From the NCBI RefSeq assembly GCF_020166345.1, contig NZ_JAIUJS010000001.1:372001-436000 (forward strand): a stretch of DNA of 64,000 bases. The letters are read 5' to 3'. The translations under genes and the position numbers were made by a program. Shown here piece after piece: positions 1-64,000 of the stretch; positions within the stretch are counted from its first letter, which is position 1; each line of letters begins with the position of its first letter. The notes under the pieces were generated by a model. It had not been told where the DNA came from and did no database searches. It was given only the letters and a program-made list of their open reading frames with translations. This DNA is from Winogradskyella vincentii. GTDB lineage: Bacteria; Bacteroidota; Bacteroidia; Flavobacteriales; Flavobacteriaceae.

Positions 1-450
1 AATCGATATGTCTTTTAAATCAACTCCAGAATTTGTGATGGTATGATATTGTATGGCAGCATCCTTGATATAGGTCTCCGAAACCTTAGTAGAACTTTTT
101 ACCTCGTACGCTTTCCAACCATCATTATCTTTGACCAATATATCTAATGCAGCAAGAACGTTGTTGTACAGGAATGTTGCTTCATAAATTATTGACTCCC
201 CTTGAGAAATAAACTTCTGTGTTTTCCTCACCGATTCAAACATTTTAAAATGATTTTCAGGAGACGCATCAGCACCATTGGGAAATAGTTCTTGTGCCAA
301 TAAACCAATATTGGTTCCTTGGTCGAACACCGCTTGTAGTGATGAAGGTGTAGGATCTTTTAATCTATATTGATGCTTATAGAGATACAATGACTTTTCA
401 CATTGAAGTCCACGAATAAATGTTGATTTGGAGAGTCTACTTTTTGACAT
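1..450 (-). CDS. DUF2779 nuclease-like protein (N-terminal 150 aa, cut by window edge)
   Basis: The reading frame starts at ATG 450-448 and runs off the left edge without a stop, so only the first 150 residues are visible. They begin with FIRGLQCEKSLYLYKHQ, followed by a FDQGTNIGLLAQELFP segment and then an LDILVKD...YEVKSST pair. The last pair has the spacing of a PD-(D/E)XK nuclease core, with the Asp of LDILVKD and the E-x-K of YEVKSST. This order is typical of DUF2779 / RecB-like nuclease proteins. The biological role of the family is not established. The gene lies head-to-head with the Argonaute remnant and directly behind a small (-) frame that stops at 454, so it may have been the second gene of a (-) operon. 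The family call is from motif recognition. Confidence 0.72.
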   Translation of the reverse strand, partial: MSKSRLSKSTFIRGLQCEKSLYLYKHQYRLKDPTPSSLQAVFDQGTNIGLLAQELFPNGADASPENHFKMFESVRKTQKFISQGESIIYEATFLYNNVLAALDILVKDNDGWKAYEVKSSTKVSETYIKDAAIQYHTITNSGVDLKDISI

Positions 451-453
451 TAT

Positions 454-573
454 TTATATTAGAGATAACAAATTATAAAGTCTTAAAAACTCCTCCCATT
501 CTTGTTTATTAATATTTTCGGGTTTATAAATCTTAAATGACACAGACGGTTCTAAATCTTTCATTCGAACCAT
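454..573 (-). pseudogene. Short (-) frame, possible C-terminal remnant of a larger gene
   Basis: This frame of about 39 residues ends with TAA at 456-454, only 3 bp before the DUF2779 start. Its composition looks protein-like (PSVSFKIYKPENI, EWEEFLRLYNLLSLI). The spacing suggests the tail of an upstream operon partner. The frame stays open to 654, but there it is antisense to convincing Argonaute sequence, so any real coding must end near 570-585. It could be the last residues of a helicase-type or similar defence protein whose front was lost at the same junction that beheaded the Argonaute gene. No family is assigned, and a chance frame is possible. Confidence 0.3.
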
Positions 574-583
574 TACTCGTGAC

Positions 584-1948
584 TTGTATAATTCTGTAGA
601 TGTAGTTACTCCAGAAAACATAAAAGTATCAGGTAATCGTATTAACCACATCAATCCAGAAGTAGGTTTATTGGAATTTGGTAAAGACCAATATGGGAAT
701 AAAAAAACGCATTTAGTGCCTAAATTGGCTATGAATATGTTTACACCTTACAGACGTCCTAAAGGTCCAAATATTAAATTCTTTTTTATATACCACACCT
801 CACATAAAGAAGCTGTAAAAAGTTTTTATAACAATTTAAAATTTGGTGTCACAGCACAAAAGAAATATTTTAAAGGAATAGAGGATTATGTAAACATAAA
901 AGCATCAACATCCAAAGAACATTTTATTGAATTTACAAACGAAAACGACCCTTTACCAGACATCATCCAAAAGCTGGAAAACCTAAAATTTGACCACGAC
1001 AATGTAAAGTATGCTGCTTTTTATTTAAGCCCATTCGATAAGTTTACACCAGATCCCGAAGACCGAGAAATTTATATTCAAATAAAGGAATTGTTTTTAA
1101 ACGAAGGTATTGTTACACAAGTTGTAGATTATGAAAAAATGGTGGTCAATATCGAGAATCAATACAACTTCCAATTCTCATTACAAAATATGGCATTGGC
1201 AATTCACGCCAAATTAGGTGGCGCACCTTGGAAACTTGCAGTAACCGATAAAAAAGAATTAGTAATTGGTGTTGGTGCATTTACCAATCAAGGCGAAAAC
1301 AGGCGGTATATAGCAAGTGCCTTTAGTTTTCAAAACAATGGCTTGTTTAGAAAGTTCGAGTATTTCGACCAAAGCGAAACAGACCTATTGGCAGGAAGTA
1401 TATGTAAAGCCATTAGAGATTTTACGTCCGTTGCAGAAGCAGATAAAGTAGTCATTCACTTTTATAAGGAAATGAGTTACGAGGAACTAAAACCAATTAT
1501 TAGAGGGATGCATACATTAGGGTTAAAAATTCCGCTCTACATTTTAAATATCAATAAAACAGAAGCAGAAGATATTATTGCTTACGACCTCAATTGGGGT
1601 AAAAAGTTAATGCCTGTAAGTGGCACATACATACGTATTAGCGAAAATCAATTCCTATTGTTCAACAATGCACGCTATCCAAGTGACCGTTTTTATTCAG
1701 ATACAGATGGTTATCCATTTCCAATAAAAATTAAGGTAAGCAGTCCAGATGAAGATGCTTTTGAAGATGCAGATGTAGTGTTAGAATTATTAACGCAAGT
1801 GTATCAGTTTAGCAGACTGTATTGGAAATCACTTCGACAACAAAATGTACCAATCACCATAAAATATCCTGAAATGGTAGCACAAATAGCACCGCGTTTT
1901 AATAATGGCGTTCCAGATGATGCTAAAGATGCGTTATGGTTTTTGTAA
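584..1948 (+). CDS. Argonaute-like protein, MID-PIWI part only (N-terminus missing)
   Basis: Prokaryotic Argonautes bind small nucleic-acid guides and act in defence against invading DNA. This 454-residue product carries MID-PIWI hallmarks: a GPNIKFFFIYH strand, KLGGAPWKL at about 212, INKTEAEDIIAYD at about 322, LLFNNARYPSDR, and the C-terminal run QFSRLYWKSLRQQ...PITIKYPEMVAQIA ending in LWFL. The first PIWI strand reads VIGVGAF, where slicers usually have Gly-hydrophobic-Asp. The third-position strand reads VVIHFYK without the expected Asp, so catalysis looks unlikely. The frame opens at 530 after a stop and has no ATG before about 730, and TTG 584 is a formal start only. The tail resembles long Bacteroidetes Argonautes, so I infer a 5'-truncated gene rather than a genuine short Argonaute. 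No adjacent TIR/SIR2-APAZ partner exists. Confidence 0.75.
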   Translation: MYNSVDVVTPENIKVSGNRINHINPEVGLLEFGKDQYGNKKTHLVPKLAMNMFTPYRRPKGPNIKFFFIYHTSHKEAVKSFYNNLKFGVTAQKKYFKGIEDYVNIKASTSKEHFIEFTNENDPLPDIIQKLENLKFDHDNVKYAAFYLSPFDKFTPDPEDREIYIQIKELFLNEGIVTQVVDYEKMVVNIENQYNFQFSLQNMALAIHAKLGGAPWKLAVTDKKELVIGVGAFTNQGENRRYIASAFSFQNNGLFRKFEYFDQSETDLLAGSICKAIRDFTSVAEADKVVIHFYKEMSYEELKPIIRGMHTLGLKIPLYILNINKTEAEDIIAYDLNWGKKLMPVSGTYIRISENQFLLFNNARYPSDRFYSDTDGYPFPIKIKVSSPDEDAFEDADVVLELLTQVYQFSRLYWKSLRQQNVPITIKYPEMVAQIAPRFNNGVPDDAKDALWFL

Positions 1949-1954
1949 TTAATT

Positions 1955-1989
1955 TGCACAACCATTGCATCATTAAATTTTTATCTTTG
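1955..1989 (+). promoter_or_regulatory. Promoter and putative operator of the DUF6660-TonB receptor-Fur unit
   Basis: TATCTTTG at 1982-1989 fits the Bacteroidetes -7 consensus TAnnTTTG. The motif TGCACAACCATTGCA at 1955-1969 lies 12 bp upstream and recurs almost exactly at 4969-4983. The -7 box is only 5 bp from the GTG start at 1995, so the transcript may be nearly leaderless. No good -33 box at the usual distance was seen. Confidence 0.5.
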
Positions 1990-1994
1990 TAATT

Positions 1995-2312
1995 GTGAAA
2001 TTTGTAACAATCATATTATCCTTAATAATACTATTGCTTTCAGCAAAGCCTTGTTCTGATGGTCAAAATATAGAAGACCAACATCAAGACGAAATAGGTG
2101 TTAATCACAACCACCAAGAAGATAGTGACGATTCTTGTCCTGTCACTTGTATTTGTAATTGTTGCGGTATGTCCATTACTTACGAACCAATCAAGACATT
2201 TAATTTAAAACTCAATATTGAAATTTCAACGGAGTTAATTTCTACATATCAGCCTATTTATAGGTTTAATTTCCTTTCCAACATTTGGCAACCGCCACAA
2301 GTAATAAGCTAA
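1995..2312 (+). CDS. DUF6660 family protein (exported, Cys/His-rich)
   Basis: This is a 105-residue protein starting at GTG 1995. The N-terminal segment KFVTIILSLIILLLSAKPCSD is a signal peptide. It is followed by a His/Asp-rich stretch (HQDEIGVNHNHQEDSDD) and a Cys cluster, CPVTCICNCCGMS. Small proteins of this layout precede TonB-dependent receptors in Bacteroidetes metal-resistance islands and are catalogued as DUF6660. Metal binding in the periplasm is an inference from the Cys/His content, and no biochemical role is established. It is the first gene of a tight unit with the TonB receptor (50 bp downstream) and the Fur-family regulator. Confidence 0.72.
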   Translation: MKFVTIILSLIILLLSAKPCSDGQNIEDQHQDEIGVNHNHQEDSDDSCPVTCICNCCGMSITYEPIKTFNLKLNIEISTELISTYQPIYRFNFLSNIWQPPQVIS

Positions 2313-2361
2313 AACAACACGATTTTAAATCAATTATTTAGTTAATTACAATTTTATTTCA

Positions 2362-4548
2362 ATGAATAAATACATATTGAGCATAAAGCTCATTTTAATA
2401 CTTTGCCTATCGTTACAGGCACAAACATCAGACATACAAATTAAAGTCCTAACAGAAGCTGAAAACGAGCCTTTAATGGGTGCTACGGTTTACTTTGAAG
2501 CATTAGAAAAAGGTGCTGTAACTAATTTTGATGGTATTGCAGAATTTACAGAAATACCAGACGGTCAGCATCAAATAATAATTTCCTTTTTAGGTTTTGA
2601 AACATTTGAGACAACAATTCAAATTCCAAGTAATAATGAATTAATGTTTAAACTAAAAGAGGGTGGCAATCAATTAGATGCAGTAGTATTGCAATCTACA
2701 AGAAGTACGAGAACCGTAAGAAAAATACCTACACGTATCGAGTTTATCGGTGCAGAGGAATTAGGAGAAAAAGCAATAATGAACCCTACTAATATTTCTA
2801 TGGTGCTTCGTGAAAGTACAGGAATACAGATGCAACAAACATCATTAAGTAGTGGGAGTACCAATATTCGTATTCAAGGATTGGATGGTAGATACACACA
2901 GCTTTTAAGAGATGGGTTTCCATTATATGGTGGTTTTTCAAGTGGATTAAGTATTTTACAAATACCACCTTTAGACTTACAACAATTTGAGATTATTAAA
3001 GGAAGTTCATCAACACTTTACGGTGGAGGTGCTATTGCAGGATTAGTAAATATGGTATCTAAAACACCAGACGAAGAACCTGCATTAGACATAATGCTCA
3101 CGCAGACACAAGCATTAGGAAGTACAGCCAATGTGTTTTATAGCAAACGAAATGAAAAATTCGGTGTTTCACTTTACGGCTCTGGTCACTATCAAAAAGC
3201 GTATGACCCAGAAGATGATGGTTTTAGTAATTTACCAAAAACGACATCAATTTCATTTAATCCTAAATTGTTTTATTATCCATCAGATAAAACAACACTT
3301 TGGTTTGGATTAAACGGAACGTATGATGATAGAATTGGCGGAGATATTACCAAAATTGAAAATGGTGAAGATGGTATTCATCAATACACAGAAGAGAACA
3401 ATTCAAAACGATTAAGCAGTCAATTGGTATATCAAACTCAATTAGATTCTATAAGTTCATTAGAATTTAAAAATAGTGTCTCTTTTTTCGATAGAAATTT
3501 AACAGTTCCTGATTTTAATTTTGATGGCAAACAAACAAATACTTTTACTGAAATCACATATAATACAGCATCAGAAAAAACGGATTGGATAGTTGGAGCT
3601 AATCTATATACCTCAAATTTCGATGAAAATGATAACGCACCATTACAGCGAGACCAAAAAGATGTAACCTTTGGAGCATTTGCAAATAATATCTTCGACA
3701 TATCAGATAATTGGATATTGGAAACTGGATTAAGAGCAGATTATAATACTGATTTCGGTTTCTTTCCACTTCCAAGAATTTCACTACTCTATAAAAATAA
3801 TAGTGGATTTTCAAGTAGAATTGGTGGAGGTTTAGGGTATAAGATTCCAGATATTTTTACAGAGGAAGCAGAATATATCAATTTTGAAAATGTGCTTGCA
3901 ATAAATAAGTCTACAGTAGATGCAGAACGTTCTTATGGTGTTAATTTTGATTTGAATTATCAAACACGTTTATCTGATGAGATTGGTTTTTCTATAAATC
4001 AATTATTCTATGTGACTGCAATAAATGATGGATTGCTTTTAAATTCAACAGATAATGGATTATTTCAGTTTGAAAATGCAACAGATGAAATATTTAGTAA
4101 AGGAGCAGAAACAAATATAAAATTTACATACAAAGACTTTAGATGGTTTTTAAACTATGCGCTTATTGATACTAAACTAAATTATTTACCTGGTAATCCA
4201 CAGAAGCCATTAACCGCAAAGCACAACGCAGGTAGTGTATTAATGTACGAATCTGAAAAATGGCGAATTGGTTACGAAACCTTTTATACAGGCAAACAGT
4301 TTTTATCTAATGGAACAGAGACTACAGACTTTGTAACTATGGGCTTATTGGTTATGCGTAACTTTAAATTAGGAAGTGTATTTGTAAATTTTGAAAACTT
4401 TACAGATAGAAGACAAAGCAGGTTTTCACCTTTGGTTTTACCACCTCACGAAAATCCTGTTTTCCCAGAAATATATGCGCCAACAGATGGTTTTATATTT
4501 AGTGTAGGACTTATTATTAAACCATTTGGAAACGAACACCACGATTAA
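2362..4548 (+). CDS. TonB-dependent outer-membrane receptor (metal-island type)
   Basis: This protein would import a metal complex across the outer membrane using TonB energy. The 728 residues show a signal peptide (1-20), a carboxypeptidase-like regulatory domain (about 24-105, with GATVYFEALEKGAVTNFDGIA), a plug (about 115-235, with IRIQGLDGRYTQLLRDGFPL and IKGSSSTLYGGGAIAGLVNM) and a beta-barrel to the end. Length is ordinary for a CirA-like receptor. The fur-type gene follows after 2 bp, which supports a metal substrate, but which metal is not visible. Residues corresponding to 4339-4530 recur, inverted, at 19072-19285 with 57 of 64 amino acids identical. Confidence 0.85.
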   Translation: MNKYILSIKLILILCLSLQAQTSDIQIKVLTEAENEPLMGATVYFEALEKGAVTNFDGIAEFTEIPDGQHQIIISFLGFETFETTIQIPSNNELMFKLKEGGNQLDAVVLQSTRSTRTVRKIPTRIEFIGAEELGEKAIMNPTNISMVLRESTGIQMQQTSLSSGSTNIRIQGLDGRYTQLLRDGFPLYGGFSSGLSILQIPPLDLQQFEIIKGSSSTLYGGGAIAGLVNMVSKTPDEEPALDIMLTQTQALGSTANVFYSKRNEKFGVSLYGSGHYQKAYDPEDDGFSNLPKTTSISFNPKLFYYPSDKTTLWFGLNGTYDDRIGGDITKIENGEDGIHQYTEENNSKRLSSQLVYQTQLDSISSLEFKNSVSFFDRNLTVPDFNFDGKQTNTFTEITYNTASEKTDWIVGANLYTSNFDENDNAPLQRDQKDVTFGAFANNIFDISDNWILETGLRADYNTDFGFFPLPRISLLYKNNSGFSSRIGGGLGYKIPDIFTEEAEYINFENVLAINKSTVDAERSYGVNFDLNYQTRLSDEIGFSINQLFYVTAINDGLLLNSTDNGLFQFENATDEIFSKGAETNIKFTYKDFRWFLNYALIDTKLNYLPGNPQKPLTAKHNAGSVLMYESEKWRIGYETFYTGKQFLSNGTETTDFVTMGLLVMRNFKLGSVFVNFENFTDRRQSRFSPLVLPPHENPVFPEIYAPTDGFIFSVGLIIKPFGNEHHD

Positions 4549-4550
4549 TT

Positions 4551-4964
4551 ATGGAAACAATAGAACAATTATTAGAGTCAAAAGATATTCGCATAACGGC
4601 AATGCGTTTGCTTATATATAAGTTTCTTGCAGAAAAAGAGATAGCAGTAACATTGAGTGACATTGAAAATGCTTTTGAAAAAGCAGATAGAACTACCTTA
4701 TACAGAACTATTAAAACTTTTGAAGAAAAGGATATTGTACATCAAATTGATGATGGCACAGGAATTACTAAATATGCATTGTGTGAACAAGGTTGTAGTT
4801 GTGATATAAAAACAGATTTACACTTACACTTCCATTGTAACAATTGCAATGAAACCATTTGCTTAACAAACCATAAAATCCCTCAAATTAAAGTGCCTGA
4901 TGGCTTTGTTTCGGAAAATGTAAACTTGGTTGTAAAAGGTATATGTGATAAGTGTAGTGGATAA
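4551..4964 (+). CDS. Fur-family metalloregulator
   Basis: Fur-family repressors bind DNA when loaded with Fe, Zn or another metal. The 137-residue protein has the N-terminal winged helix (about 1-75, with RITAMRLLIYKFLAEKE and the recognition region DRTTLYRTIKTFEEKDIVH) and a C-terminal dimerisation domain. That domain has HLHFHCNNCNET and a final CDKC, giving two CxxC pairs as in structural-zinc Fur/Zur proteins. It starts 2 bp after the TonB receptor stop, so the two are co-transcribed. The TGCAC-N2-CCATTGCA motif in front of this unit and in front of the next one is a candidate binding site (inference). Zur-like or copper/zinc-island regulators are both possible. Confidence 0.85.
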   Translation: METIEQLLESKDIRITAMRLLIYKFLAEKEIAVTLSDIENAFEKADRTTLYRTIKTFEEKDIVHQIDDGTGITKYALCEQGCSCDIKTDLHLHFHCNNCNETICLTNHKIPQIKVPDGFVSENVNLVVKGICDKCSG

Positions 4965-4968
4965 CAAA

Positions 4969-5004
4969 TGCACTTCCATTGCACTTACTATTAAATTACT
5001 TTTA
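4969..5004 (+). promoter_or_regulatory. Putative operator and promoter of the DUF3703-merTP unit
   Basis: TGCACTTCCATTGCA (4969-4983) differs from the motif at 1955-1969 only in two central bases. A -7-like TACTTTTA follows at 4997-5004, 13 bp downstream, against 12 bp at the first site. The matching geometry suggests a shared regulator. The site starts just after the Fur-family gene stop and ends 16 bp before the ATG of the DUF3703 gene. Confidence 0.45.
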
Positions 5005-5020
5005 TCCAAAATTAGTGGAT

Positions 5021-5383
5021 ATGAAGTTTAATACTAAAATACCTAAACATCTTAAACAGGCTTATAACGAAGAAATAAAACAATACAGTTTATGTTTAGA
5101 AAATAAACAGTTTGGTTATGCTTGGTTTCATTTAGAGCGTAGTCATATAATAGGACAGTCTTATCCTATAGAACATACCTATTCACATTGGCTAATGCTA
5201 AAATTTGGATTTAGACAAAAAGATACTAAAGAAGTAATAGGTCAAATAGTTAGGTTGTTTGTGGGTGGCTGGAAATCATTTATAAATCACGTTCCACTTG
5301 GTAATACTGGTGGCGCAAACGTACCACCATTAAAACGTATGCCTATTCCAAAAGACATTGAAAAATTATTAGATATAGAATGA
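5021..5383 (+). CDS. DUF3703 domain-containing protein
   Basis: This 120-residue cytoplasmic-looking protein has the family pattern FGYAWFHLERSHIIGQ...H...HW and the closing PLGNTGGANVPPLKRMPIP. I chose ATG 5021 (MKFNTKIPKHLK) over the in-frame TTG at 4979, because the TTG lies inside the putative operator and its extra residues lack family character. DUF3703 genes are commonly found beside mercuric-type transporters and P-type ATPases, but no activity is known. The last four bases overlap the merTP start (ATGA), indicating translational coupling. Confidence 0.8.
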   Translation: MKFNTKIPKHLKQAYNEEIKQYSLCLENKQFGYAWFHLERSHIIGQSYPIEHTYSHWLMLKFGFRQKDTKEVIGQIVRLFVGGWKSFINHVPLGNTGGANVPPLKRMPIPKDIEKLLDIE

Positions 5384-5973
5384 AAAATAAATTAGCGGTT
5401 ACAAGTATCCTAACAGCAATCACAGCTTCATTGTGTTGCATCACACCTGTTTTGGCATTAATTGCAGGAACAAGTGGTGTAGCTTCAACTTTTTCTTGGA
5501 TAGAACCATTTAGACCTTACTTAATAGGGCTAACTATATTAGTTCTTCTCTTTGCTTGGTATCAAAAATTAAAACCAGAAAAAGAAATCGACTGTGAATG
5601 TGAAACGGATAAAGAACCAAAATTTATGCAGTCAAAAACCTTTTTAGGCATTGTAACAGCTTTTGCAATTGTGATGTTGGCTTTCCCATACTACTCAAGT
5701 ATGTTATATCCAAAAACCGAAAAACAAATCATAATAGTTGATAAATCAAATATAAAAACAATAGAGTATAAAATAAGTGGAATGACTTGTGCCAGTTGTG
5801 AAGCACACGTTAACCACGAAGTAAATAAACTTAACGGAATTGTAAACTCAAAAACATCATACGAAAATGGTAACGCAATCATTGAGTTTGACGAAACTAA
5901 AACCAATGAATTGGAGATTGAGAAAGCAATTAACGCAACAGGTTATAAAGTAACTAACAAAAAAGAAAATTAA
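5380..5973 (+). CDS. merTP: MerT-MerP fusion, mercuric-type transport protein
   Basis: This 197-residue fusion joins an inner-membrane MerT-like part to a periplasmic MerP-like heavy-metal-associated domain. TM1 carries the vicinal pair SLCCITPVLAL (about 18-19). Further TM segments lie at about 45-62 and 86-103. An HMA domain from about 127 has GMTCASC. The two halves together would pass a soft metal from the periplasm inward or onward. No mercuric reductase (merA) is present in the window, so detoxification of Hg(II) is not demonstrated; another soft metal is possible. It overlaps DUF3703 by 4 bp and shares one base with the next gene. Confidence 0.85.
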   Translation: MKNKLAVTSILTAITASLCCITPVLALIAGTSGVASTFSWIEPFRPYLIGLTILVLLFAWYQKLKPEKEIDCECETDKEPKFMQSKTFLGIVTAFAIVMLAFPYYSSMLYPKTEKQIIIVDKSNIKTIEYKISGMTCASCEAHVNHEVNKLNGIVNSKTSYENGNAIIEFDETKTNELEIEKAINATGYKVTNKKEN

Positions 5974-6179
5974 TGAAAACCATATTAAAATCGGAAATCA
6001 CTTGCCCTAACTGCGGACATAAAAAAGTAGAAGATATGCCAACAAATGCTTGTCAATTCTTCTACGAGTGTGAGCATTGTAAAACGGTTCTAAAACCAAA
6101 CGAAGGTGATTGTTGTGTGTATTGTTCTTATGGAACAGTTCCCTGTCCACCAATTCAAGAAAATAAAAGTTGTTGTTAA
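5973..6179 (+). CDS. GDCCVxC domain-containing small protein
   Basis: This 68-residue protein is very rich in cysteine. An N-terminal CPNCGH knuckle is followed by CEHCKTVL, then the diagnostic GDCCVYCSYGTVPCPP motif, and it ends NKSCC. The family is known as GDCCVxC (seleno)proteins and is linked to mer-type loci. Here all positions are Cys, with no in-frame TGA. A cytosolic role in metal or thiol handling is an inference. The start ATG at 5973 shares its A with the merTP stop codon, so it is co-translated. Confidence 0.82.
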   Translation: MKTILKSEITCPNCGHKKVEDMPTNACQFFYECEHCKTVLKPNEGDCCVYCSYGTVPCPPIQENKSCC

Positions 6180-6189
6180 AACTAACTTG

Positions 6190-8142
6190 ATGAAAAAAAA
6201 GAAAGTCAATTTAAGAGATTTAAAACCAAATTCAGAAGAACAACATTCTCACGATGATGGTCACGACCACGGAAATGGAAGTGCATTCAAAACATACATT
6301 CCAGCACTTATAAGTTTTGTGATGCTAATCGTAGGAATTGCTGTAGATTATTTTGATGCCATTCCTCAATTTGAAGGATGGATTCGAGTAGTTTGGTACA
6401 CTTTAGCATATATTCCAGTTGGGTTTCCTGTAATTAAAGAAGGATGGAAAAGTCTTATAAAAGGCGATGTTTTTACCGAGTTCTTTTTAATGTCTATTGC
6501 CACCATTGGTGCGTTTATCATTGGTGAATATCCTGAAGGTGTGGCAGTAATGCTATTTTATGCAGTAGGAGAATTATTTCAAAACGCAGCAGTTAATAGA
6601 GCAAAAGGAAATATTAAAGCCTTATTAGATGTTAGGCCAAAAGAAGCCAATGTATTTCGTGATGGTGATTATATAAGTGTATCGCCCGAAGCTGTAAATA
6701 TTGGCGAGAAAATACAAATTCGAGTAGGTGAAAAAATTCCATTGGATGGTATTTTATTATCCGAAAAAGCATCTCTAAACACCGCAGCATTAACAGGAGA
6801 AAGCAAACCAGATTCTATTCAGAAAGATGCAAAGGTTTATGCAGGTAGTATTAATTTAGAAAGCGTTATTGAAGTTGAGGTAACCAACATCTTTGAAGAT
6901 AGTTCTATTGCGAGAATATTAGACTTGGTTCAAAATGCAACAGCTCGTAAGTCTAAAACAGAATTGTTTATCAGACAGTTTGCTCGTATCTACACACCAA
7001 TTGTAGTGTTTTTAGCTATTGGTGTTACTTTTATACCTTACTTTTTTGTAGATGATTATGTATTTAGAGATTGGTTATACAGAGCATTAATTTTCTTGGT
7101 AATATCTTGTCCTTGTGCGTTAGTGATTTCAATACCATTAGGTTATTTCGGTGGTTTGGGAGCAGCTTCAAAAAATGGAATTTTATTTAAAGGTGCTTCA
7201 TTTTTAGATGCAATGACCAAGATAAATACTTTGGTAATGGACAAAACAGGAACCGTTACCAAAGGTGTTTTTAAAATCAAAGAAGTAAAAGCAATCGGTT
7301 GGAAAGAAACCGAATTTATGCAATATTTAATGGCGATGGAAGAACAATCCACGCATCCAATAGCTAAAGCCATAATGGTATATAAAGGAACTGAAAATAG
7401 CTATGAAGCAAAAGAAGTTTCTGAAATTGCTGGTAAAGGATTAAAAGGTATAGTAAACGATAAAACTGTTTTAGTAGGTAACAAAGCCTTGATGACTACC
7501 AATAGTATTGATATTCCAAGTGAAACGGAAACTATTGTAGAATCTATAGTATTAGTTGCAATCGATAATCAATTTGCAGGTTATGTAGTAATAGCGGATG
7601 AATTAAAAGAGGATGCAAAAGAAACTATTACAGAATTACACAAAGTAGGCATTAAAAATATTATGATGCTTTCCGGTGATAAAGATTCCATTACGCAACA
7701 AGTCGCTAAAGAGTTGAATATCGAAAATGCTAAAGGTGGTTTACTACCAGAAGATAAATTAAACGAAGTTGAAATTTTAAAGAAAAATCCTGAAAACAAA
7801 ATAGCCTTTATAGGTGATGGTATTAACGATGCACCAGTTTTAGCAGCGAGTAACGTTGGTATTGCAATGGGTGGTTTAGGTAGTGATGTAGCTATTGAAA
7901 CAGCAGACGTTATAATTCAAACAGACCAGCCTTCAAAAGTAGTTAGAGCCATTAAAATAAGTCGTTCTACAAGAAAAATTGTTTGGCAGAATATCATTTT
8001 AGCGTTTGGAGTTAAAGTTATTGTATTGATATTAGGAGCAGGTGGTTTAGCCACAATGTGGGAAGCAGTTTTTGCAGATGTAGGAGTAGCATTATTAGCA
8101 ATTTTAAATGCAGTTAGATTACAACGAATGAGTTGGGATTAA
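6190..8142 (+). CDS. cadA: Heavy-metal P1B-type ATPase (Zn/Cd/Pb exporter type)
   Basis: This ATPase pumps divalent soft metals out of the cytoplasm. I chose ATG 6190 (MKKKKVNLRDLKP), giving 650 residues, because an upstream in-frame start at 6106 would overlap the GDCCVxC gene. Visible motifs are a short His/Asp-rich N-tail (HSHDDGHDHGNG) in place of an HMA domain, LTGESKPD, the CPC ion site at C307-P-C309, phosphorylated D351 in DKTGT, HPIAKAI, MLSGDKDS and GDGINDAPVLAASN. The last TM segments carry FGVKVIV and FADVGVALLAILNA, with a Lys and an Asp placed as in ZntA-type pumps. The nearby MerTP and Fur-type regulator fit a metal-efflux operon. Confidence 0.87.
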   Translation: MKKKKVNLRDLKPNSEEQHSHDDGHDHGNGSAFKTYIPALISFVMLIVGIAVDYFDAIPQFEGWIRVVWYTLAYIPVGFPVIKEGWKSLIKGDVFTEFFLMSIATIGAFIIGEYPEGVAVMLFYAVGELFQNAAVNRAKGNIKALLDVRPKEANVFRDGDYISVSPEAVNIGEKIQIRVGEKIPLDGILLSEKASLNTAALTGESKPDSIQKDAKVYAGSINLESVIEVEVTNIFEDSSIARILDLVQNATARKSKTELFIRQFARIYTPIVVFLAIGVTFIPYFFVDDYVFRDWLYRALIFLVISCPCALVISIPLGYFGGLGAASKNGILFKGASFLDAMTKINTLVMDKTGTVTKGVFKIKEVKAIGWKETEFMQYLMAMEEQSTHPIAKAIMVYKGTENSYEAKEVSEIAGKGLKGIVNDKTVLVGNKALMTTNSIDIPSETETIVESIVLVAIDNQFAGYVVIADELKEDAKETITELHKVGIKNIMMLSGDKDSITQQVAKELNIENAKGGLLPEDKLNEVEILKKNPENKIAFIGDGINDAPVLAASNVGIAMGGLGSDVAIETADVIIQTDQPSKVVRAIKISRSTRKIVWQNIILAFGVKVIVLILGAGGLATMWEAVFADVGVALLAILNAVRLQRMSWD

Positions 8143-8213
8143 GCAGATTATTCAATTAAACTTCTGTTAAACAAAATCAATAGTTGTTAAAATTTCGTAA
8201 CTTCGCAATCAAT

Positions 8214-8627
8214 ATGAAGCAGTTTTTCCATAAAATAATGTCTTTAGCAATGGCTTTTGTAGTGTTATGCTCTACAATGTCATTTACTGTGAATATGCAT
8301 TATTGTGGAGATACTTTAGTAGAAACTGCTATCTTTCAAAAAGCCAAAGGGTGCGGAATGGAAATGGAAAAGCCTTCAACCGAAGGATGTTCTATTACCA
8401 AGAAAAATTGTTGTGATGATGAACAATTAGCAATTGAAGGTCAAGACGAATTACAATTGCAAGTTGACAAAATCTCATTTGAGCAACAGGTATTCATCGC
8501 TTCATTTGTTTATACTTTTATTAACCTTTTTGAAGGTTTAGACAATAATGTATCTACTTACGAAGAATATAAACCGCCACTCGTCGTCAGGCAACTCTAC
8601 AAGATTGACGAGACATACTTAATTTGA
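8214..8627 (+). CDS. HYC_CC_PP family protein
   Basis: This 137-residue exported protein starts at ATG 8214 (MKQFFHKIMSLAMAFVVLCS). An upstream in-frame TTG would prefix a signal peptide with unrelated residues. The family hallmarks are all visible: NMHYCGD (HYC), NCCDD (CC) and KPPLVV (PP), ending with the usual ETYLI. Such proteins sit in Bacteroidetes copper/silver islands; the Cys/His residues suggest periplasmic metal binding, but no function is proven. TAACTTCG at 8198-8205 resembles a -7 element, so the gene may open the Cus transcription unit. Confidence 0.82.
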   Translation: MKQFFHKIMSLAMAFVVLCSTMSFTVNMHYCGDTLVETAIFQKAKGCGMEMEKPSTEGCSITKKNCCDDEQLAIEGQDELQLQVDKISFEQQVFIASFVYTFINLFEGLDNNVSTYEEYKPPLVVRQLYKIDETYLI

Positions 8628-8647
8628 TTTTTAAACAATAGACTCTT

Positions 8648-8707
8648 TTATCCTATGACTGCAATGTCGTAAGGATAATTTGCTGTATTCGGTGTTTTTC
8701 AAACACC
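8648..8707. other. Two hairpins between HYC_CC_PP and cusA
   Basis: TTATCCT (8648-8654) pairs with AGGATAA (8672-8678), with a small inner GAC/GTC helix. A second hairpin pairs GGTGTTT (8691-8697) with AAACACC (8701-8707) around a 3-base loop. No T-run follows, so they may be leader RNA structure or a weak processing/attenuation site rather than a classical terminator. Confidence 0.4.
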
Positions 8708-8736
8708 AATGTCTAATTGTTTAATTATCAAAGCCA

Positions 8737-11700
8737 ATGCTAAATAAAAGCATCAAATTTTTAATAGAAAATAAACTCGTAGCAGTTTTATTATTAGTTC
8801 TCTTTATAGGTTGGGGAACAGTCAACGCACCTTTCAATTGGGATACAGGATTCTTACCAAGCAATCCTGTTGCTGTAGATGCCATACCAGATATAGGTGA
8901 AAACCAACAAATAGTATTTACTAAATGGGATGGTCGTTCACCACAAGATATTGAAGATCAAATTACGTACCCATTAACGACGTCCTTGCTAGGAATTCCT
9001 GGGGTAAAAACGATCCGTAGTTCTTCTATGTTCGGCTTTTCAAGTATCTATATCATTTTTGAAGAAGACATAGAATTTTACTGGAGTAGAAGTCGTATTC
9101 TCGAAAAACTTAATTCCTTACCAAGTGGTTTATTACCCGAAGGTGTTAATCCTGCATTGGGTCCAGATGCCACAGGATTAGGACAAATATTTTGGTACAC
9201 GCTTGAAGGTCGTGATGAAAACGGTAATGTAACTGGTGGTTGGGATTTACAGGAATTACGAAGTATTCAGGATTACTATGTAAAGTATGCGTTGTCCTCT
9301 GCAAGTGGTGTTTCAGAGGTTGCTTCTATTGGTGGCTATGTTCAAGAATATCAAGTGGATGTAAATCCAGAACTAATGCGTCAGTATAATATTGGATTGC
9401 ATCACGTTGTAAAAGCGGTTAAGGAAAGCAATAAAGATATTGGTGCACAAACTTTGGAAATTAACCAAGCCGAATATTTAGTGCGTGGTTTGGGTTATGT
9501 GAAATCCATTTCAGACATCGAAAATGCGGTAGTCACTTCCGAAGACTATACATCAATCAGAATAAAAGATATTGGAAAAGTCTCTTTAGGTCCTGCAACA
9601 CGTAGAGGGCTTTTAGATAAGGAAGGTGCAGAAGTTGTTGGTGCTGTTGTGGTTGCTCGTTATGGTGCAAATCCAATGGAAGTCATCAATAACGTAAAAG
9701 AAAAAATTAATGAATTAAGTACAGGATTACCTTCAAAGGTATTGGCGGATGGTAGAACTTCCCAAGTAACCATAGTACCCTTTTATGACAGAACAGAATT
9801 AATTCAAGAAACTTTAGGTACACTCAATGAAGCCTTAACTCTTGAAATATTGATTACCATTTTGGTTATAATCATAATGGTGTTTAATCTTCGAGCGTCC
9901 GTATTAATTTCTGGACTACTGCCAGTAGCAGTTTTAATGGTATTTATAGCGATGAAACTCTTTGGTGTCGATGCTAATATTGTCGCATTATCTGGTATTG
10001 CTATTGCTATTGGTACAATGGTCGATGTTGGTGTTATACTATCAGAAAATATAATTCGACATTTAGATGAAGATGATGGCACACAATCCATTAACACGGT
10101 AGTTTACAACGCAACAGCCGAAGTATCTGGTGCAATCGTAACCGCAGTAATGACCACCATTATTAGTTTCATTCCTGTATTTACGATGATTGGTGCAGAA
10201 GGAAAACTATTCAGACCATTGGCTTTCACAAAAACCTTTGCATTAACAGCTTCTATAATTGTAGCGCTATTTTTAATTCCGCCTTTCGCTGCATTTTTAT
10301 TCCGAAAGAAAAGCATTAATAACACTTTTAAATATGTTTTAAATGGCGTTTTAATAGCATTGGGAATTGTAGCAATAGTCTATGGATATTGGTTAGGATT
10401 GATTTTGATAGCGTTTGGAATTACAGCACTTCTCAATCTTCAAAGTAAGATAACAGACAAGCAAGCTAATCTTATCAATATCATTATTTCGGTATCAGCT
10501 ATTGTATTCTTGTTAGCAGAATACTGGAGACCATTAGGCATTGATAAAAGCATTTTTTGGAATCTCATTTTTGTGAGTGTTATTTGCTTTGGTTTATTAG
10601 GTGTTTTCTCATTATTTATAAAATACTACACACGTATTTTAAAGTGGTGTTTAGATAATAAGTTGCTCTTTTTGTCTGTCCCAACAGCTATTGTCATTGC
10701 AGGATTTTTCATTATGAAAAATACAGGCAAAGAGTTTATGCCCTCATTAAATGAAGGCTCATTTCTACTAATGCCAACCTCGATGCCTCATTCTGGTGTA
10801 GAAGAAAACAAACGTGTTTTACAGCAATTAGATATGGCAGTAGCCAGTATTCCAGAGATTGAAACCGTAGTTGGTAAGGCAGGAAGAACAGAATCAGCTT
10901 TAGACCCAGCGCCATTATCAATGTATGAAAATATCATTCAGTACAAACCAGAATATATGCTTAATGAAAACGAAGAACGTCAACGCTATAAAATAAATGA
11001 AGATGGTTTGTTTGAATTGAAAGATGGACGATTCATCGCAAATCCAAATAATACTAAAGATGTTACTTTGAGCGTAATTAAAAACTCTCAATTAATAGAA
11101 GATAATGATGGTGAGTTTTATAGAAATTGGCGACCAGAAATACAATCACCAGACGATATTTGGAATGAAATTGTAAGAGTCACCAAATTGCCTGGTGTTA
11201 CCTCTGCACCAAAGCTACAACCTATTGAAACCAGATTGGTAATGCTTCAAACAGGAATGAGAGCGCCAATGGGTATCAAGGTAAAAGGTCAAGATTTAAA
11301 ACAAATTGAAGCGTTTGGTGTGCAGTTAGAGGATATTTTGAAACAAGCTGAAGGTGTAAAAGATGAAGCTGTTTTTGCAGACCGTATCGTAGGGAAACCC
11401 TATTTGTTAATTGATATTGATAGAGAAAAAATTGCACGTTATGGCGTTACCATTGAAGAGGTTCAAAACGTTTTGAAAGTTGCAGTTGGCGGAATGGTAT
11501 TAACCCAAACCGTTGAAGGTAGAGAGCGTTATGGTGTACGTGTTCGATACCCAAGAGAGTTAAGAGCTAATCCAACCGACTTAAAACAGATTTATGTACC
11601 AGTAGAAAAAGGCAGTCCAGTTCCTTTAAGCGAATTGGCAACAATAAAATATGAACAAGGTCCACAAGTAATTAAAAGTGAAGACACCTTTTTAGTAGGC

Positions 11701-12444
11701 TATGTATTATTTGATAAAATGGATGGTTTCGCAGAAGTAAGTGTTGTAGAAAATGCACAAGCCTTAATTCAAGAAAAAATAGATAATGGCGAATTAGTAG
11801 TACCAAAAGGTATTAATTATCAATTCACAGGAACATACGAAAATCAGTTGCGAGCCGAAAAAACCTTGTCGGTTGTTGTGCCTTTAGCATTAGCAATTAT
11901 TTTCTTAATTCTGTATTTCCAATTCCGTTCTGTAGGTACATCATTAATGGTATTTACAGGTATTGCAGTAGCATTTGCAGGCGGATTTCTAATGATATGG
12001 CTCTATGGTCAAGATTGGTTTTTAAACTTCAATTTCTTTGGCGAAAATCTACGTGATTTATTTCAGATGCATCCTATTAATTTAAGTGTTGCAGTTTGGG
12101 TGGGCTTTATTGCTCTTTTCGGAATTGCAACGGATGATGGTGTAGTTATGGCAACGTATTTAACGCAAACTTTCAATAGAAACACACCAGATAATAAAAA
12201 GGAAGTAAGAACATCTGTTGTAGAAGCAGGAGAAAAACGTATCAGACCTTGCTTAATGACAACAGCTACAACCATATTAGCATTATTACCAGTATTAACA
12301 TCAACAGGACGTGGTAGCGATATTATGATTCCTATGGCAATACCAAGTTTTGGTGGAATGCTTATAGCCTTAATAACCTTATTTGTAGTACCAGTATTAT
12401 ATAGCTGGAAAGCCGAAGTTCAACTTAAAAGAACTGTAAAATGA
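8737..12444 (+). CDS. cusA: CusA-type heavy-metal RND efflux pump (Cu(I)/Ag(I))
   Basis: This is the inner-membrane proton-driven pump of a tripartite Cus system. The 1235 residues begin with TM1 (about 12-26) and the pore-domain text DAIPDIGENQQIVFT...RSPQDIEDQITYPL. The three methionines that relay Cu/Ag in E. coli CusA (M573, M623, M672) have counterparts here: M679 in LLMPTS, M729 in PLSMYENIIQYKP and M836 in RLVMLQTG. This supports Cu/Ag over the Zn/Co/Cd Czc class. The protein is about 190 residues longer than E. coli CusA. Extra hydrophobic segments lie at about 530-630, and about 57 extra residues lie between M729 and M836. It overlaps the TolC gene by 4 bp. Confidence 0.9.
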   Translation: MLNKSIKFLIENKLVAVLLLVLFIGWGTVNAPFNWDTGFLPSNPVAVDAIPDIGENQQIVFTKWDGRSPQDIEDQITYPLTTSLLGIPGVKTIRSSSMFGFSSIYIIFEEDIEFYWSRSRILEKLNSLPSGLLPEGVNPALGPDATGLGQIFWYTLEGRDENGNVTGGWDLQELRSIQDYYVKYALSSASGVSEVASIGGYVQEYQVDVNPELMRQYNIGLHHVVKAVKESNKDIGAQTLEINQAEYLVRGLGYVKSISDIENAVVTSEDYTSIRIKDIGKVSLGPATRRGLLDKEGAEVVGAVVVARYGANPMEVINNVKEKINELSTGLPSKVLADGRTSQVTIVPFYDRTELIQETLGTLNEALTLEILITILVIIIMVFNLRASVLISGLLPVAVLMVFIAMKLFGVDANIVALSGIAIAIGTMVDVGVILSENIIRHLDEDDGTQSINTVVYNATAEVSGAIVTAVMTTIISFIPVFTMIGAEGKLFRPLAFTKTFALTASIIVALFLIPPFAAFLFRKKSINNTFKYVLNGVLIALGIVAIVYGYWLGLILIAFGITALLNLQSKITDKQANLINIIISVSAIVFLLAEYWRPLGIDKSIFWNLIFVSVICFGLLGVFSLFIKYYTRILKWCLDNKLLFLSVPTAIVIAGFFIMKNTGKEFMPSLNEGSFLLMPTSMPHSGVEENKRVLQQLDMAVASIPEIETVVGKAGRTESALDPAPLSMYENIIQYKPEYMLNENEERQRYKINEDGLFELKDGRFIANPNNTKDVTLSVIKNSQLIEDNDGEFYRNWRPEIQSPDDIWNEIVRVTKLPGVTSAPKLQPIETRLVMLQTGMRAPMGIKVKGQDLKQIEAFGVQLEDILKQAEGVKDEAVFADRIVGKPYLLIDIDREKIARYGVTIEEVQNVLKVAVGGMVLTQTVEGRERYGVRVRYPRELRANPTDLKQIYVPVEKGSPVPLSELATIKYEQGPQVIKSEDTFLVGYVLFDKMDGFAEVSVVENAQALIQEKIDNGELVVPKGINYQFTGTYENQLRAEKTLSVVVPLALAIIFLILYFQFRSVGTSLMVFTGIAVAFAGGFLMIWLYGQDWFLNFNFFGENLRDLFQMHPINLSVAVWVGFIALFGIATDDGVVMATYLTQTFNRNTPDNKKEVRTSVVEAGEKRIRPCLMTTATTILALLPVLTSTGRGSDIMIPMAIPSFGGMLIALITLFVVPVLYSWKAEVQLKRTVK

Positions 12445-13676
12445 AACACATAAAATCACACATAAAAACAGTCTTTTTTCTTTGTTCGTTATTCTTTGTT
12501 CTCAAAGGAAATGCACAACAATTAGAAGTACTCATAGATGAAGCCTTAACAAACAATCCAGAAATTCAAAAGTTTGAGTTACAATACAAAAGAGCTTCTG
12601 AAAAAGTGAATGAAGTCAATACCATTCCGAACACCGAATTTGGAGTTGGTTACTTTGTAAGTGAACCGGAAACCAGAACAGGTGCACAACGCTTTAAAGT
12701 ATCTGCTAAACAAATGTTACCGTGGTTCGGAACCATTACATCGAGAGAAAATTATGTGAGTTCATTGGCAGATGCTAAATACGAGGACATTGTTATCGCA
12801 AAGCGAAAACTAATGGCTTCGGTATCACAATCCTATTATAATCTATACGCGAACAAAGCAAAGCAAGAGGTCTTAACTGAAAACATTAAACTATTAGAAA
12901 CTTATGAGACGTTGGCATTAACTTCTGTTGAGGTTGGTAAAGCATCCGCAGTAGATGTGTTGCGATTGCAAATGCGTCAAAACGAAATGCAACAATTAAA
13001 AGATGTATTGCAACAACAATTTTTAGCAGAACAAACCAAATTCAATAATCTATTGAATAGAGATAATGATGTTACCGTGAATGTGGTAGATAGTGTAATG
13101 ATACCTTCTGAAGACTTTGATATTACTTCTGAAAATTTAGCATTACATCCTGAATTACTAAAATATGATAAGCTCTATCAATCCATAGAGCAATCAGAAT
13201 TATTAAATCAAAAAGAAAGCAGTCCAATGATTGGTTTTGGATTAGATTATATCAATGTTTCAGAAAGGCCAAATATGGATTTCAGCGATAACGGAAAGGA
13301 TATTGTAATGCCAATGGTTTCGGTGTCAATCCCAATTTTCAATAAGAAATATAAATCCCAAACCAAACAAAACGAGTTAGAACAGCAAGAAATAACAGTT
13401 CAAAAGCAGGAACGATTAAACACTTTGGAAACACTTTTAAGCAAGGCGATTAATGAGCGTATTTCTGCAAGAATAAGTTATACTACTCAAACTAAAAACC
13501 TAAAACAAGCAAAAGATGCAGAAGATATTTTAATCAAAAGCTATGAAACAGGAACGATTGATTTTAATGATGTTTTAGACATTCAAGAGTTACAGCTAAA
13601 GTTTCAAATGAACCAAATAGAATCTGTGAAGACCTACTTTGTACAAACTACTATAATTAATTATTTAACTAATTAA
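12441..13676 (+). CDS. TolC-family outer-membrane efflux protein (CusC role)
   Basis: This 411-residue protein has a signal peptide (HIKSHIKTVFFLCSLFFVLKGNAQ) and the two-fold long-helix architecture of outer-membrane efflux ducts. Examples are LTNNPEIQKFELQYKRASEKV in the first half and a second repeat from about 220 (HPELLKYDKLYQSIEQSELL). The periplasmic helical part contains long Gln/Glu-rich coiled coils. It would form the outer-membrane exit channel for the CusA pump and CusB adaptor. Its ATG lies inside the cusA stop (ATGA overlap), so the two are translationally coupled. Confidence 0.87.
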   Translation: MKHIKSHIKTVFFLCSLFFVLKGNAQQLEVLIDEALTNNPEIQKFELQYKRASEKVNEVNTIPNTEFGVGYFVSEPETRTGAQRFKVSAKQMLPWFGTITSRENYVSSLADAKYEDIVIAKRKLMASVSQSYYNLYANKAKQEVLTENIKLLETYETLALTSVEVGKASAVDVLRLQMRQNEMQQLKDVLQQQFLAEQTKFNNLLNRDNDVTVNVVDSVMIPSEDFDITSENLALHPELLKYDKLYQSIEQSELLNQKESSPMIGFGLDYINVSERPNMDFSDNGKDIVMPMVSVSIPIFNKKYKSQTKQNELEQQEITVQKQERLNTLETLLSKAINERISARISYTTQTKNLKQAKDAEDILIKSYETGTIDFNDVLDIQELQLKFQMNQIESVKTYFVQTTIINYLTN

Positions 13677-13679
13677 ACT

Positions 13680-14405
13680 ATGAATAAATCAACATATATA
13701 ATCGTATTGGTAATAATGGTAATTGCTTTTACCTCTTGCCAAAACACACACAAAAAAGAAGTCTCAATATTAGTAAAACATTCGGGAGCTTTAAGAACAA
13801 TAATGTCTGGTAACATTCAACCCGTAATTAGTTTAGATACACTTTCAAAAAAGAAACATCTATATGCTCTTGGTGCTGTAGATAATCTCAAAGGTGAAAT
13901 ACAAATATTTGATAGTAAACCGAGCAACAGCTTTGTGATTGATAGTAGCTTGCAAATTAAAGATTCTTATAGTCTAAAAGCGTCTTTATTAGTATATGCT
14001 GAAGTGGAAGAATGGGATACTTTTCAAATCGAGAATAGTAAGACAAAAAGTGATTTAGAAGAACAAATTTTTGAACTCGCCACAAATAGTGGAATCAATA
14101 CTGAAGAACCATTTCCTTTCTTATTAGAAGGTATAATCGCCTCTGTGGATTGGCACGTCATAAATTGGAAAGATGGTGATACTATCCACAACCATAAAAA
14201 GCATAAGGAATCTGGTTTAAATGGAACTTTAGCAAATAGAAGAGTTCAAATTATAGGCTTCTATTCCACAAAGCATAAAGCAGTTTTCACTCATCATACT
14301 ACCAATATGCATATGCATTTTAAAACTGATGATAATGCTATTGCTGGTCATATTGATGATTTATCATTTAATCAAACAGTAACATTAAAGCTACCAAAAA
14401 AATGA
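13680..14405 (+). CDS. Acetolactate-decarboxylase-like lipoprotein
   Basis: This 241-residue protein has a lipoprotein signal (IVMVIAFTSCQN, Cys about 20) and then a fold that looks like alpha-acetolactate decarboxylase. It has an N-terminal SGALRTIMSG, a central HLYALGAVDNLKGEIQIFD and the metal-ligand region NMHMHFKTDDNAIAGHIDD. The HxH plus downstream His are spaced as the zinc ligands of the enzyme family. The classical enzyme is cytosolic and makes acetoin, so an exported form inside a copper-efflux operon is unlikely to do that. A periplasmic metal-binding or other hydrolytic role is my inference. It starts 3 bp after the TolC gene and overlaps the next gene by 4 bp. Confidence 0.7.
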   Translation: MNKSTYIIVLVIMVIAFTSCQNTHKKEVSILVKHSGALRTIMSGNIQPVISLDTLSKKKHLYALGAVDNLKGEIQIFDSKPSNSFVIDSSLQIKDSYSLKASLLVYAEVEEWDTFQIENSKTKSDLEEQIFELATNSGINTEEPFPFLLEGIIASVDWHVINWKDGDTIHNHKKHKESGLNGTLANRRVQIIGFYSTKHKAVFTHHTTNMHMHFKTDDNAIAGHIDDLSFNQTVTLKLPKK

Positions 14406-15133
14406 AACATATATATAAAATAAAAGGAATGACCTGTGGCAGTTGTAAAGCATCTGTAGAAAACAGTTTAAGAGATATAGATGATGTTTCCGATGTCGAA
14501 GTTAATCTTGAAAATCAAGAAGCAACAATAACTATGGATAAACATATTGATATTGTAGAACTTCAAAAGTCTTTAGCATCGAAATATACCATAACTCAAA
14601 AAGAAATAAAGAATGTTTTTACGTCTACGCAATCTTCAAGTTTTGAGATTGAAGAAGAAAAAAGCAAATTACAACAACTTAAACCACTATTACTCATCAT
14701 CTTCTATATAGCGTCAGCAAGCGTATTGTTAAATTATAAAAATTGGAGTTGGAGCGAGTTTATGCTGGACTTTATGGGCTTATTCTACATCGTTTTTAGT
14801 TTTTTCAAGATGTTAGATTTAAAAGGTTTTCCAGAATCCTTTCGTATGTACGACCCTTTAGCTAAACGTGTTCCTTTTTATGGGAAAGTTTATCCATTTA
14901 TTGAAACAGCTTTAGGACTGATGTTTTTAATGCGGTTTGAAATTAATATAGCTTTAATAATTACACTAATAGTATTAGGGATAACAACAATTGGAGTAAC
15001 AAAAACATTATTGGACAAAAAATCAATACGATGTGCGTGTTTAGGTACTGCTTTAAAATTACCTATGACAGAAGCCACTTTTATTGAAAATGCTATTATG
15101 ATTGTAATGGCGACATTAATGCTTATAAATTAA
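14402..15133 (+). CDS. HMA domain fused to MauE/DoxX-like membrane protein
   Basis: This 243-residue protein has an N-terminal heavy-metal-associated domain (1-68) with the binding loop GMTCGSC. A charged linker leads to about four TM helices from residue 97 on. The last part carries KKSIRCACLGTALKLPMT, a Cys pair typical of MauE-like redox membrane proteins. A role in passing copper or reducing equivalents across the inner membrane is an inference. It overlaps the preceding lipoprotein gene by 4 bp and is 6 bp from the PepSY gene, so it belongs to the Cus operon. Confidence 0.75.
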   Translation: MKHIYKIKGMTCGSCKASVENSLRDIDDVSDVEVNLENQEATITMDKHIDIVELQKSLASKYTITQKEIKNVFTSTQSSSFEIEEEKSKLQQLKPLLLIIFYIASASVLLNYKNWSWSEFMLDFMGLFYIVFSFFKMLDLKGFPESFRMYDPLAKRVPFYGKVYPFIETALGLMFLMRFEINIALIITLIVLGITTIGVTKTLLDKKSIRCACLGTALKLPMTEATFIENAIMIVMATLMLIN

Positions 15134-15139
15134 ATTGTT

Positions 15140-15847
15140 ATGGTAAATAGACATACGGCGTTAAAAATTAGAAAAACCCACAGGTATTTGGGTCTCTTTT
15201 TAGGGATTCAATTCCTGTTTTGGACTATTAGTGGTTTATACTTTAGTTGGACGAACATCGATGAAATACACGGAGACCAATTTAAAAACTTGGAGTATCA
15301 ACCCAAAGCATTTAATAGTTTAATAAGTCCTTCAGAAATGGATGTTTCAAATGGAATAAAGACTATTGAATTAAGAGATATTGATAATGCACCGTACTAT
15401 TGGATAAATAAAGAGCAATTGTATAATGCTTTAGATGGAATGCCAAAAAATAGTATTACGCAGGATGAGGCACTCTATATTGCCAAAAACCATATGAAAA
15501 GTGGTTTAGAGGTAGAATCTGTTGAGCAAATTACTGAAACTGGAAAACACCACGAGTATCGAGAAAAACTACTACCTGCTTATGTTATCTCATATAAAAC
15601 AGATGAAGCACTAAAAGCATACGTTTCTGTAAGCGACGGAAAATTTCAAACCGTAAGACATCGTTCTTGGCGTTGGTTTGATTTTCTTTGGATGACACAT
15701 ACTATGGACTATGAAGGCAGAGACAATTTTAATACCATTGTTTTGAGAGCATTTTCACTTTTAGGATTGATAACCGTTTTAAGTGGGTTTTTGTTGTGGT
15801 ACACCTCGTCACCTTCAATTAAGAAATTATTAAAACGAAAAAAATAA
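15140..15847 (+). CDS. PepSY-associated TM domain protein
   Basis: This 235-residue protein has an N-terminal TM anchor (YLGLFLGIQFLFWTISGLYFSW), a periplasmic PepSY-like segment (about 105-175, with ITQDEALYIAKNHM and KAYVSVSDGKFQTVRHRSW) and a C-terminal TM helix (FSLLGLITVLSGFLLWYTS). The DFLWMTHTMDYEGRDNF stretch is common in PepSY-TM proteins of metal loci. Its biochemical role is unknown. It sits between the HMA-MauE gene and cusB with gaps of 6 and 4 bp. Confidence 0.78.
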   Translation: MVNRHTALKIRKTHRYLGLFLGIQFLFWTISGLYFSWTNIDEIHGDQFKNLEYQPKAFNSLISPSEMDVSNGIKTIELRDIDNAPYYWINKEQLYNALDGMPKNSITQDEALYIAKNHMKSGLEVESVEQITETGKHHEYREKLLPAYVISYKTDEALKAYVSVSDGKFQTVRHRSWRWFDFLWMTHTMDYEGRDNFNTIVLRAFSLLGLITVLSGFLLWYTSSPSIKKLLKRKK

Positions 15848-15851
15848 AGAA

Positions 15852-17624
15852 ATGAAAAAATATATAGTTTATCTCGGAATATTAGCTGTAGGTCTACTTT
15901 TAGGGTGGATACTGTTTGGTGGCTCATCAAAAGAAGATACAGACCATAATCACGATGCAGTTACAGAAACCAATCAAATGTGGACCTGTTCAATGCATCC
16001 ACAGATTATGCAACCAGCAGCAGGAGATTGCCCCATTTGTGGTATGGATTTAATTCCTGCAGAAAGCGGAAGTGATGGTTTATTAGCAGGCCAATTTAAG
16101 CTTACAGAAAACGCTATGGCTTTGGCTAATATTCAAACAACTGTTGTCGGTAAAGGCAATGCAGAAGGCAATACCATTAAACTATCTGGTAAGATTGCCG
16201 AAAATGAAGAAGCCAATGCGGTACAGGTAAGTTACTTTTCAGGTAGAATTGAACATTTGAATGTGAGTTTTACAGGCGAAGAAGTTCATAAAGGTCAGTT
16301 ATTAGCAACCATTTATTCGCCAGAACTCTATGCAGCGCAACAAGAATTGATTACAGCAGCATCTTTAAAAGAATCACAACCAGCTTTATACAAAGCGGTT
16401 CGTAATAAATTGAAGTTATGGAAGCTCTCTGAAAATCAAATCAATCAGATTGAAGAAACCCAAAAAGTGAAAGAAAACTTTCCTGTGTATGCAACCGTTT
16501 CAGGAACAGTTACCGAAAAATTAGTAGAGCAAGGCGATTTCATAAAACAAGGTCAACCGTTATTGAAGATTGCCAATCTCAACACGGTTTGGGCAAATTT
16601 TGATGTCTATGAAAACCAGATAGAGTTATTTAAAAAAGGTCAAGAAGTTTCTGTATCTACCAATGCAAATGCAAATAAGGTATTTAAAGGAAAAGTCGAT
16701 TTCATAGACCCAATTTTGAACAGTAAAACAAGAACAATAACCTTACGTGTAGTTCTAAATAATAAAGATTATGTATTTAAACCAGGAATGTTTGTGTCTG
16801 CAAATATTGATAGTGTTAAGAATGAAAATAAAGAAATCTTATCGATTCCTGCATCTGCTGTGTTATGGACTGGAGAACGCTCTGTGGTTTACTTAAAAAC
16901 AAATCCAGACCAAACCGTTTTTGAAATGCAAGAAGTAGTTTTAGGTAATCAAATAGGTAATGAATATGAGGTTTTAGAAGGTTTATTAGTTGGAAATGAA
17001 ATAGTGACTAACGGAACATTTACGGTTGATGCAGCAGCACAATTACAAGGCAAAAAGTCTATGATGAATAAAGATGGTGGCAAAGTAATGACTGGACACG
17101 AAGGTCATTTAGGTATGGATAACAATTCACCCAACAAAGAAAGTGACCACACTAATATGAATGAGCGTTTGAAAGTATCAATGAAATTTCAAGAGCAGTT
17201 AAAAGCTGTTTTCAATGAGTATATCAATTTAAAAGATGCTTTAGTAAAAGAAGATTCAAAAAGTACTTCAGCAAACGCAACAACTTTATTAAATAAATTG
17301 AATAAAGTAGATATGAAATTGTTGTCAGATAATAAGGCGCATAACCATTGGATGTCATTAGAAGGCGAAATAAAATCTTCTGCAACTTCAATTTCTGAAA
17401 CGTCCGATATAAAATCACAAAGAGACCATTTTAAACATTTATCATCACATCTAATCAATGCTGTACAACTATTTGGTGTCGATGAAAAGGTCTATGTAGA
17501 ATTTTGCCCAATGGCAGATAACAACAATGGTGCATATTGGTTGAGCAAAGAAGAAAAAGTAATCAATCCATATTTTGGCAGCGCAATGCTAACCTGTGGA
17601 GAAGTAAAACAAGTAATAGAATAA
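15852..17624 (+). CDS. cusB: CusB-type periplasmic adaptor with heavy-metal-binding and DUF3347 domains
   Basis: This adaptor links the CusA pump to the outer-membrane duct. In order the 590 residues hold an N-terminal membrane anchor, a His-rich linker, a heavy-metal-binding module with MWTCSMHPQIMQ...GDCPICGMDLIPA (about 37-67), the lipoyl/barrel-sandwich and helical hairpin parts (about 110-240), the beta-barrel region (TVWANFDVYENQIELFKKGQ, about 245 on), and a membrane-proximal domain. After a His-rich linker (about 410-435) comes a C-terminal DUF3347 domain ending EFCPMADNNNGAYWL...NPYFGSAMLTCGE. The Met/Cys/His content of both ends fits Cu/Ag delivery. A free-standing DUF3347 protein follows immediately. 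Confidence 0.88.
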   Translation: MKKYIVYLGILAVGLLLGWILFGGSSKEDTDHNHDAVTETNQMWTCSMHPQIMQPAAGDCPICGMDLIPAESGSDGLLAGQFKLTENAMALANIQTTVVGKGNAEGNTIKLSGKIAENEEANAVQVSYFSGRIEHLNVSFTGEEVHKGQLLATIYSPELYAAQQELITAASLKESQPALYKAVRNKLKLWKLSENQINQIEETQKVKENFPVYATVSGTVTEKLVEQGDFIKQGQPLLKIANLNTVWANFDVYENQIELFKKGQEVSVSTNANANKVFKGKVDFIDPILNSKTRTITLRVVLNNKDYVFKPGMFVSANIDSVKNENKEILSIPASAVLWTGERSVVYLKTNPDQTVFEMQEVVLGNQIGNEYEVLEGLLVGNEIVTNGTFTVDAAAQLQGKKSMMNKDGGKVMTGHEGHLGMDNNSPNKESDHTNMNERLKVSMKFQEQLKAVFNEYINLKDALVKEDSKSTSANATTLLNKLNKVDMKLLSDNKAHNHWMSLEGEIKSSATSISETSDIKSQRDHFKHLSSHLINAVQLFGVDEKVYVEFCPMADNNNGAYWLSKEEKVINPYFGSAMLTCGEVKQVIE

Positions 17625-17656
17625 TAAATCAAGTAATAACAATTAAATTTTAAACA

Positions 17657-18271
17657 ATGAAAAAAGTAAGATTAACAACAATTATGGTAATGGCATTTAT
17701 AAGCTTATCAGCAATGTCTTGTAAAGATGCGAAAACAGAAAACAGTACCAATTCTGAAATGATTACTGAGGAAGACCATTCAAAAATGAACCACGATAAT
17801 TCCGATGGTCACCACGATGTGGATAAAAAGGAAATGGCAATGAACGGAGATGGAAATTCCCAAACAATATTAAATGACTATTTCAACTTAAAGGATGCCT
17901 TAGTGGCAGATGATAATGCCAAAGCTAAAGAATTGGGTGCAACCCTCGCAACATCATTAGGAAAGCTTGACATTTCAAAATATACGGATGCTCAGCAATC
18001 AGAATTAAAGGACATTATGGAAGATGCTATCGAGCACGCAGAACATATCAGTGAAAGTGATATTAAACACCAACGCGAACATTTTAAAGTTTTGAGCAAA
18101 GATGTTACTGATATGGTAGCTATTACGGGAACACAAGTGAAACTATACGAGCAATTTTGTCCAATGTATGATGGCGGTACAGCTTGGTTGAGTACAAAGG
18201 AAGAAATACGCAATCCATATTATGGAAGCCAGATGTTGAAATGTGGTAAAGTACAGCGAGAAATTAACTAA
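17657..18271 (+). CDS. DUF3347 lipoprotein (periplasmic metal-binding type)
   Basis: This 204-residue lipoprotein has its lipobox at LSAMSCKD and a His/Asp/Met-rich linker (HSKMNHDNSDGHHDVDKKEM). A DUF3347 domain (about 72-204) ends EQFCPMYDGGTAWLSTKEEIRNPYYGSQMLKCG. It is clearly paralogous to the CusB C-terminal domain 32 bp upstream, so it probably arose by duplication or splitting of that domain. Binding of Cu/Ag in the periplasm is inferred from the Cys/Met/His residues and context. Confidence 0.82.
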   Translation: MKKVRLTTIMVMAFISLSAMSCKDAKTENSTNSEMITEEDHSKMNHDNSDGHHDVDKKEMAMNGDGNSQTILNDYFNLKDALVADDNAKAKELGATLATSLGKLDISKYTDAQQSELKDIMEDAIEHAEHISESDIKHQREHFKVLSKDVTDMVAITGTQVKLYEQFCPMYDGGTAWLSTKEEIRNPYYGSQMLKCGKVQREIN

Positions 18272-18727
18272 ATGAAAATTGTAAAAATCATAGCACTGAT
18301 TTTATTGGTTGGATTTGTGGGCATACAGTTTGTGCCCACAGACCTCAATCAAAGTGATACTGTGCCAAAAACTGACTTCTTGTTGGTAAACAACACCCAA
18401 GAAAACATAAGCGCATTATTACAAGAGTCCTGCTATGATTGTCATAGTAATAACACAGAATACCCTTGGTACAATAAGGTACAACCTGTTGCTTGGTTTT
18501 TAGAAGACCACATTAATGAAGGAAAGGAAGAATTGAATTTCAATGAATGGGATGCGTATTCCAACCGAAGAAAAAACAGCAAACTAAAGTCAATAATTAG
18601 TCAGGTTAAAGATGATGAGATGCCACTAGCATCTTACACCTTGATTCACAAGGATGCTAAGTTGTCCAATTCTGAAAAGACCTTGATTATTGATTATATG
18701 AAGAACCTAAAAGAAACATTAAAATAA
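18272..18727 (+). CDS. Haem-binding domain protein with CxxCH
   Basis: This 151-residue protein has an N-terminal TM/signal segment (KIVKIIALILLVGFVGIQFVP) and the c-type haem motif CYDCH at about residue 50. The following SNNTEYPWYNKVQPVAWFLEDHINEGKEELNFNEW is characteristic of the Bacteroidetes haem-binding domain family. It starts directly after the DUF3347 stop codon, with zero spacing. A role in periplasmic redox, perhaps Cu(II)/Cu(I), is an inference. It is the last intact gene of the metal operon. Confidence 0.85.
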   Translation: MKIVKIIALILLVGFVGIQFVPTDLNQSDTVPKTDFLLVNNTQENISALLQESCYDCHSNNTEYPWYNKVQPVAWFLEDHINEGKEELNFNEWDAYSNRRKNSKLKSIISQVKDDEMPLASYTLIHKDAKLSNSEKTLIIDYMKNLKETLK

Positions 18728-18730
18728 TGC

Positions 18731-18785
18731 CCTGATATGGGAAGGAAATACTGGTTGGTTGGTTAATAGCCCTTCCCATTTCAGG
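18731..18785. other. Long hairpin after the metal operon
   Basis: Arms CCTGATATGGGAAGG (18731-18745) and CCTTCCCATTTCAGG (18771-18785) pair over 15 positions with one T-T mismatch around a 25-base loop containing repeated GGTT. TGC/GCA flanks extend the stem with one bulged base. No T-run follows on either strand, so a factor-independent terminator is not certain. It may stabilise the operon 3' end or control the AraC remnant downstream. Confidence 0.6.
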
Positions 18786-18801
18786 CACTATAAAAAGTAT
18801 T

Positions 18802-19077
18802 ATGAAACAAACCCTTAACATAAAGAATATGGTATGTGACAGATGCAAATCAACTGTATTAAGGGAGTTGGAAGAATTGGGTTGTGACATAAAAACGGTT
18901 GAGCTTGGACAAATTGTTCTAAACAAAAAGACAGGCATCCAAACATTAGAATTAGAAAAAGTGCTGAGCAAACACGGTTTTGAAATCATAAAGGATGAAA
19001 CAGAAATTTTGATAGAGGAAATAAAAATTGCGCTCATAAAAAAAATCGAAAATCAGGACAATGCAAACCTTTCATCT
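18802..19077 (+). pseudogene. AraC-type regulator, N-terminal half only
   Basis: The first about 92 codons (KQTLNIKNMVCDRCKSTVLR, KTVELGQIVLNKK, LSKHGFEIIKDETEILIEEI) match the HMA-like N-terminal region of AraC regulators that control Bacteroidetes copper islands. These normally continue into a C-terminal helix-turn-helix domain of about 100 residues. Here homology stops near 19071-19083. The frame then reads through antisense TonB-receptor sequence to a stop at 19188. The DNA-binding domain is therefore missing and the gene is a remnant. It probably once regulated the Cus operon upstream. Confidence 0.8.
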
Positions 19078-19290
19078 TTTTTGACCAAAAGGTTTAATAA
19101 TTACTCCTACACTAAAAATAAAACCGTCCGTAGGCGCATAAATTTCTGGAAATTCTGGATTGTCGTGTGGTGGCAAAACCAAAGGTGAAAACCTACTTTG
19201 TCTTCTGTCTGTAAAGTTTTCAAAATTTACAAAGGTTGTTCCCCATTTGAAATTGCGCATTAAAAGCAATCCCATAGTTATAAAATCCGG
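19072..19290 (-). pseudogene. C-terminal fragment of a TonB-dependent receptor
   Basis: Read on the (-) strand, the frame gives PDFITMGLLLMRNF...FVNFENFTDRRQSRF...PEIYAPTDGFIF and ends KPFGQKR-stop at 19074-19072. It matches the last part of the intact receptor at 2362-4548: 57 of 64 residues are identical over the stretch encoded at 4339-4530. The remaining 660 or so residues are absent. The fragment is in the opposite orientation to the intact gene and is spliced into the AraC remnant on one side and a methyltransferase tail on the other. It differs enough to be a paralogue from a related island rather than a recent copy. Confidence 0.85.
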
Positions 19291-19507
19291 ATACCAACTC
19301 CTTGATCATTTCATTCTATCTGAAGAAAGTTGGCTCAGCAATTACTATAGTCCTTTAGAAAAGGAGCTCGCAACTCTTAAGAAAGATCTTTCCAAAGACG
19401 AAGAGACAAAAGAAGTTGTTCAATCTTACAAAGATGAAATAGAGCTATACAAAAGGTTTAAGGATTACTTTGGGTATGGTTTCTATGTAGCGAGGAAGGT
19501 GAATTAA
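19283..19507 (+). pseudogene. SAM-dependent methyltransferase, C-terminal fragment
   Basis: About 74 codons (SGYQLLDHFILSEESWLSNYY, then SPLEKELATLKKDLSKDEET, DEIELYKRFKDYFGYGFYVARK) look like the C-terminus of a class I SAM methyltransferase. The usual ending is GY-L-HF-LPEEAW, a PLE helix and an EIELY-YGY-FYV-RK strand. The SAM-binding core upstream is replaced by inverted TonB-receptor sequence. The open frame extends back to 19160, but those residues are antisense noise. This is a gene remnant. Confidence 0.68.
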
Positions 19508-19517
19508 GAAATTCTTG

Positions 19518-19543
19518 GCTGCATCTTTGAATAATAGGGGGAG
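19518..19543 (+). repeat. 26-bp direct repeat, copy 1
   Basis: GCTGCATCTTTGAATAATAG plus GGGGAG lies 10 bp after the methyltransferase-remnant stop. Copy 2 at 19892-19917 matches in 24 of 26 bases. The pair brackets a terminator and the DUF2892 gene. Confidence 0.6.
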
Positions 19544-19557
19544 CAACTTATAATGAT

Positions 19558-19593
19558 AAAACCGTTATACTATTGTAGTATAGCGGTTTTTTT
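19558..19593. terminator. Rho-independent terminator
   Basis: AAAACCG plus TTATACTA (19558-19572) pairs with TAGTATAGCGGTTTT (19576-19590) around the loop TTG. The stem has about 15 pairs including one G-T, and it is followed by more T. It is usable in both directions and would end transcription coming from the remnant region. Confidence 0.85.
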
Positions 19594-19638
19594 ACTTTAA
19601 AATTATTATCTTGCTCTAAACCAATAAAATAAATCAAT

Positions 19639-19863
19639 ATGGAAAAAAATGTTTCTAAAGTAAGAGCACATGATGCAATTGTAGGAGTCTTGTATTTAAT
19701 AAGTGCAGGCTTAACGCTATACACATCCAACTTGAACTTTGTGTGGATCGCGGTAGCAGTTGGCGGACTTCAACTTATAAGTCCAATGACAAAATTCTGC
19801 CCGGTTTATTTCATCCTTAATAAACTAATGCCAAATACTGACCCTATTCAGAATGGTAAGTAA
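19639..19863 (+). CDS. YgaP-like DUF2892 small membrane protein
   Basis: This 74-residue protein has two hydrophobic helices (DAIVGVLYLISAGLTLYT and VWIAVAVGGLQLISPMTKFCPVY). The second ends in the SPMTKFCPVYFILN pattern typical of the DUF2892 inner-membrane domain, with a single Cys facing the membrane boundary. In related proteins the domain is attached to rhodanese; here it is free-standing. The gene is bracketed by the 26-bp direct repeats and preceded by a terminator, so it has its own promoter (TATCTTGC just upstream is a weak -7 candidate). Confidence 0.8.
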   Translation: MEKNVSKVRAHDAIVGVLYLISAGLTLYTSNLNFVWIAVAVGGLQLISPMTKFCPVYFILNKLMPNTDPIQNGK

Positions 19864-19891
19864 AACTTAAGTCACAAATAGATTTACTTTT

Positions 19892-19917
19892 GCTGCAACT
19901 TTGATTAATAGGGGGAG
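19892..19917 (+). repeat. 26-bp direct repeat, copy 2
   Basis: GCTGCAACTTTGATTAATAG plus GGGGAG lies 28 bp after the DUF2892 stop. It differs from copy 1 (19518-19543) at two positions. Each copy sits just behind a gene end, 374 bp apart. Confidence 0.6.
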
Positions 19918-19962
19918 GGGAAATCAAAATTCAAACATCTCAATCTCCTTATTTTAATTTCT

Positions 19963-19970
19963 TAATTTTG
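19963..19970 (+). promoter_or_regulatory. -7 promoter element (TAATTTTG)
   Basis: TAATTTTG fits TAnnTTTG and lies 4 bp before the ATG at 19975, implying a leaderless or very short-leader transcript. No clear -33 TTG box was found at the usual distance. Confidence 0.4.
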
Positions 19971-19974
19971 ACTC

Positions 19975-20508
19975 ATGTCAAGCACTAATTCAAAAGATAA
20001 AGACAACCCTTCAAAAAGAATAGAATACAGAGGAAAAAATGTCCGAGTTTCAAGAACTGGTGGTGTTTCTGCAACGAAAACATTTAAAGGAGATGGAGTT
20101 GGCGCTACTATAAACACTAAACACGGACTTCGTCTTCACAAACGATTATTTAAGGGAGCAAGAATGGGTTTCCAAAACGGAAACTTTCAGTTCATTGGAA
20201 GATACAATAGTGGTCCTTTTAACTTTAATGTTTCAAAAAATGGGATTAGTACCTCCCTCAAAAATAAAAGAGGTTCTTATAACATCCTAAAACCGAATTA
20301 CTCCAGTTTCAAATTAGGAGGTGTTCAAGTAAGAGGGAAAAACGCTGCTACTTTTCAAATGATCTACATGTTGATCATTCTCTTTGTTAATTTCATTAAA
20401 GTATTTTGGCACATTTTCATCTCTATTTTGTGGTTTAGTTTTTTATCCATTAAATGGATTGTAGATTTTACAATTGGATTTTTTAAAGGTTTTAGAGAAG
20501 TTGACTAA
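19975..20508 (+). CDS. Hypothetical membrane protein
   Basis: I do not recognise this 177-residue protein. It has a polar N-terminal part of about 120 residues rich in Gly, Lys, Arg and Asn with short strand-like repeats (RVSRTGGVSATKTFKGDGVG, then FNVSKNGISTSLKNKRGSYN). These are faintly like the strand pattern of DUF4236-type proteins. A hydrophobic C-terminal part (about 126-172) forms two or three TM helices (MIYMLIILFVNFIKVFWHIF and FLSIKWIVDFTIGFFKGF). The gene stands alone between the DUF2892 gene and the integrase and is probably accessory cargo. Confidence 0.6.
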   Translation: MSSTNSKDKDNPSKRIEYRGKNVRVSRTGGVSATKTFKGDGVGATINTKHGLRLHKRLFKGARMGFQNGNFQFIGRYNSGPFNFNVSKNGISTSLKNKRGSYNILKPNYSSFKLGGVQVRGKNAATFQMIYMLIILFVNFIKVFWHIFISILWFSFLSIKWIVDFTIGFFKGFREVD

Positions 20509-20545
20509 CGTTACCGGTAACTAAAGCACCTTATAACTTTATAAT

Positions 20546-21835
20546 TTACACATTAAAAAATCCCTGTCTCAGTATATGTCGGGTGCGCTCATCTGATGTG
20601 ATTCTAATATACTTAAGAAATTCCTTTTCAGTTTTATGACCCGAAAAATGCATGATATCTTGAATTGACATTCCTTTTAAGTACATATTGGTACAGAAAC
20701 TTCTACGTGCAGTATGTGACTCCAACATTTCCCACTTTGGACGAATATAGGTTCTTTTTACTCCTCCCTTTGTATCATGACATAAAACATCTTCATTCAT
20801 ATCTAATCTTCTACCAATCAACTTGAGATACTTGTTTATCTTTTGGTCTGATAGTTTTGGAGGGGGTTGGTTATTATATCTGTGCATAATTTCTTTTAGT
20901 TCCTGTGTGATTGGACAGTTAACCTTAACACCACTTTTCTTTTGAAGAATTTCAAAAAAATGGACCCCATCCTTTTCTACAATATCAATACCAGATAATC
21001 TATTGTAGTCACTAATTCGTTGTCCAGTATAACAACCCACTAAGAAAATATCTCTTGCCAACTCCATAGTCTTGTCATTTGAAAGATCTAAATCCTTCAT
21101 CTTACATATTTCATTCTCACTTAAATAAATCTTTGTTGGCTCCTCCGTTGGAATTGAAAACAACCTGAAATCTACATCTCCAATTAAACCTCTCCTCTTC
21201 CCCTCCAACACAATTGTTTTTATTGATTTGAAATGTTTTGAAATGGTGTTTAATTTAAACCCTTGTTCAACCTCCAAAAACCTCTTAAAGTCGTTTAAAA
21301 TAGGTCTTGTGAAAGATGTGAAATCAATTGATGTTGTGGAATCTGAAAACAATTTAAGTTTCTTTAAGGACTGTTTATATAGTAGTAAAGTAACATTTTC
21401 AATACTACCCCTCTTCTCCTCGATGAACTCATCTGCAAAAACAAAAAAATCATCTTGAATTACTTTTACTTCTGATTCAATATTTCGATTTGTCAACCTA
21501 TCGAGAATAGATCTTAAAACTTCATTATTGACTTCTTTTCCCTCCAATACTAATTCCGAATGATCACGAATGAGTTCATTCTGTAACTTGTCAAGGTACC
21601 TATTAACTGTTGCTGAATTAATTATAAGACTTCGATTTCTTCTAACCCTTTGTCTTTCAAAATCCCAATCTGCATAACCTACTGATATTCCAATTGAATA
21701 TCTTAATCTTTGTCGTTTCCCATAGGAAAACCACAATGAAATTGGACTTTCTTTTCTACTTTGTTTTAATGTCTCTTTGGACTCCTTCAAATTGTACCTT
21801 ACAGTTCCTAATTGTGGTTTAATTATTTTCTTCAT
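20546..21835 (-). CDS. Tyrosine recombinase (phage-type site-specific integrase)
   Basis: This 429-residue integrase catalyses integration and excision of the element carrying it. It has an N-terminal arm-binding-like part, a SAM-like core-binding domain (about 125-215, with SIENVTLLLYKQSLKKLKLF) and a catalytic domain. Visible active-site boxes are Arg in CYTGQRISD, HTARRS (His-x-x-Arg), His in FSGHKTEKEF and the nucleophile Tyr in LKYIR. All tetrad positions are present, so it looks functional. The start lies about 170 bp from the RNA-like 3' end at 22004-22022, the usual place for an integrase beside its attachment site. It belongs to the Bacteroidetes genomic-island integrase type. Confidence 0.9.
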   Translation of the reverse strand: MKKIIKPQLGTVRYNLKESKETLKQSRKESPISLWFSYGKRQRLRYSIGISVGYADWDFERQRVRRNRSLIINSATVNRYLDKLQNELIRDHSELVLEGKEVNNEVLRSILDRLTNRNIESEVKVIQDDFFVFADEFIEEKRGSIENVTLLLYKQSLKKLKLFSDSTTSIDFTSFTRPILNDFKRFLEVEQGFKLNTISKHFKSIKTIVLEGKRRGLIGDVDFRLFSIPTEEPTKIYLSENEICKMKDLDLSNDKTMELARDIFLVGCYTGQRISDYNRLSGIDIVEKDGVHFFEILQKKSGVKVNCPITQELKEIMHRYNNQPPPKLSDQKINKYLKLIGRRLDMNEDVLCHDTKGGVKRTYIRPKWEMLESHTARRSFCTNMYLKGMSIQDIMHFSGHKTEKEFLKYIRITSDERTRHILRQGFFNV

Positions 21836-21855
21836 ACGGCTAATATACAGCGCAT

Positions 21856-21880
21856 AAAGGGTGTGCTCAAAGGTGTGCGC
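21856..21880. repeat. Short direct repeat upstream of the integrase start
   Basis: AAAGGGTGTGC (21856-21866) is followed by AAAGGTGTGCGC (21869-21880), two near-copies 13 bp apart. The block is flanked by GCGCA (21850-21854) and TGCGC (21876-21880) as an inverted pair. It lies 21 bp in front of the integrase start, so it is a candidate operator or recombinase/excisionase arm site. Confidence 0.35.
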
Positions 21881-22003
21881 AGTTTAGTTATTTGTAGTTT
21901 ATTTGTCTTTATTTCATTTTATGTCTTTATAATAAAAATGATGTTATATCATTAATTTTTAATGATTTAGGTGTTTTTGAGATTAAATGAAATAAAGTAA
22001 TTT

Positions 22004-22022
22004 CTTCCTGGAGGCACCACCA
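22004..22022 (+). other. Possible attachment-site remnant (3' end of an RNA gene)
   Basis: CTTCCTGGAGGCACCACCA reads like a T-stem 3' strand plus an acceptor strand TGGAGGC and ACCA, followed 2 bp later by a strong terminator. Upstream bases do not fold into a tRNA. A 3'-end duplicate of a tRNA or similar RNA next to an integrase is the classical attR arrangement, which would place the island to the left (inference). Confidence 0.4.
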
Positions 22023-22024
22023 TC

Positions 22025-22054
22025 AAAAACCCGATTCAATTGAATCGGGTTTTT
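22025..22054. terminator. Perfect-palindrome bidirectional terminator
   Basis: AAAAACCCGATTCAA (22025-22039) pairs with TTGAATCGGGTTTTT (22040-22054) in a fully symmetric stem. A-runs and T-runs lie on each side, so it works on both strands. It ends 5 bp before the stop of the (-) GH13_18 gene and follows the RNA-like 3' end on the + strand. Confidence 0.9.
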
Positions 22055-22059
22055 TGGTT

Positions 22060-23811
22060 TTAATATTCAAGTTTATTCTCCTCATTTTTGCCAGAATACT
22101 TTACACTAAAATTTTGTGACTTTAAATCTGCTGTTAAATAAGCGTAGTGACCTTCATTATTCCAAGCTATAGATATTTCGGACTCAGAGGTTGCATTTAA
22201 TTTAATTTGCCCTTGAAAGGCCATATGATTGTTTCTTAGTCTTATTAATTCTAACTGATTCAAGACGGATTTTTTTTGTATTCCAAGCGCAACATTCTTA
22301 TTGCTTAAAGTAGTTCTATTTATTTCTTTATGACCTCCACTACCTGCCTTCTCTACTGCTTCATAATCATTCCTACCTTCAAATATATCTAAATACCATA
22401 TCTGAGGTATACCTGGCATAAACAACTGAATTGCTCTAGCCAATAGCATTTTTCTAGAATCTTCCCCTAGAGCACTAAAATAAGTTGCATTAATTTGGTA
22501 GTAGGAAATCTTTTTACCATCTGGTCCATACAGGTTTTTAACCTTTCCTCCTCTCTCAATAATCAAATCCATTAAGGACTCAATCTCAGAATCTTGCAAT
22601 AGGCCTTCATAATAACTTCCATCAATTTCCTTTCCCTTTAAATCCAAAACTGGAATTCCGTCATGACAACCCAACATATTTACCACATTGTAGCCATTAT
22701 TAACAATCTCATTTATCCATTTCAATAATGGTTTGTTTGTTTTACATTCTATAGTATGAATTAATAATCCTGGTAGAAAAAAATCATAAATCTGAAATCC
22801 TCGATCGGCTACTTCTTTATGTAATTTTGACCCATATTCAGCATGGATTTCTGGTAATAAGGTCAAATTATTGCTATCGGCTATTTTCTTAATTCGATCT
22901 AAATAGTGCCATGTTCCTGGATTATTGAAGAAATTTGATTCGCCAATAGCTTTGTGCAAATATGCAAAAGCATCTAATCTCAATATTTTACAACCAAACG
23001 TTTTTAATTTTGCCAAAGTTTCTTCATAAAACTGCCATACAAGTTCTGACTTGGCATTAACATCCATTTGACCTAGGTAACTCCTGTTTTTATTTAGTAT
23101 TTGAACTACAGACGGTTTGAATTTTTCAAACTCACCAAAATCGATATTTTCTAAATCTTCGGTATGCTTAAGACTTGTATTAACGAGATGGCATATAGAT
23201 TTTGCGGTATCCTGAGTTAACCCTTCAATTTGAATTAAATCATCATATTTTAAAGGATTATATGATACTTTCTGATAGAATGTATTCCAGTAAGGTTGCT
23301 CCGTACCGTCAGGAAAAACCACATTTAATATCGGAAGACCTGACTTTCTCATAAACAACTTGTCCAAATACTCTTTATTTGGGATGACAACACCATCTTC
23401 ATTCATTGCACCATGGTCTTGCCAAAACACATTCCAATTAATAAAAAAGTCCTTGTATTTTGACTGCGCACCATTTTTCAATAAATCTTTAAACTGTGGA
23501 GAAGCAACAGAAAGGTGATTTAATACTATGTCAAACTTTAAATCAATGTTGAGTTCTTTTAGATTCTTAAGATCCTCTTCGGTCACAAGGTCTTTATTTA
23601 AATTATAGTCTATAATTGAAAACCCTCTATCTAAATCACTATTGAAAAAAGTAGGTAAAACATAAAACAGGGAAAAAGCATCTTTAAACTCAGGCAGCTT
23701 CAACATTTTCACAATATCATTAAGAGCTTCACCGATACTGTCCGGATATGCATTAAGCATTACACCATTAAAATGAGATACTTCATTGATTTGGTTTTCT
23801 ATGTTGTTCAT
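22060..23811 (-). CDS. GH13_18 glycoside phosphorylase (sucrose/glucosylglycerol phosphorylase-like)
   Basis: GH13_18 enzymes split alpha-glucosides with phosphate to alpha-glucose-1-phosphate and the aglycone. Known substrates are sucrose, sucrose-6-phosphate, glucosylglycerol and glucosylglycerate. The 583-residue cytosolic protein carries DIVLNH, the nucleophile D280 in RLDAFAY, acid/base E321 in LLPEIH and H383-D384 in GCHDGIPV, the last being typical of phosphorylases. Compared with the roughly 500-residue sucrose phosphorylases it has about 65 extra residues between WNTFYQK (about 181) and SYLGQMD (about 250). Substrate is not readable from sequence; glycerol genes in the neighbouring block favour glucosylglycerol (inference). 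It is divergent from the SSS symporter gene. Confidence 0.82.
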   Translation of the reverse strand: MNNIENQINEVSHFNGVMLNAYPDSIGEALNDIVKMLKLPEFKDAFSLFYVLPTFFNSDLDRGFSIIDYNLNKDLVTEEDLKNLKELNIDLKFDIVLNHLSVASPQFKDLLKNGAQSKYKDFFINWNVFWQDHGAMNEDGVVIPNKEYLDKLFMRKSGLPILNVVFPDGTEQPYWNTFYQKVSYNPLKYDDLIQIEGLTQDTAKSICHLVNTSLKHTEDLENIDFGEFEKFKPSVVQILNKNRSYLGQMDVNAKSELVWQFYEETLAKLKTFGCKILRLDAFAYLHKAIGESNFFNNPGTWHYLDRIKKIADSNNLTLLPEIHAEYGSKLHKEVADRGFQIYDFFLPGLLIHTIECKTNKPLLKWINEIVNNGYNVVNMLGCHDGIPVLDLKGKEIDGSYYEGLLQDSEIESLMDLIIERGGKVKNLYGPDGKKISYYQINATYFSALGEDSRKMLLARAIQLFMPGIPQIWYLDIFEGRNDYEAVEKAGSGGHKEINRTTLSNKNVALGIQKKSVLNQLELIRLRNNHMAFQGQIKLNATSESEISIAWNNEGHYAYLTADLKSQNFSVKYSGKNEENKLEY

Positions 23812-24002
23812 AATACTGAAGTTAGTTTAGATTATAAATTTACAATTGATAACAATGGCATTGAACAAAAATTAGGTAAAACTATTTTAATTTTTAACGA
23901 AAAGCATTTCGTTCTTTTATTATTAATTCCTTTATGCAATTCACGATGCCTTAAATCGTTTTTTTATATATTGGTAAGCAATACTAACTAACTTATAAAT
24001 AA
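23812..24002. promoter_or_regulatory. Divergent promoter region, GH13_18 (-) and SSS symporter (+)
   Basis: This 190-bp AT-rich spacer must hold both promoters. TATATTGG near 23967-23974 is a weak -7 candidate for the symporter. No convincing repeat or operator was found. Confidence 0.4.
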
Positions 24003-25652
24003 ATGCTCTCAATTATCTCCTTTATTGGATTTACGGCACTTGTTGCTGTAATTGCATGGTATGCAACACGAAAAACAGATGAATCTTCAGCAGATGGTTT
24101 TTACTTGGCAGGTAGAAGCCTTGGAGCCCTAACGATAGCAGGTTCCTTGCTTTTAACCAACCTTTCTGCAGAACAGATTGTAGGGTTGAATGGATCTGCT
24201 TTTAAGGAGGGTCTTATGGTTATGGCTTGGGAAACTTTGGCTGCCATTGCCATAATTTTTGGAGCAATATTTTTATTACCAAAATATCTAGGTTCTGGGA
24301 TTACGACTATTCCTGAGTTTATTGAAACACGATTCGACAAACAAACCAAAGCTTTATTATCCTTATTATTCTTGATAGCATATACAATTGTTTTGCTACC
24401 AACTATACTTTATTCTGGTTCACTAGCTTTTAGTACCATGTTTGATTTGCCCGAGATGTTAGGGATGTCTCAAAATGGAGTCATTTGGATTTGCGTATGG
24501 AGTATTGGTATTATTGGTGTAATTTATGCAATTTTTGGTGGTTTAAAGGCAGTTGCAGTTTCCGATTTAATCAATGCAATAGGATTATTGGTTGGTGGAT
24601 TATTAATACCAATTTTTGGTTTGTTACTTATTGGAGACGGTAGTATTGGTGATGGTTTAAGCACCTTATTTAATAGCAATCCAGAAAAATTTAATGTGCG
24701 TGGTGCAGTAGATTCTTCGATACCATTCGGAACACTTTTCACAGGTATGATGCTAGCACAAATATATTATTGGGGCACAAACCAATCTATACTGCAACGT
24801 GTTTTTGCAGCAAAAAGCCTCAAAGAAGGTCAAAAAGGAATGCTACTTGCTGCATTTGTAAAATTCATAATCCCAATAGTGGTAGTATTACCTGGTATTA
24901 TTGCATGGCACGTTTTTGATGGCAACTTAGAAAACGCAGACCAAGCTTACCCAGCCCTCGTTAAAAAAGTATTACCAACAGCTTTTTTAGGCTTCTTTGC
25001 AGCTGTATTATTTGGTGCTGTTCTTAGCTCATTTAATAGCTTATTAAATAGTAGTGCTACTCTTTTTGGATTTGACTTATACAAACAATATTTTAAGAAA
25101 GATGCTACAGAGAAAGAAACAGTAAAAGCGGGAAAAAAATTCGGTTTAATTGTAGCTGCAATAGCAATGCTCATTGCGCCATTTATTGCAAATGCACCAG
25201 ATGGTTTATTTAGTTATATCCAACAATCTTTAGGTAGTTTAAGTGTACCTATTCTTGCAGTAGTGCTAGTTGGTGTTTATACCAAAAAAGTCCCTGCTAT
25301 AGGTGCGAAATTAGTCCTATCTGTGGGTGTAATTTTATACTTAATAAGCTTAATAGTCTTAGAACCCTATTTTAGAGGTGCCGCAGAAGTGCAAGCTATT
25401 GCAGATGGCATATCAAATGCTGGTGAAATAAGTATTATTAAAGCAAACGCCTACCCACATTACCTACACGTAATGGGAATATTGTTCGTACTTAATATTT
25501 TAGTTATGCTTTTACTTGGTAAAATAAAACCAAAGAAGGACGAGTATATTCCTAAGCAAACAGAAATTATTGATACTACACCATGGAAACATGCCATAAC
25601 CGTTAGTATAATAATCGCAATATTGGTTTTAACGACTTACTTTATTTTCTAA
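24003..25652 (+). CDS. Sodium:solute symporter (SSS family, SGLT-like)
   Basis: This 549-residue inner-membrane transporter has about 14 TM helices. The start WYATRKTDESSADGFYLAGRSLG, the SLLLTNLSAEQIVGLNGSAF sodium/substrate region, and GTNQSILQRVFAAKSLKEGQ are SGLT-type SSS motifs. It would take up a sugar or glycoside with Na+, matching a marine setting. It is 19 bp upstream of the GH13 glucosidase gene on the same strand, so uptake and cleavage are probably co-expressed. Substrate is inferred to be a small alpha-glucoside or glucose. Confidence 0.88.
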   Translation: MLSIISFIGFTALVAVIAWYATRKTDESSADGFYLAGRSLGALTIAGSLLLTNLSAEQIVGLNGSAFKEGLMVMAWETLAAIAIIFGAIFLLPKYLGSGITTIPEFIETRFDKQTKALLSLLFLIAYTIVLLPTILYSGSLAFSTMFDLPEMLGMSQNGVIWICVWSIGIIGVIYAIFGGLKAVAVSDLINAIGLLVGGLLIPIFGLLLIGDGSIGDGLSTLFNSNPEKFNVRGAVDSSIPFGTLFTGMMLAQIYYWGTNQSILQRVFAAKSLKEGQKGMLLAAFVKFIIPIVVVLPGIIAWHVFDGNLENADQAYPALVKKVLPTAFLGFFAAVLFGAVLSSFNSLLNSSATLFGFDLYKQYFKKDATEKETVKAGKKFGLIVAAIAMLIAPFIANAPDGLFSYIQQSLGSLSVPILAVVLVGVYTKKVPAIGAKLVLSVGVILYLISLIVLEPYFRGAAEVQAIADGISNAGEISIIKANAYPHYLHVMGILFVLNILVMLLLGKIKPKKDEYIPKQTEIIDTTPWKHAITVSIIIAILVLTTYFIF

Positions 25653-25671
25653 GAATTCTAGATTCGTATTT

Positions 25672-27333
25672 ATGAAAAAGACTTGGTGGAAAGAGGGTAT
25701 TGTCTATCAGATTTACCCTAGATCTTTTAATGACACTTCAGGAAATGGTTTAGGTGATATTCCAGGTATTACGGAAAAGCTTGATTATATAAAATCATTA
25801 GGTGTAGATATTATTTGGCTATGTCCGGTATATAAATCACCAAACGATGACAATGGGTATGATATATCTGATTATAGAGCTATATCTGAGGAATTTGGAG
25901 GTTCTAGTGCATTTGATGAGTTATTAGAAAAAATGCATGAAAAAGGGCTTAAACTAGTTATGGATCTAGTATTAAACCATAGTTCTGACGAACATGAGTG
26001 GTTCAAGGAATCTAGAAAATCTAAGGACAATCCCTACAGAGACTATTACTTCTGGAAACCGGCTAAAAATGATAAAGAACCAAATAATTGGATTTCATTT
26101 TTTAGCGGATCTGCTTGGCTAAAGGATGATATTACAGAGGAATACTTCTTACATCTCTTTACCAAAAAACAGCCCGATTTAAATTGGGAAAATCCTAAAG
26201 TACGGAAAGAAATACATGATATTGTAGAATTCTGGTGTAAAAAAGGAGTAGATGGTTTTAGAATGGATGTGATATCTCTTATTTCTAAACAACTTGATTT
26301 CCCAGATACCGAATATCCAAAAGACTACGGTAGAACTATAAAAAACTACTATGCTAACGGCCCACGTATTCATGAATACCTTAATGAGCTCAACAAAAAA
26401 GTATTGTCTAAATATGATATTATGACTGTTGGCGAAGGCCCTGGAATCGACTTGAGTAATGGGTTAGAATACGTGCATGAAGATAGAGATGAGCTCAACA
26501 TGATTTTTCATTTCGACCATATGTTTATTGATAATGGTGCAGGTGGTAAATACGACCCAATTGATGTACCTCTTCCAAAGTTTAAAAAAGTATTTAATGA
26601 TTGGGACAAAAAACTTAAGGACAAAGGATGGGGAAGTATATTTTTAGGAAATCATGATTTTTCTCGAATGGTTTCTCGGTTTGGGGATGATGGTTTTAAA
26701 CATCATGCTAATTCGGCAAAATTACTTGCCATGCTATTACTTACCATACGAGGTACAACATACATCTATCAAGGTGATGAAATAGGCATGACAAACGTTG
26801 CTTATCCATCTATAGACTACTATAATGATGTTGAAACTTTGGGCAGTTGGAAAGAAGCAGTTAAGAGAGGCGAAAACATGGATGAATTTTTAAAACTAGT
26901 TCATAGGCAAAGCCGAGATAATGCAAGAACACCAATGCAATGGAACAATAAAATAAATGCCGGATTTTCAGACTCCAATCCTTGGTTAAGGGTTAATCCA
27001 AATTATGAAAAAATAAATGTTGAAAATCAAGAAAATGACCCTAATTCTATATTGAATTTTTACAGAAAAATGATTGCAATTAGGAAGACTAATAATGTGC
27101 TAGTATATGGCGAATATATTTGCCTAAATGAAGCAGATGAGAATCTGTTTGTATACAAACGTTGGGATAAATCAGATCTCTATATAGTTCTCTTAAATTT
27201 CAGCGATGAAACTCAAACGACAGAACACATTGATACAGATATTAAAGCATCACATTTAGTTATTTCAAATTATAACCACAATCACTCTTTTATTAATCTA
27301 AGACCTTGGGAGGCTCAACTGAGAAAACTATGA
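25672..27333 (+). CDS. GH13 alpha-glucosidase (oligo-1,6-glucosidase type)
   Basis: This 553-residue cytosolic retaining glycoside hydrolase has the barrel motifs DLVLNHSSDEHEWF (about 98), the nucleophile D199 in GFRMDVIS, acid/base E255 in VGEGPG, and H328-D329 in GNHDFSRMVSRFG. Val200 after the nucleophile matches oligo-1,6-glucosidases, whereas maltases usually have Thr there. The QPDLNWENP motif is typical of the oligo-glucosidase group. Substrates could include isomaltose, sucrose, trehalose-like sugars or glucosylglycerol. Its stop codon abuts the stop of the convergent DUF1080 gene with no spacer. Confidence 0.87.
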   Translation: MKKTWWKEGIVYQIYPRSFNDTSGNGLGDIPGITEKLDYIKSLGVDIIWLCPVYKSPNDDNGYDISDYRAISEEFGGSSAFDELLEKMHEKGLKLVMDLVLNHSSDEHEWFKESRKSKDNPYRDYYFWKPAKNDKEPNNWISFFSGSAWLKDDITEEYFLHLFTKKQPDLNWENPKVRKEIHDIVEFWCKKGVDGFRMDVISLISKQLDFPDTEYPKDYGRTIKNYYANGPRIHEYLNELNKKVLSKYDIMTVGEGPGIDLSNGLEYVHEDRDELNMIFHFDHMFIDNGAGGKYDPIDVPLPKFKKVFNDWDKKLKDKGWGSIFLGNHDFSRMVSRFGDDGFKHHANSAKLLAMLLLTIRGTTYIYQGDEIGMTNVAYPSIDYYNDVETLGSWKEAVKRGENMDEFLKLVHRQSRDNARTPMQWNNKINAGFSDSNPWLRVNPNYEKINVENQENDPNSILNFYRKMIAIRKTNNVLVYGEYICLNEADENLFVYKRWDKSDLYIVLLNFSDETQTTEHIDTDIKASHLVISNYNHNHSFINLRPWEAQLRKL

Positions 27334-28083
27334 TTATAGCGCTTTGATCTTAATGTCTTTAAACCAAACCTTATCACTGTGGTCTTGCAGTCCTATGTGA
27401 CCGGTTTTATATTTTCCAAACCCTTCCCAGTCTTTGAATTTAGAATTTGCCACCATATTATCCCAGCCCTCTCCATGTAAAGGAAAATCCATGACTTGAG
27501 TACCATTCATTGATATTTTGGCAATATTTGCATCTTGATTAACTTCAATTACACAGAGGTTCCACTCTCCTGCAGAATTGATATGCTCATCAGGGCAACC
27601 AATCATATCATATAAAGAACCAGCTTTGTGTGTCCCATTTGCAACGAATGAATCAGGATGACGTTCATTATCTAAAACTTGAATTTCAGGGCCGGTCATA
27701 TAGGCCTCAGTGTATTTTTTATCTTCATGTACACCCCAGAAAATTCCACTATTTCCACCTTCTGAAACCTTCCATTCTAATGAGAGAATAAAATTAGTGT
27801 AAGTGTTTTTAGTGATTATATTTTTACCACCTTCTTTTCCTGGTGTAAAAGCCATAGCACCGTCTTCAATAACCCACTCTGGATACATATCTTCAGCCAA
27901 ATAGCCTCTCCACTGATCTAATGATGTTCCATCAAACAAAATTTCCCATTCATTTTCATTTTTTTCCATTTCTGTAATCTCTACGGTTTCTTCAACTGTT
28001 TCTTTTGTAGTTTTTGTACTGTCCTTACATTGCATTAGCCCAATTGATATTACACCTAATACTGCTATTAATTTAATTTTCAT
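27334..28083 (-). CDS. DUF1080 lipoprotein (3-keto-disaccharide hydrolase family)
   Basis: This 249-residue lipoprotein (lipobox GLMQCKD) holds one DUF1080 jelly-roll domain (about 42-249). Visible family text is WEILFDGTSLDQWRGY, FILSLEWKVSEGGNSGIFWG, GPEIQVLDNERHPD and the end IGLQDHSDKVWFKDIKIKAL. Family members act on glycosides whose C3 hydroxyl has been oxidised to a ketone. The neighbouring TIM-barrel isomerase (5 bp), Gfo/Idh/MocA oxidoreductase and GMC dehydrogenase fit a 3-keto-sugar pathway. It is periplasmic or outer-membrane bound. Confidence 0.85.
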   Translation of the reverse strand: MKIKLIAVLGVISIGLMQCKDSTKTTKETVEETVEITEMEKNENEWEILFDGTSLDQWRGYLAEDMYPEWVIEDGAMAFTPGKEGGKNIITKNTYTNFILSLEWKVSEGGNSGIFWGVHEDKKYTEAYMTGPEIQVLDNERHPDSFVANGTHKAGSLYDMIGCPDEHINSAGEWNLCVIEVNQDANIAKISMNGTQVMDFPLHGEGWDNMVANSKFKDWEGFGKYKTGHIGLQDHSDKVWFKDIKIKAL

Positions 28084-28088
28084 AGATT

Positions 28089-29147
28089 TTAATTTAATCC
28101 TAATATTTCTCTTAATTGATTTTCGTCTTTATCATCACCTCCGGCAAAATCATCAAATGATTTTGTTGTAGCCTCAATAATATGATCATTAATAAATTTA
28201 ACTCCTTCTCTTGCTCCTTGCTCAGGACTTTTTATCACACATTCCCATTCTAATACAGCCCAGACATCACATCCATATTCTGTTAATTTTGAAAATACAG
28301 ATTTAAAATCTATCTGGCCATCACCTGGAGAGCGATATCTGCCCGCTCTATCTTTCCAATCGTTGTAACCACCAAAAGCTCCTTTTTTACCTGTTGGTTT
28401 AAACTCTGAATCTTTAACATGAAAGGCTTTAATGAATTCATGATAATGATCTATATATTTTATATAATCTAGTTGTTGTAGAACAAAATGTGAAGGATCG
28501 TATAAGATACTCACACTCTCATGATTACCTGTCGCTTCTAAAAAACGTTCAAAAGTATCACCATCATGTATATCCTCAACAGGGTGTACTTCATAACATG
28601 CAGCAACTCCATTTTCTTTAAACACATCTAAAATTGGCAACCATCTATCGGCTAATTCCTTAAATCCTAGGTCTATTAATCCAGCTGGTTGTTGTGGCCA
28701 TGGATGCATAACTGGCCAAAGTAATGAACCAGAGAATGTTGCATGCGATGTTAAACCTAATTTATTGCTAACAACTGCAGCCTTTTTCATTTGATCTGTG
28801 GCCCATGCCGTACGCTCTTTGTACTTACCCTTTAAATTTTCAGGTGCAAAAACATCAAACATAATATCATGTGCAGGATGAACCGCAACCAACTGACCTT
28901 GAATATGCGTACTTAATTCTGTTATTTCTAATCCATAACTATTAATTCTGCCTTTAAATTCATCACAATATGTATCACTTTCTGCAGCAATATCTAAATC
29001 AATAATATGCTTATCTAGTGTGGGAATTTGTATGCCTTTATAACCCAAATCACTTGCCCATTTACATAAACCATCTAAGGTGTTAAAGGGTGGACTCTCA
29101 TCCATGAATTGAGCTAAAAAAATTGCCGGTCCTTTTATTGTTTTCAT
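28089..29147 (-). CDS. Sugar phosphate isomerase/epimerase family TIM barrel
   Basis: This 352-residue xylose-isomerase-like TIM barrel has no signal peptide. Metal-ligand positions typical of the family are visible: a Glu in ACYEVHPVEDIHDG, an Asp in SILYDPSHFVLQQ, a His in AFHVKDSEFK and a Glu in AVLEWECVIK. Such proteins isomerise or epimerise keto-sugars and inositols. The gene lies between Gfo/Idh/MocA (25 bp) and DUF1080 (5 bp) in one (-) operon. A role in handling 3-keto-glucose is an inference from this company. Confidence 0.85.
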   Translation of the reverse strand: MKTIKGPAIFLAQFMDESPPFNTLDGLCKWASDLGYKGIQIPTLDKHIIDLDIAAESDTYCDEFKGRINSYGLEITELSTHIQGQLVAVHPAHDIMFDVFAPENLKGKYKERTAWATDQMKKAAVVSNKLGLTSHATFSGSLLWPVMHPWPQQPAGLIDLGFKELADRWLPILDVFKENGVAACYEVHPVEDIHDGDTFERFLEATGNHESVSILYDPSHFVLQQLDYIKYIDHYHEFIKAFHVKDSEFKPTGKKGAFGGYNDWKDRAGRYRSPGDGQIDFKSVFSKLTEYGCDVWAVLEWECVIKSPEQGAREGVKFINDHIIEATTKSFDDFAGGDDKDENQLREILGLN

Positions 29148-29172
29148 TATCTAATATTCTTTTATCAATCTT

Positions 29173-30315
29173 TTAGGCAGTATCAATATTTACCCAAACA
29201 TTTCCTTGCTTATGAGATTCAACTGCTTTCTCAATAAAATTCATACCACGCAAACCATCAATGATTGTAGGGTATTCACCATGGTCATAATCTTCATTTC
29301 TAATCGCTTTGGCAACACCTTTGTATATATTACCCATTGAATCAAAAATACCTTCTGGGTGTCCAGGTGGTAATTTTGTGCCATCTAAAGAAAGATTGCT
29401 ATTATAGGTATGGCCAGGCTTTAAGACTCGCATAGGGCGACCATCTTCCAATAAATAGAGATAGTTTGGATTCTCTTGTTCCCATTTTAAGCCAGCTTTG
29501 TCGCCATATATTTGAACTGTAAAATTATTCTCTTCACCGGTTGCAATCTGACTTGCCCTAATCACTCCTTTAACATTTTCCTCAAATCTTATGAGTACGG
29601 TTCCATCAATATCCATTTGGTTATCTTCATATAAATAATTTAAGTCAGCTAAAATCGAATTAACTCTTAGTCCAGACATATATTCTACCATGTCAAACGC
29701 ATGAGTACCGATATCTCCAATACAACAGCTTATACCTGATTTTTCAGGATCCAGTCTCCAAGTAGACTTACGTTTTTCCTTATCATGAATTATGGGATTT
29801 ATCCATCCTTGATAATATTGTGCATCTATTTTTTGAATCTTTCCAATATCGCCATTTGCAATCATATGGCGCATTTGCCTTACCATAGGATATCCTGTAT
29901 AAGTATAGGTAACTGCAAATACAGTATTAGCCATTTTTAGAGTTTCATGAAGAATCTTAGCTTCTTCATAAGTAGTTGTCATTGGTTTTTCACAAATGAC
30001 ATTGAACCCATTTTCAAGAAGTTTCTTCGCCATTGGGAAATGGAGAAAATTAGGTGTAAGAATTGATACAACTTCAATTCGTTTATCCTTTGGTAGTTTT
30101 AATTCTTCTTCAATTAAAGTATCTAAATCTTTGTATACTTGGTCAGTTGGGATTCCAATTTCTCTAGCAAAATTTAAACTTTCCTCAAGCTTAACATTAA
30201 ACACACCACCAACCAACTGAAACTTATCATACATTGATGAGGCAACACGATGCAAAACACCAATTAAGGAATCTCCTCCTCCACCTAAAATACCAAGTCT
30301 AATTTTATTACTCAT
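29173..30315 (-). CDS. Gfo/Idh/MocA family oxidoreductase
   Basis: This 380-residue NAD(P)-dependent sugar or inositol dehydrogenase-like protein has an N-terminal Rossmann fold (RLGILGGGGDSLIGVLHRVA), the family EKPMTTTYEEAK motif at about 110, and GISCCIGDIGTHAFDMVEYM in the catalytic domain (about 195), holding the D...H pair. The C-terminal half is the alpha/beta Gfo/Idh domain. There is no export signal. In 3-keto-sugar operons these enzymes reduce or oxidise the C3 position; the precise substrate is unknown. It is 5 bp from the MFS gene upstream in the operon. Confidence 0.88.
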   Translation of the reverse strand: MSNKIRLGILGGGGDSLIGVLHRVASSMYDKFQLVGGVFNVKLEESLNFAREIGIPTDQVYKDLDTLIEEELKLPKDKRIEVVSILTPNFLHFPMAKKLLENGFNVICEKPMTTTYEEAKILHETLKMANTVFAVTYTYTGYPMVRQMRHMIANGDIGKIQKIDAQYYQGWINPIIHDKEKRKSTWRLDPEKSGISCCIGDIGTHAFDMVEYMSGLRVNSILADLNYLYEDNQMDIDGTVLIRFEENVKGVIRASQIATGEENNFTVQIYGDKAGLKWEQENPNYLYLLEDGRPMRVLKPGHTYNSNLSLDGTKLPPGHPEGIFDSMGNIYKGVAKAIRNEDYDHGEYPTIIDGLRGMNFIEKAVESHKQGNVWVNIDTA

Positions 30316-30320
30316 TAAAT

Positions 30321-31553
30321 TTATGAATCTTTATATTCTACTTTTTCATTTTTAAATAATAGTGCAAATAATAGTAGGACTACTGCTGCAAATATTGATG
30401 GGAACACCCAGATATCTTTCCAGCTATGCAGACCTTCACCAATTAGATTTTGATCAACAATTTGACCAGCCACCCAAAACCCAACTAACATTCCAACACC
30501 ATAAGTAGCTAAGGTTATTAATCCCTGAGCTGCACTTTTAACTTTTTCACCTGCTTTAGAGTCCGTATAGATCTGACCAGACACAAAGAAAAAATCATAA
30601 CATATACCATGCAATGCAATACCTATAATTATCATGAAAAATAATTCTCCTGCATTACCGTAAGCAAAAAGTAAATACCTAATTGTCCACGCCAACATTC
30701 CAAACAAAATGGTTTTCTTGAAACCGTATTTCTTAAAAAAGAAAGGCAGAAGTAGCATAAACAACACCTCAGACATCTGTCCTAGTGACGCCCAAGCGGT
30801 TGAATTTTCTACCTTATACTCTGTTAAATATGGGCTAATGTTTTGATAATAAAATGCCAAAGGAATACATATTAACACAGAAGCCAAGAAGAAAATCAAG
30901 AAGTTTCTATCCTTAAGAAGATTCAATGCATCTAACCCTAAAATATCCGAAAGTTTCACTTCCTCTTCTTTACCTCTACTCGGTGGTGTCTTAGGCAAGG
31001 TAAAACTGAATAAGCCTAATATTGCTGATGCAATAGCAACCATTAAAAAGGTATTTGACAACATCCCTTTACCAATATTTTCAATTGAGTCCCATTTAAA
31101 CACGAAACTAATAACAAGTCCAGCTACAATCCACCCTACGGTTCCCCATACTCTTACGAATGGGAACTGTTTTGCAGGATCGTCCATTTGATTAAAAGAA
31201 ACTGAATTGACTAAGGCTAATGTTGGCATATAGGCAATCATATAACCTAATACGTACGGATAGAATGCATTAAAGTCAGTGGATTGAGACATTAAATACA
31301 TTAATACCGCTCCTATTAAATGTAATATCCCTAAAATCTTTTCTGCATTAAAAAAACGGTCAGCAATTAAGCCTATAATAAAAGGTGCAATAATCGCACC
31401 CCAAGATTGAGTAGAATATGCCATTGCTGTCTCTGCACCAGATGCACTTAAGTTGTTACCCAGAAATGATCCCATTGTAACAAACCAGCCTCCCCAAATA
31501 AAAAATTCGAGAAACATCATAATGGAAAGTTTGGCAGATGTAATTGATTTCAT
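30321..31553 (-). CDS. MFS transporter, nucleoside/H+ symporter-like
   Basis: This 410-residue inner-membrane carrier has 12 predicted TM helices. The start LSIMMFLEFFIWGGWFVTMGSFLG, the IGLIADRFFNAEKILGILHL loop, and GICYDFFFVSGQIYTDSKAG are hallmarks of the nucleoside:H+ symporter branch of MFS. In Bacteroidetes this branch often sits with Gfo/Idh and TIM-barrel isomerase genes and probably carries sugars or keto-sugars. It is the second gene of the (-) operon 32522-27334. Confidence 0.86.
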   Translation of the reverse strand: MKSITSAKLSIMMFLEFFIWGGWFVTMGSFLGNNLSASGAETAMAYSTQSWGAIIAPFIIGLIADRFFNAEKILGILHLIGAVLMYLMSQSTDFNAFYPYVLGYMIAYMPTLALVNSVSFNQMDDPAKQFPFVRVWGTVGWIVAGLVISFVFKWDSIENIGKGMLSNTFLMVAIASAILGLFSFTLPKTPPSRGKEEEVKLSDILGLDALNLLKDRNFLIFFLASVLICIPLAFYYQNISPYLTEYKVENSTAWASLGQMSEVLFMLLLPFFFKKYGFKKTILFGMLAWTIRYLLFAYGNAGELFFMIIIGIALHGICYDFFFVSGQIYTDSKAGEKVKSAAQGLITLATYGVGMLVGFWVAGQIVDQNLIGEGLHSWKDIWVFPSIFAAVVLLLFALLFKNEKVEYKDS

Positions 31554-31565
31554 TTAATTTTTAGT

Positions 31566-32522
31566 TTAGTTAGCATGCTTTTTCAATAAGGCCAATGTAG
31601 CTCTAATACCGTCACGTTCATTCAAGGTCTCGTGCTCATATTCTACACTGATATAACCATCATAGCCTGAATCCTTGATAATTTGCATAAACCTTTCAAA
31701 ATCCAATGTAGTTTCGTTTCCATTTTCATCAAACTCATAGGCTTTAGCACTTACTGCTTGTGCTTTTTTCATCAATTGTTCAAATCCCTCATATTTATCA
31801 GGATATACCTCAGCACAATCGCTCCATTTTTCATTCGTTACTCTCTTGATACACCAATTACCAAAATCAGCAAGAGTACCACAATTTGGAAGATTTATTT
31901 TTTCTATCACTGGCATCAAAATCCTTGGGTCAGATGAATACCAACCATGATTTTCAGCAAGAACACTTATATTTTTTGTCGCAGCATATTCGGACAAACG
32001 TTTCAGACCATCATATGTTGTTTCGGTCCATTCCTTTGGATCATAAGAACCAAATGTATTCACTCTAATGGCATGACAACCTAAATAGGCTGCAGCATCA
32101 ACATATTTTTTATGCATTTCTATGGCTTTATCCCTTCTGTCTTTATCGCTATCTGATAAATCACCAGCGTGATCTACCATAATTAATACGTTTTCAATTC
32201 CATGTTTTTCGCTTTCTTCTTTCCAGCGTTCAATCACGGCATCTAATCCCATACTGTCAATTTCTTTTTCATATAATTGATTCACCCATTCAACAGCATT
32301 AAACCCGAGTTCTTTCGCCACTTTAGGAAAATCAAAGGGATCTAACTTACCAGTTTCAATTTCTCTATGCAACGACCATTGTGCCAATGAATAGGAGTAA
32401 CTTGTCATCTGATTAGTTTCTTCTAATTTTTCTTCTTTCATTTCAGATTCTTTTTTTTGATTTTGGCAACCCATTAAGATAAAAACACAAAGGGCAAAAG
32501 GAATAATAAAATATCGTTTCAT
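31566..32522 (-). CDS. Sugar phosphate isomerase/epimerase family lipoprotein
   Basis: This 318-residue TIM-barrel protein carries a lipoprotein signal (FIIPFALCVFILMGCQNQK), so it acts outside the cytoplasm. The xylose-isomerase-like metal ligands appear as AENHGWYSS, TLADFGNWC and SVEYEHETLNERDG at the end. An exported member next to exported DUF1080 proteins and an exported dehydrogenase suggests that part of the keto-sugar conversion happens in the periplasm. It is the first gene of the (-) operon, with 91 bp to the AraC gene stop, so a promoter may lie there. Confidence 0.85.
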   Translation of the reverse strand: MKRYFIIPFALCVFILMGCQNQKKESEMKEEKLEETNQMTSYSYSLAQWSLHREIETGKLDPFDFPKVAKELGFNAVEWVNQLYEKEIDSMGLDAVIERWKEESEKHGIENVLIMVDHAGDLSDSDKDRRDKAIEMHKKYVDAAAYLGCHAIRVNTFGSYDPKEWTETTYDGLKRLSEYAATKNISVLAENHGWYSSDPRILMPVIEKINLPNCGTLADFGNWCIKRVTNEKWSDCAEVYPDKYEGFEQLMKKAQAVSAKAYEFDENGNETTLDFERFMQIIKDSGYDGYISVEYEHETLNERDGIRATLALLKKHAN

Positions 32523-32613
32523 TAACTGATTATTAGAATTAAGAAATGAAAATAACCAATTAAGGATGTATTTCTGTTTATTTTTATTCAGTGAAAGAAT
32601 TTATACAAACAAA

Positions 32614-33657
32614 TTAAGTTTCTGGATATGCTGACAATGATTTTCTAACAAGTTTTCGCTTTCGATATTCATTGGGTGAGCATTTTTCATGCTTTTTAAA
32701 TACGGTTGAAAAATATTGACTAGTAGTAAACCCACATATATATGCAACTTCACTTACAGTTAAATTACCCTTCTCTAAAAGTATTTTTTTTGACATTTCA
32801 AGTCTTCTCATAGTTAAATACCTCATTGGTGTAAGATTGGTCAACTGTTTACAATGATGGGTAAAGCGTGTCAATCCAACACCTGCACTTCTTGACATTT
32901 TTTCTATAGTCCAATCTTCTGATAAATTCTTGTCAAGTTCTTTCAAAAAAAACTGAACACTCCTTGAGCTATCGGTTAGAGATTCGTTTAACTCTATATC
33001 TTCGGTCTTAAGCAAGTCTAATATTAAGATAAGTAAATAATTTACCAGTAGTCTTATTCTCGATGCATTGCTCCCATTTCTATCGGTATTTACAGCAACA
33101 TTAATTCTCTTAAAACAATTACGGATCTTATTATCCGTCTTTAATATTGATTTTTCATTTTGCCTTAAAAAAATAGTCAGTTGTTTTAAATCTTCCTCAG
33201 TCAATGTAATCCAATCAGGCCAAACCCAATCCTGATGTGGTCGCCTAACACCTAAATCAATAATTACCCAATAAAATTTACCCATCCCAATATTTGGATT
33301 GCCGACTTTATGGGCTTCCCAAGGTCTTGTGATTGTTAAATGATTAGGTGTTAAAAGAACTTCTTTATTTTCTTGTGAATACGGCATAGTACCTGACTCC
33401 AAAAAATGAAACTCAATACCTTCATTCCTGTGCCAATCCAAACCCCAATCCTGTGGCTCATTAGCATCCCAATACCCAATACTATTTAAACCTAAAGTAT
33501 TGCCGTCTAATCTGTCTCCAGGATAGGTATGCCGTGCTAATGCTTTAAACTTTAATTTATTTCTTTGGAACGCATCAATTAAGGGTAGACACGTATCTGC
33601 ATGGTAGACAACACCATCTGCTCTAAATGGCTCAATTTTCTGTATGTTTATTTTCAC
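32614..33657 (-). CDS. AraC-family transcriptional regulator
   Basis: This 347-residue regulator has an N-terminal cupin-like sensor domain (about 1-130, with GIEFHFLESGTMPYSQENKE) and a C-terminal double helix-turn-helix (about 240-340). The HTH text is GVGLTRFTHHCKQLTNLTPM and NLTVSEVAYICGFTTSQYFS followed by FKKHEKCSPNEYRKRK. It lies between the (-) keto-sugar operon and the divergent (+) GMC dehydrogenase operon, so it probably controls both in response to a sugar. The sensor likely binds a mono- or disaccharide (inference). Confidence 0.88.
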   Translation of the reverse strand: MKINIQKIEPFRADGVVYHADTCLPLIDAFQRNKLKFKALARHTYPGDRLDGNTLGLNSIGYWDANEPQDWGLDWHRNEGIEFHFLESGTMPYSQENKEVLLTPNHLTITRPWEAHKVGNPNIGMGKFYWVIIDLGVRRPHQDWVWPDWITLTEEDLKQLTIFLRQNEKSILKTDNKIRNCFKRINVAVNTDRNGSNASRIRLLVNYLLILILDLLKTEDIELNESLTDSSRSVQFFLKELDKNLSEDWTIEKMSRSAGVGLTRFTHHCKQLTNLTPMRYLTMRRLEMSKKILLEKGNLTVSEVAYICGFTTSQYFSTVFKKHEKCSPNEYRKRKLVRKSLSAYPET

Positions 33658-33793
33658 TGAAATATTTTAAACAAATATAACTTGTAAATTAACTAATTTT
33701 CTTTTTTCAAAAAATATTTTTGATGTTTTCTGAGCATTCCATAATATTATTAAACTATTTTTATGAATTCGTCTTTTATACTAAACTAACAAT
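33658..33793. promoter_or_regulatory. Divergent promoter region, AraC (-) and GMC dehydrogenase (+)
   Basis: On the (-) strand TATATTTG (33679-33672) fits the -7 consensus and lies 14 bp before the AraC start. For the (+) gene only a weak TATTTTTA element is seen. This 136-bp AT-rich spacer is a plausible AraC target. Confidence 0.42.
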
Positions 33794-35506
33794 ATGAATA
33801 ACAACACTAATAAGAGCACAACCCAATATGACGCAATTGTTGTTGGCACAGGAATTTCTGGAGGCTGGGCAGCCAAGGAATTATGTGAAAAAGGGCTAAA
33901 AACCTTAGTTCTTGAACGAGGCAGAATGGTAAAACATATTGAGGACTACCCAACGGCCACCTTAGATCCTTGGGATCTACCTAATGGAGATAGACCGACT
34001 CAAGATGACATTAAAAGACAAGAAAAACAAAACAGAACAGGCTACACAACACGACCATCTCGCAAACATTTCTTTGTTGATGATATGGACCATCCCTATA
34101 ACGAGGATAAGCGTTTTGATTGGATGAGAGGTTATCATGTTGGTGGAAGATCATTGATGTGGGGAAGACAGAGTTATAGACTTAGTGATATTGACTTTAC
34201 CGCAAATATGAAAGATGGAAATGGTGTTGATTGGCCTTTACGATACAAAGACTTAGAAAAGTGGTATGATTATGTTGAGGATTACATTGGTGTAAGTGGT
34301 GAAAATTTAGGTTTAGAACAGTTACCTGATGGTAAGTTTTTAAAGCCAATGGAACTCAATTGTGTCGAAACCCATCTAAAGGAAAGTATAGCAGATAATT
34401 TTGATGATAGAGTGCTAACTATTGGTCGTACTGCTCATATTACAGAAGGTACAAAACCAGGTCAGGGCCGAATGAATTGCCAATACAGAAATAGATGTAT
34501 GAGAGGTTGTCCTTTTGGAGCTTACTTTAGTAGCAACTCCTCAACATTACCTGCCGCAGAAGCAACTGGTAATATGACTCTGAGACCACACTCCATTGTA
34601 CATGAAGTTATATACGATGATGCTACGAAGAAAGCAACTGGTGTAAGGGTTATAGATGCTGAAACAAATGAGACATTTGAATTTAATGCCAAAGTGATTT
34701 TCTTATGTGCGTCTGCAATTGCTTCTACCTATATTTTGATGAATTCAAAATCTGATAGATTTCCAAATGGATTAGGAAATGACTCAGGGGAACTTGGTCA
34801 TAATTTAATGGATCATCACTTTAAAGCAGGTGCTTCCGGTAAATTTGATGGTTTCCAAGACAAGTACTATTCTGGTCGCAGACCAAATGGAATTTATATA
34901 CCTAGATTTAGAAATTTAGGTGGTGATACTGATTCTAAAGACTTCATAAGAGGTTATGGCTATCAAGGTGGTGCAAGTCGAGGTGATTGGTCTGAAAGTA
35001 TAAGAGAGCTTAGTTATGGTAAAGAATTAAAAGAAGCCATTTTAAAACCTGGTGGATGGACTATGGGATTAACCGGGTTTGGTGAGACACTACCTTATCA
35101 TGAGAATAGAATGTATCTGGATTATGATAAAAAGGATAAATGGGGATTACCTACTGTGACCTTTGATGCAGAATTTAAAGAAAATGAAATCAAAATGCGC
35201 AAGGATATGATAGCACAAGCTATGCAGATGCTTGAGAAAGCTGGCTTTAAAGACATAGAACCAATGGACTCAATAGGTGCTCCAGGTCTTGGAATTCACG
35301 AAATGGGTACAGCTAGAATGGGAAGAGACCCCAAAACATCAGTTCTCAATAAATACAATCAAGTGCATAGTGTGAAAAATGTCTATGTAACTGATGGTGC
35401 AGCAATGACTTCGGCGGGTTGCCAAAATCCATCATTAACTTATATGGCATTAACTGCAAGAGCGGCTGAACATGCTGCTAACGAACTGAAAAAAGGGACA
35501 CTATAA
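33794..35506 (+). CDS. GMC oxidoreductase, large subunit of a glucoside 3-dehydrogenase-like enzyme
   Basis: This 570-residue FAD protein has the nucleotide-binding motif DAIVVGTGISGGWAAKELCE near the N-terminus, the GMC signature region VGGRSLMWGRQSYRLSDIDF (about 118) and the C-terminal active-site His in GIHEMGTARMG. The flavin-closing NVYVTDGAAMTSAGCQNPSL is also present. Its partner is the gluconate-dehydrogenase-subunit-3-like gene 13 bp downstream. Two-subunit enzymes of this kind oxidise the C3 hydroxyl of glucosides. The large subunit has no signal of its own and is probably exported with the Tat-tagged small subunit (known for this family). Confidence 0.88.
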   Translation: MNNNTNKSTTQYDAIVVGTGISGGWAAKELCEKGLKTLVLERGRMVKHIEDYPTATLDPWDLPNGDRPTQDDIKRQEKQNRTGYTTRPSRKHFFVDDMDHPYNEDKRFDWMRGYHVGGRSLMWGRQSYRLSDIDFTANMKDGNGVDWPLRYKDLEKWYDYVEDYIGVSGENLGLEQLPDGKFLKPMELNCVETHLKESIADNFDDRVLTIGRTAHITEGTKPGQGRMNCQYRNRCMRGCPFGAYFSSNSSTLPAAEATGNMTLRPHSIVHEVIYDDATKKATGVRVIDAETNETFEFNAKVIFLCASAIASTYILMNSKSDRFPNGLGNDSGELGHNLMDHHFKAGASGKFDGFQDKYYSGRRPNGIYIPRFRNLGGDTDSKDFIRGYGYQGGASRGDWSESIRELSYGKELKEAILKPGGWTMGLTGFGETLPYHENRMYLDYDKKDKWGLPTVTFDAEFKENEIKMRKDMIAQAMQMLEKAGFKDIEPMDSIGAPGLGIHEMGTARMGRDPKTSVLNKYNQVHSVKNVYVTDGAAMTSAGCQNPSLTYMALTARAAEHAANELKKGTL

Positions 35507-35519
35507 AAATATCAGAATC

Positions 35520-36158
35520 ATGAAAAGAAGAGATGCAATTAAAGGATTAGGATTATCTTTTGGAGCTTTGCTTGTTGGATCAAGTGCATTGAGTTTATTA
35601 CAAAGTTGTTCCAAAGAAACTGGTCCAATATGGGAACCCGTGTATTTTGATAAGAATCAAACCCAATTGCTTAATAAGATTACGGATATTATATTGCCTA
35701 AAACTGTCGATTCTCCAAGTGCAACTGAAGTAAATGTTCCTCAGTTTATCGATAAATTTGTAAAGGAAGTATATGAGGTCGAAGCACAAGACGTCTTTAA
35801 ACAAGGGTTTACTAATCTTTGTAATGTTCTCTTAAAAAATACTGCTTTGGAAGACCTTAATGATGTTAAAACAGAAGACATAGAAACTGTATTAGCTCAA
35901 ACATTAAAGATTAGCAAAGAAGAAGAGAAAATATTTTGGGAATCTTTTGAAGAGGCCATACAAAACGAAAAACCAATTTCTGATGAAATGGCTTCTTACG
36001 TTGCACTAAATGATATACGAGGACTATGTATTTTTGCCTACACCAATTCTGAGACTGTTGGTAAAGAGATATTGGTTTATAAGCCTGTACCTGGCAAACA
36101 AGAGGGTTGTATTGACCTTAGTGAAACGGATGGCAAAGCATATTCGTTATTCTGGTAA
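35520..36158 (+). CDS. Gluconate 2-dehydrogenase subunit 3 family protein (small subunit, Tat signal)
   Basis: This 212-residue protein starts with a twin-arginine signal, KRRDAIKGLGLSFGALLVGS, followed by a lipoprotein-like LLQSCSK. The mature part carries the subunit-3 pattern LNKITDIILPKTVDSPSA...VPQFIDKFV and ends YKPVPGKQEGCIDLSETDGK. It serves as the export and assembly partner of the GMC large subunit upstream. Together they form a periplasmic dehydrogenase passing electrons to the respiratory chain. No cytochrome c subunit is encoded next to them. Confidence 0.87.
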   Translation: MKRRDAIKGLGLSFGALLVGSSALSLLQSCSKETGPIWEPVYFDKNQTQLLNKITDIILPKTVDSPSATEVNVPQFIDKFVKEVYEVEAQDVFKQGFTNLCNVLLKNTALEDLNDVKTEDIETVLAQTLKISKEEEKIFWESFEEAIQNEKPISDEMASYVALNDIRGLCIFAYTNSETVGKEILVYKPVPGKQEGCIDLSETDGKAYSLFW

Positions 36159-36174
36159 AATCAAATATTTAGTA

Positions 36175-36969
36175 ATGTCCAAGTTTATAAGATACACCCT
36201 TGTTGGTGCTCTTGCTATAAGCATTCTGGCTTGTAAAAAAGAAACTAAAAGAAAGGTTGAAAATAAAAATCAATGGGTGAATTTACTTTCTAAAAACAAT
36301 TTGGATGATTGGATTGTAAAAATAAAAGGTCATCCAGTTGGGTATAATTTCAAAAACACATTCAAAGTTGAAGACTCTATTCTAAAAGTAGATTACTCCA
36401 AGTATAATGACACTTTTAATAACACCTTTGGTCATATCTACTATAAAAAACCTTTTTCAAATTATAAACTGCGATTAGATTATAGATTTTTAGACAATCA
36501 AGTTACGGATGGTGAGGCTTGGGCATATAAAAACAGTGGTGTGATGATTCATTGTGAAGATCCAAGTCAAATTGGATTAGATCAAGGATTTCCAGTTTCT
36601 ATTGAGGTTCAATTATTAGGAGGTAATGGAATTGACCTTCGCCCAACCGCTAACCTATGTACTCCAGGTACTCATGTTGAAATTGATAATCAATTAGTTA
36701 CTGATCATTGTATTAATTCTACTTCAGAGACATATCATGATGAGCAATGGGTTCACTTAGAAATTGAAGTTTACCAGGATTCTATTATTAAACACTTTAT
36801 AAATGGCGCGAAGGTTATGGAATATACCAAACCTACATATGGTGGTGAGTATTCCTCTGACTTGTCTAAATCTATTGAGGGTAAACCAGTAAAATCAGGC
36901 TATATTTCTTTACAAAGTGAAAGCCACCCAATACACTTTAAAAATATTGAATTACTGGAGTTAGATTAA
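36175..36969 (+). CDS. DUF1080 lipoprotein (3-keto-disaccharide hydrolase family), second copy
   Basis: I place the start at ATG 36175 (MSKFIRYTLVGALAISILACKKE), a clean lipoprotein signal. The frame is open further upstream but only through the preceding gene. The 264-residue product holds a DUF1080 domain with WVNLLSKNNLDDWIVKIKGH, YKLRLDYRFLDNQ, YKNSGVMIHCEDP, FPVSIEVQLLGGNG and GYISLQSESHPIHFKNIELL. It follows the dehydrogenase subunits by 16 bp, so oxidation at C3 and cleavage of the keto-glycoside are probably coupled in one (+) operon. Only 2 bp separate its stop from the convergent glpK stop. Confidence 0.85.
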   Translation: MSKFIRYTLVGALAISILACKKETKRKVENKNQWVNLLSKNNLDDWIVKIKGHPVGYNFKNTFKVEDSILKVDYSKYNDTFNNTFGHIYYKKPFSNYKLRLDYRFLDNQVTDGEAWAYKNSGVMIHCEDPSQIGLDQGFPVSIEVQLLGGNGIDLRPTANLCTPGTHVEIDNQLVTDHCINSTSETYHDEQWVHLEIEVYQDSIIKHFINGAKVMEYTKPTYGGEYSSDLSKSIEGKPVKSGYISLQSESHPIHFKNIELLELD

Positions 36970-36971
36970 CC

Positions 36972-38459
36972 CTAATCTTCTAACCAATTTTTACTTCGGT
37001 TTACAGCTTTATGCCAAAGTTTAATGAGCTTTAATTGGCCTTCCTTATTTGTTTGAGGTTTAAAGGTCTTATCTTTTTCCCAATATTCGCTGAGTGCATC
37101 TTTACTCTTAAACACACCAACAGCCAATCCGGCTAAATATGCTGCACCTAAAGCTGTTGTCTCCAAATTAGTAGGTCTTACAACATCACAATCAAAAATA
37201 TCCGATTGTATTTGTAACAATAAATTATTTGCAGTTGCACCACCATCAACTCGTAATTCTGTAATGTGCATATTTGAGTCACTTTCCATAGCTTTTACAA
37301 TATCGTAAACTTGAAGCGCAATTCCTTCTAATGTTGCTCTAGCAATATGACCTTTAGTGGTTCCTCTTGAAATTCCCATAATACTTCCTCTGGCATAAGG
37401 GTCCCAATATGGCGCTCCCAAACCTGTGAAAGCCGGAACAACCACAACATTATCACTATCTGGCACTGAACTAGCCAAAGCTTCGATTTCACTTGCATCA
37501 TCAATGAGATTAATCCCATCTCGTAACCATTGCACAGCTGCTCCACCAACAAATACACTTCCTTCTAAAGCGTATTGTGTCTTGCCGTTAATTTGCCAAG
37601 CAACCGTAGTTAAAAGATTGTTTTGTGATTTTACAGGTTTTTTGTCTGTATTCATTAATAGAAAACAACCTGTACCATAGGTGTTTTTAACCATACCTTT
37701 CTTTGTACAAAGCTGTCCAAATAATGCAGCTTGTTGATCACCAGCAATACCACATATCGGAATTTTATGGTCAAATATTTCCGCATGTCCATAAACTTCA
37801 GAAGACGACTTAACTTCTGGCAATACTGACTTTGGAATTTCAAAAAGTTCTAAAAGTTCATCGTCCCATTTTAAAGTATGAATATTAAATAGCATGGTTC
37901 TTGATGCATTACTAACATCAGTAACAAATACTTTACCTTTTGTTAATTTATATATCAACCAGGTATCAACGGTACCAAAACATAGCTTCCCGTTCTTTGC
38001 AAGATCCGTTACACCAGGCACATTGTGCAATATCCATCTTAATTTGGTCGCAGAGAAATAAGCATCAATTATTAATCCAGTTTTTTCTTGAATTAATTCT
38101 TCTTGACCAGTAGATTTGAGCTCATCACAATAGGATGCCGTTCTTCTATCCTGCCATACTATCGCATTATATATGGGCTCGCCTGTTTCCTTATTCCAAA
38201 CTATCGTAGTTTCTCTTTGGTTAGTGATACCTATTCCTGCAACATCATTCGCGGATGTACCTTTCGTAAATACTTCATTAATAGTCTTGAGCTGTGACTG
38301 CCATATAGCTTCGGGATCGTGTTCAACCCAACCATTTTTTGGAAATAGTTGTTCAAAATCTTGTTGTGCAGTTGCTATAGGCTTTCCTTCAGAATTATAT
38401 GCAATAGTTCTACTTGATGTTGTCCCTTGATCTAATGCTAAAATGATTTTATTCGACAT
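36972..38459 (-). CDS. glpK: Glycerol kinase
   Basis: This enzyme phosphorylates glycerol to sn-glycerol-3-phosphate with ATP in the cytosol. The 495-residue length is standard for the FGGY family. Motifs include [15 protein letters not shown] at the start, [39 protein letters not shown] and [10 protein letters not shown], with the C-terminal [20 protein letters not shown]. It lies 6 bp downstream of glpD on the same strand. No glycerol facilitator gene (glpF) is seen in the window, so the glycerol may be released inside the cell from a glycoside. Confidence 0.95.
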
Positions 38460-38465
38460 ATTCTC

Positions 38466-40040
38466 TTAAATTAAATAACCCTTAGCAAGAGTTGTAAATT
38501 CTTCAACTTGATTTTGTTTCCAATCTCCAGTTTTATTCAATTCTTTCTGAAGTATAGAAGCAACTTTTTCTGCAATATCAATTGATACCTGCGCATCTAA
38601 GAATAACAACCTAAATCGTCTAGCCAAGATATCTTCAACAGTTCTGGCCATTTCAAATCTCGCAGCCCAAATAACTTGGCCTACAGTGTATTCATAATTA
38701 TGATGTAATTTATTCTTATAGCTTGCATCAGTTTCTATAAATTTTATTAAATGCTTTGCATCACTACCATATACCCAATAAACTCCATTTAATCCTAATT
38801 TTTCAATAGTAGAAATATTACCATGAATAGAAAGTGATTTCGTCTTAGTTGAGCCCTTTTTTAAATTATGGGTTTCAATAGCATCGTTAACAACATCTTC
38901 ACTCATTTCTCTGTATGTAGTCCACTTACCACCGACTATTGTAATTAAGCCACTCTCTGAGTGGATGATTTTATGGCCTCTAGAAATCTCTTTGGTATTA
39001 CTTTTATCTCCTTCTGGTGCTACTAATGGTCTTAAACCTGCAAAAACTGACTTTATATCATTTCTTGTTGGTGCTTTAGTAAAATATTGAGCTGCTGTTT
39101 CTAGTATAAAATCTATTTCTACCTCGAGAGGTTTAGGTTCATAGCTAGGTTTGTCAATTGGTGTATCCGTAGTACCTAATACTACTTTATTATGCCATGG
39201 AATTGCAAACAATACACGACCATCACTGGTTTTAGGAACCATCAATGCCGTTTCACCCTCTAAAAAAGATCTATCCAATACTAAGTGAATACCCTGACTG
39301 GGTACAATCTTGAGACTCTTCTTTTTTCGTCCTGCTAGTTTTAAAATCTTATTAGCAAACACACCTGTTGCATTAATCACAACATCAGCATTAATATTTA
39401 ATTCCTCGTCAGTTTCTGTGTCTAAAACAGTAACACCTGAAACCTTATTATCATGGTCTTTTAAAATATCACTAACCCTAAAATGATTTAAGGCTACTGC
39501 ACCTTGCTCAATAGCTGTTTGTGCTAGGTTAAGTGCAAGTCGCGCATCATCAAATTGACCATCTAAATAGGTCACACCACCATTCAGACCTTTAGGTATG
39601 AGGTTCTTAATTTTCTGATTGGCTTTCTTAGCAGATATAATTCTAGAACCACCTAATGAAAGTCTAGCAGACAACCAATCATAAATAGTTAAACCAAAAC
39701 CGTAATAATATTTAAACCACCAATTATAGCTTGGTATAAGAAAGGTCTGACGTTTAAATAAGTGATTGGCATTTTTCTCCAACAACCCTCTTTCACGTAA
39801 TGCTTCAATAACTAATTTTATATTTCCTTGAGCGAGATAGCGCACTCCACCGTGAACTAACTTTGTACTTCTACTGGAAGTACCTTTTGCAAAATCATGA
39901 GCTTCAAACAATGCTACTTTAAATCCTCTTGACGCTGCATCTACCGCAATTCCCAATCCACTAGCACCACCACCTATTACAACAATATCAAATTTTGAAG
40001 TCGTCTTTAGTTGCTTAACCTGTTCTTCTCTGTTGAACAT
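38466..40040 (-). CDS. glpD: Glycerol-3-phosphate dehydrogenase/oxidase (FAD)
   Basis: This membrane-associated flavoenzyme oxidises glycerol-3-phosphate to dihydroxyacetone phosphate and feeds electrons to quinone. The 524 residues show the FAD motif DIVVIGGGASGLGIAVDAAS, the GlpD signature FAKGTSSRSTKLVHGGVRYL, and a C-terminal domain with NYEYTVGQVIWAARFEMART. It is 3 bp behind the MGH1-like hydrolase gene and 6 bp before glpK, so glycoside cleavage and glycerol use are in one transcription unit. Confidence 0.94.
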   Translation of the reverse strand: MFNREEQVKQLKTTSKFDIVVIGGGASGLGIAVDAASRGFKVALFEAHDFAKGTSSRSTKLVHGGVRYLAQGNIKLVIEALRERGLLEKNANHLFKRQTFLIPSYNWWFKYYYGFGLTIYDWLSARLSLGGSRIISAKKANQKIKNLIPKGLNGGVTYLDGQFDDARLALNLAQTAIEQGAVALNHFRVSDILKDHDNKVSGVTVLDTETDEELNINADVVINATGVFANKILKLAGRKKKSLKIVPSQGIHLVLDRSFLEGETALMVPKTSDGRVLFAIPWHNKVVLGTTDTPIDKPSYEPKPLEVEIDFILETAAQYFTKAPTRNDIKSVFAGLRPLVAPEGDKSNTKEISRGHKIIHSESGLITIVGGKWTTYREMSEDVVNDAIETHNLKKGSTKTKSLSIHGNISTIEKLGLNGVYWVYGSDAKHLIKFIETDASYKNKLHHNYEYTVGQVIWAARFEMARTVEDILARRFRLLFLDAQVSIDIAEKVASILQKELNKTGDWKQNQVEEFTTLAKGYLI

Positions 40041-40043
40041 TAA

Positions 40044-41423
40044 TTATGCCTCCTTTATATATTCATTATACATAGCAATTGGAAAAAGTGCAGTCCAACC
40101 ACAAAAATCTTTTTTTGCTGGCATACCATAAGACACCAAATCTGGTGCATAGTTTTCCCAAAATGTCCCTGTTGCCTCAAAAACGGTCGCTACATTCTTA
40201 TAGGTTTTTTTCGCAATAGATTTCGCCAAGTCATTTTTTTCATATGCCGTGAGTCCTCTCAAAACCATATAACTTGTTGGTGCCCAAACACCTCCTAACC
40301 AATAATCTCCCCAACCCAAATAATCAGGATCTGAAGCAGATAATGCAGGTAATGGCATTTTACGATTAAACTCATTTTCATTAGTTAAAAATGATAAGAA
40401 TCTTTCTAGTCTTTCTTCGGGAACTACTTTACCCAAAAGGGTCCAATACATTCCTATATGTCTGCGTACAACTTGTTTATCAAATCCTAGATCATAATAA
40501 AATCCATCTGCCTCGTTCCAACATTTTTCGTTAATAGCTTTGGCAACCTTTGAATGGAACTTCTCATAATCTTTAATATCACCATTCTCCCCAATAGTCT
40601 CTGCCATTTCCTTTAATTGAAGACTATACATAGCCATCTGTGCCGTAAAATCAACTAATCGACCTTGCTTATTCCAAATCCCTTGTTTCGTATTAACATA
40701 TTCGGCTATAAACGTATTAAGCTTTGTTTCTCCAGAAGCATTCATGGCACTTAACTTCTCTCCAAGTTCATGATGTGTCATACCATTACCTTCAGTAGGT
40801 TCCCAGTCTCTTGGTGCCCTTGGTATATTGTCCATTCCCATACCCAAAGTATCTCCATAAAACAGATTATCTTCCATCATGTAAGTGTTTACATGAAATT
40901 CGAAATTCTTCTTTAAGATAGGGTACACTTTTTTAATTCGCTCAATATCCTTAGACACTTTAAATATTTCAGATTCAGCCAATGCCAATAATGGTGGATT
41001 AATAGAAACCGGGTGGTCTTTTGACCATAATGCCTCACCATTTTGGCGATACTCTCTACATATATAACCATCATCCTCCATTCGGTCATAAAAATTATCT
41101 AAGGCTTGATATACTGGTAATTCGTCTAAATGGTATTTTGCAAAACAGCACATAAAACATGTATCCCACAGAAAGATGTTCGGAGAGAAGGCTGCATCAA
41201 TAAAAGGTTCTTTAAAAAATGGCTCCTCATCACCTCCTCTAACCTTTTTTTTAGTTATCTCAAGTGCTTTGTCATACATTCTTTGGGATAAATCTTTATT
41301 GACTACCAGACTAGCATTAACAGAATGTTCAACCTTTTCATCATCACAACCCATTAATAATGAACCAGTACTTACAGCACCTGAAGCTAATGCAATGTTC
41401 TTTGCAAATTCTCGTCTTTTCAT
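40044..41423 (-). CDS. MGH1-like (GH63-type) glycoside hydrolase with Tat-lipoprotein signal
   Basis: This 459-residue (alpha/alpha)6-barrel glycosidase has a twin-arginine lipoprotein signal (KRREFAKNIALASGAVSTGS, then LLMGCDD), so it works outside the cytoplasm. Barrel hallmarks include AFSPNIFLWDTCFMCCFAKY, DDGYICREYR, MAMYSLQLKEMAETI and WGDYWLGGVWAP, which resemble the MGH1/GH63 group. Members of that group hydrolyse mannosyl- and glucosyl-glycerate and related alpha-glucosides. The immediate downstream glpD-glpK pair points to a glycerol-containing substrate such as glucosylglycerol (inference). Trehalose is an alternative. Confidence 0.72.
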   Translation of the reverse strand: MKRREFAKNIALASGAVSTGSLLMGCDDEKVEHSVNASLVVNKDLSQRMYDKALEITKKKVRGGDEEPFFKEPFIDAAFSPNIFLWDTCFMCCFAKYHLDELPVYQALDNFYDRMEDDGYICREYRQNGEALWSKDHPVSINPPLLALAESEIFKVSKDIERIKKVYPILKKNFEFHVNTYMMEDNLFYGDTLGMGMDNIPRAPRDWEPTEGNGMTHHELGEKLSAMNASGETKLNTFIAEYVNTKQGIWNKQGRLVDFTAQMAMYSLQLKEMAETIGENGDIKDYEKFHSKVAKAINEKCWNEADGFYYDLGFDKQVVRRHIGMYWTLLGKVVPEERLERFLSFLTNENEFNRKMPLPALSASDPDYLGWGDYWLGGVWAPTSYMVLRGLTAYEKNDLAKSIAKKTYKNVATVFEATGTFWENYAPDLVSYGMPAKKDFCGWTALFPIAMYNEYIKEA

Positions 41424-41442
41424 ATTACATAAATAATGTGTT

Positions 41443-42606
41443 CTACTTTACCCTTAATTTAAACATAGAAATTAATAAGGCAATTAATGTTATACTTAAT
41501 AAAAATACAAAGCTCATTTTAAGTGTGAAACTATCTGATATGTAACCAATAATTATTGGACCTAACAAAAAGCCTAAAAATCCAACTCCAGTCACAAAAG
41601 ATATACTTTTTGAAGCTGCAATCCCTTTAGATGTTCCAGCCATTCTAATTAATTCAGGAATAATAACAGAAAGGCCCAAACCAATAATGCCAAATCCTAA
41701 AAGGCTAAAAACAAAACTACTTGTTAATACAAATAAATAACCTATTGCCGCCATTAAACACCCTAAGAAAACGATTTTTGCAGACCCTATTTTAGCACTT
41801 ATGCCATCTCCGAAGAAACGACCAACGGTCATCATAATCGAAAAAATAGTAAATCCAAAACCAGCATAATTATCTGAAGAAATCTCAACCACATCTATTA
41901 AATATATTGAACTCCAATGCTCTATAGCCCCTTCATTACCCATGGTAACCATTGCCAAAAAAGCCAGTATAAATAATGGTTTGAATATTTTTAACTGAAA
42001 TTTACCTTTCTCCTTCTCAACCTCGACTTCTGTCTCCTTAATTTTTAGATATTGATGTGCCAAAAAAAGATTGGTAACAATCACTATCAATGCCATTAAT
42101 GCAACATGATAAAAAGGAATTTTAAACACACTCATTAGACCAGTTCCAACCAAAGCACCAATTGCACCACCAAGACTAAAAAAACCATGTGCGGCAGACA
42201 TAATATTAACCCTGTCTCTTTTCTCCATTTCTGAAACCAAGGTATTCATAGCTATGTCCGTTAACCCTGAAAAAATGCCTACTAAAAATAATGAGCCACA
42301 TAACGCCTCATAAGATGGCATAATAAGCGGTCCAATAAATGCAATACTGAATACACAGACACCGACAATAGTTGATCTGCCTAGACCAAATTTCTTGGTT
42401 ATAATTGGAACAATTGGAATAAAAAACAACAGTCCAAGTGCTAAACAAAAAAGAGCAAAACCAATCTCTGAATCCGAGAGTTGTAATTTGTCTTTAACTC
42501 TTGGGATATAAAGAACCCAAGTGCCAATCATAATGTTTAAAGAACTAAAAACCCAAACTACTGAGAAGTATCGCCAATTTGAAAGAATTAATCGCAATGA
42601 ATACAT
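41443..42606 (-). CDS. MFS sugar transporter (YbjJ/FucP-like)
   Basis: This 387-residue inner-membrane carrier has 12 hydrophobic helices. Family-like segments are FALFCLALGLLFFIPIVPIITKKFG (helices 2-3) and IAMNTLVSEMEKRDRVNIMSAAHGFFSLGGA, where the charged loop and the HGFFSLG motif are common in FucP/YbjJ-type carriers. It sits 19 bp upstream of the MGH1-like hydrolase gene and 13 bp downstream of the trehalase gene. Its likely cargo is a monosaccharide or small glycoside released in the periplasm. Confidence 0.82.
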   Translation of the reverse strand: MYSLRLILSNWRYFSVVWVFSSLNIMIGTWVLYIPRVKDKLQLSDSEIGFALFCLALGLLFFIPIVPIITKKFGLGRSTIVGVCVFSIAFIGPLIMPSYEALCGSLFLVGIFSGLTDIAMNTLVSEMEKRDRVNIMSAAHGFFSLGGAIGALVGTGLMSVFKIPFYHVALMALIVIVTNLFLAHQYLKIKETEVEVEKEKGKFQLKIFKPLFILAFLAMVTMGNEGAIEHWSSIYLIDVVEISSDNYAGFGFTIFSIMMTVGRFFGDGISAKIGSAKIVFLGCLMAAIGYLFVLTSSFVFSLLGFGIIGLGLSVIIPELIRMAGTSKGIAASKSISFVTGVGFLGFLLGPIIIGYISDSFTLKMSFVFLLSITLIALLISMFKLRVK

Positions 42607-42619
42607 TTTTTAAAACATC

Positions 42620-44473
42620 TTAGGATTTAAAAAGGCTGTCCGGTTCTGTGAGTTGATTCAATTCGTTAACTAATGTCTCATCCAATAATTTAAGTCCGTA
42701 TTGATATGAAGCATTCATCCAACCAAATCCCTCTTGGGTTATATATTCAAAATCTGTCCCAACGTTACCATACTCAGCAAAAACCTTATGTGTTGCTTCA
42801 ACAACATCATATTTCTCTGGAATGGTACCATTGTAATCTACCGCATTCCGTGTAATCATATAAAGCCATCTGTAAACTAATTCTTGTAGTTCAGTATTGA
42901 AATCATACATTTTTAATGCCTTCCATATGAGCATTTGATGAGGTGCCCAACCATTTGGATAATCCCATTGCCTTTGGATAGCTCCATCAGGCAGATTACT
43001 GTTCATTTTTCTTGAAGTTCCCGCAATACCGCCTTTTTCCTTTAGTTGGCGCATTAAAGTATCTACTACTTTATATACATCTCGTGTATCAACTAAACCT
43101 GCCCAAAGCGGGAAATAATTTGAAGCACTTTCAAAATGAGTCTGGCTTTTTGTTCTAAAATTATAGTCAAAATACTGAGCATGCTCTTCATTCCACATTA
43201 ATTTCTGCATACATTCGGCTCTTTCTTCCATAATTTGAAACCAATATGTACTATGCCATCCTTCAAACTCACCATCAAAATAATTTTCTATTAAATGCGC
43301 AAAGTCAGATTCGTATTTGTACAATAGACTATTTAAATCAACCGTATTCAAATCTGCACAGACATCATCTAATCTCCAAGACGTATCATGACCAGATTCT
43401 CGTAAACTTCTATCATGTACAAAATAACGATCTAATTCTTCATTGATAATTGCTCCATCTTGGTACATTTTAGCGAATTCTCTTATAGAAATTCCCTCTT
43501 TTTCTGCATACTTCTTCAATTCCTCATCAAAATGTCCTTCCTCACATTCTGGTGGCATACCAATTCCTTCAGCTCTATATCGATTTAGTCCATTTGAAGT
43601 GAGTCTTTTTCCCTCAACCATCCAAACGGTCTCATATTCTTTAATAGCTGTTTTTAAATGAATTGCAAGCCAACCTTTATCTTTAGTTACTTCAAAGATT
43701 TCGGAAATTAAACTACTGTAAAATGGAGGTTGTGTTCTAGTTAGGTAATAACTTCTATTTGCATTTAATATTTTGCCATAGTTCTCAATTTGATACTGAA
43801 AATTATCTGCCATAGCTTTTGCTAAATCTACTTTACCATCACATAACAGACCAACAGCCTCAAAATAGCTATCCCACCCATACATTTCATTAAACCTGCC
43901 ACCAGGAACAACAAATGGAACACCTTTTACCTCATTATTTTCAACCTCAAGTTTTAGGCTTAAAATACCAGGTTGCTCATTTATAGATTTTACATATTCT
44001 GGTGTAATTTCAGTTGGAAGCTTTACTGCTTTTATTGGCAATTCCTTTTCTAGAGCATTGTAATAATCAAAAGCTAAACTATCACCATTTGGCACATATA
44101 CTGGAAGGATTTCGGCAGTTAGGCTTTCATTTTTTGAATCTGAAATAAGCCCTTCAATCCCAGATTTATCCATTCGTCTAGTTAAGCCTTTCCAATAGAA
44201 ATCGCGTATCATACGAGAAATTCTTTTGGTGGGTAATTCATCAATAAATTCTTGATTTACAAAAGCCTCAGATTTACCTTGTTGTTTTTGAATTACAAGT
44301 TCTTGTAACAAATTAGAAAGCTGATAAGTCCCTTTGATTATTAATTTTTCACCGCTATTTGACAACAATTCAAATTGCTTTGGCCCATTGTCTTCAATGG
44401 TGATTTTTTTATCACCATCAGTATCTTCTTGTTCTAGAAGTTTTGATAATATATCATCAATATCAACTATCAT
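42620..44473 (-). CDS. GH37 neutral trehalase with fungal-type Ca-binding N-domain
   Basis: This 617-residue cytosolic protein hydrolyses trehalose or a related alpha-glucoside. Both trehalase signatures are present: PGGRFNEMYGWDSYF (190-204) and QWDYPNGWAP (502-511). The catalytic acid is D363 in ESGHD and the base is E576 in EYITQEGFGW. The N-terminal part has an EF-hand-like loop, D17-T-D19-G-D21-K-K-I-T-I-E-D28, then KGTYQLSNLLQELVI and ISRMIRDFYWKGLTRRMD. That layout matches the calcium-binding domain of fungal neutral trehalases (Nth1) rather than E. coli TreA/TreF. It overlaps the MFS gene upstream by 11 bp. Confidence 0.87.
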   Translation of the reverse strand: MIVDIDDILSKLLEQEDTDGDKKITIEDNGPKQFELLSNSGEKLIIKGTYQLSNLLQELVIQKQQGKSEAFVNQEFIDELPTKRISRMIRDFYWKGLTRRMDKSGIEGLISDSKNESLTAEILPVYVPNGDSLAFDYYNALEKELPIKAVKLPTEITPEYVKSINEQPGILSLKLEVENNEVKGVPFVVPGGRFNEMYGWDSYFEAVGLLCDGKVDLAKAMADNFQYQIENYGKILNANRSYYLTRTQPPFYSSLISEIFEVTKDKGWLAIHLKTAIKEYETVWMVEGKRLTSNGLNRYRAEGIGMPPECEEGHFDEELKKYAEKEGISIREFAKMYQDGAIINEELDRYFVHDRSLRESGHDTSWRLDDVCADLNTVDLNSLLYKYESDFAHLIENYFDGEFEGWHSTYWFQIMEERAECMQKLMWNEEHAQYFDYNFRTKSQTHFESASNYFPLWAGLVDTRDVYKVVDTLMRQLKEKGGIAGTSRKMNSNLPDGAIQRQWDYPNGWAPHQMLIWKALKMYDFNTELQELVYRWLYMITRNAVDYNGTIPEKYDVVEATHKVFAEYGNVGTDFEYITQEGFGWMNASYQYGLKLLDETLVNELNQLTEPDSLFKS

Positions 44474-45695
44474 GATTGTCTTGTTTTTTAATAAGACGTT
44501 TAATTATTAAAACTGAAATAACCAATAAGGCGATTGGTATAATTAAGAAATAAAAGGCATTTACACCTCCAATATGTTCAAACAATGTACCTACTATTCT
44601 AGACCCTAAAGTGCCACCTAAGGCAGAAAAAATTATAATAAGCCCTGACATTGGAGAGTGAAGTCGTTTTGGTAAATGACTTAATACTGTTGAATTTAAC
44701 AAAGGATAAATTGGCGCAATAAAAAGACCAATTAAGGGTAAAATAAATCCTAATAATGGTACGTCACCTAACCCATTTAAAACTACCGCATTCCCCTCCA
44801 TCTTGAGCTGTGGTAAAACACTTAATAATATTACTACCGAAATTATAGAACATACTATAACTATTTTTTCCCAGGCAATTGATTTAGAAACCCAGCCTGC
44901 AATGAATCTTCCAAGTGCTAAAGAAATGGCAAGAATGGATGCCATCTGTACACTCAAAACTTCAGAAAATGAAAATATTTTTTCATTAAATCTCGGAAGC
45001 CATGTCATTATTCCTTGTTCTACCATCACAAAAAAGAAGGCAGAAAAAATAAAAACTAATACTAAGGGCATCACCAACAAACCCGCTGAACTTTTTATAT
45101 CGTCTACCACACTTTTACCAGAAGTTTCTATTGGTATATTAATCTTAGAAAAAAGCAGTAACACAAATGAAAGTGCTATTATTACGCATAATACAGGATA
45201 AACCTGTAGCCATGCATCAGGATCAGTATCACTATAAAAAGCTGGGAATAAAAAGTAAGCACTAGCTATACCAACCATAAAGAATCCTTCTACAGAACTC
45301 ATTAATGCAGAATGTTCCTTTGGAGTATCTGTTACAACACCAATAAGGCTATAAACAGATAATTTTATTAGTGCAAAACTGACACCAACGGTTAGAAACA
45401 AAACTTTAGCGGTATCGAAGGTGTTTCCGTAATACATACCTAAACAACCAAAAAAAACTATTACCAATGCAACAAGCATTGCACGTTTATAGCCAAATCT
45501 TGGTAAAAATGATGCCACTAAAAATGAGACAAATGCAATTGGCAAATCTTTAAATGCTTCTAATAGTGATGCGTCAGACTCAACAACTCCATAGACATTA
45601 ATAGATTTAGCAATTACAATTCCAACACTATTAAGTAAAATGGCAAATACAAAGTAATTGAGGTATATTGATAATTTAATGCTAAAATTCTTCAT
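44463..45695 (-). CDS. MFS sugar transporter
   Basis: This 410-residue inner-membrane carrier has 12 predicted helices. The LPRFGYKRAMLVALVIVFFG loop region and GVVTDTPKEHSALMSSVEGFFMVGIA are typical of FucP/NarK-like MFS sugar carriers. The gene starts 12 bp after the SUC-type MFS gene and overlaps the trehalase gene by 11 bp, so the pair is translationally coupled. The physical coupling suggests it delivers the trehalase substrate to the cytosol (inference). Confidence 0.82.
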   Translation of the reverse strand: MKNFSIKLSIYLNYFVFAILLNSVGIVIAKSINVYGVVESDASLLEAFKDLPIAFVSFLVASFLPRFGYKRAMLVALVIVFFGCLGMYYGNTFDTAKVLFLTVGVSFALIKLSVYSLIGVVTDTPKEHSALMSSVEGFFMVGIASAYFLFPAFYSDTDPDAWLQVYPVLCVIIALSFVLLLFSKINIPIETSGKSVVDDIKSSAGLLVMPLVLVFIFSAFFFVMVEQGIMTWLPRFNEKIFSFSEVLSVQMASILAISLALGRFIAGWVSKSIAWEKIVIVCSIISVVILLSVLPQLKMEGNAVVLNGLGDVPLLGFILPLIGLFIAPIYPLLNSTVLSHLPKRLHSPMSGLIIIFSALGGTLGSRIVGTLFEHIGGVNAFYFLIIPIALLVISVLIIKRLIKKQDNHDS

Positions 45696-45707
45696 AACTC
45701 AAATCCT

Positions 45708-47036
45708 TTAATTTTCTTCAATATCTACTTCATCAACAGAGGTATTAGGTTCGTTAAGTCGCAAAGCCAGTACAGCTGCTATAACAAAGAAAACTCCGGC
45801 AAACATAATAGCATTTGTTGCTACACCGCCTAAAAGATACTTGTAGATTGGCCCAAATGATAAGGTTTGTATTCCCATAGGAATTACTATCATCATGTTT
45901 AAAATTCCCATATAAACCCCACGTCTCTCTTGAGAAACAACCTTTGAGACCATAGTATAAGGTATTCCCATCATTGCTGCCCAACCTATACCAAATAAGA
46001 CCATTGGAATCAATACCATATTTGGATCTTGGATATTAGGAATTGAGAATAAAGCTATTGCCGTTCCCACCAAACTTAATGCATATACTTTTTTACCACC
46101 AAACTTCATTGTTAAAGGGACCAATGCTAATGCAACCAACATTGTAACTACGTTATATGTTGTATTCATTTTTGCCGCTTGCGCTGCAGCCTCAGATGTA
46201 GAATAGTTTAAAGTTTGCCTAAATAATGGTGTTATGAATTGCCAATAAATAAATAGCGCATACCATTGAAAAAGATATACACCTGCAATCTTCCACATGA
46301 ATTTTGGCATGTCCTTAATGGCATCAATAATTTCAGTAAATGGTTCTTTTACTCTATGCGCAAAACCAAGACTTTTACTATGATTTATGTCCGCAAGTTC
46401 TTTATCTGTTGGCGGAATTTCTGGTGTTTTTAGCACGGACCATAGAATAGTAGTTATGGACAGAATCCCACCTATATAAAATGAATAGTACAGCCATTGT
46501 GGTATTTTACCTGCAACTTCTATATCTCCACCAAACCACTTTTGGAATAATATAATTGATCCATTAGCCAAGAGAATACCAGCACCCACAAATAAACTTT
46601 GCATTTGATACCCAAGACTTAATTGTTTCTCTGGTAATTTATCTCCAACAAATGCACGGTATGGTTCCATTGCCATATTATTACCTACATCCAATAGCCA
46701 TAATAATCCTACAGCAAACCATAGCACTGGACTATTTGGGAATGCAAATAAACAAAGACTGCCGATAAGTGCTCCAATAAGAAAATAAGGTTTGCGTCTT
46801 CCCCAACGAGGCGACCATGTTTTATCTGACATTGCACCTATTATTGGCTGAACAATTAATCCTGTAACTGGACCAGCTATATTTAAAATTGGCAACATAT
46901 CCTCAGGTGCACCGAGATATAAAAATATTGGATTTATAGCTGTTTGCTGGAGTCCAAAACTATACTGAATGCCGAGAAATCCAACATTCATATTAAAGAT
47001 TTGCCAAAAGGATAATCTTGGTTTGGTTAGTTTCAT
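45708..47036 (-). CDS. MFS glycoside transporter (SUC/maltose SLC45-like)
   Basis: This 442-residue carrier has 12 TM helices and the sugar-cation symporter signatures IGAMSDKTWSPRWGRRKPYF (loop 2-3, with the RWGRRKPY motif) and LDVGNNMAMEPYRAFVGDKL. These are diagnostic of the SUC/SLC45 branch that carries sucrose, maltose and related alpha-glucosides with protons. It would import intact disaccharides or glucosylglycerol for cytosolic trehalase or GH13 enzymes. A 111-bp gap separates it from the kinase gene, so a secondary promoter is possible there. Confidence 0.86.
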   Translation of the reverse strand: MKLTKPRLSFWQIFNMNVGFLGIQYSFGLQQTAINPIFLYLGAPEDMLPILNIAGPVTGLIVQPIIGAMSDKTWSPRWGRRKPYFLIGALIGSLCLFAFPNSPVLWFAVGLLWLLDVGNNMAMEPYRAFVGDKLPEKQLSLGYQMQSLFVGAGILLANGSIILFQKWFGGDIEVAGKIPQWLYYSFYIGGILSITTILWSVLKTPEIPPTDKELADINHSKSLGFAHRVKEPFTEIIDAIKDMPKFMWKIAGVYLFQWYALFIYWQFITPLFRQTLNYSTSEAAAQAAKMNTTYNVVTMLVALALVPLTMKFGGKKVYALSLVGTAIALFSIPNIQDPNMVLIPMVLFGIGWAAMMGIPYTMVSKVVSQERRGVYMGILNMMIVIPMGIQTLSFGPIYKYLLGGVATNAIMFAGVFFVIAAVLALRLNEPNTSVDEVDIEEN

Positions 47037-47147
47037 ATTGTTTTTATTAGTTAGTTTCTTTATTAAAACATTATCTATAAATGAAGTGTATTTGATAGCT
47101 AAATCAAACTTTCAAATAATTGTTCCAAATTGATAATACAACAGGAA

Positions 47148-47783
47148 TTAACTAGTTGAAACTTCATTTTTAACGAGCATATTAGCATATTTACTTTGCT
47201 CATTGATAATATTATGTTCTATTTCTAGAACCTTTTCATTGAAATCATTCATAATGTCTCTTGCACGTTTTACTCTATTGGATTTTGTGTCTATGAATGA
47301 GTTTTCAATAAAAACTTTATAAGTAGGATTCTTAAGGAGCATAGTATAGGTACCCTCAACAATACAAAAATCAAAACGGCTAGAGTCTATTGTTTCAGAT
47401 CCAATAGAATTGTTATCGTAATCCACCAAAGGCTTATTAATTAGACCCTTATTGCTTAAAAATGAACTTAAATGTTTATCTAAAAGCTTTAAATTAACTT
47501 CAGATGATCCAACATTGGCGATATCCTCAAGCCTTTTATTATGATTATCTTTTGGTGGTAGGTAAAAATAATCATCACCATGAAATAGATATCCCTTCAA
47601 TCCTAATTTAGCTTCAATATCTAACAATAAGGCATAAGCCAATGATGTTTTACCAGAACCAGATTCTCCACCTACTGCAATACAACACCGTTTCTTTGAG
47701 ACAAATTCTGAGTTTAATCTTTCAATTATTTCGTTGTTAGTCTTTTTAAAACTACTATGATATGTAAGCTTATCACCTATCAT
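47148..47783 (-). CDS. P-loop kinase, uridine kinase/PRK-like fold
   Basis: This 211-residue cytosolic protein has the Walker A motif GGESGSGKTS at about 38-47, a HGDDYFYLPPKDNHNKR segment like the uridine kinase family, and VEGTYTMLL, the Walker B-like strand. It lacks the features of true uridine kinases beyond the fold. The same superfamily includes phosphoribulokinase and plant-type glycerate kinase, so it may phosphorylate a small sugar, glycerate or similar product of this locus (inference). It is 5 bp behind the haloperoxidase-like gene in the SusCD block. Confidence 0.72.
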   Translation of the reverse strand: MIGDKLTYHSSFKKTNNEIIERLNSEFVSKKRCCIAVGGESGSGKTSLAYALLLDIEAKLGLKGYLFHGDDYFYLPPKDNHNKRLEDIANVGSSEVNLKLLDKHLSSFLSNKGLINKPLVDYDNNSIGSETIDSSRFDFCIVEGTYTMLLKNPTYKVFIENSFIDTKSNRVKRARDIMNDFNEKVLEIEHNIINEQSKYANMLVKNEVSTS

Positions 47784-47788
47784 ACTAT

Positions 47789-49126
47789 TTATTCAAACTT
47801 CATTTTAAGATTGCTAACTACAAAATTACCAACATTTCTTCCTTGAATCAATCCTTCATCGATTGCAGCCCTATAGTGAATACCGCCATATAATCTACTC
47901 ACCGCTGCCTCCTCAGCTGCTAGATTAAAAGATTTAAAAGAGCGTACTGGAAGTCCGTATGGTACTTCAGTATCATCATCAAAAGCAAAATTATCTCCAA
48001 AAATGGCTGTAAGTGCTGTAGATGCTGCTCCAGAAACAACGGAGTGTCCACTGGTATATTCTGGGAATGGTGGTGTTTGTAAAATTGGCAACCAATCCGG
48101 ATCTAAATGCTGATTAATTAGTGTTTCTGGTCTTATAAGATTACTTCTGTATTTCTCATCCCAACAACTTATAAATGCATCTGCGATAGCTATTGAAGTC
48201 TTAGTATAAGCATTTACAGTTTGCGCTACATTTGAATTTGTGTTTCTCGAGGCTATCTTAACTATACCAATCCAATGTGCGCCTGGAGATATTTTCTTGG
48301 TTGCAAACATAAAATGTCCACGAGTAACAGACACAAAAGGATTACAATCCCAAAACTGTGCGATTTCAATTTCTTCTGAGTCATCCCCTTTTTTTGTTAT
48401 CTCCATACTAACATCATAAACCTCCATGAGTTCTTCATGAAATTTAGAACCTTCTTCCAAAGAAAATTCAGGATGTTTAGTAGGTTTAAACTGAGCTGCA
48501 GAATCTAAGACAAAGGTTCTGATTTTATTCCAGTGTGGCTCAATACCATCCATATATGAAGGTGGAGTTGGTTGCCATCTCGATGGATCGTCTGTATCAA
48601 CCGTGAACTTAGGCATCGTTCTCGTTTGATTATAATTATCTTTATCCATCCACTGTTTAATATGATCTACTACTTCAAAAGCGTAGGTTTTTGCTGTGTT
48701 GAATTCAGGTTCATTTTTTTCCTTCCAATCCGAATATAGACTGTCCTGTAACACCTCCATTTTCTCTTCAGAAAAAATAAGTGATTTACTAAGCTCCATA
48801 TGCGCAATTATTGCCGCTAATTCTAGATTAATATCCTTTGAACTATCTGCTAACGGAATTGCTGAAAGTTCCTTTATCTTGCCTTCCAAAGATTCCATTT
48901 CTTGAGTCTTCTGAGCCAAAATTTCGTAGGCTGCAATATTTGGATAAACAAATACTCTACTAGCTACTGGTGGTGAAAATATATCATGGATTTGTATTTC
49001 CATCACTTTGTCAACTGATGCATGAAAAACCTCTGGTGATATTACGATTGGTTCCGCTGGTTTACTACAACTTGATACCGCAAATACAATACTTAAAATG
49101 TATATATAATGCTTAAATCTCTTCAT
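47789..49126 (-). CDS. Vanadium-dependent haloperoxidase-like lipoprotein (PAP2 superfamily)
   Basis: This 445-residue lipoprotein (IVFAVSSCSKP) has the three anion-binding blocks of PAP2/vanadium haloperoxidases: KYRSNLIRPETLINQ, PEYTSGHSVVSGAA (the SGH block) and EEAAVSRLYGGIHYRAAIDEG (with the axial-type His). The family either oxidises halides with vanadate or acts as acid phosphatase; sequence alone does not decide. Such genes repeatedly accompany FG-GAP/UnbV lipoproteins and SusCD pairs in Bacteroidetes. It follows the FG-GAP gene by 16 bp. Confidence 0.85.
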   Translation of the reverse strand: MKRFKHYIYILSIVFAVSSCSKPAEPIVISPEVFHASVDKVMEIQIHDIFSPPVASRVFVYPNIAAYEILAQKTQEMESLEGKIKELSAIPLADSSKDINLELAAIIAHMELSKSLIFSEEKMEVLQDSLYSDWKEKNEPEFNTAKTYAFEVVDHIKQWMDKDNYNQTRTMPKFTVDTDDPSRWQPTPPSYMDGIEPHWNKIRTFVLDSAAQFKPTKHPEFSLEEGSKFHEELMEVYDVSMEITKKGDDSEEIEIAQFWDCNPFVSVTRGHFMFATKKISPGAHWIGIVKIASRNTNSNVAQTVNAYTKTSIAIADAFISCWDEKYRSNLIRPETLINQHLDPDWLPILQTPPFPEYTSGHSVVSGAASTALTAIFGDNFAFDDDTEVPYGLPVRSFKSFNLAAEEAAVSRLYGGIHYRAAIDEGLIQGRNVGNFVVSNLKMKFE

Positions 49127-49142
49127 TTCTCAATCCTTCTTT

Positions 49143-52100
49143 TTATAGGTTTGTCTTATACGACCTACCATTATTTGAAATAATTAAATATTCGTTTTCT
49201 TTTAGTTTAATAATTCTTCTACCTCTAATACCTTTAGGCAATTTGAGGCTTTCATAAGCAATATTATCAATATCGTTAAAGTTAAGTATTCCTCCTGAAT
49301 TTGAAGACGATTCACCTAACTCTGTTACATAGCTTTTATGATTACCTGTAAATATAAGATTACCATCATCAATTATCATATCCTCTAAAGTACTTAATTG
49401 TGCTTGTTTTGGTAAAGGAAGGGGCGAAAAAGTAACTCCGTCATTTAAATATAACATTGATCTTAATTCATAAATATACTTGATATTTATGATTTCATCT
49501 TCAGTCTTTTCTGTTAGATCACCTATGCTCGAAACGTTTGCGAATGAATTATAGTCTGTGTATTTTTTTCTTAGATAAGGCATTTGCTCTACCAGTTTAT
49601 CTTTAGAGGCAAATGGTACGTATGTACCAAAGAAATCATAAAATATGAGCTGATCTAATTTTTCGTTTTCATCAAAGTCATCTAAATACATTTTAACCGG
49701 CTTATCTTTTGATGCTTTCCACTTAAAATTAAGGCCAACATTACCAGCAATGATATCGAGATTTCCATCGTTATTTAAATCTGAAATTTCAACACTATTC
49801 CACATTCCATTTGTTTCGCCCAATCCAAAATCTTTGGTCTTATCGACGAATTTACCGTCGGCAGTAAAAGACATCACAGTAATTGGCATCCAATCTCCTG
49901 CAAGAACCAATTCTACCAAGCCATCATTATTTAAGTCTGCCCATTTAGAATCAGTTATCATTCCAAATCGCGCCTTTGCGTATATTTCAAAAACATTGTT
50001 TCCTTTGTTTTTAAGGATATAACTTTGAGGCGATAATCCATAAGCGCCTGGTACAGACCTATTGCCTATAAATAAATCTACCAATCCATCATTATCAAAA
50101 TCATGACTTGAGACTGTGCCTCCATTAGTACTTATTAACTTTGATTTTAGTTTAGAGAAATTACCCGTACCATCATTTATATAAACCCTGTCTTCTAATA
50201 AAGGGTGGCCACTTGGGTAGTCATTCCCACCACTTAAAGCATATATATCAAGATCACCATCGCTATCGATATCTAATGAAATGGCGTCGGTATCTTCATA
50301 TTTTGAATCTAAATTAAATACATCTGTACTGCTTTTTTCAAAACTCCCATCTTTATTCATAAAAAACAGTACTGGCTTTTGATTTCGCCCACCACCAATA
50401 AATAAATCTTTAAGTCCATCTCCATTAAAGTCCGCGTGTACAGCAGATGGTCCTTCCTTTGATAAATTTTCAGGTGCAAGTGCGTCCTGTTCGTAGTCTA
50501 AGAATACATTCTCAAAATGCCTAAATGCAAATTCATCATAGTTGGTTTTAGACAGGGAAATATAATCATTATCCTTTGTATTTTCTTTCTCAATAGTTAC
50601 TCTAGTATTAATTTCAATAGAAGAATTTAAACTTTTAGTTCCATCTAACCAAACTACTTTTACAGAATCGATTTGTTCTTTTTCCCCTAAACCAAAATGA
50701 ACGTCATTTGTTGAGCTAGACAGATATCCTTTTACTGAAATTTGCTCTTTAAAATAAACCTCATTTCCTGCATAGACATATACCTTGGCACCGTTAGTAT
50801 TAATTTCATTTTCGCCATTGCGAAGTTTAACTGTAAGAAAGTTATTCTCACTCGTATTTTCTAGAAGTGTAACATTTTCATTTATATTATTGACTACTAT
50901 GTCTAAATCACCATCATTATCCAAGTCTGAATATGCTGCACCATTTGAGTAAGTTCCTTTATTCTTTGAATCGACAAGTGTAGATTCAAAAGAGAGATTA
51001 TCCTTATTGGTAAATAGTTTATTAGGCAAATTTTGAGTTGGCATTAAATCAATGAGTTTTAACTCTAGACTATCTTGCTTCGTTTCATTATAATTTGCAA
51101 AATCTACAGTACTCAAATATTTAATATAGTCTAAATCATTGGGTCTTTTATAAATCCCATTTGTAACAAAAATGTCATTCAACCCATCATTATTATAATC
51201 TAATAACAACGGTGACCAACTCCAATCAGTAGCATGTGTTTCTGTTATTAATGCCGCGTCTACAAAATAATCTCCTTGATTTAATTGCAAGTGGTTTCTA
51301 GCATATTGTTGTTGAAAGCCGAATGAGTTTTTTATCTGGTTGATTTTATCTGAATCTTCTCCTCCAGATTTTAAAAATATCTCAGAATCATAAGGCATCA
51401 TATCTAAGCTATAAATGTCTAACTTACCGTTATTATTAATATCGGCGATATCAACACCCATGGTAAACCTTGACGTATGGTTGAAATATTCTGTACTAGA
51501 TTCCTTGAAGGTTTTATCTCCATTATTAATATAGAGGTAATCATTCTCATGAAAATCATTACCTACATAAATATCCATGAAACCATCATTATTGACATCT
51601 GATGTTGCCAATGCCAATCCATATCCTAAAGCACTACTATAAATGTTTGCCTCTTCAGTAACATCAACAAACTTTGACTGGCCATTAACAGTGGTGTTTT
51701 CAAATAAAAGGTCGCCTGATAACTCATCCTTAGCAGTTCTTGTTTTTGAGTTAGCATAAGAATATACGGTGTGAATGGAATGATTCATCAAATACATATC
51801 CATATCACCATCATTGTCATAGTCAAAAAAAGATGCTTGAGTAGAAAATCCAGAAAAATTCAATCCATATTTTTCTCCTTGTTCCTCAAATGTATTATTT
51901 CCCTTATTTATGTATAACTCATTTGACGAATTAAGTGTTTTATACTTTCCAACTTTACACACGTAAATGTCCAAAAGACCATCATTATTTACATCACTCA
52001 TAGTTACTCCTGTAGACCATGAGCTATTTTGGCTTATACCTGCTTCTTCTGATATATCCTTGAACTTAAGGTCACCTAAATTGAGATAAAGTTTATCTGG

Positions 52101-52367
52101 TTTTTGATTTGCGGTTAAATATATATCGTCTAAACCGTCGTTATTAATATCACCTATAGCAACACCACCACCATTATAATAATAAAGAAACTCAATTATA
52201 TTTAGATCTCCTGTATCTTTTAAATCATTAGAAAATACAAGACCAGAAACTTCGGAAGGGACGGTGTTGAAGGGAGCATTAGCAGTAGTATCTTTAACAT
52301 TACTCTCTCCTTCTTCATTTGCACAAGCAAAAATTAATAGAAATATTAAACCTATTTTCTTTTTCAT
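49143..52367 (-). CDS. FG-GAP/UnbV (CRTAC1-like) surface lipoprotein 1
   Basis: This 1074-residue lipoprotein (LIFLLIFACANEE) contains many Ca-binding FG-GAP/VCBS repeats, for example GDINNDGLDDIYLT, DVNNDGLLDIYVC, DYDNDGDMDMYL and DLDNDGDLDIVVNN. In mid-chain an ASPIC/UnbV domain (about 535-600) has VKGYLSSSTNDVHFGLG and VVWLDGTKS. A second set of repeats follows. These proteins form beta-propellers that are probably exposed on the outer membrane. Their function in sugar loci is unknown; they may capture substrate or support SusCD. It is the third of three paralogues in order of transcription. Confidence 0.87.
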   Translation of the reverse strand: MKKKIGLIFLLIFACANEEGESNVKDTTANAPFNTVPSEVSGLVFSNDLKDTGDLNIIEFLYYYNGGGVAIGDINNDGLDDIYLTANQKPDKLYLNLGDLKFKDISEEAGISQNSSWSTGVTMSDVNNDGLLDIYVCKVGKYKTLNSSNELYINKGNNTFEEQGEKYGLNFSGFSTQASFFDYDNDGDMDMYLMNHSIHTVYSYANSKTRTAKDELSGDLLFENTTVNGQSKFVDVTEEANIYSSALGYGLALATSDVNNDGFMDIYVGNDFHENDYLYINNGDKTFKESSTEYFNHTSRFTMGVDIADINNNGKLDIYSLDMMPYDSEIFLKSGGEDSDKINQIKNSFGFQQQYARNHLQLNQGDYFVDAALITETHATDWSWSPLLLDYNNDGLNDIFVTNGIYKRPNDLDYIKYLSTVDFANYNETKQDSLELKLIDLMPTQNLPNKLFTNKDNLSFESTLVDSKNKGTYSNGAAYSDLDNDGDLDIVVNNINENVTLLENTSENNFLTVKLRNGENEINTNGAKVYVYAGNEVYFKEQISVKGYLSSSTNDVHFGLGEKEQIDSVKVVWLDGTKSLNSSIEINTRVTIEKENTKDNDYISLSKTNYDEFAFRHFENVFLDYEQDALAPENLSKEGPSAVHADFNGDGLKDLFIGGGRNQKPVLFFMNKDGSFEKSSTDVFNLDSKYEDTDAISLDIDSDGDLDIYALSGGNDYPSGHPLLEDRVYINDGTGNFSKLKSKLISTNGGTVSSHDFDNDGLVDLFIGNRSVPGAYGLSPQSYILKNKGNNVFEIYAKARFGMITDSKWADLNNDGLVELVLAGDWMPITVMSFTADGKFVDKTKDFGLGETNGMWNSVEISDLNNDGNLDIIAGNVGLNFKWKASKDKPVKMYLDDFDENEKLDQLIFYDFFGTYVPFASKDKLVEQMPYLRKKYTDYNSFANVSSIGDLTEKTEDEIINIKYIYELRSMLYLNDGVTFSPLPLPKQAQLSTLEDMIIDDGNLIFTGNHKSYVTELGESSSNSGGILNFNDIDNIAYESLKLPKGIRGRRIIKLKENEYLIISNNGRSYKTNL

Positions 52368-52368
52368 A

Positions 52369-55300
52369 TTAATATTTATATACTTCTAGAGTATCATTAT
52401 TCTTAGCGACAAAGATTTTATCACCAAGAATTTCAATATCCCTAATTTCGCCATTAATCTTTATGCCCTTGCCTGTTTTATGGTTCTTAAAATTATTATC
52501 ACCTAAGTTTTCTAAGTAGTTTCCAAAAGAGGCATCATACCTTCCAAACTCAGGCATTACACCATTAAGATTTCCGCCCAACAGTATATCTAAATCACCA
52601 TCCTTGTCAAAATCTGAGGTTGCTATTGCGTAAATTGGCGTGAACTGAACCTCCTTAGGTAAGTCTTTAATTTCGAATTTAAAATCGCCTTCATTAATCA
52701 ATAGTACAGTTTTTAAATTATTTGCTTCAATAACCGTACTAGTGTTCAACTGTGATTCGGTAAAAATATCATAGATATCTGCATCCTTAAAAGATTCGTA
52801 ATCTGGATATTTTTTACTTAAATATTTTAATTGATCAACTAAATTATGCCTTAATGCATATGGATATTGTCTCCCATTCTCAGCTGTAAACGTAAGAATA
52901 GGGTCTACGTAGCTGTTACCATCAAAATCATTTGCATATAATTTAATAGGGTTACTGGTAGAAGCTCTAAACCTGCTATTAAGACCATGATTACCGACTA
53001 TTAAATCTTCATCGCCATCGCCATCCAAATCGGCCTTTTCAACGGTATTGTACCAGCCTTTTAAATTTGATAATTTATTGTTTTCAACTTCTTTAAATGT
53101 ACCATTAGTATTTTTGAAAACCCTCACTCCCATAAATTCACCAACAACAACCAAGTCTTGTGAATTGTCATTATCAATATCCATAAATTGAGCATCAGTG
53201 ATCATACCTAAGGTCAAGAATTCTGATGCCAAGTCAGCAGATTTTTCTGCAAAGTTACCATTACCATCATTTATCAATAAATAACCTGAAGCAGGATCTC
53301 CGTATTTTTTTGGAATTGAACGTTCTCCTACAAATAAATCTAAATCCTTATCACCATCTATATCTGCAACTGTAACTGTACTGCTACTGTGATATCCATT
53401 CTGAGTAGGCAATATTTGTTCTGAAACAGTAAAGTTCCCTTTTCCATCATTTATATAAAGTTTGTCTAAATAATTTGGGCTGAATTTTGAAAATTCTATG
53501 CCTCCACTACATACATAAAGGTCTAGGTCACCATCAGCATCAGCATCAAAGAAAACACTTTCTCCATCCTCAGAAGCTTTATTAGTATTAAAAACGGAAT
53601 TATTGCCTTCTACGTAGCGATTATTGTTATTGATAAACAATTTACCAGAATTACCTTTTGATCCACCAATAAACAGATCTTCATTGCCATCTCCATTTAC
53701 ATCTCCAAATGTCATTTTTGGCCCTTCTGTACTCCTCATAAATGGCAACAAGCGCTCTATGTTGAAGTCTACGTAATTATTTTCTTTATGCCTATAATTT
53801 ATTGTTTCCAAATCCTTAATGAATAATTCTTCGAGCTCTTCTTCAGAATTTTCTAGGTTTTCTATGGCATCTTTTTCATCTAAAGTTATAGTAGTATCCA
53901 CTTCAGTAATAGGTAACTTAGTAATTTTACCCGATGGCCAGGAAACAGTAAGAGTTAAATTCTCCGTCTCTTTAAATCCAAAATTAGGTCGTTTATCCAT
54001 AGAAGACTGAAACCCTCTAACTGGTTGTTGCTCTAAATAATATGTGTTTGTTGCGCTTTTTAATTTCAACTTAGCACCAATAGCATCTCTATTTAGCCCT
54101 TCACCTTTTAAGATCACTTTTAAATAATGGCTATCTGAATCATTTAATTGATTATCATAGACAAAGAGTGGCATATTTACATTATTAACCACTACATCTA
54201 AATCTCCATCATTATCCAAATCACCATAGGCAGAACCATTTGAAAATCCTTCAGTATCAAGTCCATTTTCAGTTCTCTGGAATTTTAAGTCACCAGTGTT
54301 GATGTAAGAATGATTCTTAACCTTGTTTGAAGGTATAATATCAATTAACTTTTTATAATTAACCTGATTATCCTTTATGATTGACTCTATTACTTCTTGA
54401 TTAGAAATATATTTTAAATAGTCTTGATTAGTTAAGTCTTGATAAATTCCATTTGCTATGAATAAGTCTTTTAAACCATCATTATTCATGTCAAAAAATA
54501 ACGCTCCCCAGCTCCAATCTGATGCTTCAACTCCACTAAATCTACCAACTTCCGTAAACGTTAAATCGCTATTGTTTAATTGTAACATATTACGCGTAAA
54601 CTGATGGTAGTAATCATTTTTTACGTTGTACTGGTATTTATTCCAATCTTCAAACGTAGTTACTGTCTTTAATCGATCGTATTCACTAGGCAACATTTCT
54701 GTGATAAAAATATCATTGTAACCATCATTATTAATATCAGCGGCATCTGCTCCCATGGAAGCACCACTTATAGAATTAATTGATGACGTTAGGCATTCCT
54801 TAAAGGTTCCGTCTTGGTTATTGATATATAAATAATCCCTTTCGAAAAAGTCATTAGACACATAAATATCCTGCCAACCATCATTATTCATATCACCTAC
54901 TGTAACTCCTAGACCAAATCCAATAACACTTCCATATATACCAGCTTTTTCACTCACATCTACAAAAAGACCATCTCTGTTTTCAAATAATTTGTCACCA
55001 CCTAAAACATCTCGTTTTGGACGTTCGTTTTTAGTAAGATTAAAACTACCTATTGCCTGATACGAATTATTTAAAAGATAGACATCTAAATCACCATCAT
55101 TGTCATAATCAAAAAATGAAGCGTGTGTCGAAAAACCCTTATCATCTAATCCTAATTCACTTGCTCTTTCTGTGAATGTAAGATCACCATTATTGATGAA
55201 AAATTCGTTTTGTTTATTATCTCCTTTAACATCACCAGAATTGCAAACATATATATCCAAATATCCATCTGCATTAACATCTACCATTGAAACACCAGTA

Positions 55301-55653
55301 GACCATGCTTTTGTCCCTACAACATTTGCTTTTTCGGAGATATCTTCAAATTTAAAATTCCCCTTATTTAAATAAAGTTTATTTTCATTTAGATTAGATG
55401 TTAAATAAATATCTTGTAACCCATCGTTATTTACATCACCAAGGGCAACACCTCCACCATTATAAAAGTTTCGGTATTTATAGACATTAAAGTCGTCTGT
55501 TGATATTAAATCGTTACTGAAATCAATTCCTGTAGTTTCGGTACTTAGTAATTTAAATTGAGGTGAATCCTCAATAACTACATTTTCTTCATTTGTATCC
55601 TTACATGAAAAAACCAACAGTAAAACAAAAATAAAATGAGTATACTTCTTCAT
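52369..55653 (-). CDS. FG-GAP/UnbV (CRTAC1-like) surface lipoprotein 2
   Basis: This 1094-residue lipoprotein (FVLLLVFSCKDTN) is the middle paralogue. It has FG-GAP repeats (GDVNNDGLQDIYLTS, DVNADGYLDIYVC, DYDNDGDLDVYLLNN, DMNNDGWQDIYVSNDFFERD), a UnbV domain around 550-610 (VRGFQSSMDKRPNFGFKE and VSWPSGK), and a second repeat block ending in DFDKDGDLDILLGGNLNG. Its start codon overlaps the stop of the small lipoprotein gene (TAATG) and its stop is 1 bp from the next FG-GAP gene, so the trio is tightly co-translated. It resembles paralogue 3 more closely than paralogue 1. Confidence 0.87.
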   Translation of the reverse strand: MKKYTHFIFVLLLVFSCKDTNEENVVIEDSPQFKLLSTETTGIDFSNDLISTDDFNVYKYRNFYNGGGVALGDVNNDGLQDIYLTSNLNENKLYLNKGNFKFEDISEKANVVGTKAWSTGVSMVDVNADGYLDIYVCNSGDVKGDNKQNEFFINNGDLTFTERASELGLDDKGFSTHASFFDYDNDGDLDVYLLNNSYQAIGSFNLTKNERPKRDVLGGDKLFENRDGLFVDVSEKAGIYGSVIGFGLGVTVGDMNNDGWQDIYVSNDFFERDYLYINNQDGTFKECLTSSINSISGASMGADAADINNDGYNDIFITEMLPSEYDRLKTVTTFEDWNKYQYNVKNDYYHQFTRNMLQLNNSDLTFTEVGRFSGVEASDWSWGALFFDMNNDGLKDLFIANGIYQDLTNQDYLKYISNQEVIESIIKDNQVNYKKLIDIIPSNKVKNHSYINTGDLKFQRTENGLDTEGFSNGSAYGDLDNDGDLDVVVNNVNMPLFVYDNQLNDSDSHYLKVILKGEGLNRDAIGAKLKLKSATNTYYLEQQPVRGFQSSMDKRPNFGFKETENLTLTVSWPSGKITKLPITEVDTTITLDEKDAIENLENSEEELEELFIKDLETINYRHKENNYVDFNIERLLPFMRSTEGPKMTFGDVNGDGNEDLFIGGSKGNSGKLFINNNNRYVEGNNSVFNTNKASEDGESVFFDADADGDLDLYVCSGGIEFSKFSPNYLDKLYINDGKGNFTVSEQILPTQNGYHSSSTVTVADIDGDKDLDLFVGERSIPKKYGDPASGYLLINDGNGNFAEKSADLASEFLTLGMITDAQFMDIDNDNSQDLVVVGEFMGVRVFKNTNGTFKEVENNKLSNLKGWYNTVEKADLDGDGDEDLIVGNHGLNSRFRASTSNPIKLYANDFDGNSYVDPILTFTAENGRQYPYALRHNLVDQLKYLSKKYPDYESFKDADIYDIFTESQLNTSTVIEANNLKTVLLINEGDFKFEIKDLPKEVQFTPIYAIATSDFDKDGDLDILLGGNLNGVMPEFGRYDASFGNYLENLGDNNFKNHKTGKGIKINGEIRDIEILGDKIFVAKNNDTLEVYKY

Positions 55654-56225
55654 TACTGCTTTCTTAATTTATTATATCTATACTCCATATCTTCAATAAC
55701 CACTGAGACATCCTTATCAGATTCTTGCTTTAGTCTTATTTGTCTATTGCCATCTACCTTAACCAAAACATCTTTAACCTTAATAAAATCATTTCCTGGA
55801 TACCACTTTAACAAGGTATCTTTTACTTTGGGCAACAATTGATCGGCTTGCAAATCTTTATTCCAAGGTGCCCAAGCAACATGTGAGAACTTAACATCCA
55901 TGGCAATAATCTCTTCTTCTTTATTGAATTTCGCATAAAACAACATTCTTATTTTCCCTTTTACATCAGTAGTATCCTTTGGATGCAAAATAGCCTGTAC
56001 ATAATTATTGCTTGGACCATGAGTGAATATTTTCTTTCTATTATATTCCCAACAGGCATTATAAAACTCTGTCTTAGTTTGACCAAACTTAAAACTGTAG
56101 AATATTGAATCATTTCGAACACCGCTTGTCAGTTCATCTTCAACGAGTGAATTATATTCTGATTGGCATGCTACTAAAAAAATAATTGAAAAAAGTAATG
56201 CTGACTTACAAACTCTTAACCTCAT
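55653..56225 (-). CDS. Hypothetical lipoprotein between FG-GAP paralogues
   Basis: This 190-residue lipoprotein (LFSIIFLVACQSEYN) belongs to no family I can name. After the lipobox it has a mixed alpha/beta domain with FSFKFGQTKTEFYNACWEYN, IRMLFYAKFNKEEEIIAMDV, KVKDTLLKWYPGNDF and a Lys/Arg-rich end (EDMEYRYNKLRKQ). The FG-Q-KTEFYN pattern could be a small sensor or scaffold fold. It lies 11 bp after paralogue 3 and shares a base with the start of paralogue 2, so it belongs to the same surface assembly. Confidence 0.65.
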   Translation of the reverse strand: MRLRVCKSALLFSIIFLVACQSEYNSLVEDELTSGVRNDSIFYSFKFGQTKTEFYNACWEYNRKKIFTHGPSNNYVQAILHPKDTTDVKGKIRMLFYAKFNKEEEIIAMDVKFSHVAWAPWNKDLQADQLLPKVKDTLLKWYPGNDFIKVKDVLVKVDGNRQIRLKQESDKDVSVVIEDMEYRYNKLRKQ

Positions 56226-56236
56226 TTATTAAAATT

Positions 56237-59200
56237 TTAATTTTCTACTTTATAAAATTGTAAACTATCATTATTTATCGATGCAATCAACATGATTTCA
56301 TCCTTTATATTTTCAACATGAAAGTCTCTAATCTGACCATCAATTTTTAGAGAAATTACCTTATTAAAATTGTTGCTTGAGTCTCCATAAAGCAACCATC
56401 CTTTTGACGCATCATCTATACCAAACTGAGGTTTAACCAAGAATTGATTTCCCCCAAATAATATATCTAAAACTCCATCTTTATCAACATCTATTGTCTC
56501 AATGGCTGACACATTAGAGTATTGAATTTCATTAGGTAATTTTTGACTTACAAATGTCTCATTTTTATTTAAAAAAATCACTGTATTTAGCATTTTAACA
56601 TCTAAAATTTTTGCCTTTTTTAACTGATCTTTTGAAAAAATAGATTCAATAGTTGCACCTGAATAATCTTTGTAATACAATAGCTTTTGCTTTAGACTTG
56701 CTAACTGTGCAACTAACTCGTCTCTATCTACTATAGGATAGTAATTATCATCTCGTTTTTGACAAATAATTTGCTCAATTGTACCATTATTATCAAAATC
56801 TGCCAAATACATTCTCATACCTGGTTTATAGAATGAATTTTCTCCTTTATTACCTGCTATAATATCTAGTTTACCATCATTATCTAAATCCTTAACCTCT
56901 ATGGTTTTCCACAGTCCTGAAGTATCCGATAACCCATAGGCTTCAGTCTCATTAACTAACTGGCCATTATTATTGATGAAAATTGAAATTGGCATCCACT
57001 CTCCTGCAATGATTAAATCTTTGACACCATCACTGTTGATATCTGCCCAATGCGAATCTGTAATCAAACCAATATCTTTGAGACCTTCTGGCTGTTGGAC
57101 TTCAAAATCATTATTACCCTTATTTTCTAATATATATCCAGAGGTTGGAATTCCATAAACATTTACCTTAAATCGTTCACCTATAAACAAATCGATATCA
57201 CCATCACCATCATAATCAGAAACAGAAACTGTAGAGGTACTGATTGGTACAGGAAACTTTAAAGATTCTAAGTTCAATTTAAAATTACCATTGCCTTCAT
57301 TTATATATAACCTATCGTTTAGTGCATAGTCAAATTTAGAAAACGATTTCCCACCACTTGTAACATATAAATCTAGATCACCATCGTTATCACTATCAAA
57401 AAATACAGCATCGGTATCTTCAGAATTTATGTTTAGCTGAAAAGGCTTTGTAAGTTGGTCATAACTACCATCATCATTTGATAAATATATTGTCCCTACT
57501 TGACCTTTTGCACCACCAATATAAAAGTCTACTATATTGTCTTTGTTTACATCTGCTCTTGCGATTTTTGGTCCTTCATTATTACACATTTCTGGCAATA
57601 ACTGTTCTTTATTAAAATCTACTGTGTTATTTTCTTTGTGTTTAAATTGAAAAAGACTTTCAATTAGATGAATTATTGGATTATCATCATTAACTAGGTC
57701 AGTAGCTTCTATATATGAGGTCTCTTCGTTTTGGTCAAACACATAAGAATCTTTTGTTTTAAGATTCAGTTTTTTGCTTCTAGCTCCGTTTGGCCATGTA
57801 ATAATAAGGCTATCAATTGAATCATAAGTACTTGTTCCAAGTTGTAATTGGTATGATATTGAACTCTGAAATCCTCTAGAAGGAAAATTTTCTAAACTTC
57901 CATATTTGTCGCCACCATAGTAGATTTCCACTTTTGCACCAACAGCAAATGTATTTTTATCTGCTCCTTTTAATGCAATAGTAATACTTTTATTAGTGGA
58001 AGTATCTATTGTATTTTCATATATAAAGGCTGGCATATTTACATTATTGACAACCAAATCTAGATCTCCATCATTATCTATATCGCCATATGCACTGCCA
58101 TTACTGAAACTAGGAGTATCAAATCCCCATTTTGAAGTCATCTCTACAAACTGAAACTCACCTTCATTTTTAAATGATGCATTTGGAACTGCCTGAGAAG
58201 GCATTAAATCCACCAATTTATTCATTATCTCACCATCAGTCTTAATCATATCCCTAATCTTATCTTCATTAGCCATATAGATTAAATAGTCTCTATCTAA
58301 AAGATCCTTATAGATACCGTTACTGATAAAAATATCTTTTAACCCGTCATTATCAGCATCAAATAATAATGAGGCCCAACTCCATTCTGAAGCCGCAACA
58401 TTAGACAACCTACTAATCTCAAAAAAACTATTGTTCCCCATATTTCTATGAAGCGCATTTCTTGAAAATTGCTGATGATAGCCTTTATTTTTAGCCATAT
58501 CATACTTATTCCAAGACTCAAAGATGGTTTTTGTGCGTTGTCTTTCAATAGTTCTCGGTAACATTTCGGTTACCATAATATCTGAAAATGAATCGTTATT
58601 CAAATCGGCCGCATCAGCACCCATTGAACCCATGGAAATAGAACCAAATTGATTGGTTAAATCTTCTTTAAATGTACCGTCTTGGTTATTGATATATAAA
58701 TAATCGCGTTCAAAAAAGTCATTAGAAATAAATATATCTGGCCAAGTATCATTGTTATAATCACTTACGGTTATACCCAAGCCAAAACCAATGGCACTAG
58801 AATATATATTGGATTCTTCGGTAACATCTACAAAAATATTATCATCATTTCTCAACAACTTGTTACCTGATTCGGTTGGAGTATTTCTTTGATCTTTCAC
58901 AAAATCAAAATTGCCTACGGCTTTTATAGAATTATTTAATAAATAAACATCTAAATCCCCATCCTTATCATAATCAAAAAAATTTGCCTGTACACCGAGA
59001 CCAACTATATCAAGACCGTAATCTTTAGATTTTTCAGTAAAGGTTAAATCACCATTATTAATAAACAACTCATTGTGTCTATTTGAAATATCACTTGGTG
59101 GGCCAGCTTTACAAACATAAATATCAAGCAAACCATCATTATTAATATCAATAAATGACACACCTGACGACCAAACACCTTTACTAGAAACTCCAGCCTT

Positions 59201-59506
59201 AGAAGTTATATCTTCAAATTGCCAGTTGCCTTTATTTAAATATAACTGATTATCTACTAGATTACCTGTGAAGTAAATATCTAATAATCCATCGTTATTA
59301 ATATCACCTAATGCAACACCACCACCATTAAAAAAATTTCTGTAAGTATATGGGTTTAATGCTTCTGTATATTCCAGTGCATTATTAAATGTTATACCTG
59401 TAGTGGCACTATCTTTTAATTGAAATAAGCTAGGAGATTCGTCTTTTTCGGAGTTGCATGAACACGAAATAACTGCAACAAATAAGAGAATAAACAAGTT
59501 TTTCAT
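56237..59506 (-). CDS. FG-GAP/UnbV (CRTAC1-like) surface lipoprotein 3
   Basis: This 1089-residue lipoprotein (FVAVISCSCNSEK) is first in transcription order after SusD. FG-GAP repeats include GDINNDGLLDIYFTG, DINNDGLLDIYVCK, DYDKDGDLDVYLLNN and DYNNDTWPDIFISNDFFERD. The UnbV domain lies around 545-605 (SRGFQSSISYQLQLG and ITWPNGARSKK). The second repeat block ends DVDKDGVLDILFGGNQFLV. A stem-loop terminator (59531-59562) separates it from SusD, so its expression may be lower than that of SusCD. Outer-membrane surface exposure is inferred. Confidence 0.87.
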   Translation of the reverse strand: MKNLFILLFVAVISCSCNSEKDESPSLFQLKDSATTGITFNNALEYTEALNPYTYRNFFNGGGVALGDINNDGLLDIYFTGNLVDNQLYLNKGNWQFEDITSKAGVSSKGVWSSGVSFIDINNDGLLDIYVCKAGPPSDISNRHNELFINNGDLTFTEKSKDYGLDIVGLGVQANFFDYDKDGDLDVYLLNNSIKAVGNFDFVKDQRNTPTESGNKLLRNDDNIFVDVTEESNIYSSAIGFGLGITVSDYNNDTWPDIFISNDFFERDYLYINNQDGTFKEDLTNQFGSISMGSMGADAADLNNDSFSDIMVTEMLPRTIERQRTKTIFESWNKYDMAKNKGYHQQFSRNALHRNMGNNSFFEISRLSNVAASEWSWASLLFDADNDGLKDIFISNGIYKDLLDRDYLIYMANEDKIRDMIKTDGEIMNKLVDLMPSQAVPNASFKNEGEFQFVEMTSKWGFDTPSFSNGSAYGDIDNDGDLDLVVNNVNMPAFIYENTIDTSTNKSITIALKGADKNTFAVGAKVEIYYGGDKYGSLENFPSRGFQSSISYQLQLGTSTYDSIDSLIITWPNGARSKKLNLKTKDSYVFDQNEETSYIEATDLVNDDNPIIHLIESLFQFKHKENNTVDFNKEQLLPEMCNNEGPKIARADVNKDNIVDFYIGGAKGQVGTIYLSNDDGSYDQLTKPFQLNINSEDTDAVFFDSDNDGDLDLYVTSGGKSFSKFDYALNDRLYINEGNGNFKLNLESLKFPVPISTSTVSVSDYDGDGDIDLFIGERFKVNVYGIPTSGYILENKGNNDFEVQQPEGLKDIGLITDSHWADINSDGVKDLIIAGEWMPISIFINNNGQLVNETEAYGLSDTSGLWKTIEVKDLDNDGKLDIIAGNKGENSFYKPGMRMYLADFDNNGTIEQIICQKRDDNYYPIVDRDELVAQLASLKQKLLYYKDYSGATIESIFSKDQLKKAKILDVKMLNTVIFLNKNETFVSQKLPNEIQYSNVSAIETIDVDKDGVLDILFGGNQFLVKPQFGIDDASKGWLLYGDSSNNFNKVISLKIDGQIRDFHVENIKDEIMLIASINNDSLQFYKVEN

Positions 59507-59530
59507 TTAAGCATTTAAATAATATATTAA

Positions 59531-59562
59531 AAAAAGGGATACTTATAAAAGTACCCCTTTTT
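59531..59562 (-). terminator. Intrinsic terminator/attenuator after susD
   Basis: Arms AAAAAGGGATACTT (59531-59544) and AAGTACCCCTTTTT (59549-59562) pair with one mismatch around ATAA. Read on the (-) strand the stem is followed by TTTTTTTAAT, so it would partly stop transcription between susD and the FG-GAP genes. Confidence 0.78.
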
Positions 59563-59589
59563 ACTCAAATAAAATACTTAAAAATTAAA

Positions 59590-61209
59590 TTAATAACCAG
59601 GGTTTTGCGTTAACGTTCCACCACTAGCTTCAATTTGTTCTTGAGGGATTGGCATTACAGTTCTAAATGCATCACTGTTAGTTTTTTCCCACCATGAATC
59701 TCCCCATTTTCCGAATCTGATCAAGTCAGTTCTTCTACTAGATTCTTGGAACATTTCTTTTCCTCTTTCATCGAAGAAACCGTCAGCATCGATTGACGCT
59801 AATGGAGAAAGACCAGCTCTAGCTCTAATAGTATTTACATCTGGTAATGCCATATTCCAGTTACCAGCATTTCTTGCCATTGCTTCAGCTCTCATTAAGT
59901 ACACATCTCCTAAACGTACGATTGGATAATCATTGTTCATATCTGGTCTACCAAATAATTGGAAACTGAACTTTTTAGCTCTTACACCACTCTGTCTAAC
60001 AGAGTTAGGTTCTAGCTCACTAATTTCAGGTGTATACTCAACAACAATTGTTGGGTCATCAGAAGCATAGTCTAATAAATCAGCACCATCAAAATCAGTT
60101 TGTGGTCCTGCCAAGAAGTTAGCTTCTTTTCTTAAATCTCCATTATCATAGCTGTTATAGAATTCTTCTAAAACTTGGTAACCATTCCATGGTTGTGCAT
60201 CTAATGCAAAAGTTTGCTGAGAACTATAATGTAAGTTCATCTGAGAAAAATTCATTCCTCCAGCATTTGACTCATCATAGTATATAGACCAAATCATTTC
60301 AGGGTTGAACTGATTGTTTGGTGCAAAAACTGCAGCGTATCCTGAAAGTTGATCAGGGTCTGAAGCAACATTTGGACGCTTTGCAAGATTTAATACTGAA
60401 CAACCATCTTCACATAACTGGTAAGGACCATTGTCTATAATATAACTCGCGGCCCACATAGCTTCATCCCATCTTGCTGTACCAGTATAAACCTCAGCAT
60501 TTAAATAAAGCTTAGCTAATACACCTAATGCAGCAAATTGATTAACAATATATGGTTCTGAACCAGTACCTAAATCACTACCAGATAAATCCATACTTGC
60601 TGTAACAGCTGGTATACCTAAGGCGTCTAATAATTCTTGCTCAACAAAATCAAATACGGCAGTACGCTCTGATTGCGGAGCATCCGAACCAGAAGAGGTA
60701 ATAAGTTTTACTCTTCCATATAAATCTAACAATCTCCAATAGAAGAATGCTCTAATAGTTTTGGCTTGTGCAGCTTCACCTGGAGATAAAGCTGACTCTA
60801 ATGCAAGATTAGTTTCTGCAATACCACCATAGGCATCAACCCAGGTTCCGTTAAGTGGTCCATTTGAAGAATTCACAGTATGTCTGTGCATATCTAACCA
60901 AATACCACCATCAAACCAGTCACCACCTTTTTGGCCAATTGCCATCTCATCAGAAGAAACTGTTTGTACTGAATAGTAACTACCGTGACCAGCCGAACCG
61001 TTTCTTAGTCTACCATATGCCGCTGCTAATGCCCCTGAAGGGAAAACACCACCTGCCGTCTCACCAGAGTTGTCTGGTACACCGTCATCAGAAAATTCAG
61101 TTGATAACTCATCTTCTAATACTTCTTCTAGATCTGTACAGGTGTAAAACATCATAGATATCACACCCAGAAATAATAATAAGAATTTTTTCATTTTTTT
61201 CATTTTCAA
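59590..61209 (-). CDS. susD: SusD/RagB-family glycan-binding lipoprotein
   Basis: This 539-residue outer-membrane lipoprotein acts as the lid that captures a glycan for its SusC partner. The lipobox is MMFYTCTDLEE (Cys about 24). The SusD TPR text is AKTIRAFFYWRLLDLYGRVKLIT, with the N-terminal substrate-cap region before it. The C-terminal SusD motif is YPIVRLGDVYLMRAEAMARNAG with VNTIRARAGLSPL and RGKEMFQESSRRTDLIRFGKWG. Three Met codons cluster at the start (MKMKKMKK), and the third is also possible. It follows susC by 6 bp. Confidence 0.93.
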   Translation of the reverse strand: MKMKKMKKFLLLFLGVISMMFYTCTDLEEVLEDELSTEFSDDGVPDNSGETAGGVFPSGALAAAYGRLRNGSAGHGSYYSVQTVSSDEMAIGQKGGDWFDGGIWLDMHRHTVNSSNGPLNGTWVDAYGGIAETNLALESALSPGEAAQAKTIRAFFYWRLLDLYGRVKLITSSGSDAPQSERTAVFDFVEQELLDALGIPAVTASMDLSGSDLGTGSEPYIVNQFAALGVLAKLYLNAEVYTGTARWDEAMWAASYIIDNGPYQLCEDGCSVLNLAKRPNVASDPDQLSGYAAVFAPNNQFNPEMIWSIYYDESNAGGMNFSQMNLHYSSQQTFALDAQPWNGYQVLEEFYNSYDNGDLRKEANFLAGPQTDFDGADLLDYASDDPTIVVEYTPEISELEPNSVRQSGVRAKKFSFQLFGRPDMNNDYPIVRLGDVYLMRAEAMARNAGNWNMALPDVNTIRARAGLSPLASIDADGFFDERGKEMFQESSRRTDLIRFGKWGDSWWEKTNSDAFRTVMPIPQEQIEASGGTLTQNPGY

Positions 61210-61215
61210 TTTTTA

Positions 61216-64000
61216 TTAAAATTTAACATTTAAGCCCAGTGTAATAGTACGATTCTGGAAATAATTGTAACGTCTGTCAATACCAGGAGCCAAAACTTCT
61301 GGATTGCCCGTATTACCACCGTTATCCACAGCTCCAAGATCTTGGAATGCTGGTTCTGGGTCAGCACCTGTGTAATCAGTGATAGTAAATAAGTTCTGTG
61401 CTGTTAAAGACACCCTTGCACTCTTAATGAACGAATCATCATTTAAATCAAAGTTGTACCCAACAGTTAAGTTGTCTAATCTTAAGAAATCTGCTTTCTC
61501 AACATAATAAGAACTGAACTGAGCAGTTCTAATATCGTCTCTAGCTAAATCAGTGTTAACATAGTTGTACGACGACTGAGATCCAATTCTTGGCTCATAA
61601 AATACTCTAAACGTATTCACCATACTATGACCAAACGCACCTCTAAAGAAGGCATTTACATCCCAGTTACCAAACTGTACTTGATGTGTCCAACCGATTT
61701 CCCAATCCGGAAAACCTTGACCTAGTACTTTGAAGTCACCATCTTCTGCAAGCGCAGAACCTTGATCCGCAACTACATTTCCGTCACCATTAATATCTGC
61801 AAGAATAGGAGTTCCATTAGCATCAACTTCGCCTGTAAATACAGGTCCCCAAATTTGACCAATTTCGTCACCTTCTCTTACAAGAATTACTTCCGTATCA
61901 TTTTGCCCTGGAGCACCTAAGTTAGCAATCGTTCTATCTCCACCAACATTCTTTTCAAGAACAGTCTCATAGGTAGAAGCAACAAGTCCCATATTATACT
62001 TAACTCTGTCGTTTCTTACAATATCATAATTAACTGTCAACTCAAATCCTTTAGTATTTAACTCACCAGAGTTTTGAAACTGAGAAGTAAATCCGTTGTT
62101 AGAAGCTGCATCAATTTGAACCGAGGTAATAAAGTCGACAATATCTCTGTTATATAAATCCACTGTAGCAGATAATCTGTCCATTGCGAATTCAATACCG
62201 AAATTAAGCTCTCTTTTTTCCTCCCATTTTAAATCTGGGTTAGCAAGTCTTGTACCAATACCTGTAGAAGATGATCCGAAACCACCAGCACCATTTGTTA
62301 CATTAAATGTTGTTTGTGATAAACCTACTCCTGGAGGAATAGCTCCTGTTACACCGTATCCTAAACGTGCTTTTAACAAGGACACATTATCTAATTGAAG
62401 ATAATTATTTAAATCTGCACCAACTGCTACAGACGGGAATGTACCCCATTGATTGTCCTCACCAAAACGACTTGATCCTTCACGTCTTAGAGATGCAGTT
62501 AAATAAATAGCGTCATCAAAAGTAAAGTTTCCTCTTAAGAAGAATGCAATAATTCTATCATCGTCATTTCTTCCACTATTAGCAATCACCCTACCTGCTT
62601 CGTTTAAATCTTGAGATACCTCAATTGCATTACTAAAATCAAAATCTACACCTGGAGGAAAATCTCCAACTTGTAAATAATTCTCATTAAAATCATTTTC
62701 TTGGAAAGAATAACCACCATCTAACTTCATTCTAAAGAAATCATTAAATGTCTTATTATATGTACCAAATAATTCTAAAGTCTTAGTTCTTGCCTCATTA
62801 CTGTAGAAATCAGCTCTACCTTTTCTGAAAGGACTTACAGCACCTCCTCTAAAGAATGCAGTCGTTGGGTAATATTGATTATTATCTGTTCTAGAGACTT
62901 GTTGCCCAACATTTAATGTTGCTGTTAAGTCGTCCGTAATTGAATATCTGAAATCTGCATTATAATTAATGGTCGTCGTAGCACCAGCATTTCTATTTTG
63001 TTCAGCAATTGAAACTGGGTTAAAACTGTCAAATAAACCAAGAGTTTCGAAATATCCACCAAACTGATCTGAGTTAAATGCAAAAGGTGCATCGTCACCA
63101 AATACAGGAGCAGTAGGGTTATAAACTATTGCATAACGTAATGCTTCGTTAAATCCAAAATCACTATCTCTCTGCGTAAATGCAGAGTTGAAATTAATTC
63201 TTAATTTATCATTAAACAGTCTACCAGTAAAGTTACCTCTAACATTCAATTGCTCAAAACCAGAATTAAGTAAAATACCCTCAGTATCTCTGTAGTTTAC
63301 TGCAACCCTGTAGTTAGTATTCTCCGCACCACCAGACATTGCAATGTTGTGAACTTGAGAAAAAGCAGATCTTGTTACCTCGTCTACCCAGTCTGTATCG
63401 CTTCCTAAATCTGTTCCACCAGTTGCAAGGAATTGTCCACGATCCATTATTTCTACTTCATTAATTGCATCAGAAACACCATACTGTCCATTATACTCAA
63501 CTGAGAATGGCTGGTTGCTTTTACCAGATTTTGTGGTAACTAAGATTACACCACTCGATGCTCTTGAACCATAAATCGCTGCTGCAGAACCGTCTTTTAA
63601 TACAGTAATATTTTTAATATCACTTGGATCCACATTGTTTAAGGACTGTCCTAAAACACCATCAATTACTACCAAAGGTTCGGTGTTACCACCAACAGTA
63701 GAAAGACCTCTAAGTCTAATTATACCATTGTCATTTGGGTTACCACCTTTGTTGTAAACCGAAAGTCCGGCTACTTTACCTTGTAATAACTGAGATGCAT
63801 TGTTTATCACACCCTTGTTAAATTCTTCTTCACTAACACTTGTTACAGCGGTGGTGATTTCTTTTCTGACCTGATTACCGTATCCTACAACAACTACAGC
63901 TTCTAATTGAGCAACATCTTCTTCAAGAGTCACATCAATTACAGAGCGACCGTTTACAGCTATCTCTTGGGTTTTAAATCCAAGGTAACTAAAAACAAGT
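61216..64000 (-). CDS. susC: SusC/RagA-family TonB-linked outer-membrane transporter (cut at right edge)
   Basis: The frame is open to the window end and lacks its N-terminal signal and most of the CarboxypepD-regulatory domain. The visible first residues are LVFSYLGFKTQEIAVNGRSV, followed by VVVVGYGNQVRKE, the SusC TonB-box-like and plug entry. The plug has GLSVYNKGGNPNDNGIIRLR, VLKDGSAAAIYGSRASSGVI and the family end VVIDGVLGQSLNNV. The beta-barrel closes with the NYFQNRTITLGLNVKF end. It transports the ligand bound by SusD across the outer membrane. Only about 930 residues are visible; a full SusC is about 1000-1050. Confidence 0.94.
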   Translation of the reverse strand, partial: LVFSYLGFKTQEIAVNGRSVIDVTLEEDVAQLEAVVVVGYGNQVRKEITTAVTSVSEEEFNKGVINNASQLLQGKVAGLSVYNKGGNPNDNGIIRLRGLSTVGGNTEPLVVIDGVLGQSLNNVDPSDIKNITVLKDGSAAAIYGSRASSGVILVTTKSGKSNQPFSVEYNGQYGVSDAINEVEIMDRGQFLATGGTDLGSDTDWVDEVTRSAFSQVHNIAMSGGAENTNYRVAVNYRDTEGILLNSGFEQLNVRGNFTGRLFNDKLRINFNSAFTQRDSDFGFNEALRYAIVYNPTAPVFGDDAPFAFNSDQFGGYFETLGLFDSFNPVSIAEQNRNAGATTTINYNADFRYSITDDLTATLNVGQQVSRTDNNQYYPTTAFFRGGAVSPFRKGRADFYSNEARTKTLELFGTYNKTFNDFFRMKLDGGYSFQENDFNENYLQVGDFPPGVDFDFSNAIEVSQDLNEAGRVIANSGRNDDDRIIAFFLRGNFTFDDAIYLTASLRREGSSRFGEDNQWGTFPSVAVGADLNNYLQLDNVSLLKARLGYGVTGAIPPGVGLSQTTFNVTNGAGGFGSSSTGIGTRLANPDLKWEEKRELNFGIEFAMDRLSATVDLYNRDIVDFITSVQIDAASNNGFTSQFQNSGELNTKGFELTVNYDIVRNDRVKYNMGLVASTYETVLEKNVGGDRTIANLGAPGQNDTEVILVREGDEIGQIWGPVFTGEVDANGTPILADINGDGNVVADQGSALAEDGDFKVLGQGFPDWEIGWTHQVQFGNWDVNAFFRGAFGHSMVNTFRVFYEPRIGSQSSYNYVNTDLARDDIRTAQFSSYYVEKADFLRLDNLTVGYNFDLNDDSFIKSARVSLTAQNLFTITDYTGADPEPAFQDLGAVDNGGNTGNPEVLAPGIDRRYNYFQNRTITLGLNVKF

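Follow-up and report, generated by a model that had tools for sequence, protein, structure and literature searches.

A conserved gene island in a Winogradskyella-type flavobacterium is probably a sucrose and trehalose utilization locus in which sucrose is handled by a kinase and a sucrose-6F-phosphate phosphorylase (SPP); the reading is drawn from sequence and gene context. The island consists of three units and extends ~5 kb beyond the edge of the window (the whole stretch of DNA analyzed, 64,000 nucleotides). Its features are as follows, in window coordinates, with strand and basis.

22060..23811, minus: GH13_18 enzyme, predicted strict SPP (6s9u match, IcSPP residues)
24003..25652, plus: SSS-type Na+/sugar symporter (PF00474; 2xq2, 228 bits)
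25672..27333, plus: GH13 alpha-glucosidase, oligo-1,6-glucosidase/phosphotrehalase group (9u7v, PRK10933)
27334..28083, minus: 3-keto-disaccharide hydrolase, lipoprotein (PF06439; lipobox by eye)
28089..29147, minus: AP_endonuc_2 sugar isomerase/epimerase (Pfam/NCBIfam)
29173..30315, minus: Gfo/Idh/MocA sugar dehydrogenase/reductase (Pfam/NCBIfam)
30321..31553, minus: nucleoside-permease-like MFS carrier (PF03825)
31566..32522, minus: AP_endonuc_2 lipoprotein (profile match; signal by eye)
32614..33657, minus: AraC-type regulator (profile match)
33794..35506, plus: GMC oxidoreductase, candidate glycoside 3-dehydrogenase large subunit (profile match)
35520..36158, plus: gluconate-2-dehydrogenase-subunit-3-like small subunit with Tat-like signal (PF13618; signal by eye)
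36175..36969 (start moved from 36010), plus: second 3-keto-disaccharide hydrolase, lipoprotein (PF06439; start and lipobox by eye)
36972..38459, minus: GlpK glycerol kinase, single copy (profile match; genome copy count)
38466..40040, minus: GlpD glycerol-3-phosphate dehydrogenase (profile match)
40044..41423, minus: exported MGH1-like/GH63-clan hydrolase (PF22422, PF03200; signal by eye)
41443..42606, minus: MFS carrier a (profile match)
42620..44473, minus: neutral trehalase with Ca-binding domain, no signal seen (PF01204, PF07492)
44463..45695, minus: MFS carrier b (profile match)
45708..47036, minus: SUC-type sucrose/H+ symporter-like MFS carrier (TIGR01301, 8bb6)
47148..47783, minus: 211-aa P-loop kinase, predicted sucrose 6F-kinase, AgaSK kinase-domain homolog (homology, context)
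47789..49126, minus: vanadium-dependent haloperoxidase-type lipoprotein (4cit, 707 bits; site motifs)
49143..52367, minus: FG-GAP/ASPIC lipoprotein 3 (profile match; lipobox by eye)
52369..55653, minus: FG-GAP/ASPIC lipoprotein 2 (profile match; structure model matches CRTAC1)
55653..56225, minus: 190-aa lipoprotein, no family (lipobox by eye)
56237..59506, minus: FG-GAP/ASPIC lipoprotein 1 (profile match; lipobox by eye)
59590..61209, minus: SusD (profile match)
61216..64206 (cut at 64000 by the window edge), minus: SusC (profile match)
Beyond SusC, outside the window: LacI (plus), then PfkB, GH32, and a sugar porter (minus)

In the proposed scheme, SusCD would move the sugars across the outer membrane, and the SUC-type carrier and neighboring MFS carriers, judging by family and context, would take sucrose and trehalose into the cytosol. 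The 211-aa kinase may then phosphorylate sucrose at fructose C6, and the GH13_18 enzyme would convert sucrose-6F-phosphate to glucose-1-phosphate and fructose-6-phosphate. Trehalose would be cleaved in the cytosol by the signal-free neutral trehalase. The exported GH32, the sugar porter, and the fructokinase-like PfkB may provide a second, hydrolytic sucrose route; the adjacent 3-keto-glycoside module, partly exported to judge by its signals, could oxidize further glucosides; and the haloperoxidase and FG-GAP lipoproteins appear to be recurrent components of the outer side.

The SusC-SusD pair, carbohydrate enzymes, and a regulator occur together, as in SusCD-type utilization loci. Pfam and NCBIfam profiles recovered every gene named in the first-pass annotation (SusC/SusD, SUC-type and other MFS carriers, SSS, both GH13 enzymes, trehalase, MGH1-like hydrolase, GlpD, and GlpK). 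The 3-keto-glycoside unit (27334-36969), the kinase, the vanadium haloperoxidase, and the three FG-GAP/ASPIC lipoproteins had not been mentioned there. A scan above position 20000 with what we take to be the Bacteroidota promoter consensus gave one match per strand, neither just 5′ of a unit C gene.

The GH13_18 enzyme carries the marks of the strict SPP clade, and activity on sucrose-6F-phosphate is predicted. It matches the SPP of Ilumatobacter coccineus (IcSPP, 6s9u) at 673 bits versus 210 bits for the glucosylglycerol phosphorylase 7xdr, with 59% identity to IcSPP (297 of 502 positions), and carries ~53 additional residues (184-236) that separate the two aligned parts. Each of the ten residues named for IcSPP is kept (R152, D223, E264, D327, K364, K373, Y376, Y377, Q378, and K434); Arg152, Lys364, and Lys434 are accompanied by three catalytic acids, and loop A has the YYQ motif and Lys373 of the strict clade. 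In PMC6720575, strict SPP activity is reported for the IcSPP/RgSPP clade, Flavobacteriia are among its members, a VGA motif in loop A marks glucosylglycerol phosphorylases, and Glu for Gln marks glucosylglycerate phosphorylases. Loop A of the window enzyme reads KISYYQINAT and lacks VGA; with all ten IcSPP residues kept, an identity as glucosylglycerol phosphorylase is rejected, and the earlier suggestion that this enzyme splits glucosylglycerol finds no support. Glucosylglycerate phosphorylase is likewise rejected, the diagnostic Gln/Glu position, by our own reading of the alignment, being Gln439. A record-level literature search beyond the cited papers found no report on how SPP-bearing Flavobacteriia make sucrose-6F-phosphate; the island offers a testable source of this substrate in a free-standing AgaSK-like kinase, with PfkB as an alternative.

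The 211-aa protein has the Walker A motif GGESGSGKT and the length of an AgaSK-type sucrose kinase (~210 residues). A tblastn search matched it (1e-10) to an Agathobacter rectalis alpha-galactosidase, in the C-terminal domain. We take this enzyme as AgaSK, and its gene lies directly 5′ of gtfA, whose product is 53% identical to the window SPP over query residues 242-573. According to PMC7688924, the RgSK domain spans residues 724-935, the isolated domain has sucrose kinase activity, and the E. rectale enzyme is >90% identical to RgAgaSK. When nine genomes were searched with the AgaSK domain, its best match was the window-type kinase in all seven that bear one; in the kinase-free G157 the match reached 2.6e-6, as good as the 3.9e-6 of the weakest genuine kinase. 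Context and homology to a sucrose kinase of proven activity lead us to infer that the window protein is a sucrose 6F-kinase.

The kinase and SPP recall the Rgaga1 locus of Ruminococcus gnavus (AgaSK and RgSPP), which likewise pairs a non-PTS sucrose kinase with a strict SPP. The kinases are homologous (31% over 190 positions, measured against the Agathobacter copy), and the SPPs have their loop A residues in common. The window kinase is free-standing, however, whereas that of Rgaga1 is fused to GH36; SusCD and a SUC-type MFS carrier stand in place of the ABC transporter; and trehalase, haloperoxidase, and FG-GAP proteins are added.

Alternatively, the kinase may be a fructokinase, glucokinase, or nucleoside kinase, with GH32 or GH100 splitting sucrose and SPP fed otherwise. 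We regard this as rather unlikely, although matches to uridine-kinase-like profiles (43.7 bits to TIGR00235, cut-off 220) are consistent with it, as is a tree of 14 kinases (L075, L077, the truncated G088 copy, and G279 left out) that places AgaSK on a long branch with no firm position. Several kinase loci carry a GH100 invertase-like gene instead of SPP, and the kinase is near SPP in five genomes of the genus and in a Seonamhaeicola metagenome-assembled genome (L071) but not in the GH100-type loci; no sucrose-splitting partner was seen in the 20 kb examined near the kinases of L073 and L076. The best-match pattern of the AgaSK domain nevertheless argues for a sucrose kinase, as does the requirement of the SPP clade for sucrose-6F-phosphate (PMC6720575). 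Moreover, the five kinase-and-SPP genomes lack close relatives of the PfkB that adjoins SPP elsewhere, giving only matches <30% (in G279, none at 1e-10).

That PfkB lies beside SPP in 12 of 13 SPP loci with no kinase nearby, namely 11 of 12 other family loci and G303, where no kinase was found in the 60 kb around the locus. The neighborhoods represent 12 of the 25 non-window family genomes with SPP, and the PfkB genes were identified from 23-26% matches to the window PfkB and from position, some having been compared mutually. At least one such genome has the genes arranged as a LacI-TonB receptor-SUC-PfkB-SPP operon. One genome (G156) has both the kinase and the SPP-type PfkB, so the two kinase types are not strictly exclusive. 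The PfkB beside SPP could be a fructokinase instead.

Conserved context and enzyme family give good support to sucrose and trehalose as targets, which the first-pass annotation proposed along with glucosylglycerol. The trehalase (PF01204, 440.7 bits; PF07492 also present) matches the closest solved structure, a neutral trehalase, at 558 bits versus 142 for the best periplasmic one. The solved neutral trehalase 5n6n/5jta, which we take to be yeast Nth1, shares its catalytic and Ca-binding domains; the window enzyme differs in being bacterial and operon-encoded and in lacking ~98 N-terminal residues of 5jta. The neighboring MFS protein scores 101.7 bits against TIGR01301, under the cut-off of 511, and its best solved relative is SUC1 (8bb6, 69 bits), so it is SUC-like rather than a proven member. 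The SSS carrier matches the sodium/glucose cotransporter 2xq2, and the GH13 alpha-glucosidase matches 9u7v at 679 bits; its profile scores are below the cut-off of the TreC equivalog and above that of the PRK10933 subfamily. For marine carbon cycling, the island suggests a type of SusCD locus for disaccharides, not polysaccharides.

Gene order is largely shared, with gains and losses, in four other genomes of the genus (G284, G249, G304, and G279), and the block is therefore not a chance arrangement. Kinase, SUC, trehalase, and SPP occur together in one island in five genus genomes, the window's included. Five of the six kinase-and-SPP loci come from one genus and hence are not independent; in L071 the two genes are ~9 kb apart (within 10 kb), compared with ~23 kb in the window. 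Some records carry two labels (L066=G284, L067=G249, L069=G304, L070=G302, L072=G232, and L078=G156), so that locus counts overlap. In a sample of 249 family genomes, a strong kinase match and SPP coincide in the window's genome only; SPP and trehalase co-occur in nine, lying within 6 kb of each other in seven of these. SPP in the window genome is ~20 kb from trehalase, in a separate unit, which makes their co-expression an assumption. In three relatives, a search of the coaX-SPP gap that tolerated up to 6 changes turned up no copy of a 27-bp repeat, and a clean empty site is therefore not shown. In another phylum, a Gemmatimonadota plasmid (Gemmatirosa) has relatives of SusC, SusD, FG-GAP, haloperoxidase, kinase, GH100, and SUC within 24.5 kb, with a trehalase relative (29%) in the same stretch.

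The genes adjoining SusC (LacI, PfkB, the exported GH32, and the sugar porter) would fit a fructan (levan or inulin) locus, with GH32 to trim fructans, SusCD to import the fructo-oligosaccharides, PfkB to phosphorylate fructose, and trehalase as an incidental gene. This is improbable: G279 has SusCD, kinase, SUC, and trehalase with no GH32 in the 60 kb examined. Among the 13 named loci, SUC directly follows the kinase in 11 and is one gene away in two; trehalase comes after the pair in 11 of the 13, the other two contigs ending first.

The 3-keto-glycoside unit contains the GMC protein, the PF13618 protein, two PF06439 and two AP_endonuc_2 proteins, the reductase, and the transporter. LacA of Caulobacter is also a GMC protein. 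As in the Caulobacter LacABC-DUF1080 system, DUF1080 hydrolases, a reductase, two epimerase-like genes, and a transporter lie beside the dehydrogenase; the window unit differs in having an AraC-type regulator, and no third dehydrogenase component was seen among its window genes. In Caulobacter a comparable set acts on lactose and other glycosides (PMC9007349), and the module sits inside the island, so that oxidation, not the kinase and SPP, might be the main path for disaccharides. We think this decidedly unlikely: GMC relatives (E<=1e-200) are found in 140 of the 249 family genomes, the window's included, well beyond those with trehalase (42) or SPP (26), and the unit has an AraC-type regulator of its own.

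The absence of a glycerol facilitator beside GlpD-GlpK extends to the whole assembly as searched, where aquaporin Z (385 bits, cut-off 256) is the sole MIP match, and the arrangement is conserved in the clade: GlpD-GlpK are linked to the trehalase operon in seven of eight trehalase-bearing genus genomes, in the window following it at intervals of 3 and 6 bp. Chance placement in this genome alone is thus rejected, and a glycerol-yielding substrate may be involved. GlpK, single-copy in the assembly, was present in all 8 trehalase genomes versus 21 of 60 others, sister species that are not independent. Import of glucosylglycerol, with the GH13_18 or MGH1-like enzyme freeing glycerol for GlpK and GlpD, would account for these observations, and osmolyte hydrolases do fall within the MGH1 clan; against the glucosylglycerate hydrolase profile NF047898 (GH63), however, the MGH1-like protein scores 22 bits, short of the curated cut-off of 550. 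Its structure prediction has a mean pLDDT of 39.5 (three sequences). The MGH1-like gene is unlinked to GlpD-GlpK or trehalase in all 11 other family loci (11 of 12 neighborhoods examined, two contigs being <10 kb), and in the seven genus loci keeping GlpD-GlpK, the window included, it is intact in three and broken or absent in four. A conserved GH63-GlpD-GlpK cassette for glycerol glycosides is accordingly rejected, and glycerol release by this hydrolase, as first proposed, finds no support. With GH13_18 outside the glucosylglycerol clade and GlpD-GlpK in none of the four extra-genus kinase loci whose downstream side is visible (L071, L073, L076, and L078), glucosylglycerol as the substrate is highly unlikely.

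Vanadium haloperoxidases are known for halogen chemistry, and halogen oxidation is likely for the window protein. It aligns with 4cit/4usz, which we take to be the Zobellia galactanivorans iodoperoxidase, over 436 residues (707 bits) and has the same site motifs; the window homolog is encoded in a sucrose/trehalose SusCD operon. The motifs K..RP, SGH, and SRxYGGIH, presumably vanadate-binding, are kept in 15 of 15 aligned homologs, one from Gemmatimonadota (loci with the gene in view; the G279 copy left out). A literature search found no report on SusCD loci with FG-GAP proteins or haloperoxidase. Speculatively, and with the odds against it, SusCD, the three CRTAC1-like FG-GAP lipoproteins, and the haloperoxidase might belong to a single conserved assembly in the outer membrane for small alpha-glucosides, with halide oxidation as a working part, and inside, a PTS-free sucrose kinase/SPP route would use either of two unrelated kinases, P-loop or PfkB, interchangeably. 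Halide oxidation could, for example, strip or modify decorated sucrose or trehalose compounds or guard the uptake site. The recurrence of a vanadium haloperoxidase inside a disaccharide operon, in Flavobacteriaceae and on one Gemmatimonadota plasmid, makes its physiological role directly testable. The model of FG-GAP lipoprotein 2 matches CRTAC1 (9etn; Z 40.9, rmsd 2.4, 456 aligned) and also resembles the propellers of aldos-2-ulose dehydratase, both being likenesses of fold and not indications of function.

The window, 372001-436000 of contig C11 in a 3.29-Mb genome, contains all genes named in the first-pass annotation, and the island formed by them falls into three units:

22060-27333, unit A
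27334-36969, unit B
64206 down to 36972, unit C, starting beyond the window edge

Unit C is tightly packed (intergenic gaps of -11 to 19 bp, with exceptions of 111 and 83 bp); past the window edge, its neighbors are a LacI gene on the opposite strand, followed by a PfkB of the fructokinase-like type, a GH32 that by eye carries a lipoprotein signal, and a sugar porter. The A-B-C order and its outer neighbors are broadly repeated in four other genomes (G284, G249, G304, and G279), so the earlier view of the island as a single block is correct. The G279 island has distant SusCD proteins (33% and 26%), lacks GH32 and the MGH1-like gene, and has an AP_endonuc_2 gene at the position of the second 3-keto hydrolase; that of G304 has one additional GH13.

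The island is most likely a sucrose and trehalose locus in which sucrose is used by a kinase-phosphorylase route. The genes concerned are:

22060-23811, minus strand, GH13_18 protein, predicted strict sucrose-6F-phosphate phosphorylase (SPP)
45708-47036, minus strand, SUC-type MFS carrier
47148-47783, minus strand, 211-residue P-loop protein (the kinase)
42620-44473, trehalase

The best match of SPP is the Ilumatobacter coccineus enzyme (IcSPP, PDB 6s9u; 673 bits), compared with 210 bits for glucosylglycerol phosphorylase (7xdr). PMC6720575 describes a clade, including Flavobacteriia, with loop A YYQ plus a lysine and strict sucrose-6F-phosphate activity; the window protein keeps all ten IcSPP residues named in that paper and checked here. 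Both results argue against phosphorolysis of glucosylglycerol by the GH13_18 protein, as first proposed. SPP also carries approximately 53 additional residues (184-236), and split matches skipping them occur in five family genomes (G044, G155, G159, G226, and G227).

The kinase is closest, among named relatives, to proteins of Winogradskyella sp. KYW1333 (88% identical) and W. alexanderae (74%), which makes Winogradskyella the most likely genus; its Pfam matches are weak. A tblastn search against plasmids matched it to an Agathobacter rectalis alpha-galactosidase, in the C-terminal domain (30.5%, 1e-10). Immediately downstream of the galactosidase gene comes gtfA, 53% identical to the window SPP over residues 242-573; we take this pair to be the arrangement of AgaSK, an alpha-galactosidase/sucrose-kinase fusion. 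Phosphorylation of sucrose by the isolated AgaSK kinase domain is reported in PMC7688924, and PMC6521584 makes a case for SPP and the kinase domain going together. When nine genomes were searched with the AgaSK domain, the kinase was the top match in all seven that have it, ahead of other P-loop kinases; G157, which lacks it, gave a match of similar strength, and the kinase tree leaves the placement of AgaSK unsettled. The kinase adjoins the SUC-type carrier in 11 of 13 named loci and lies one gene away in two.

In family genomes lacking the kinase, a PfkB kinase of about 303-319 residues adjoins SPP in 11 of the 12 loci fetched, mostly with SUC nearby; in the twelfth genome (G206), the PfkB relative lies beside trehalase instead. 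Close relatives of this PfkB are absent from the five genus genomes with both kinase and SPP. We read the P-loop kinase and PfkB as putative alternatives for each other; PfkB could instead be a fructokinase, and one genome (G156) carries both. A GH100 invertase-like gene, possibly encoding a sucrose-6-phosphate hydrolase, is found near the kinase at six loci where no SPP was seen (L032, L035, L037, L038, L074, and L104).

The trehalase is a neutral-type enzyme that includes a Ca-binding domain, and no signal was seen by eye. Relatives (E<=1e-100) are present in 42 of 249 family genomes. Nine genomes have both SPP and trehalase, within 6 kb of each other in seven, within 21 kb in the window, and on separate contigs in one. 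Among enzymes of solved structure, a fungal-type one is closer to this trehalase than the periplasmic trehalases are.

The first-pass annotation also proposed that glycerol released from glucosylglycerol feeds GlpD-GlpK, encoded beside an MGH1-like hydrolase:

36972-38459, GlpK
38466-40040, GlpD
40044-41423, minus strand, exported MGH1-like hydrolase

At E<=1e-20, the hydrolase is matched in 12 further genomes of the family sample (249 genomes), and six of these matches are full length, at about 70%; GlpD, GlpK, and trehalase were found in none of the 11 neighborhoods fetched. Within the genus, the gene is intact at three loci (G000, the window's own genome, G249, and G304), is a 114-codon fragment in G284, and was not found between the carrier and GlpD in G279, G302, and G290. 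This distribution speaks against tying the hydrolase to GlpD-GlpK. Of 68 genus genomes, eight carry trehalase, and in seven of these the trehalase operon is followed by GlpD-GlpK (the exception is G303); GlpK is present in 29 of the 68, including all eight with trehalase (Fisher p 6e-4, uncorrected for kinship). Therefore, there is a glycerol link in this clade, independent of the MGH1-like gene. At the five GlpK sites read away from trehalase, GlpD-GlpK lies beside a MIP-like gene in G157, G276, G303, and G314 (one such gene was profile-checked); G285 has neither trehalase nor a MIP-like gene alongside. The reported lack of a glycerol facilitator holds for the window genome, where only aquaporin Z was found.

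Unit B comprises two PF06439 hydrolases, GMC and PF13618 subunits, a Gfo/Idh reductase, two AP_endonuc_2 proteins, and a carrier, and resembles the LacABC-DUF1080 set reported in PMC9007349. Relatives of its GMC gene (E<=1e-200) occur in 140 of the 249 family genomes; unit B is thus a widespread module, not particular to this locus.

A surprising component of the locus is a vanadium-haloperoxidase-type protein (47789-49126), found between SusD and the kinase together with three tandem FG-GAP/ASPIC lipoproteins (49143-59506). It matches 4cit with 707 bits, and its site motifs are conserved in all 15 aligned homologs from such loci, including one from Gemmatirosa (Gemmatimonadota). A Gemmatirosa plasmid clusters relatives of SusCD, FG-GAP, haloperoxidase, kinase, GH100, and SUC, and weakly of trehalase; haloperoxidase-type proteins within sucrose/trehalose SusCD operons were seen in Flavobacteriaceae and on this one plasmid. 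One FG-GAP lipoprotein was modeled (mean pLDDT 77), and the model has a CRTAC1-like fold (Z 40.9, rmsd 2.4, 456 aligned).

Between coaX and SPP lies a putative integrative element of roughly 28 kb (window 1-21885; contig C11:365447 to 393885), bracketed by a direct repeat of 27 bp whose copies differ at one position. Its cargo includes metal-efflux-like genes of the RND and P-type ATPase kinds, a MerT-like gene, and:

584-1948, Piwi-domain protein
20546-21835, tyrosine recombinase

The immediate neighbor of SPP in G249 and G279 is a coaX-like gene.
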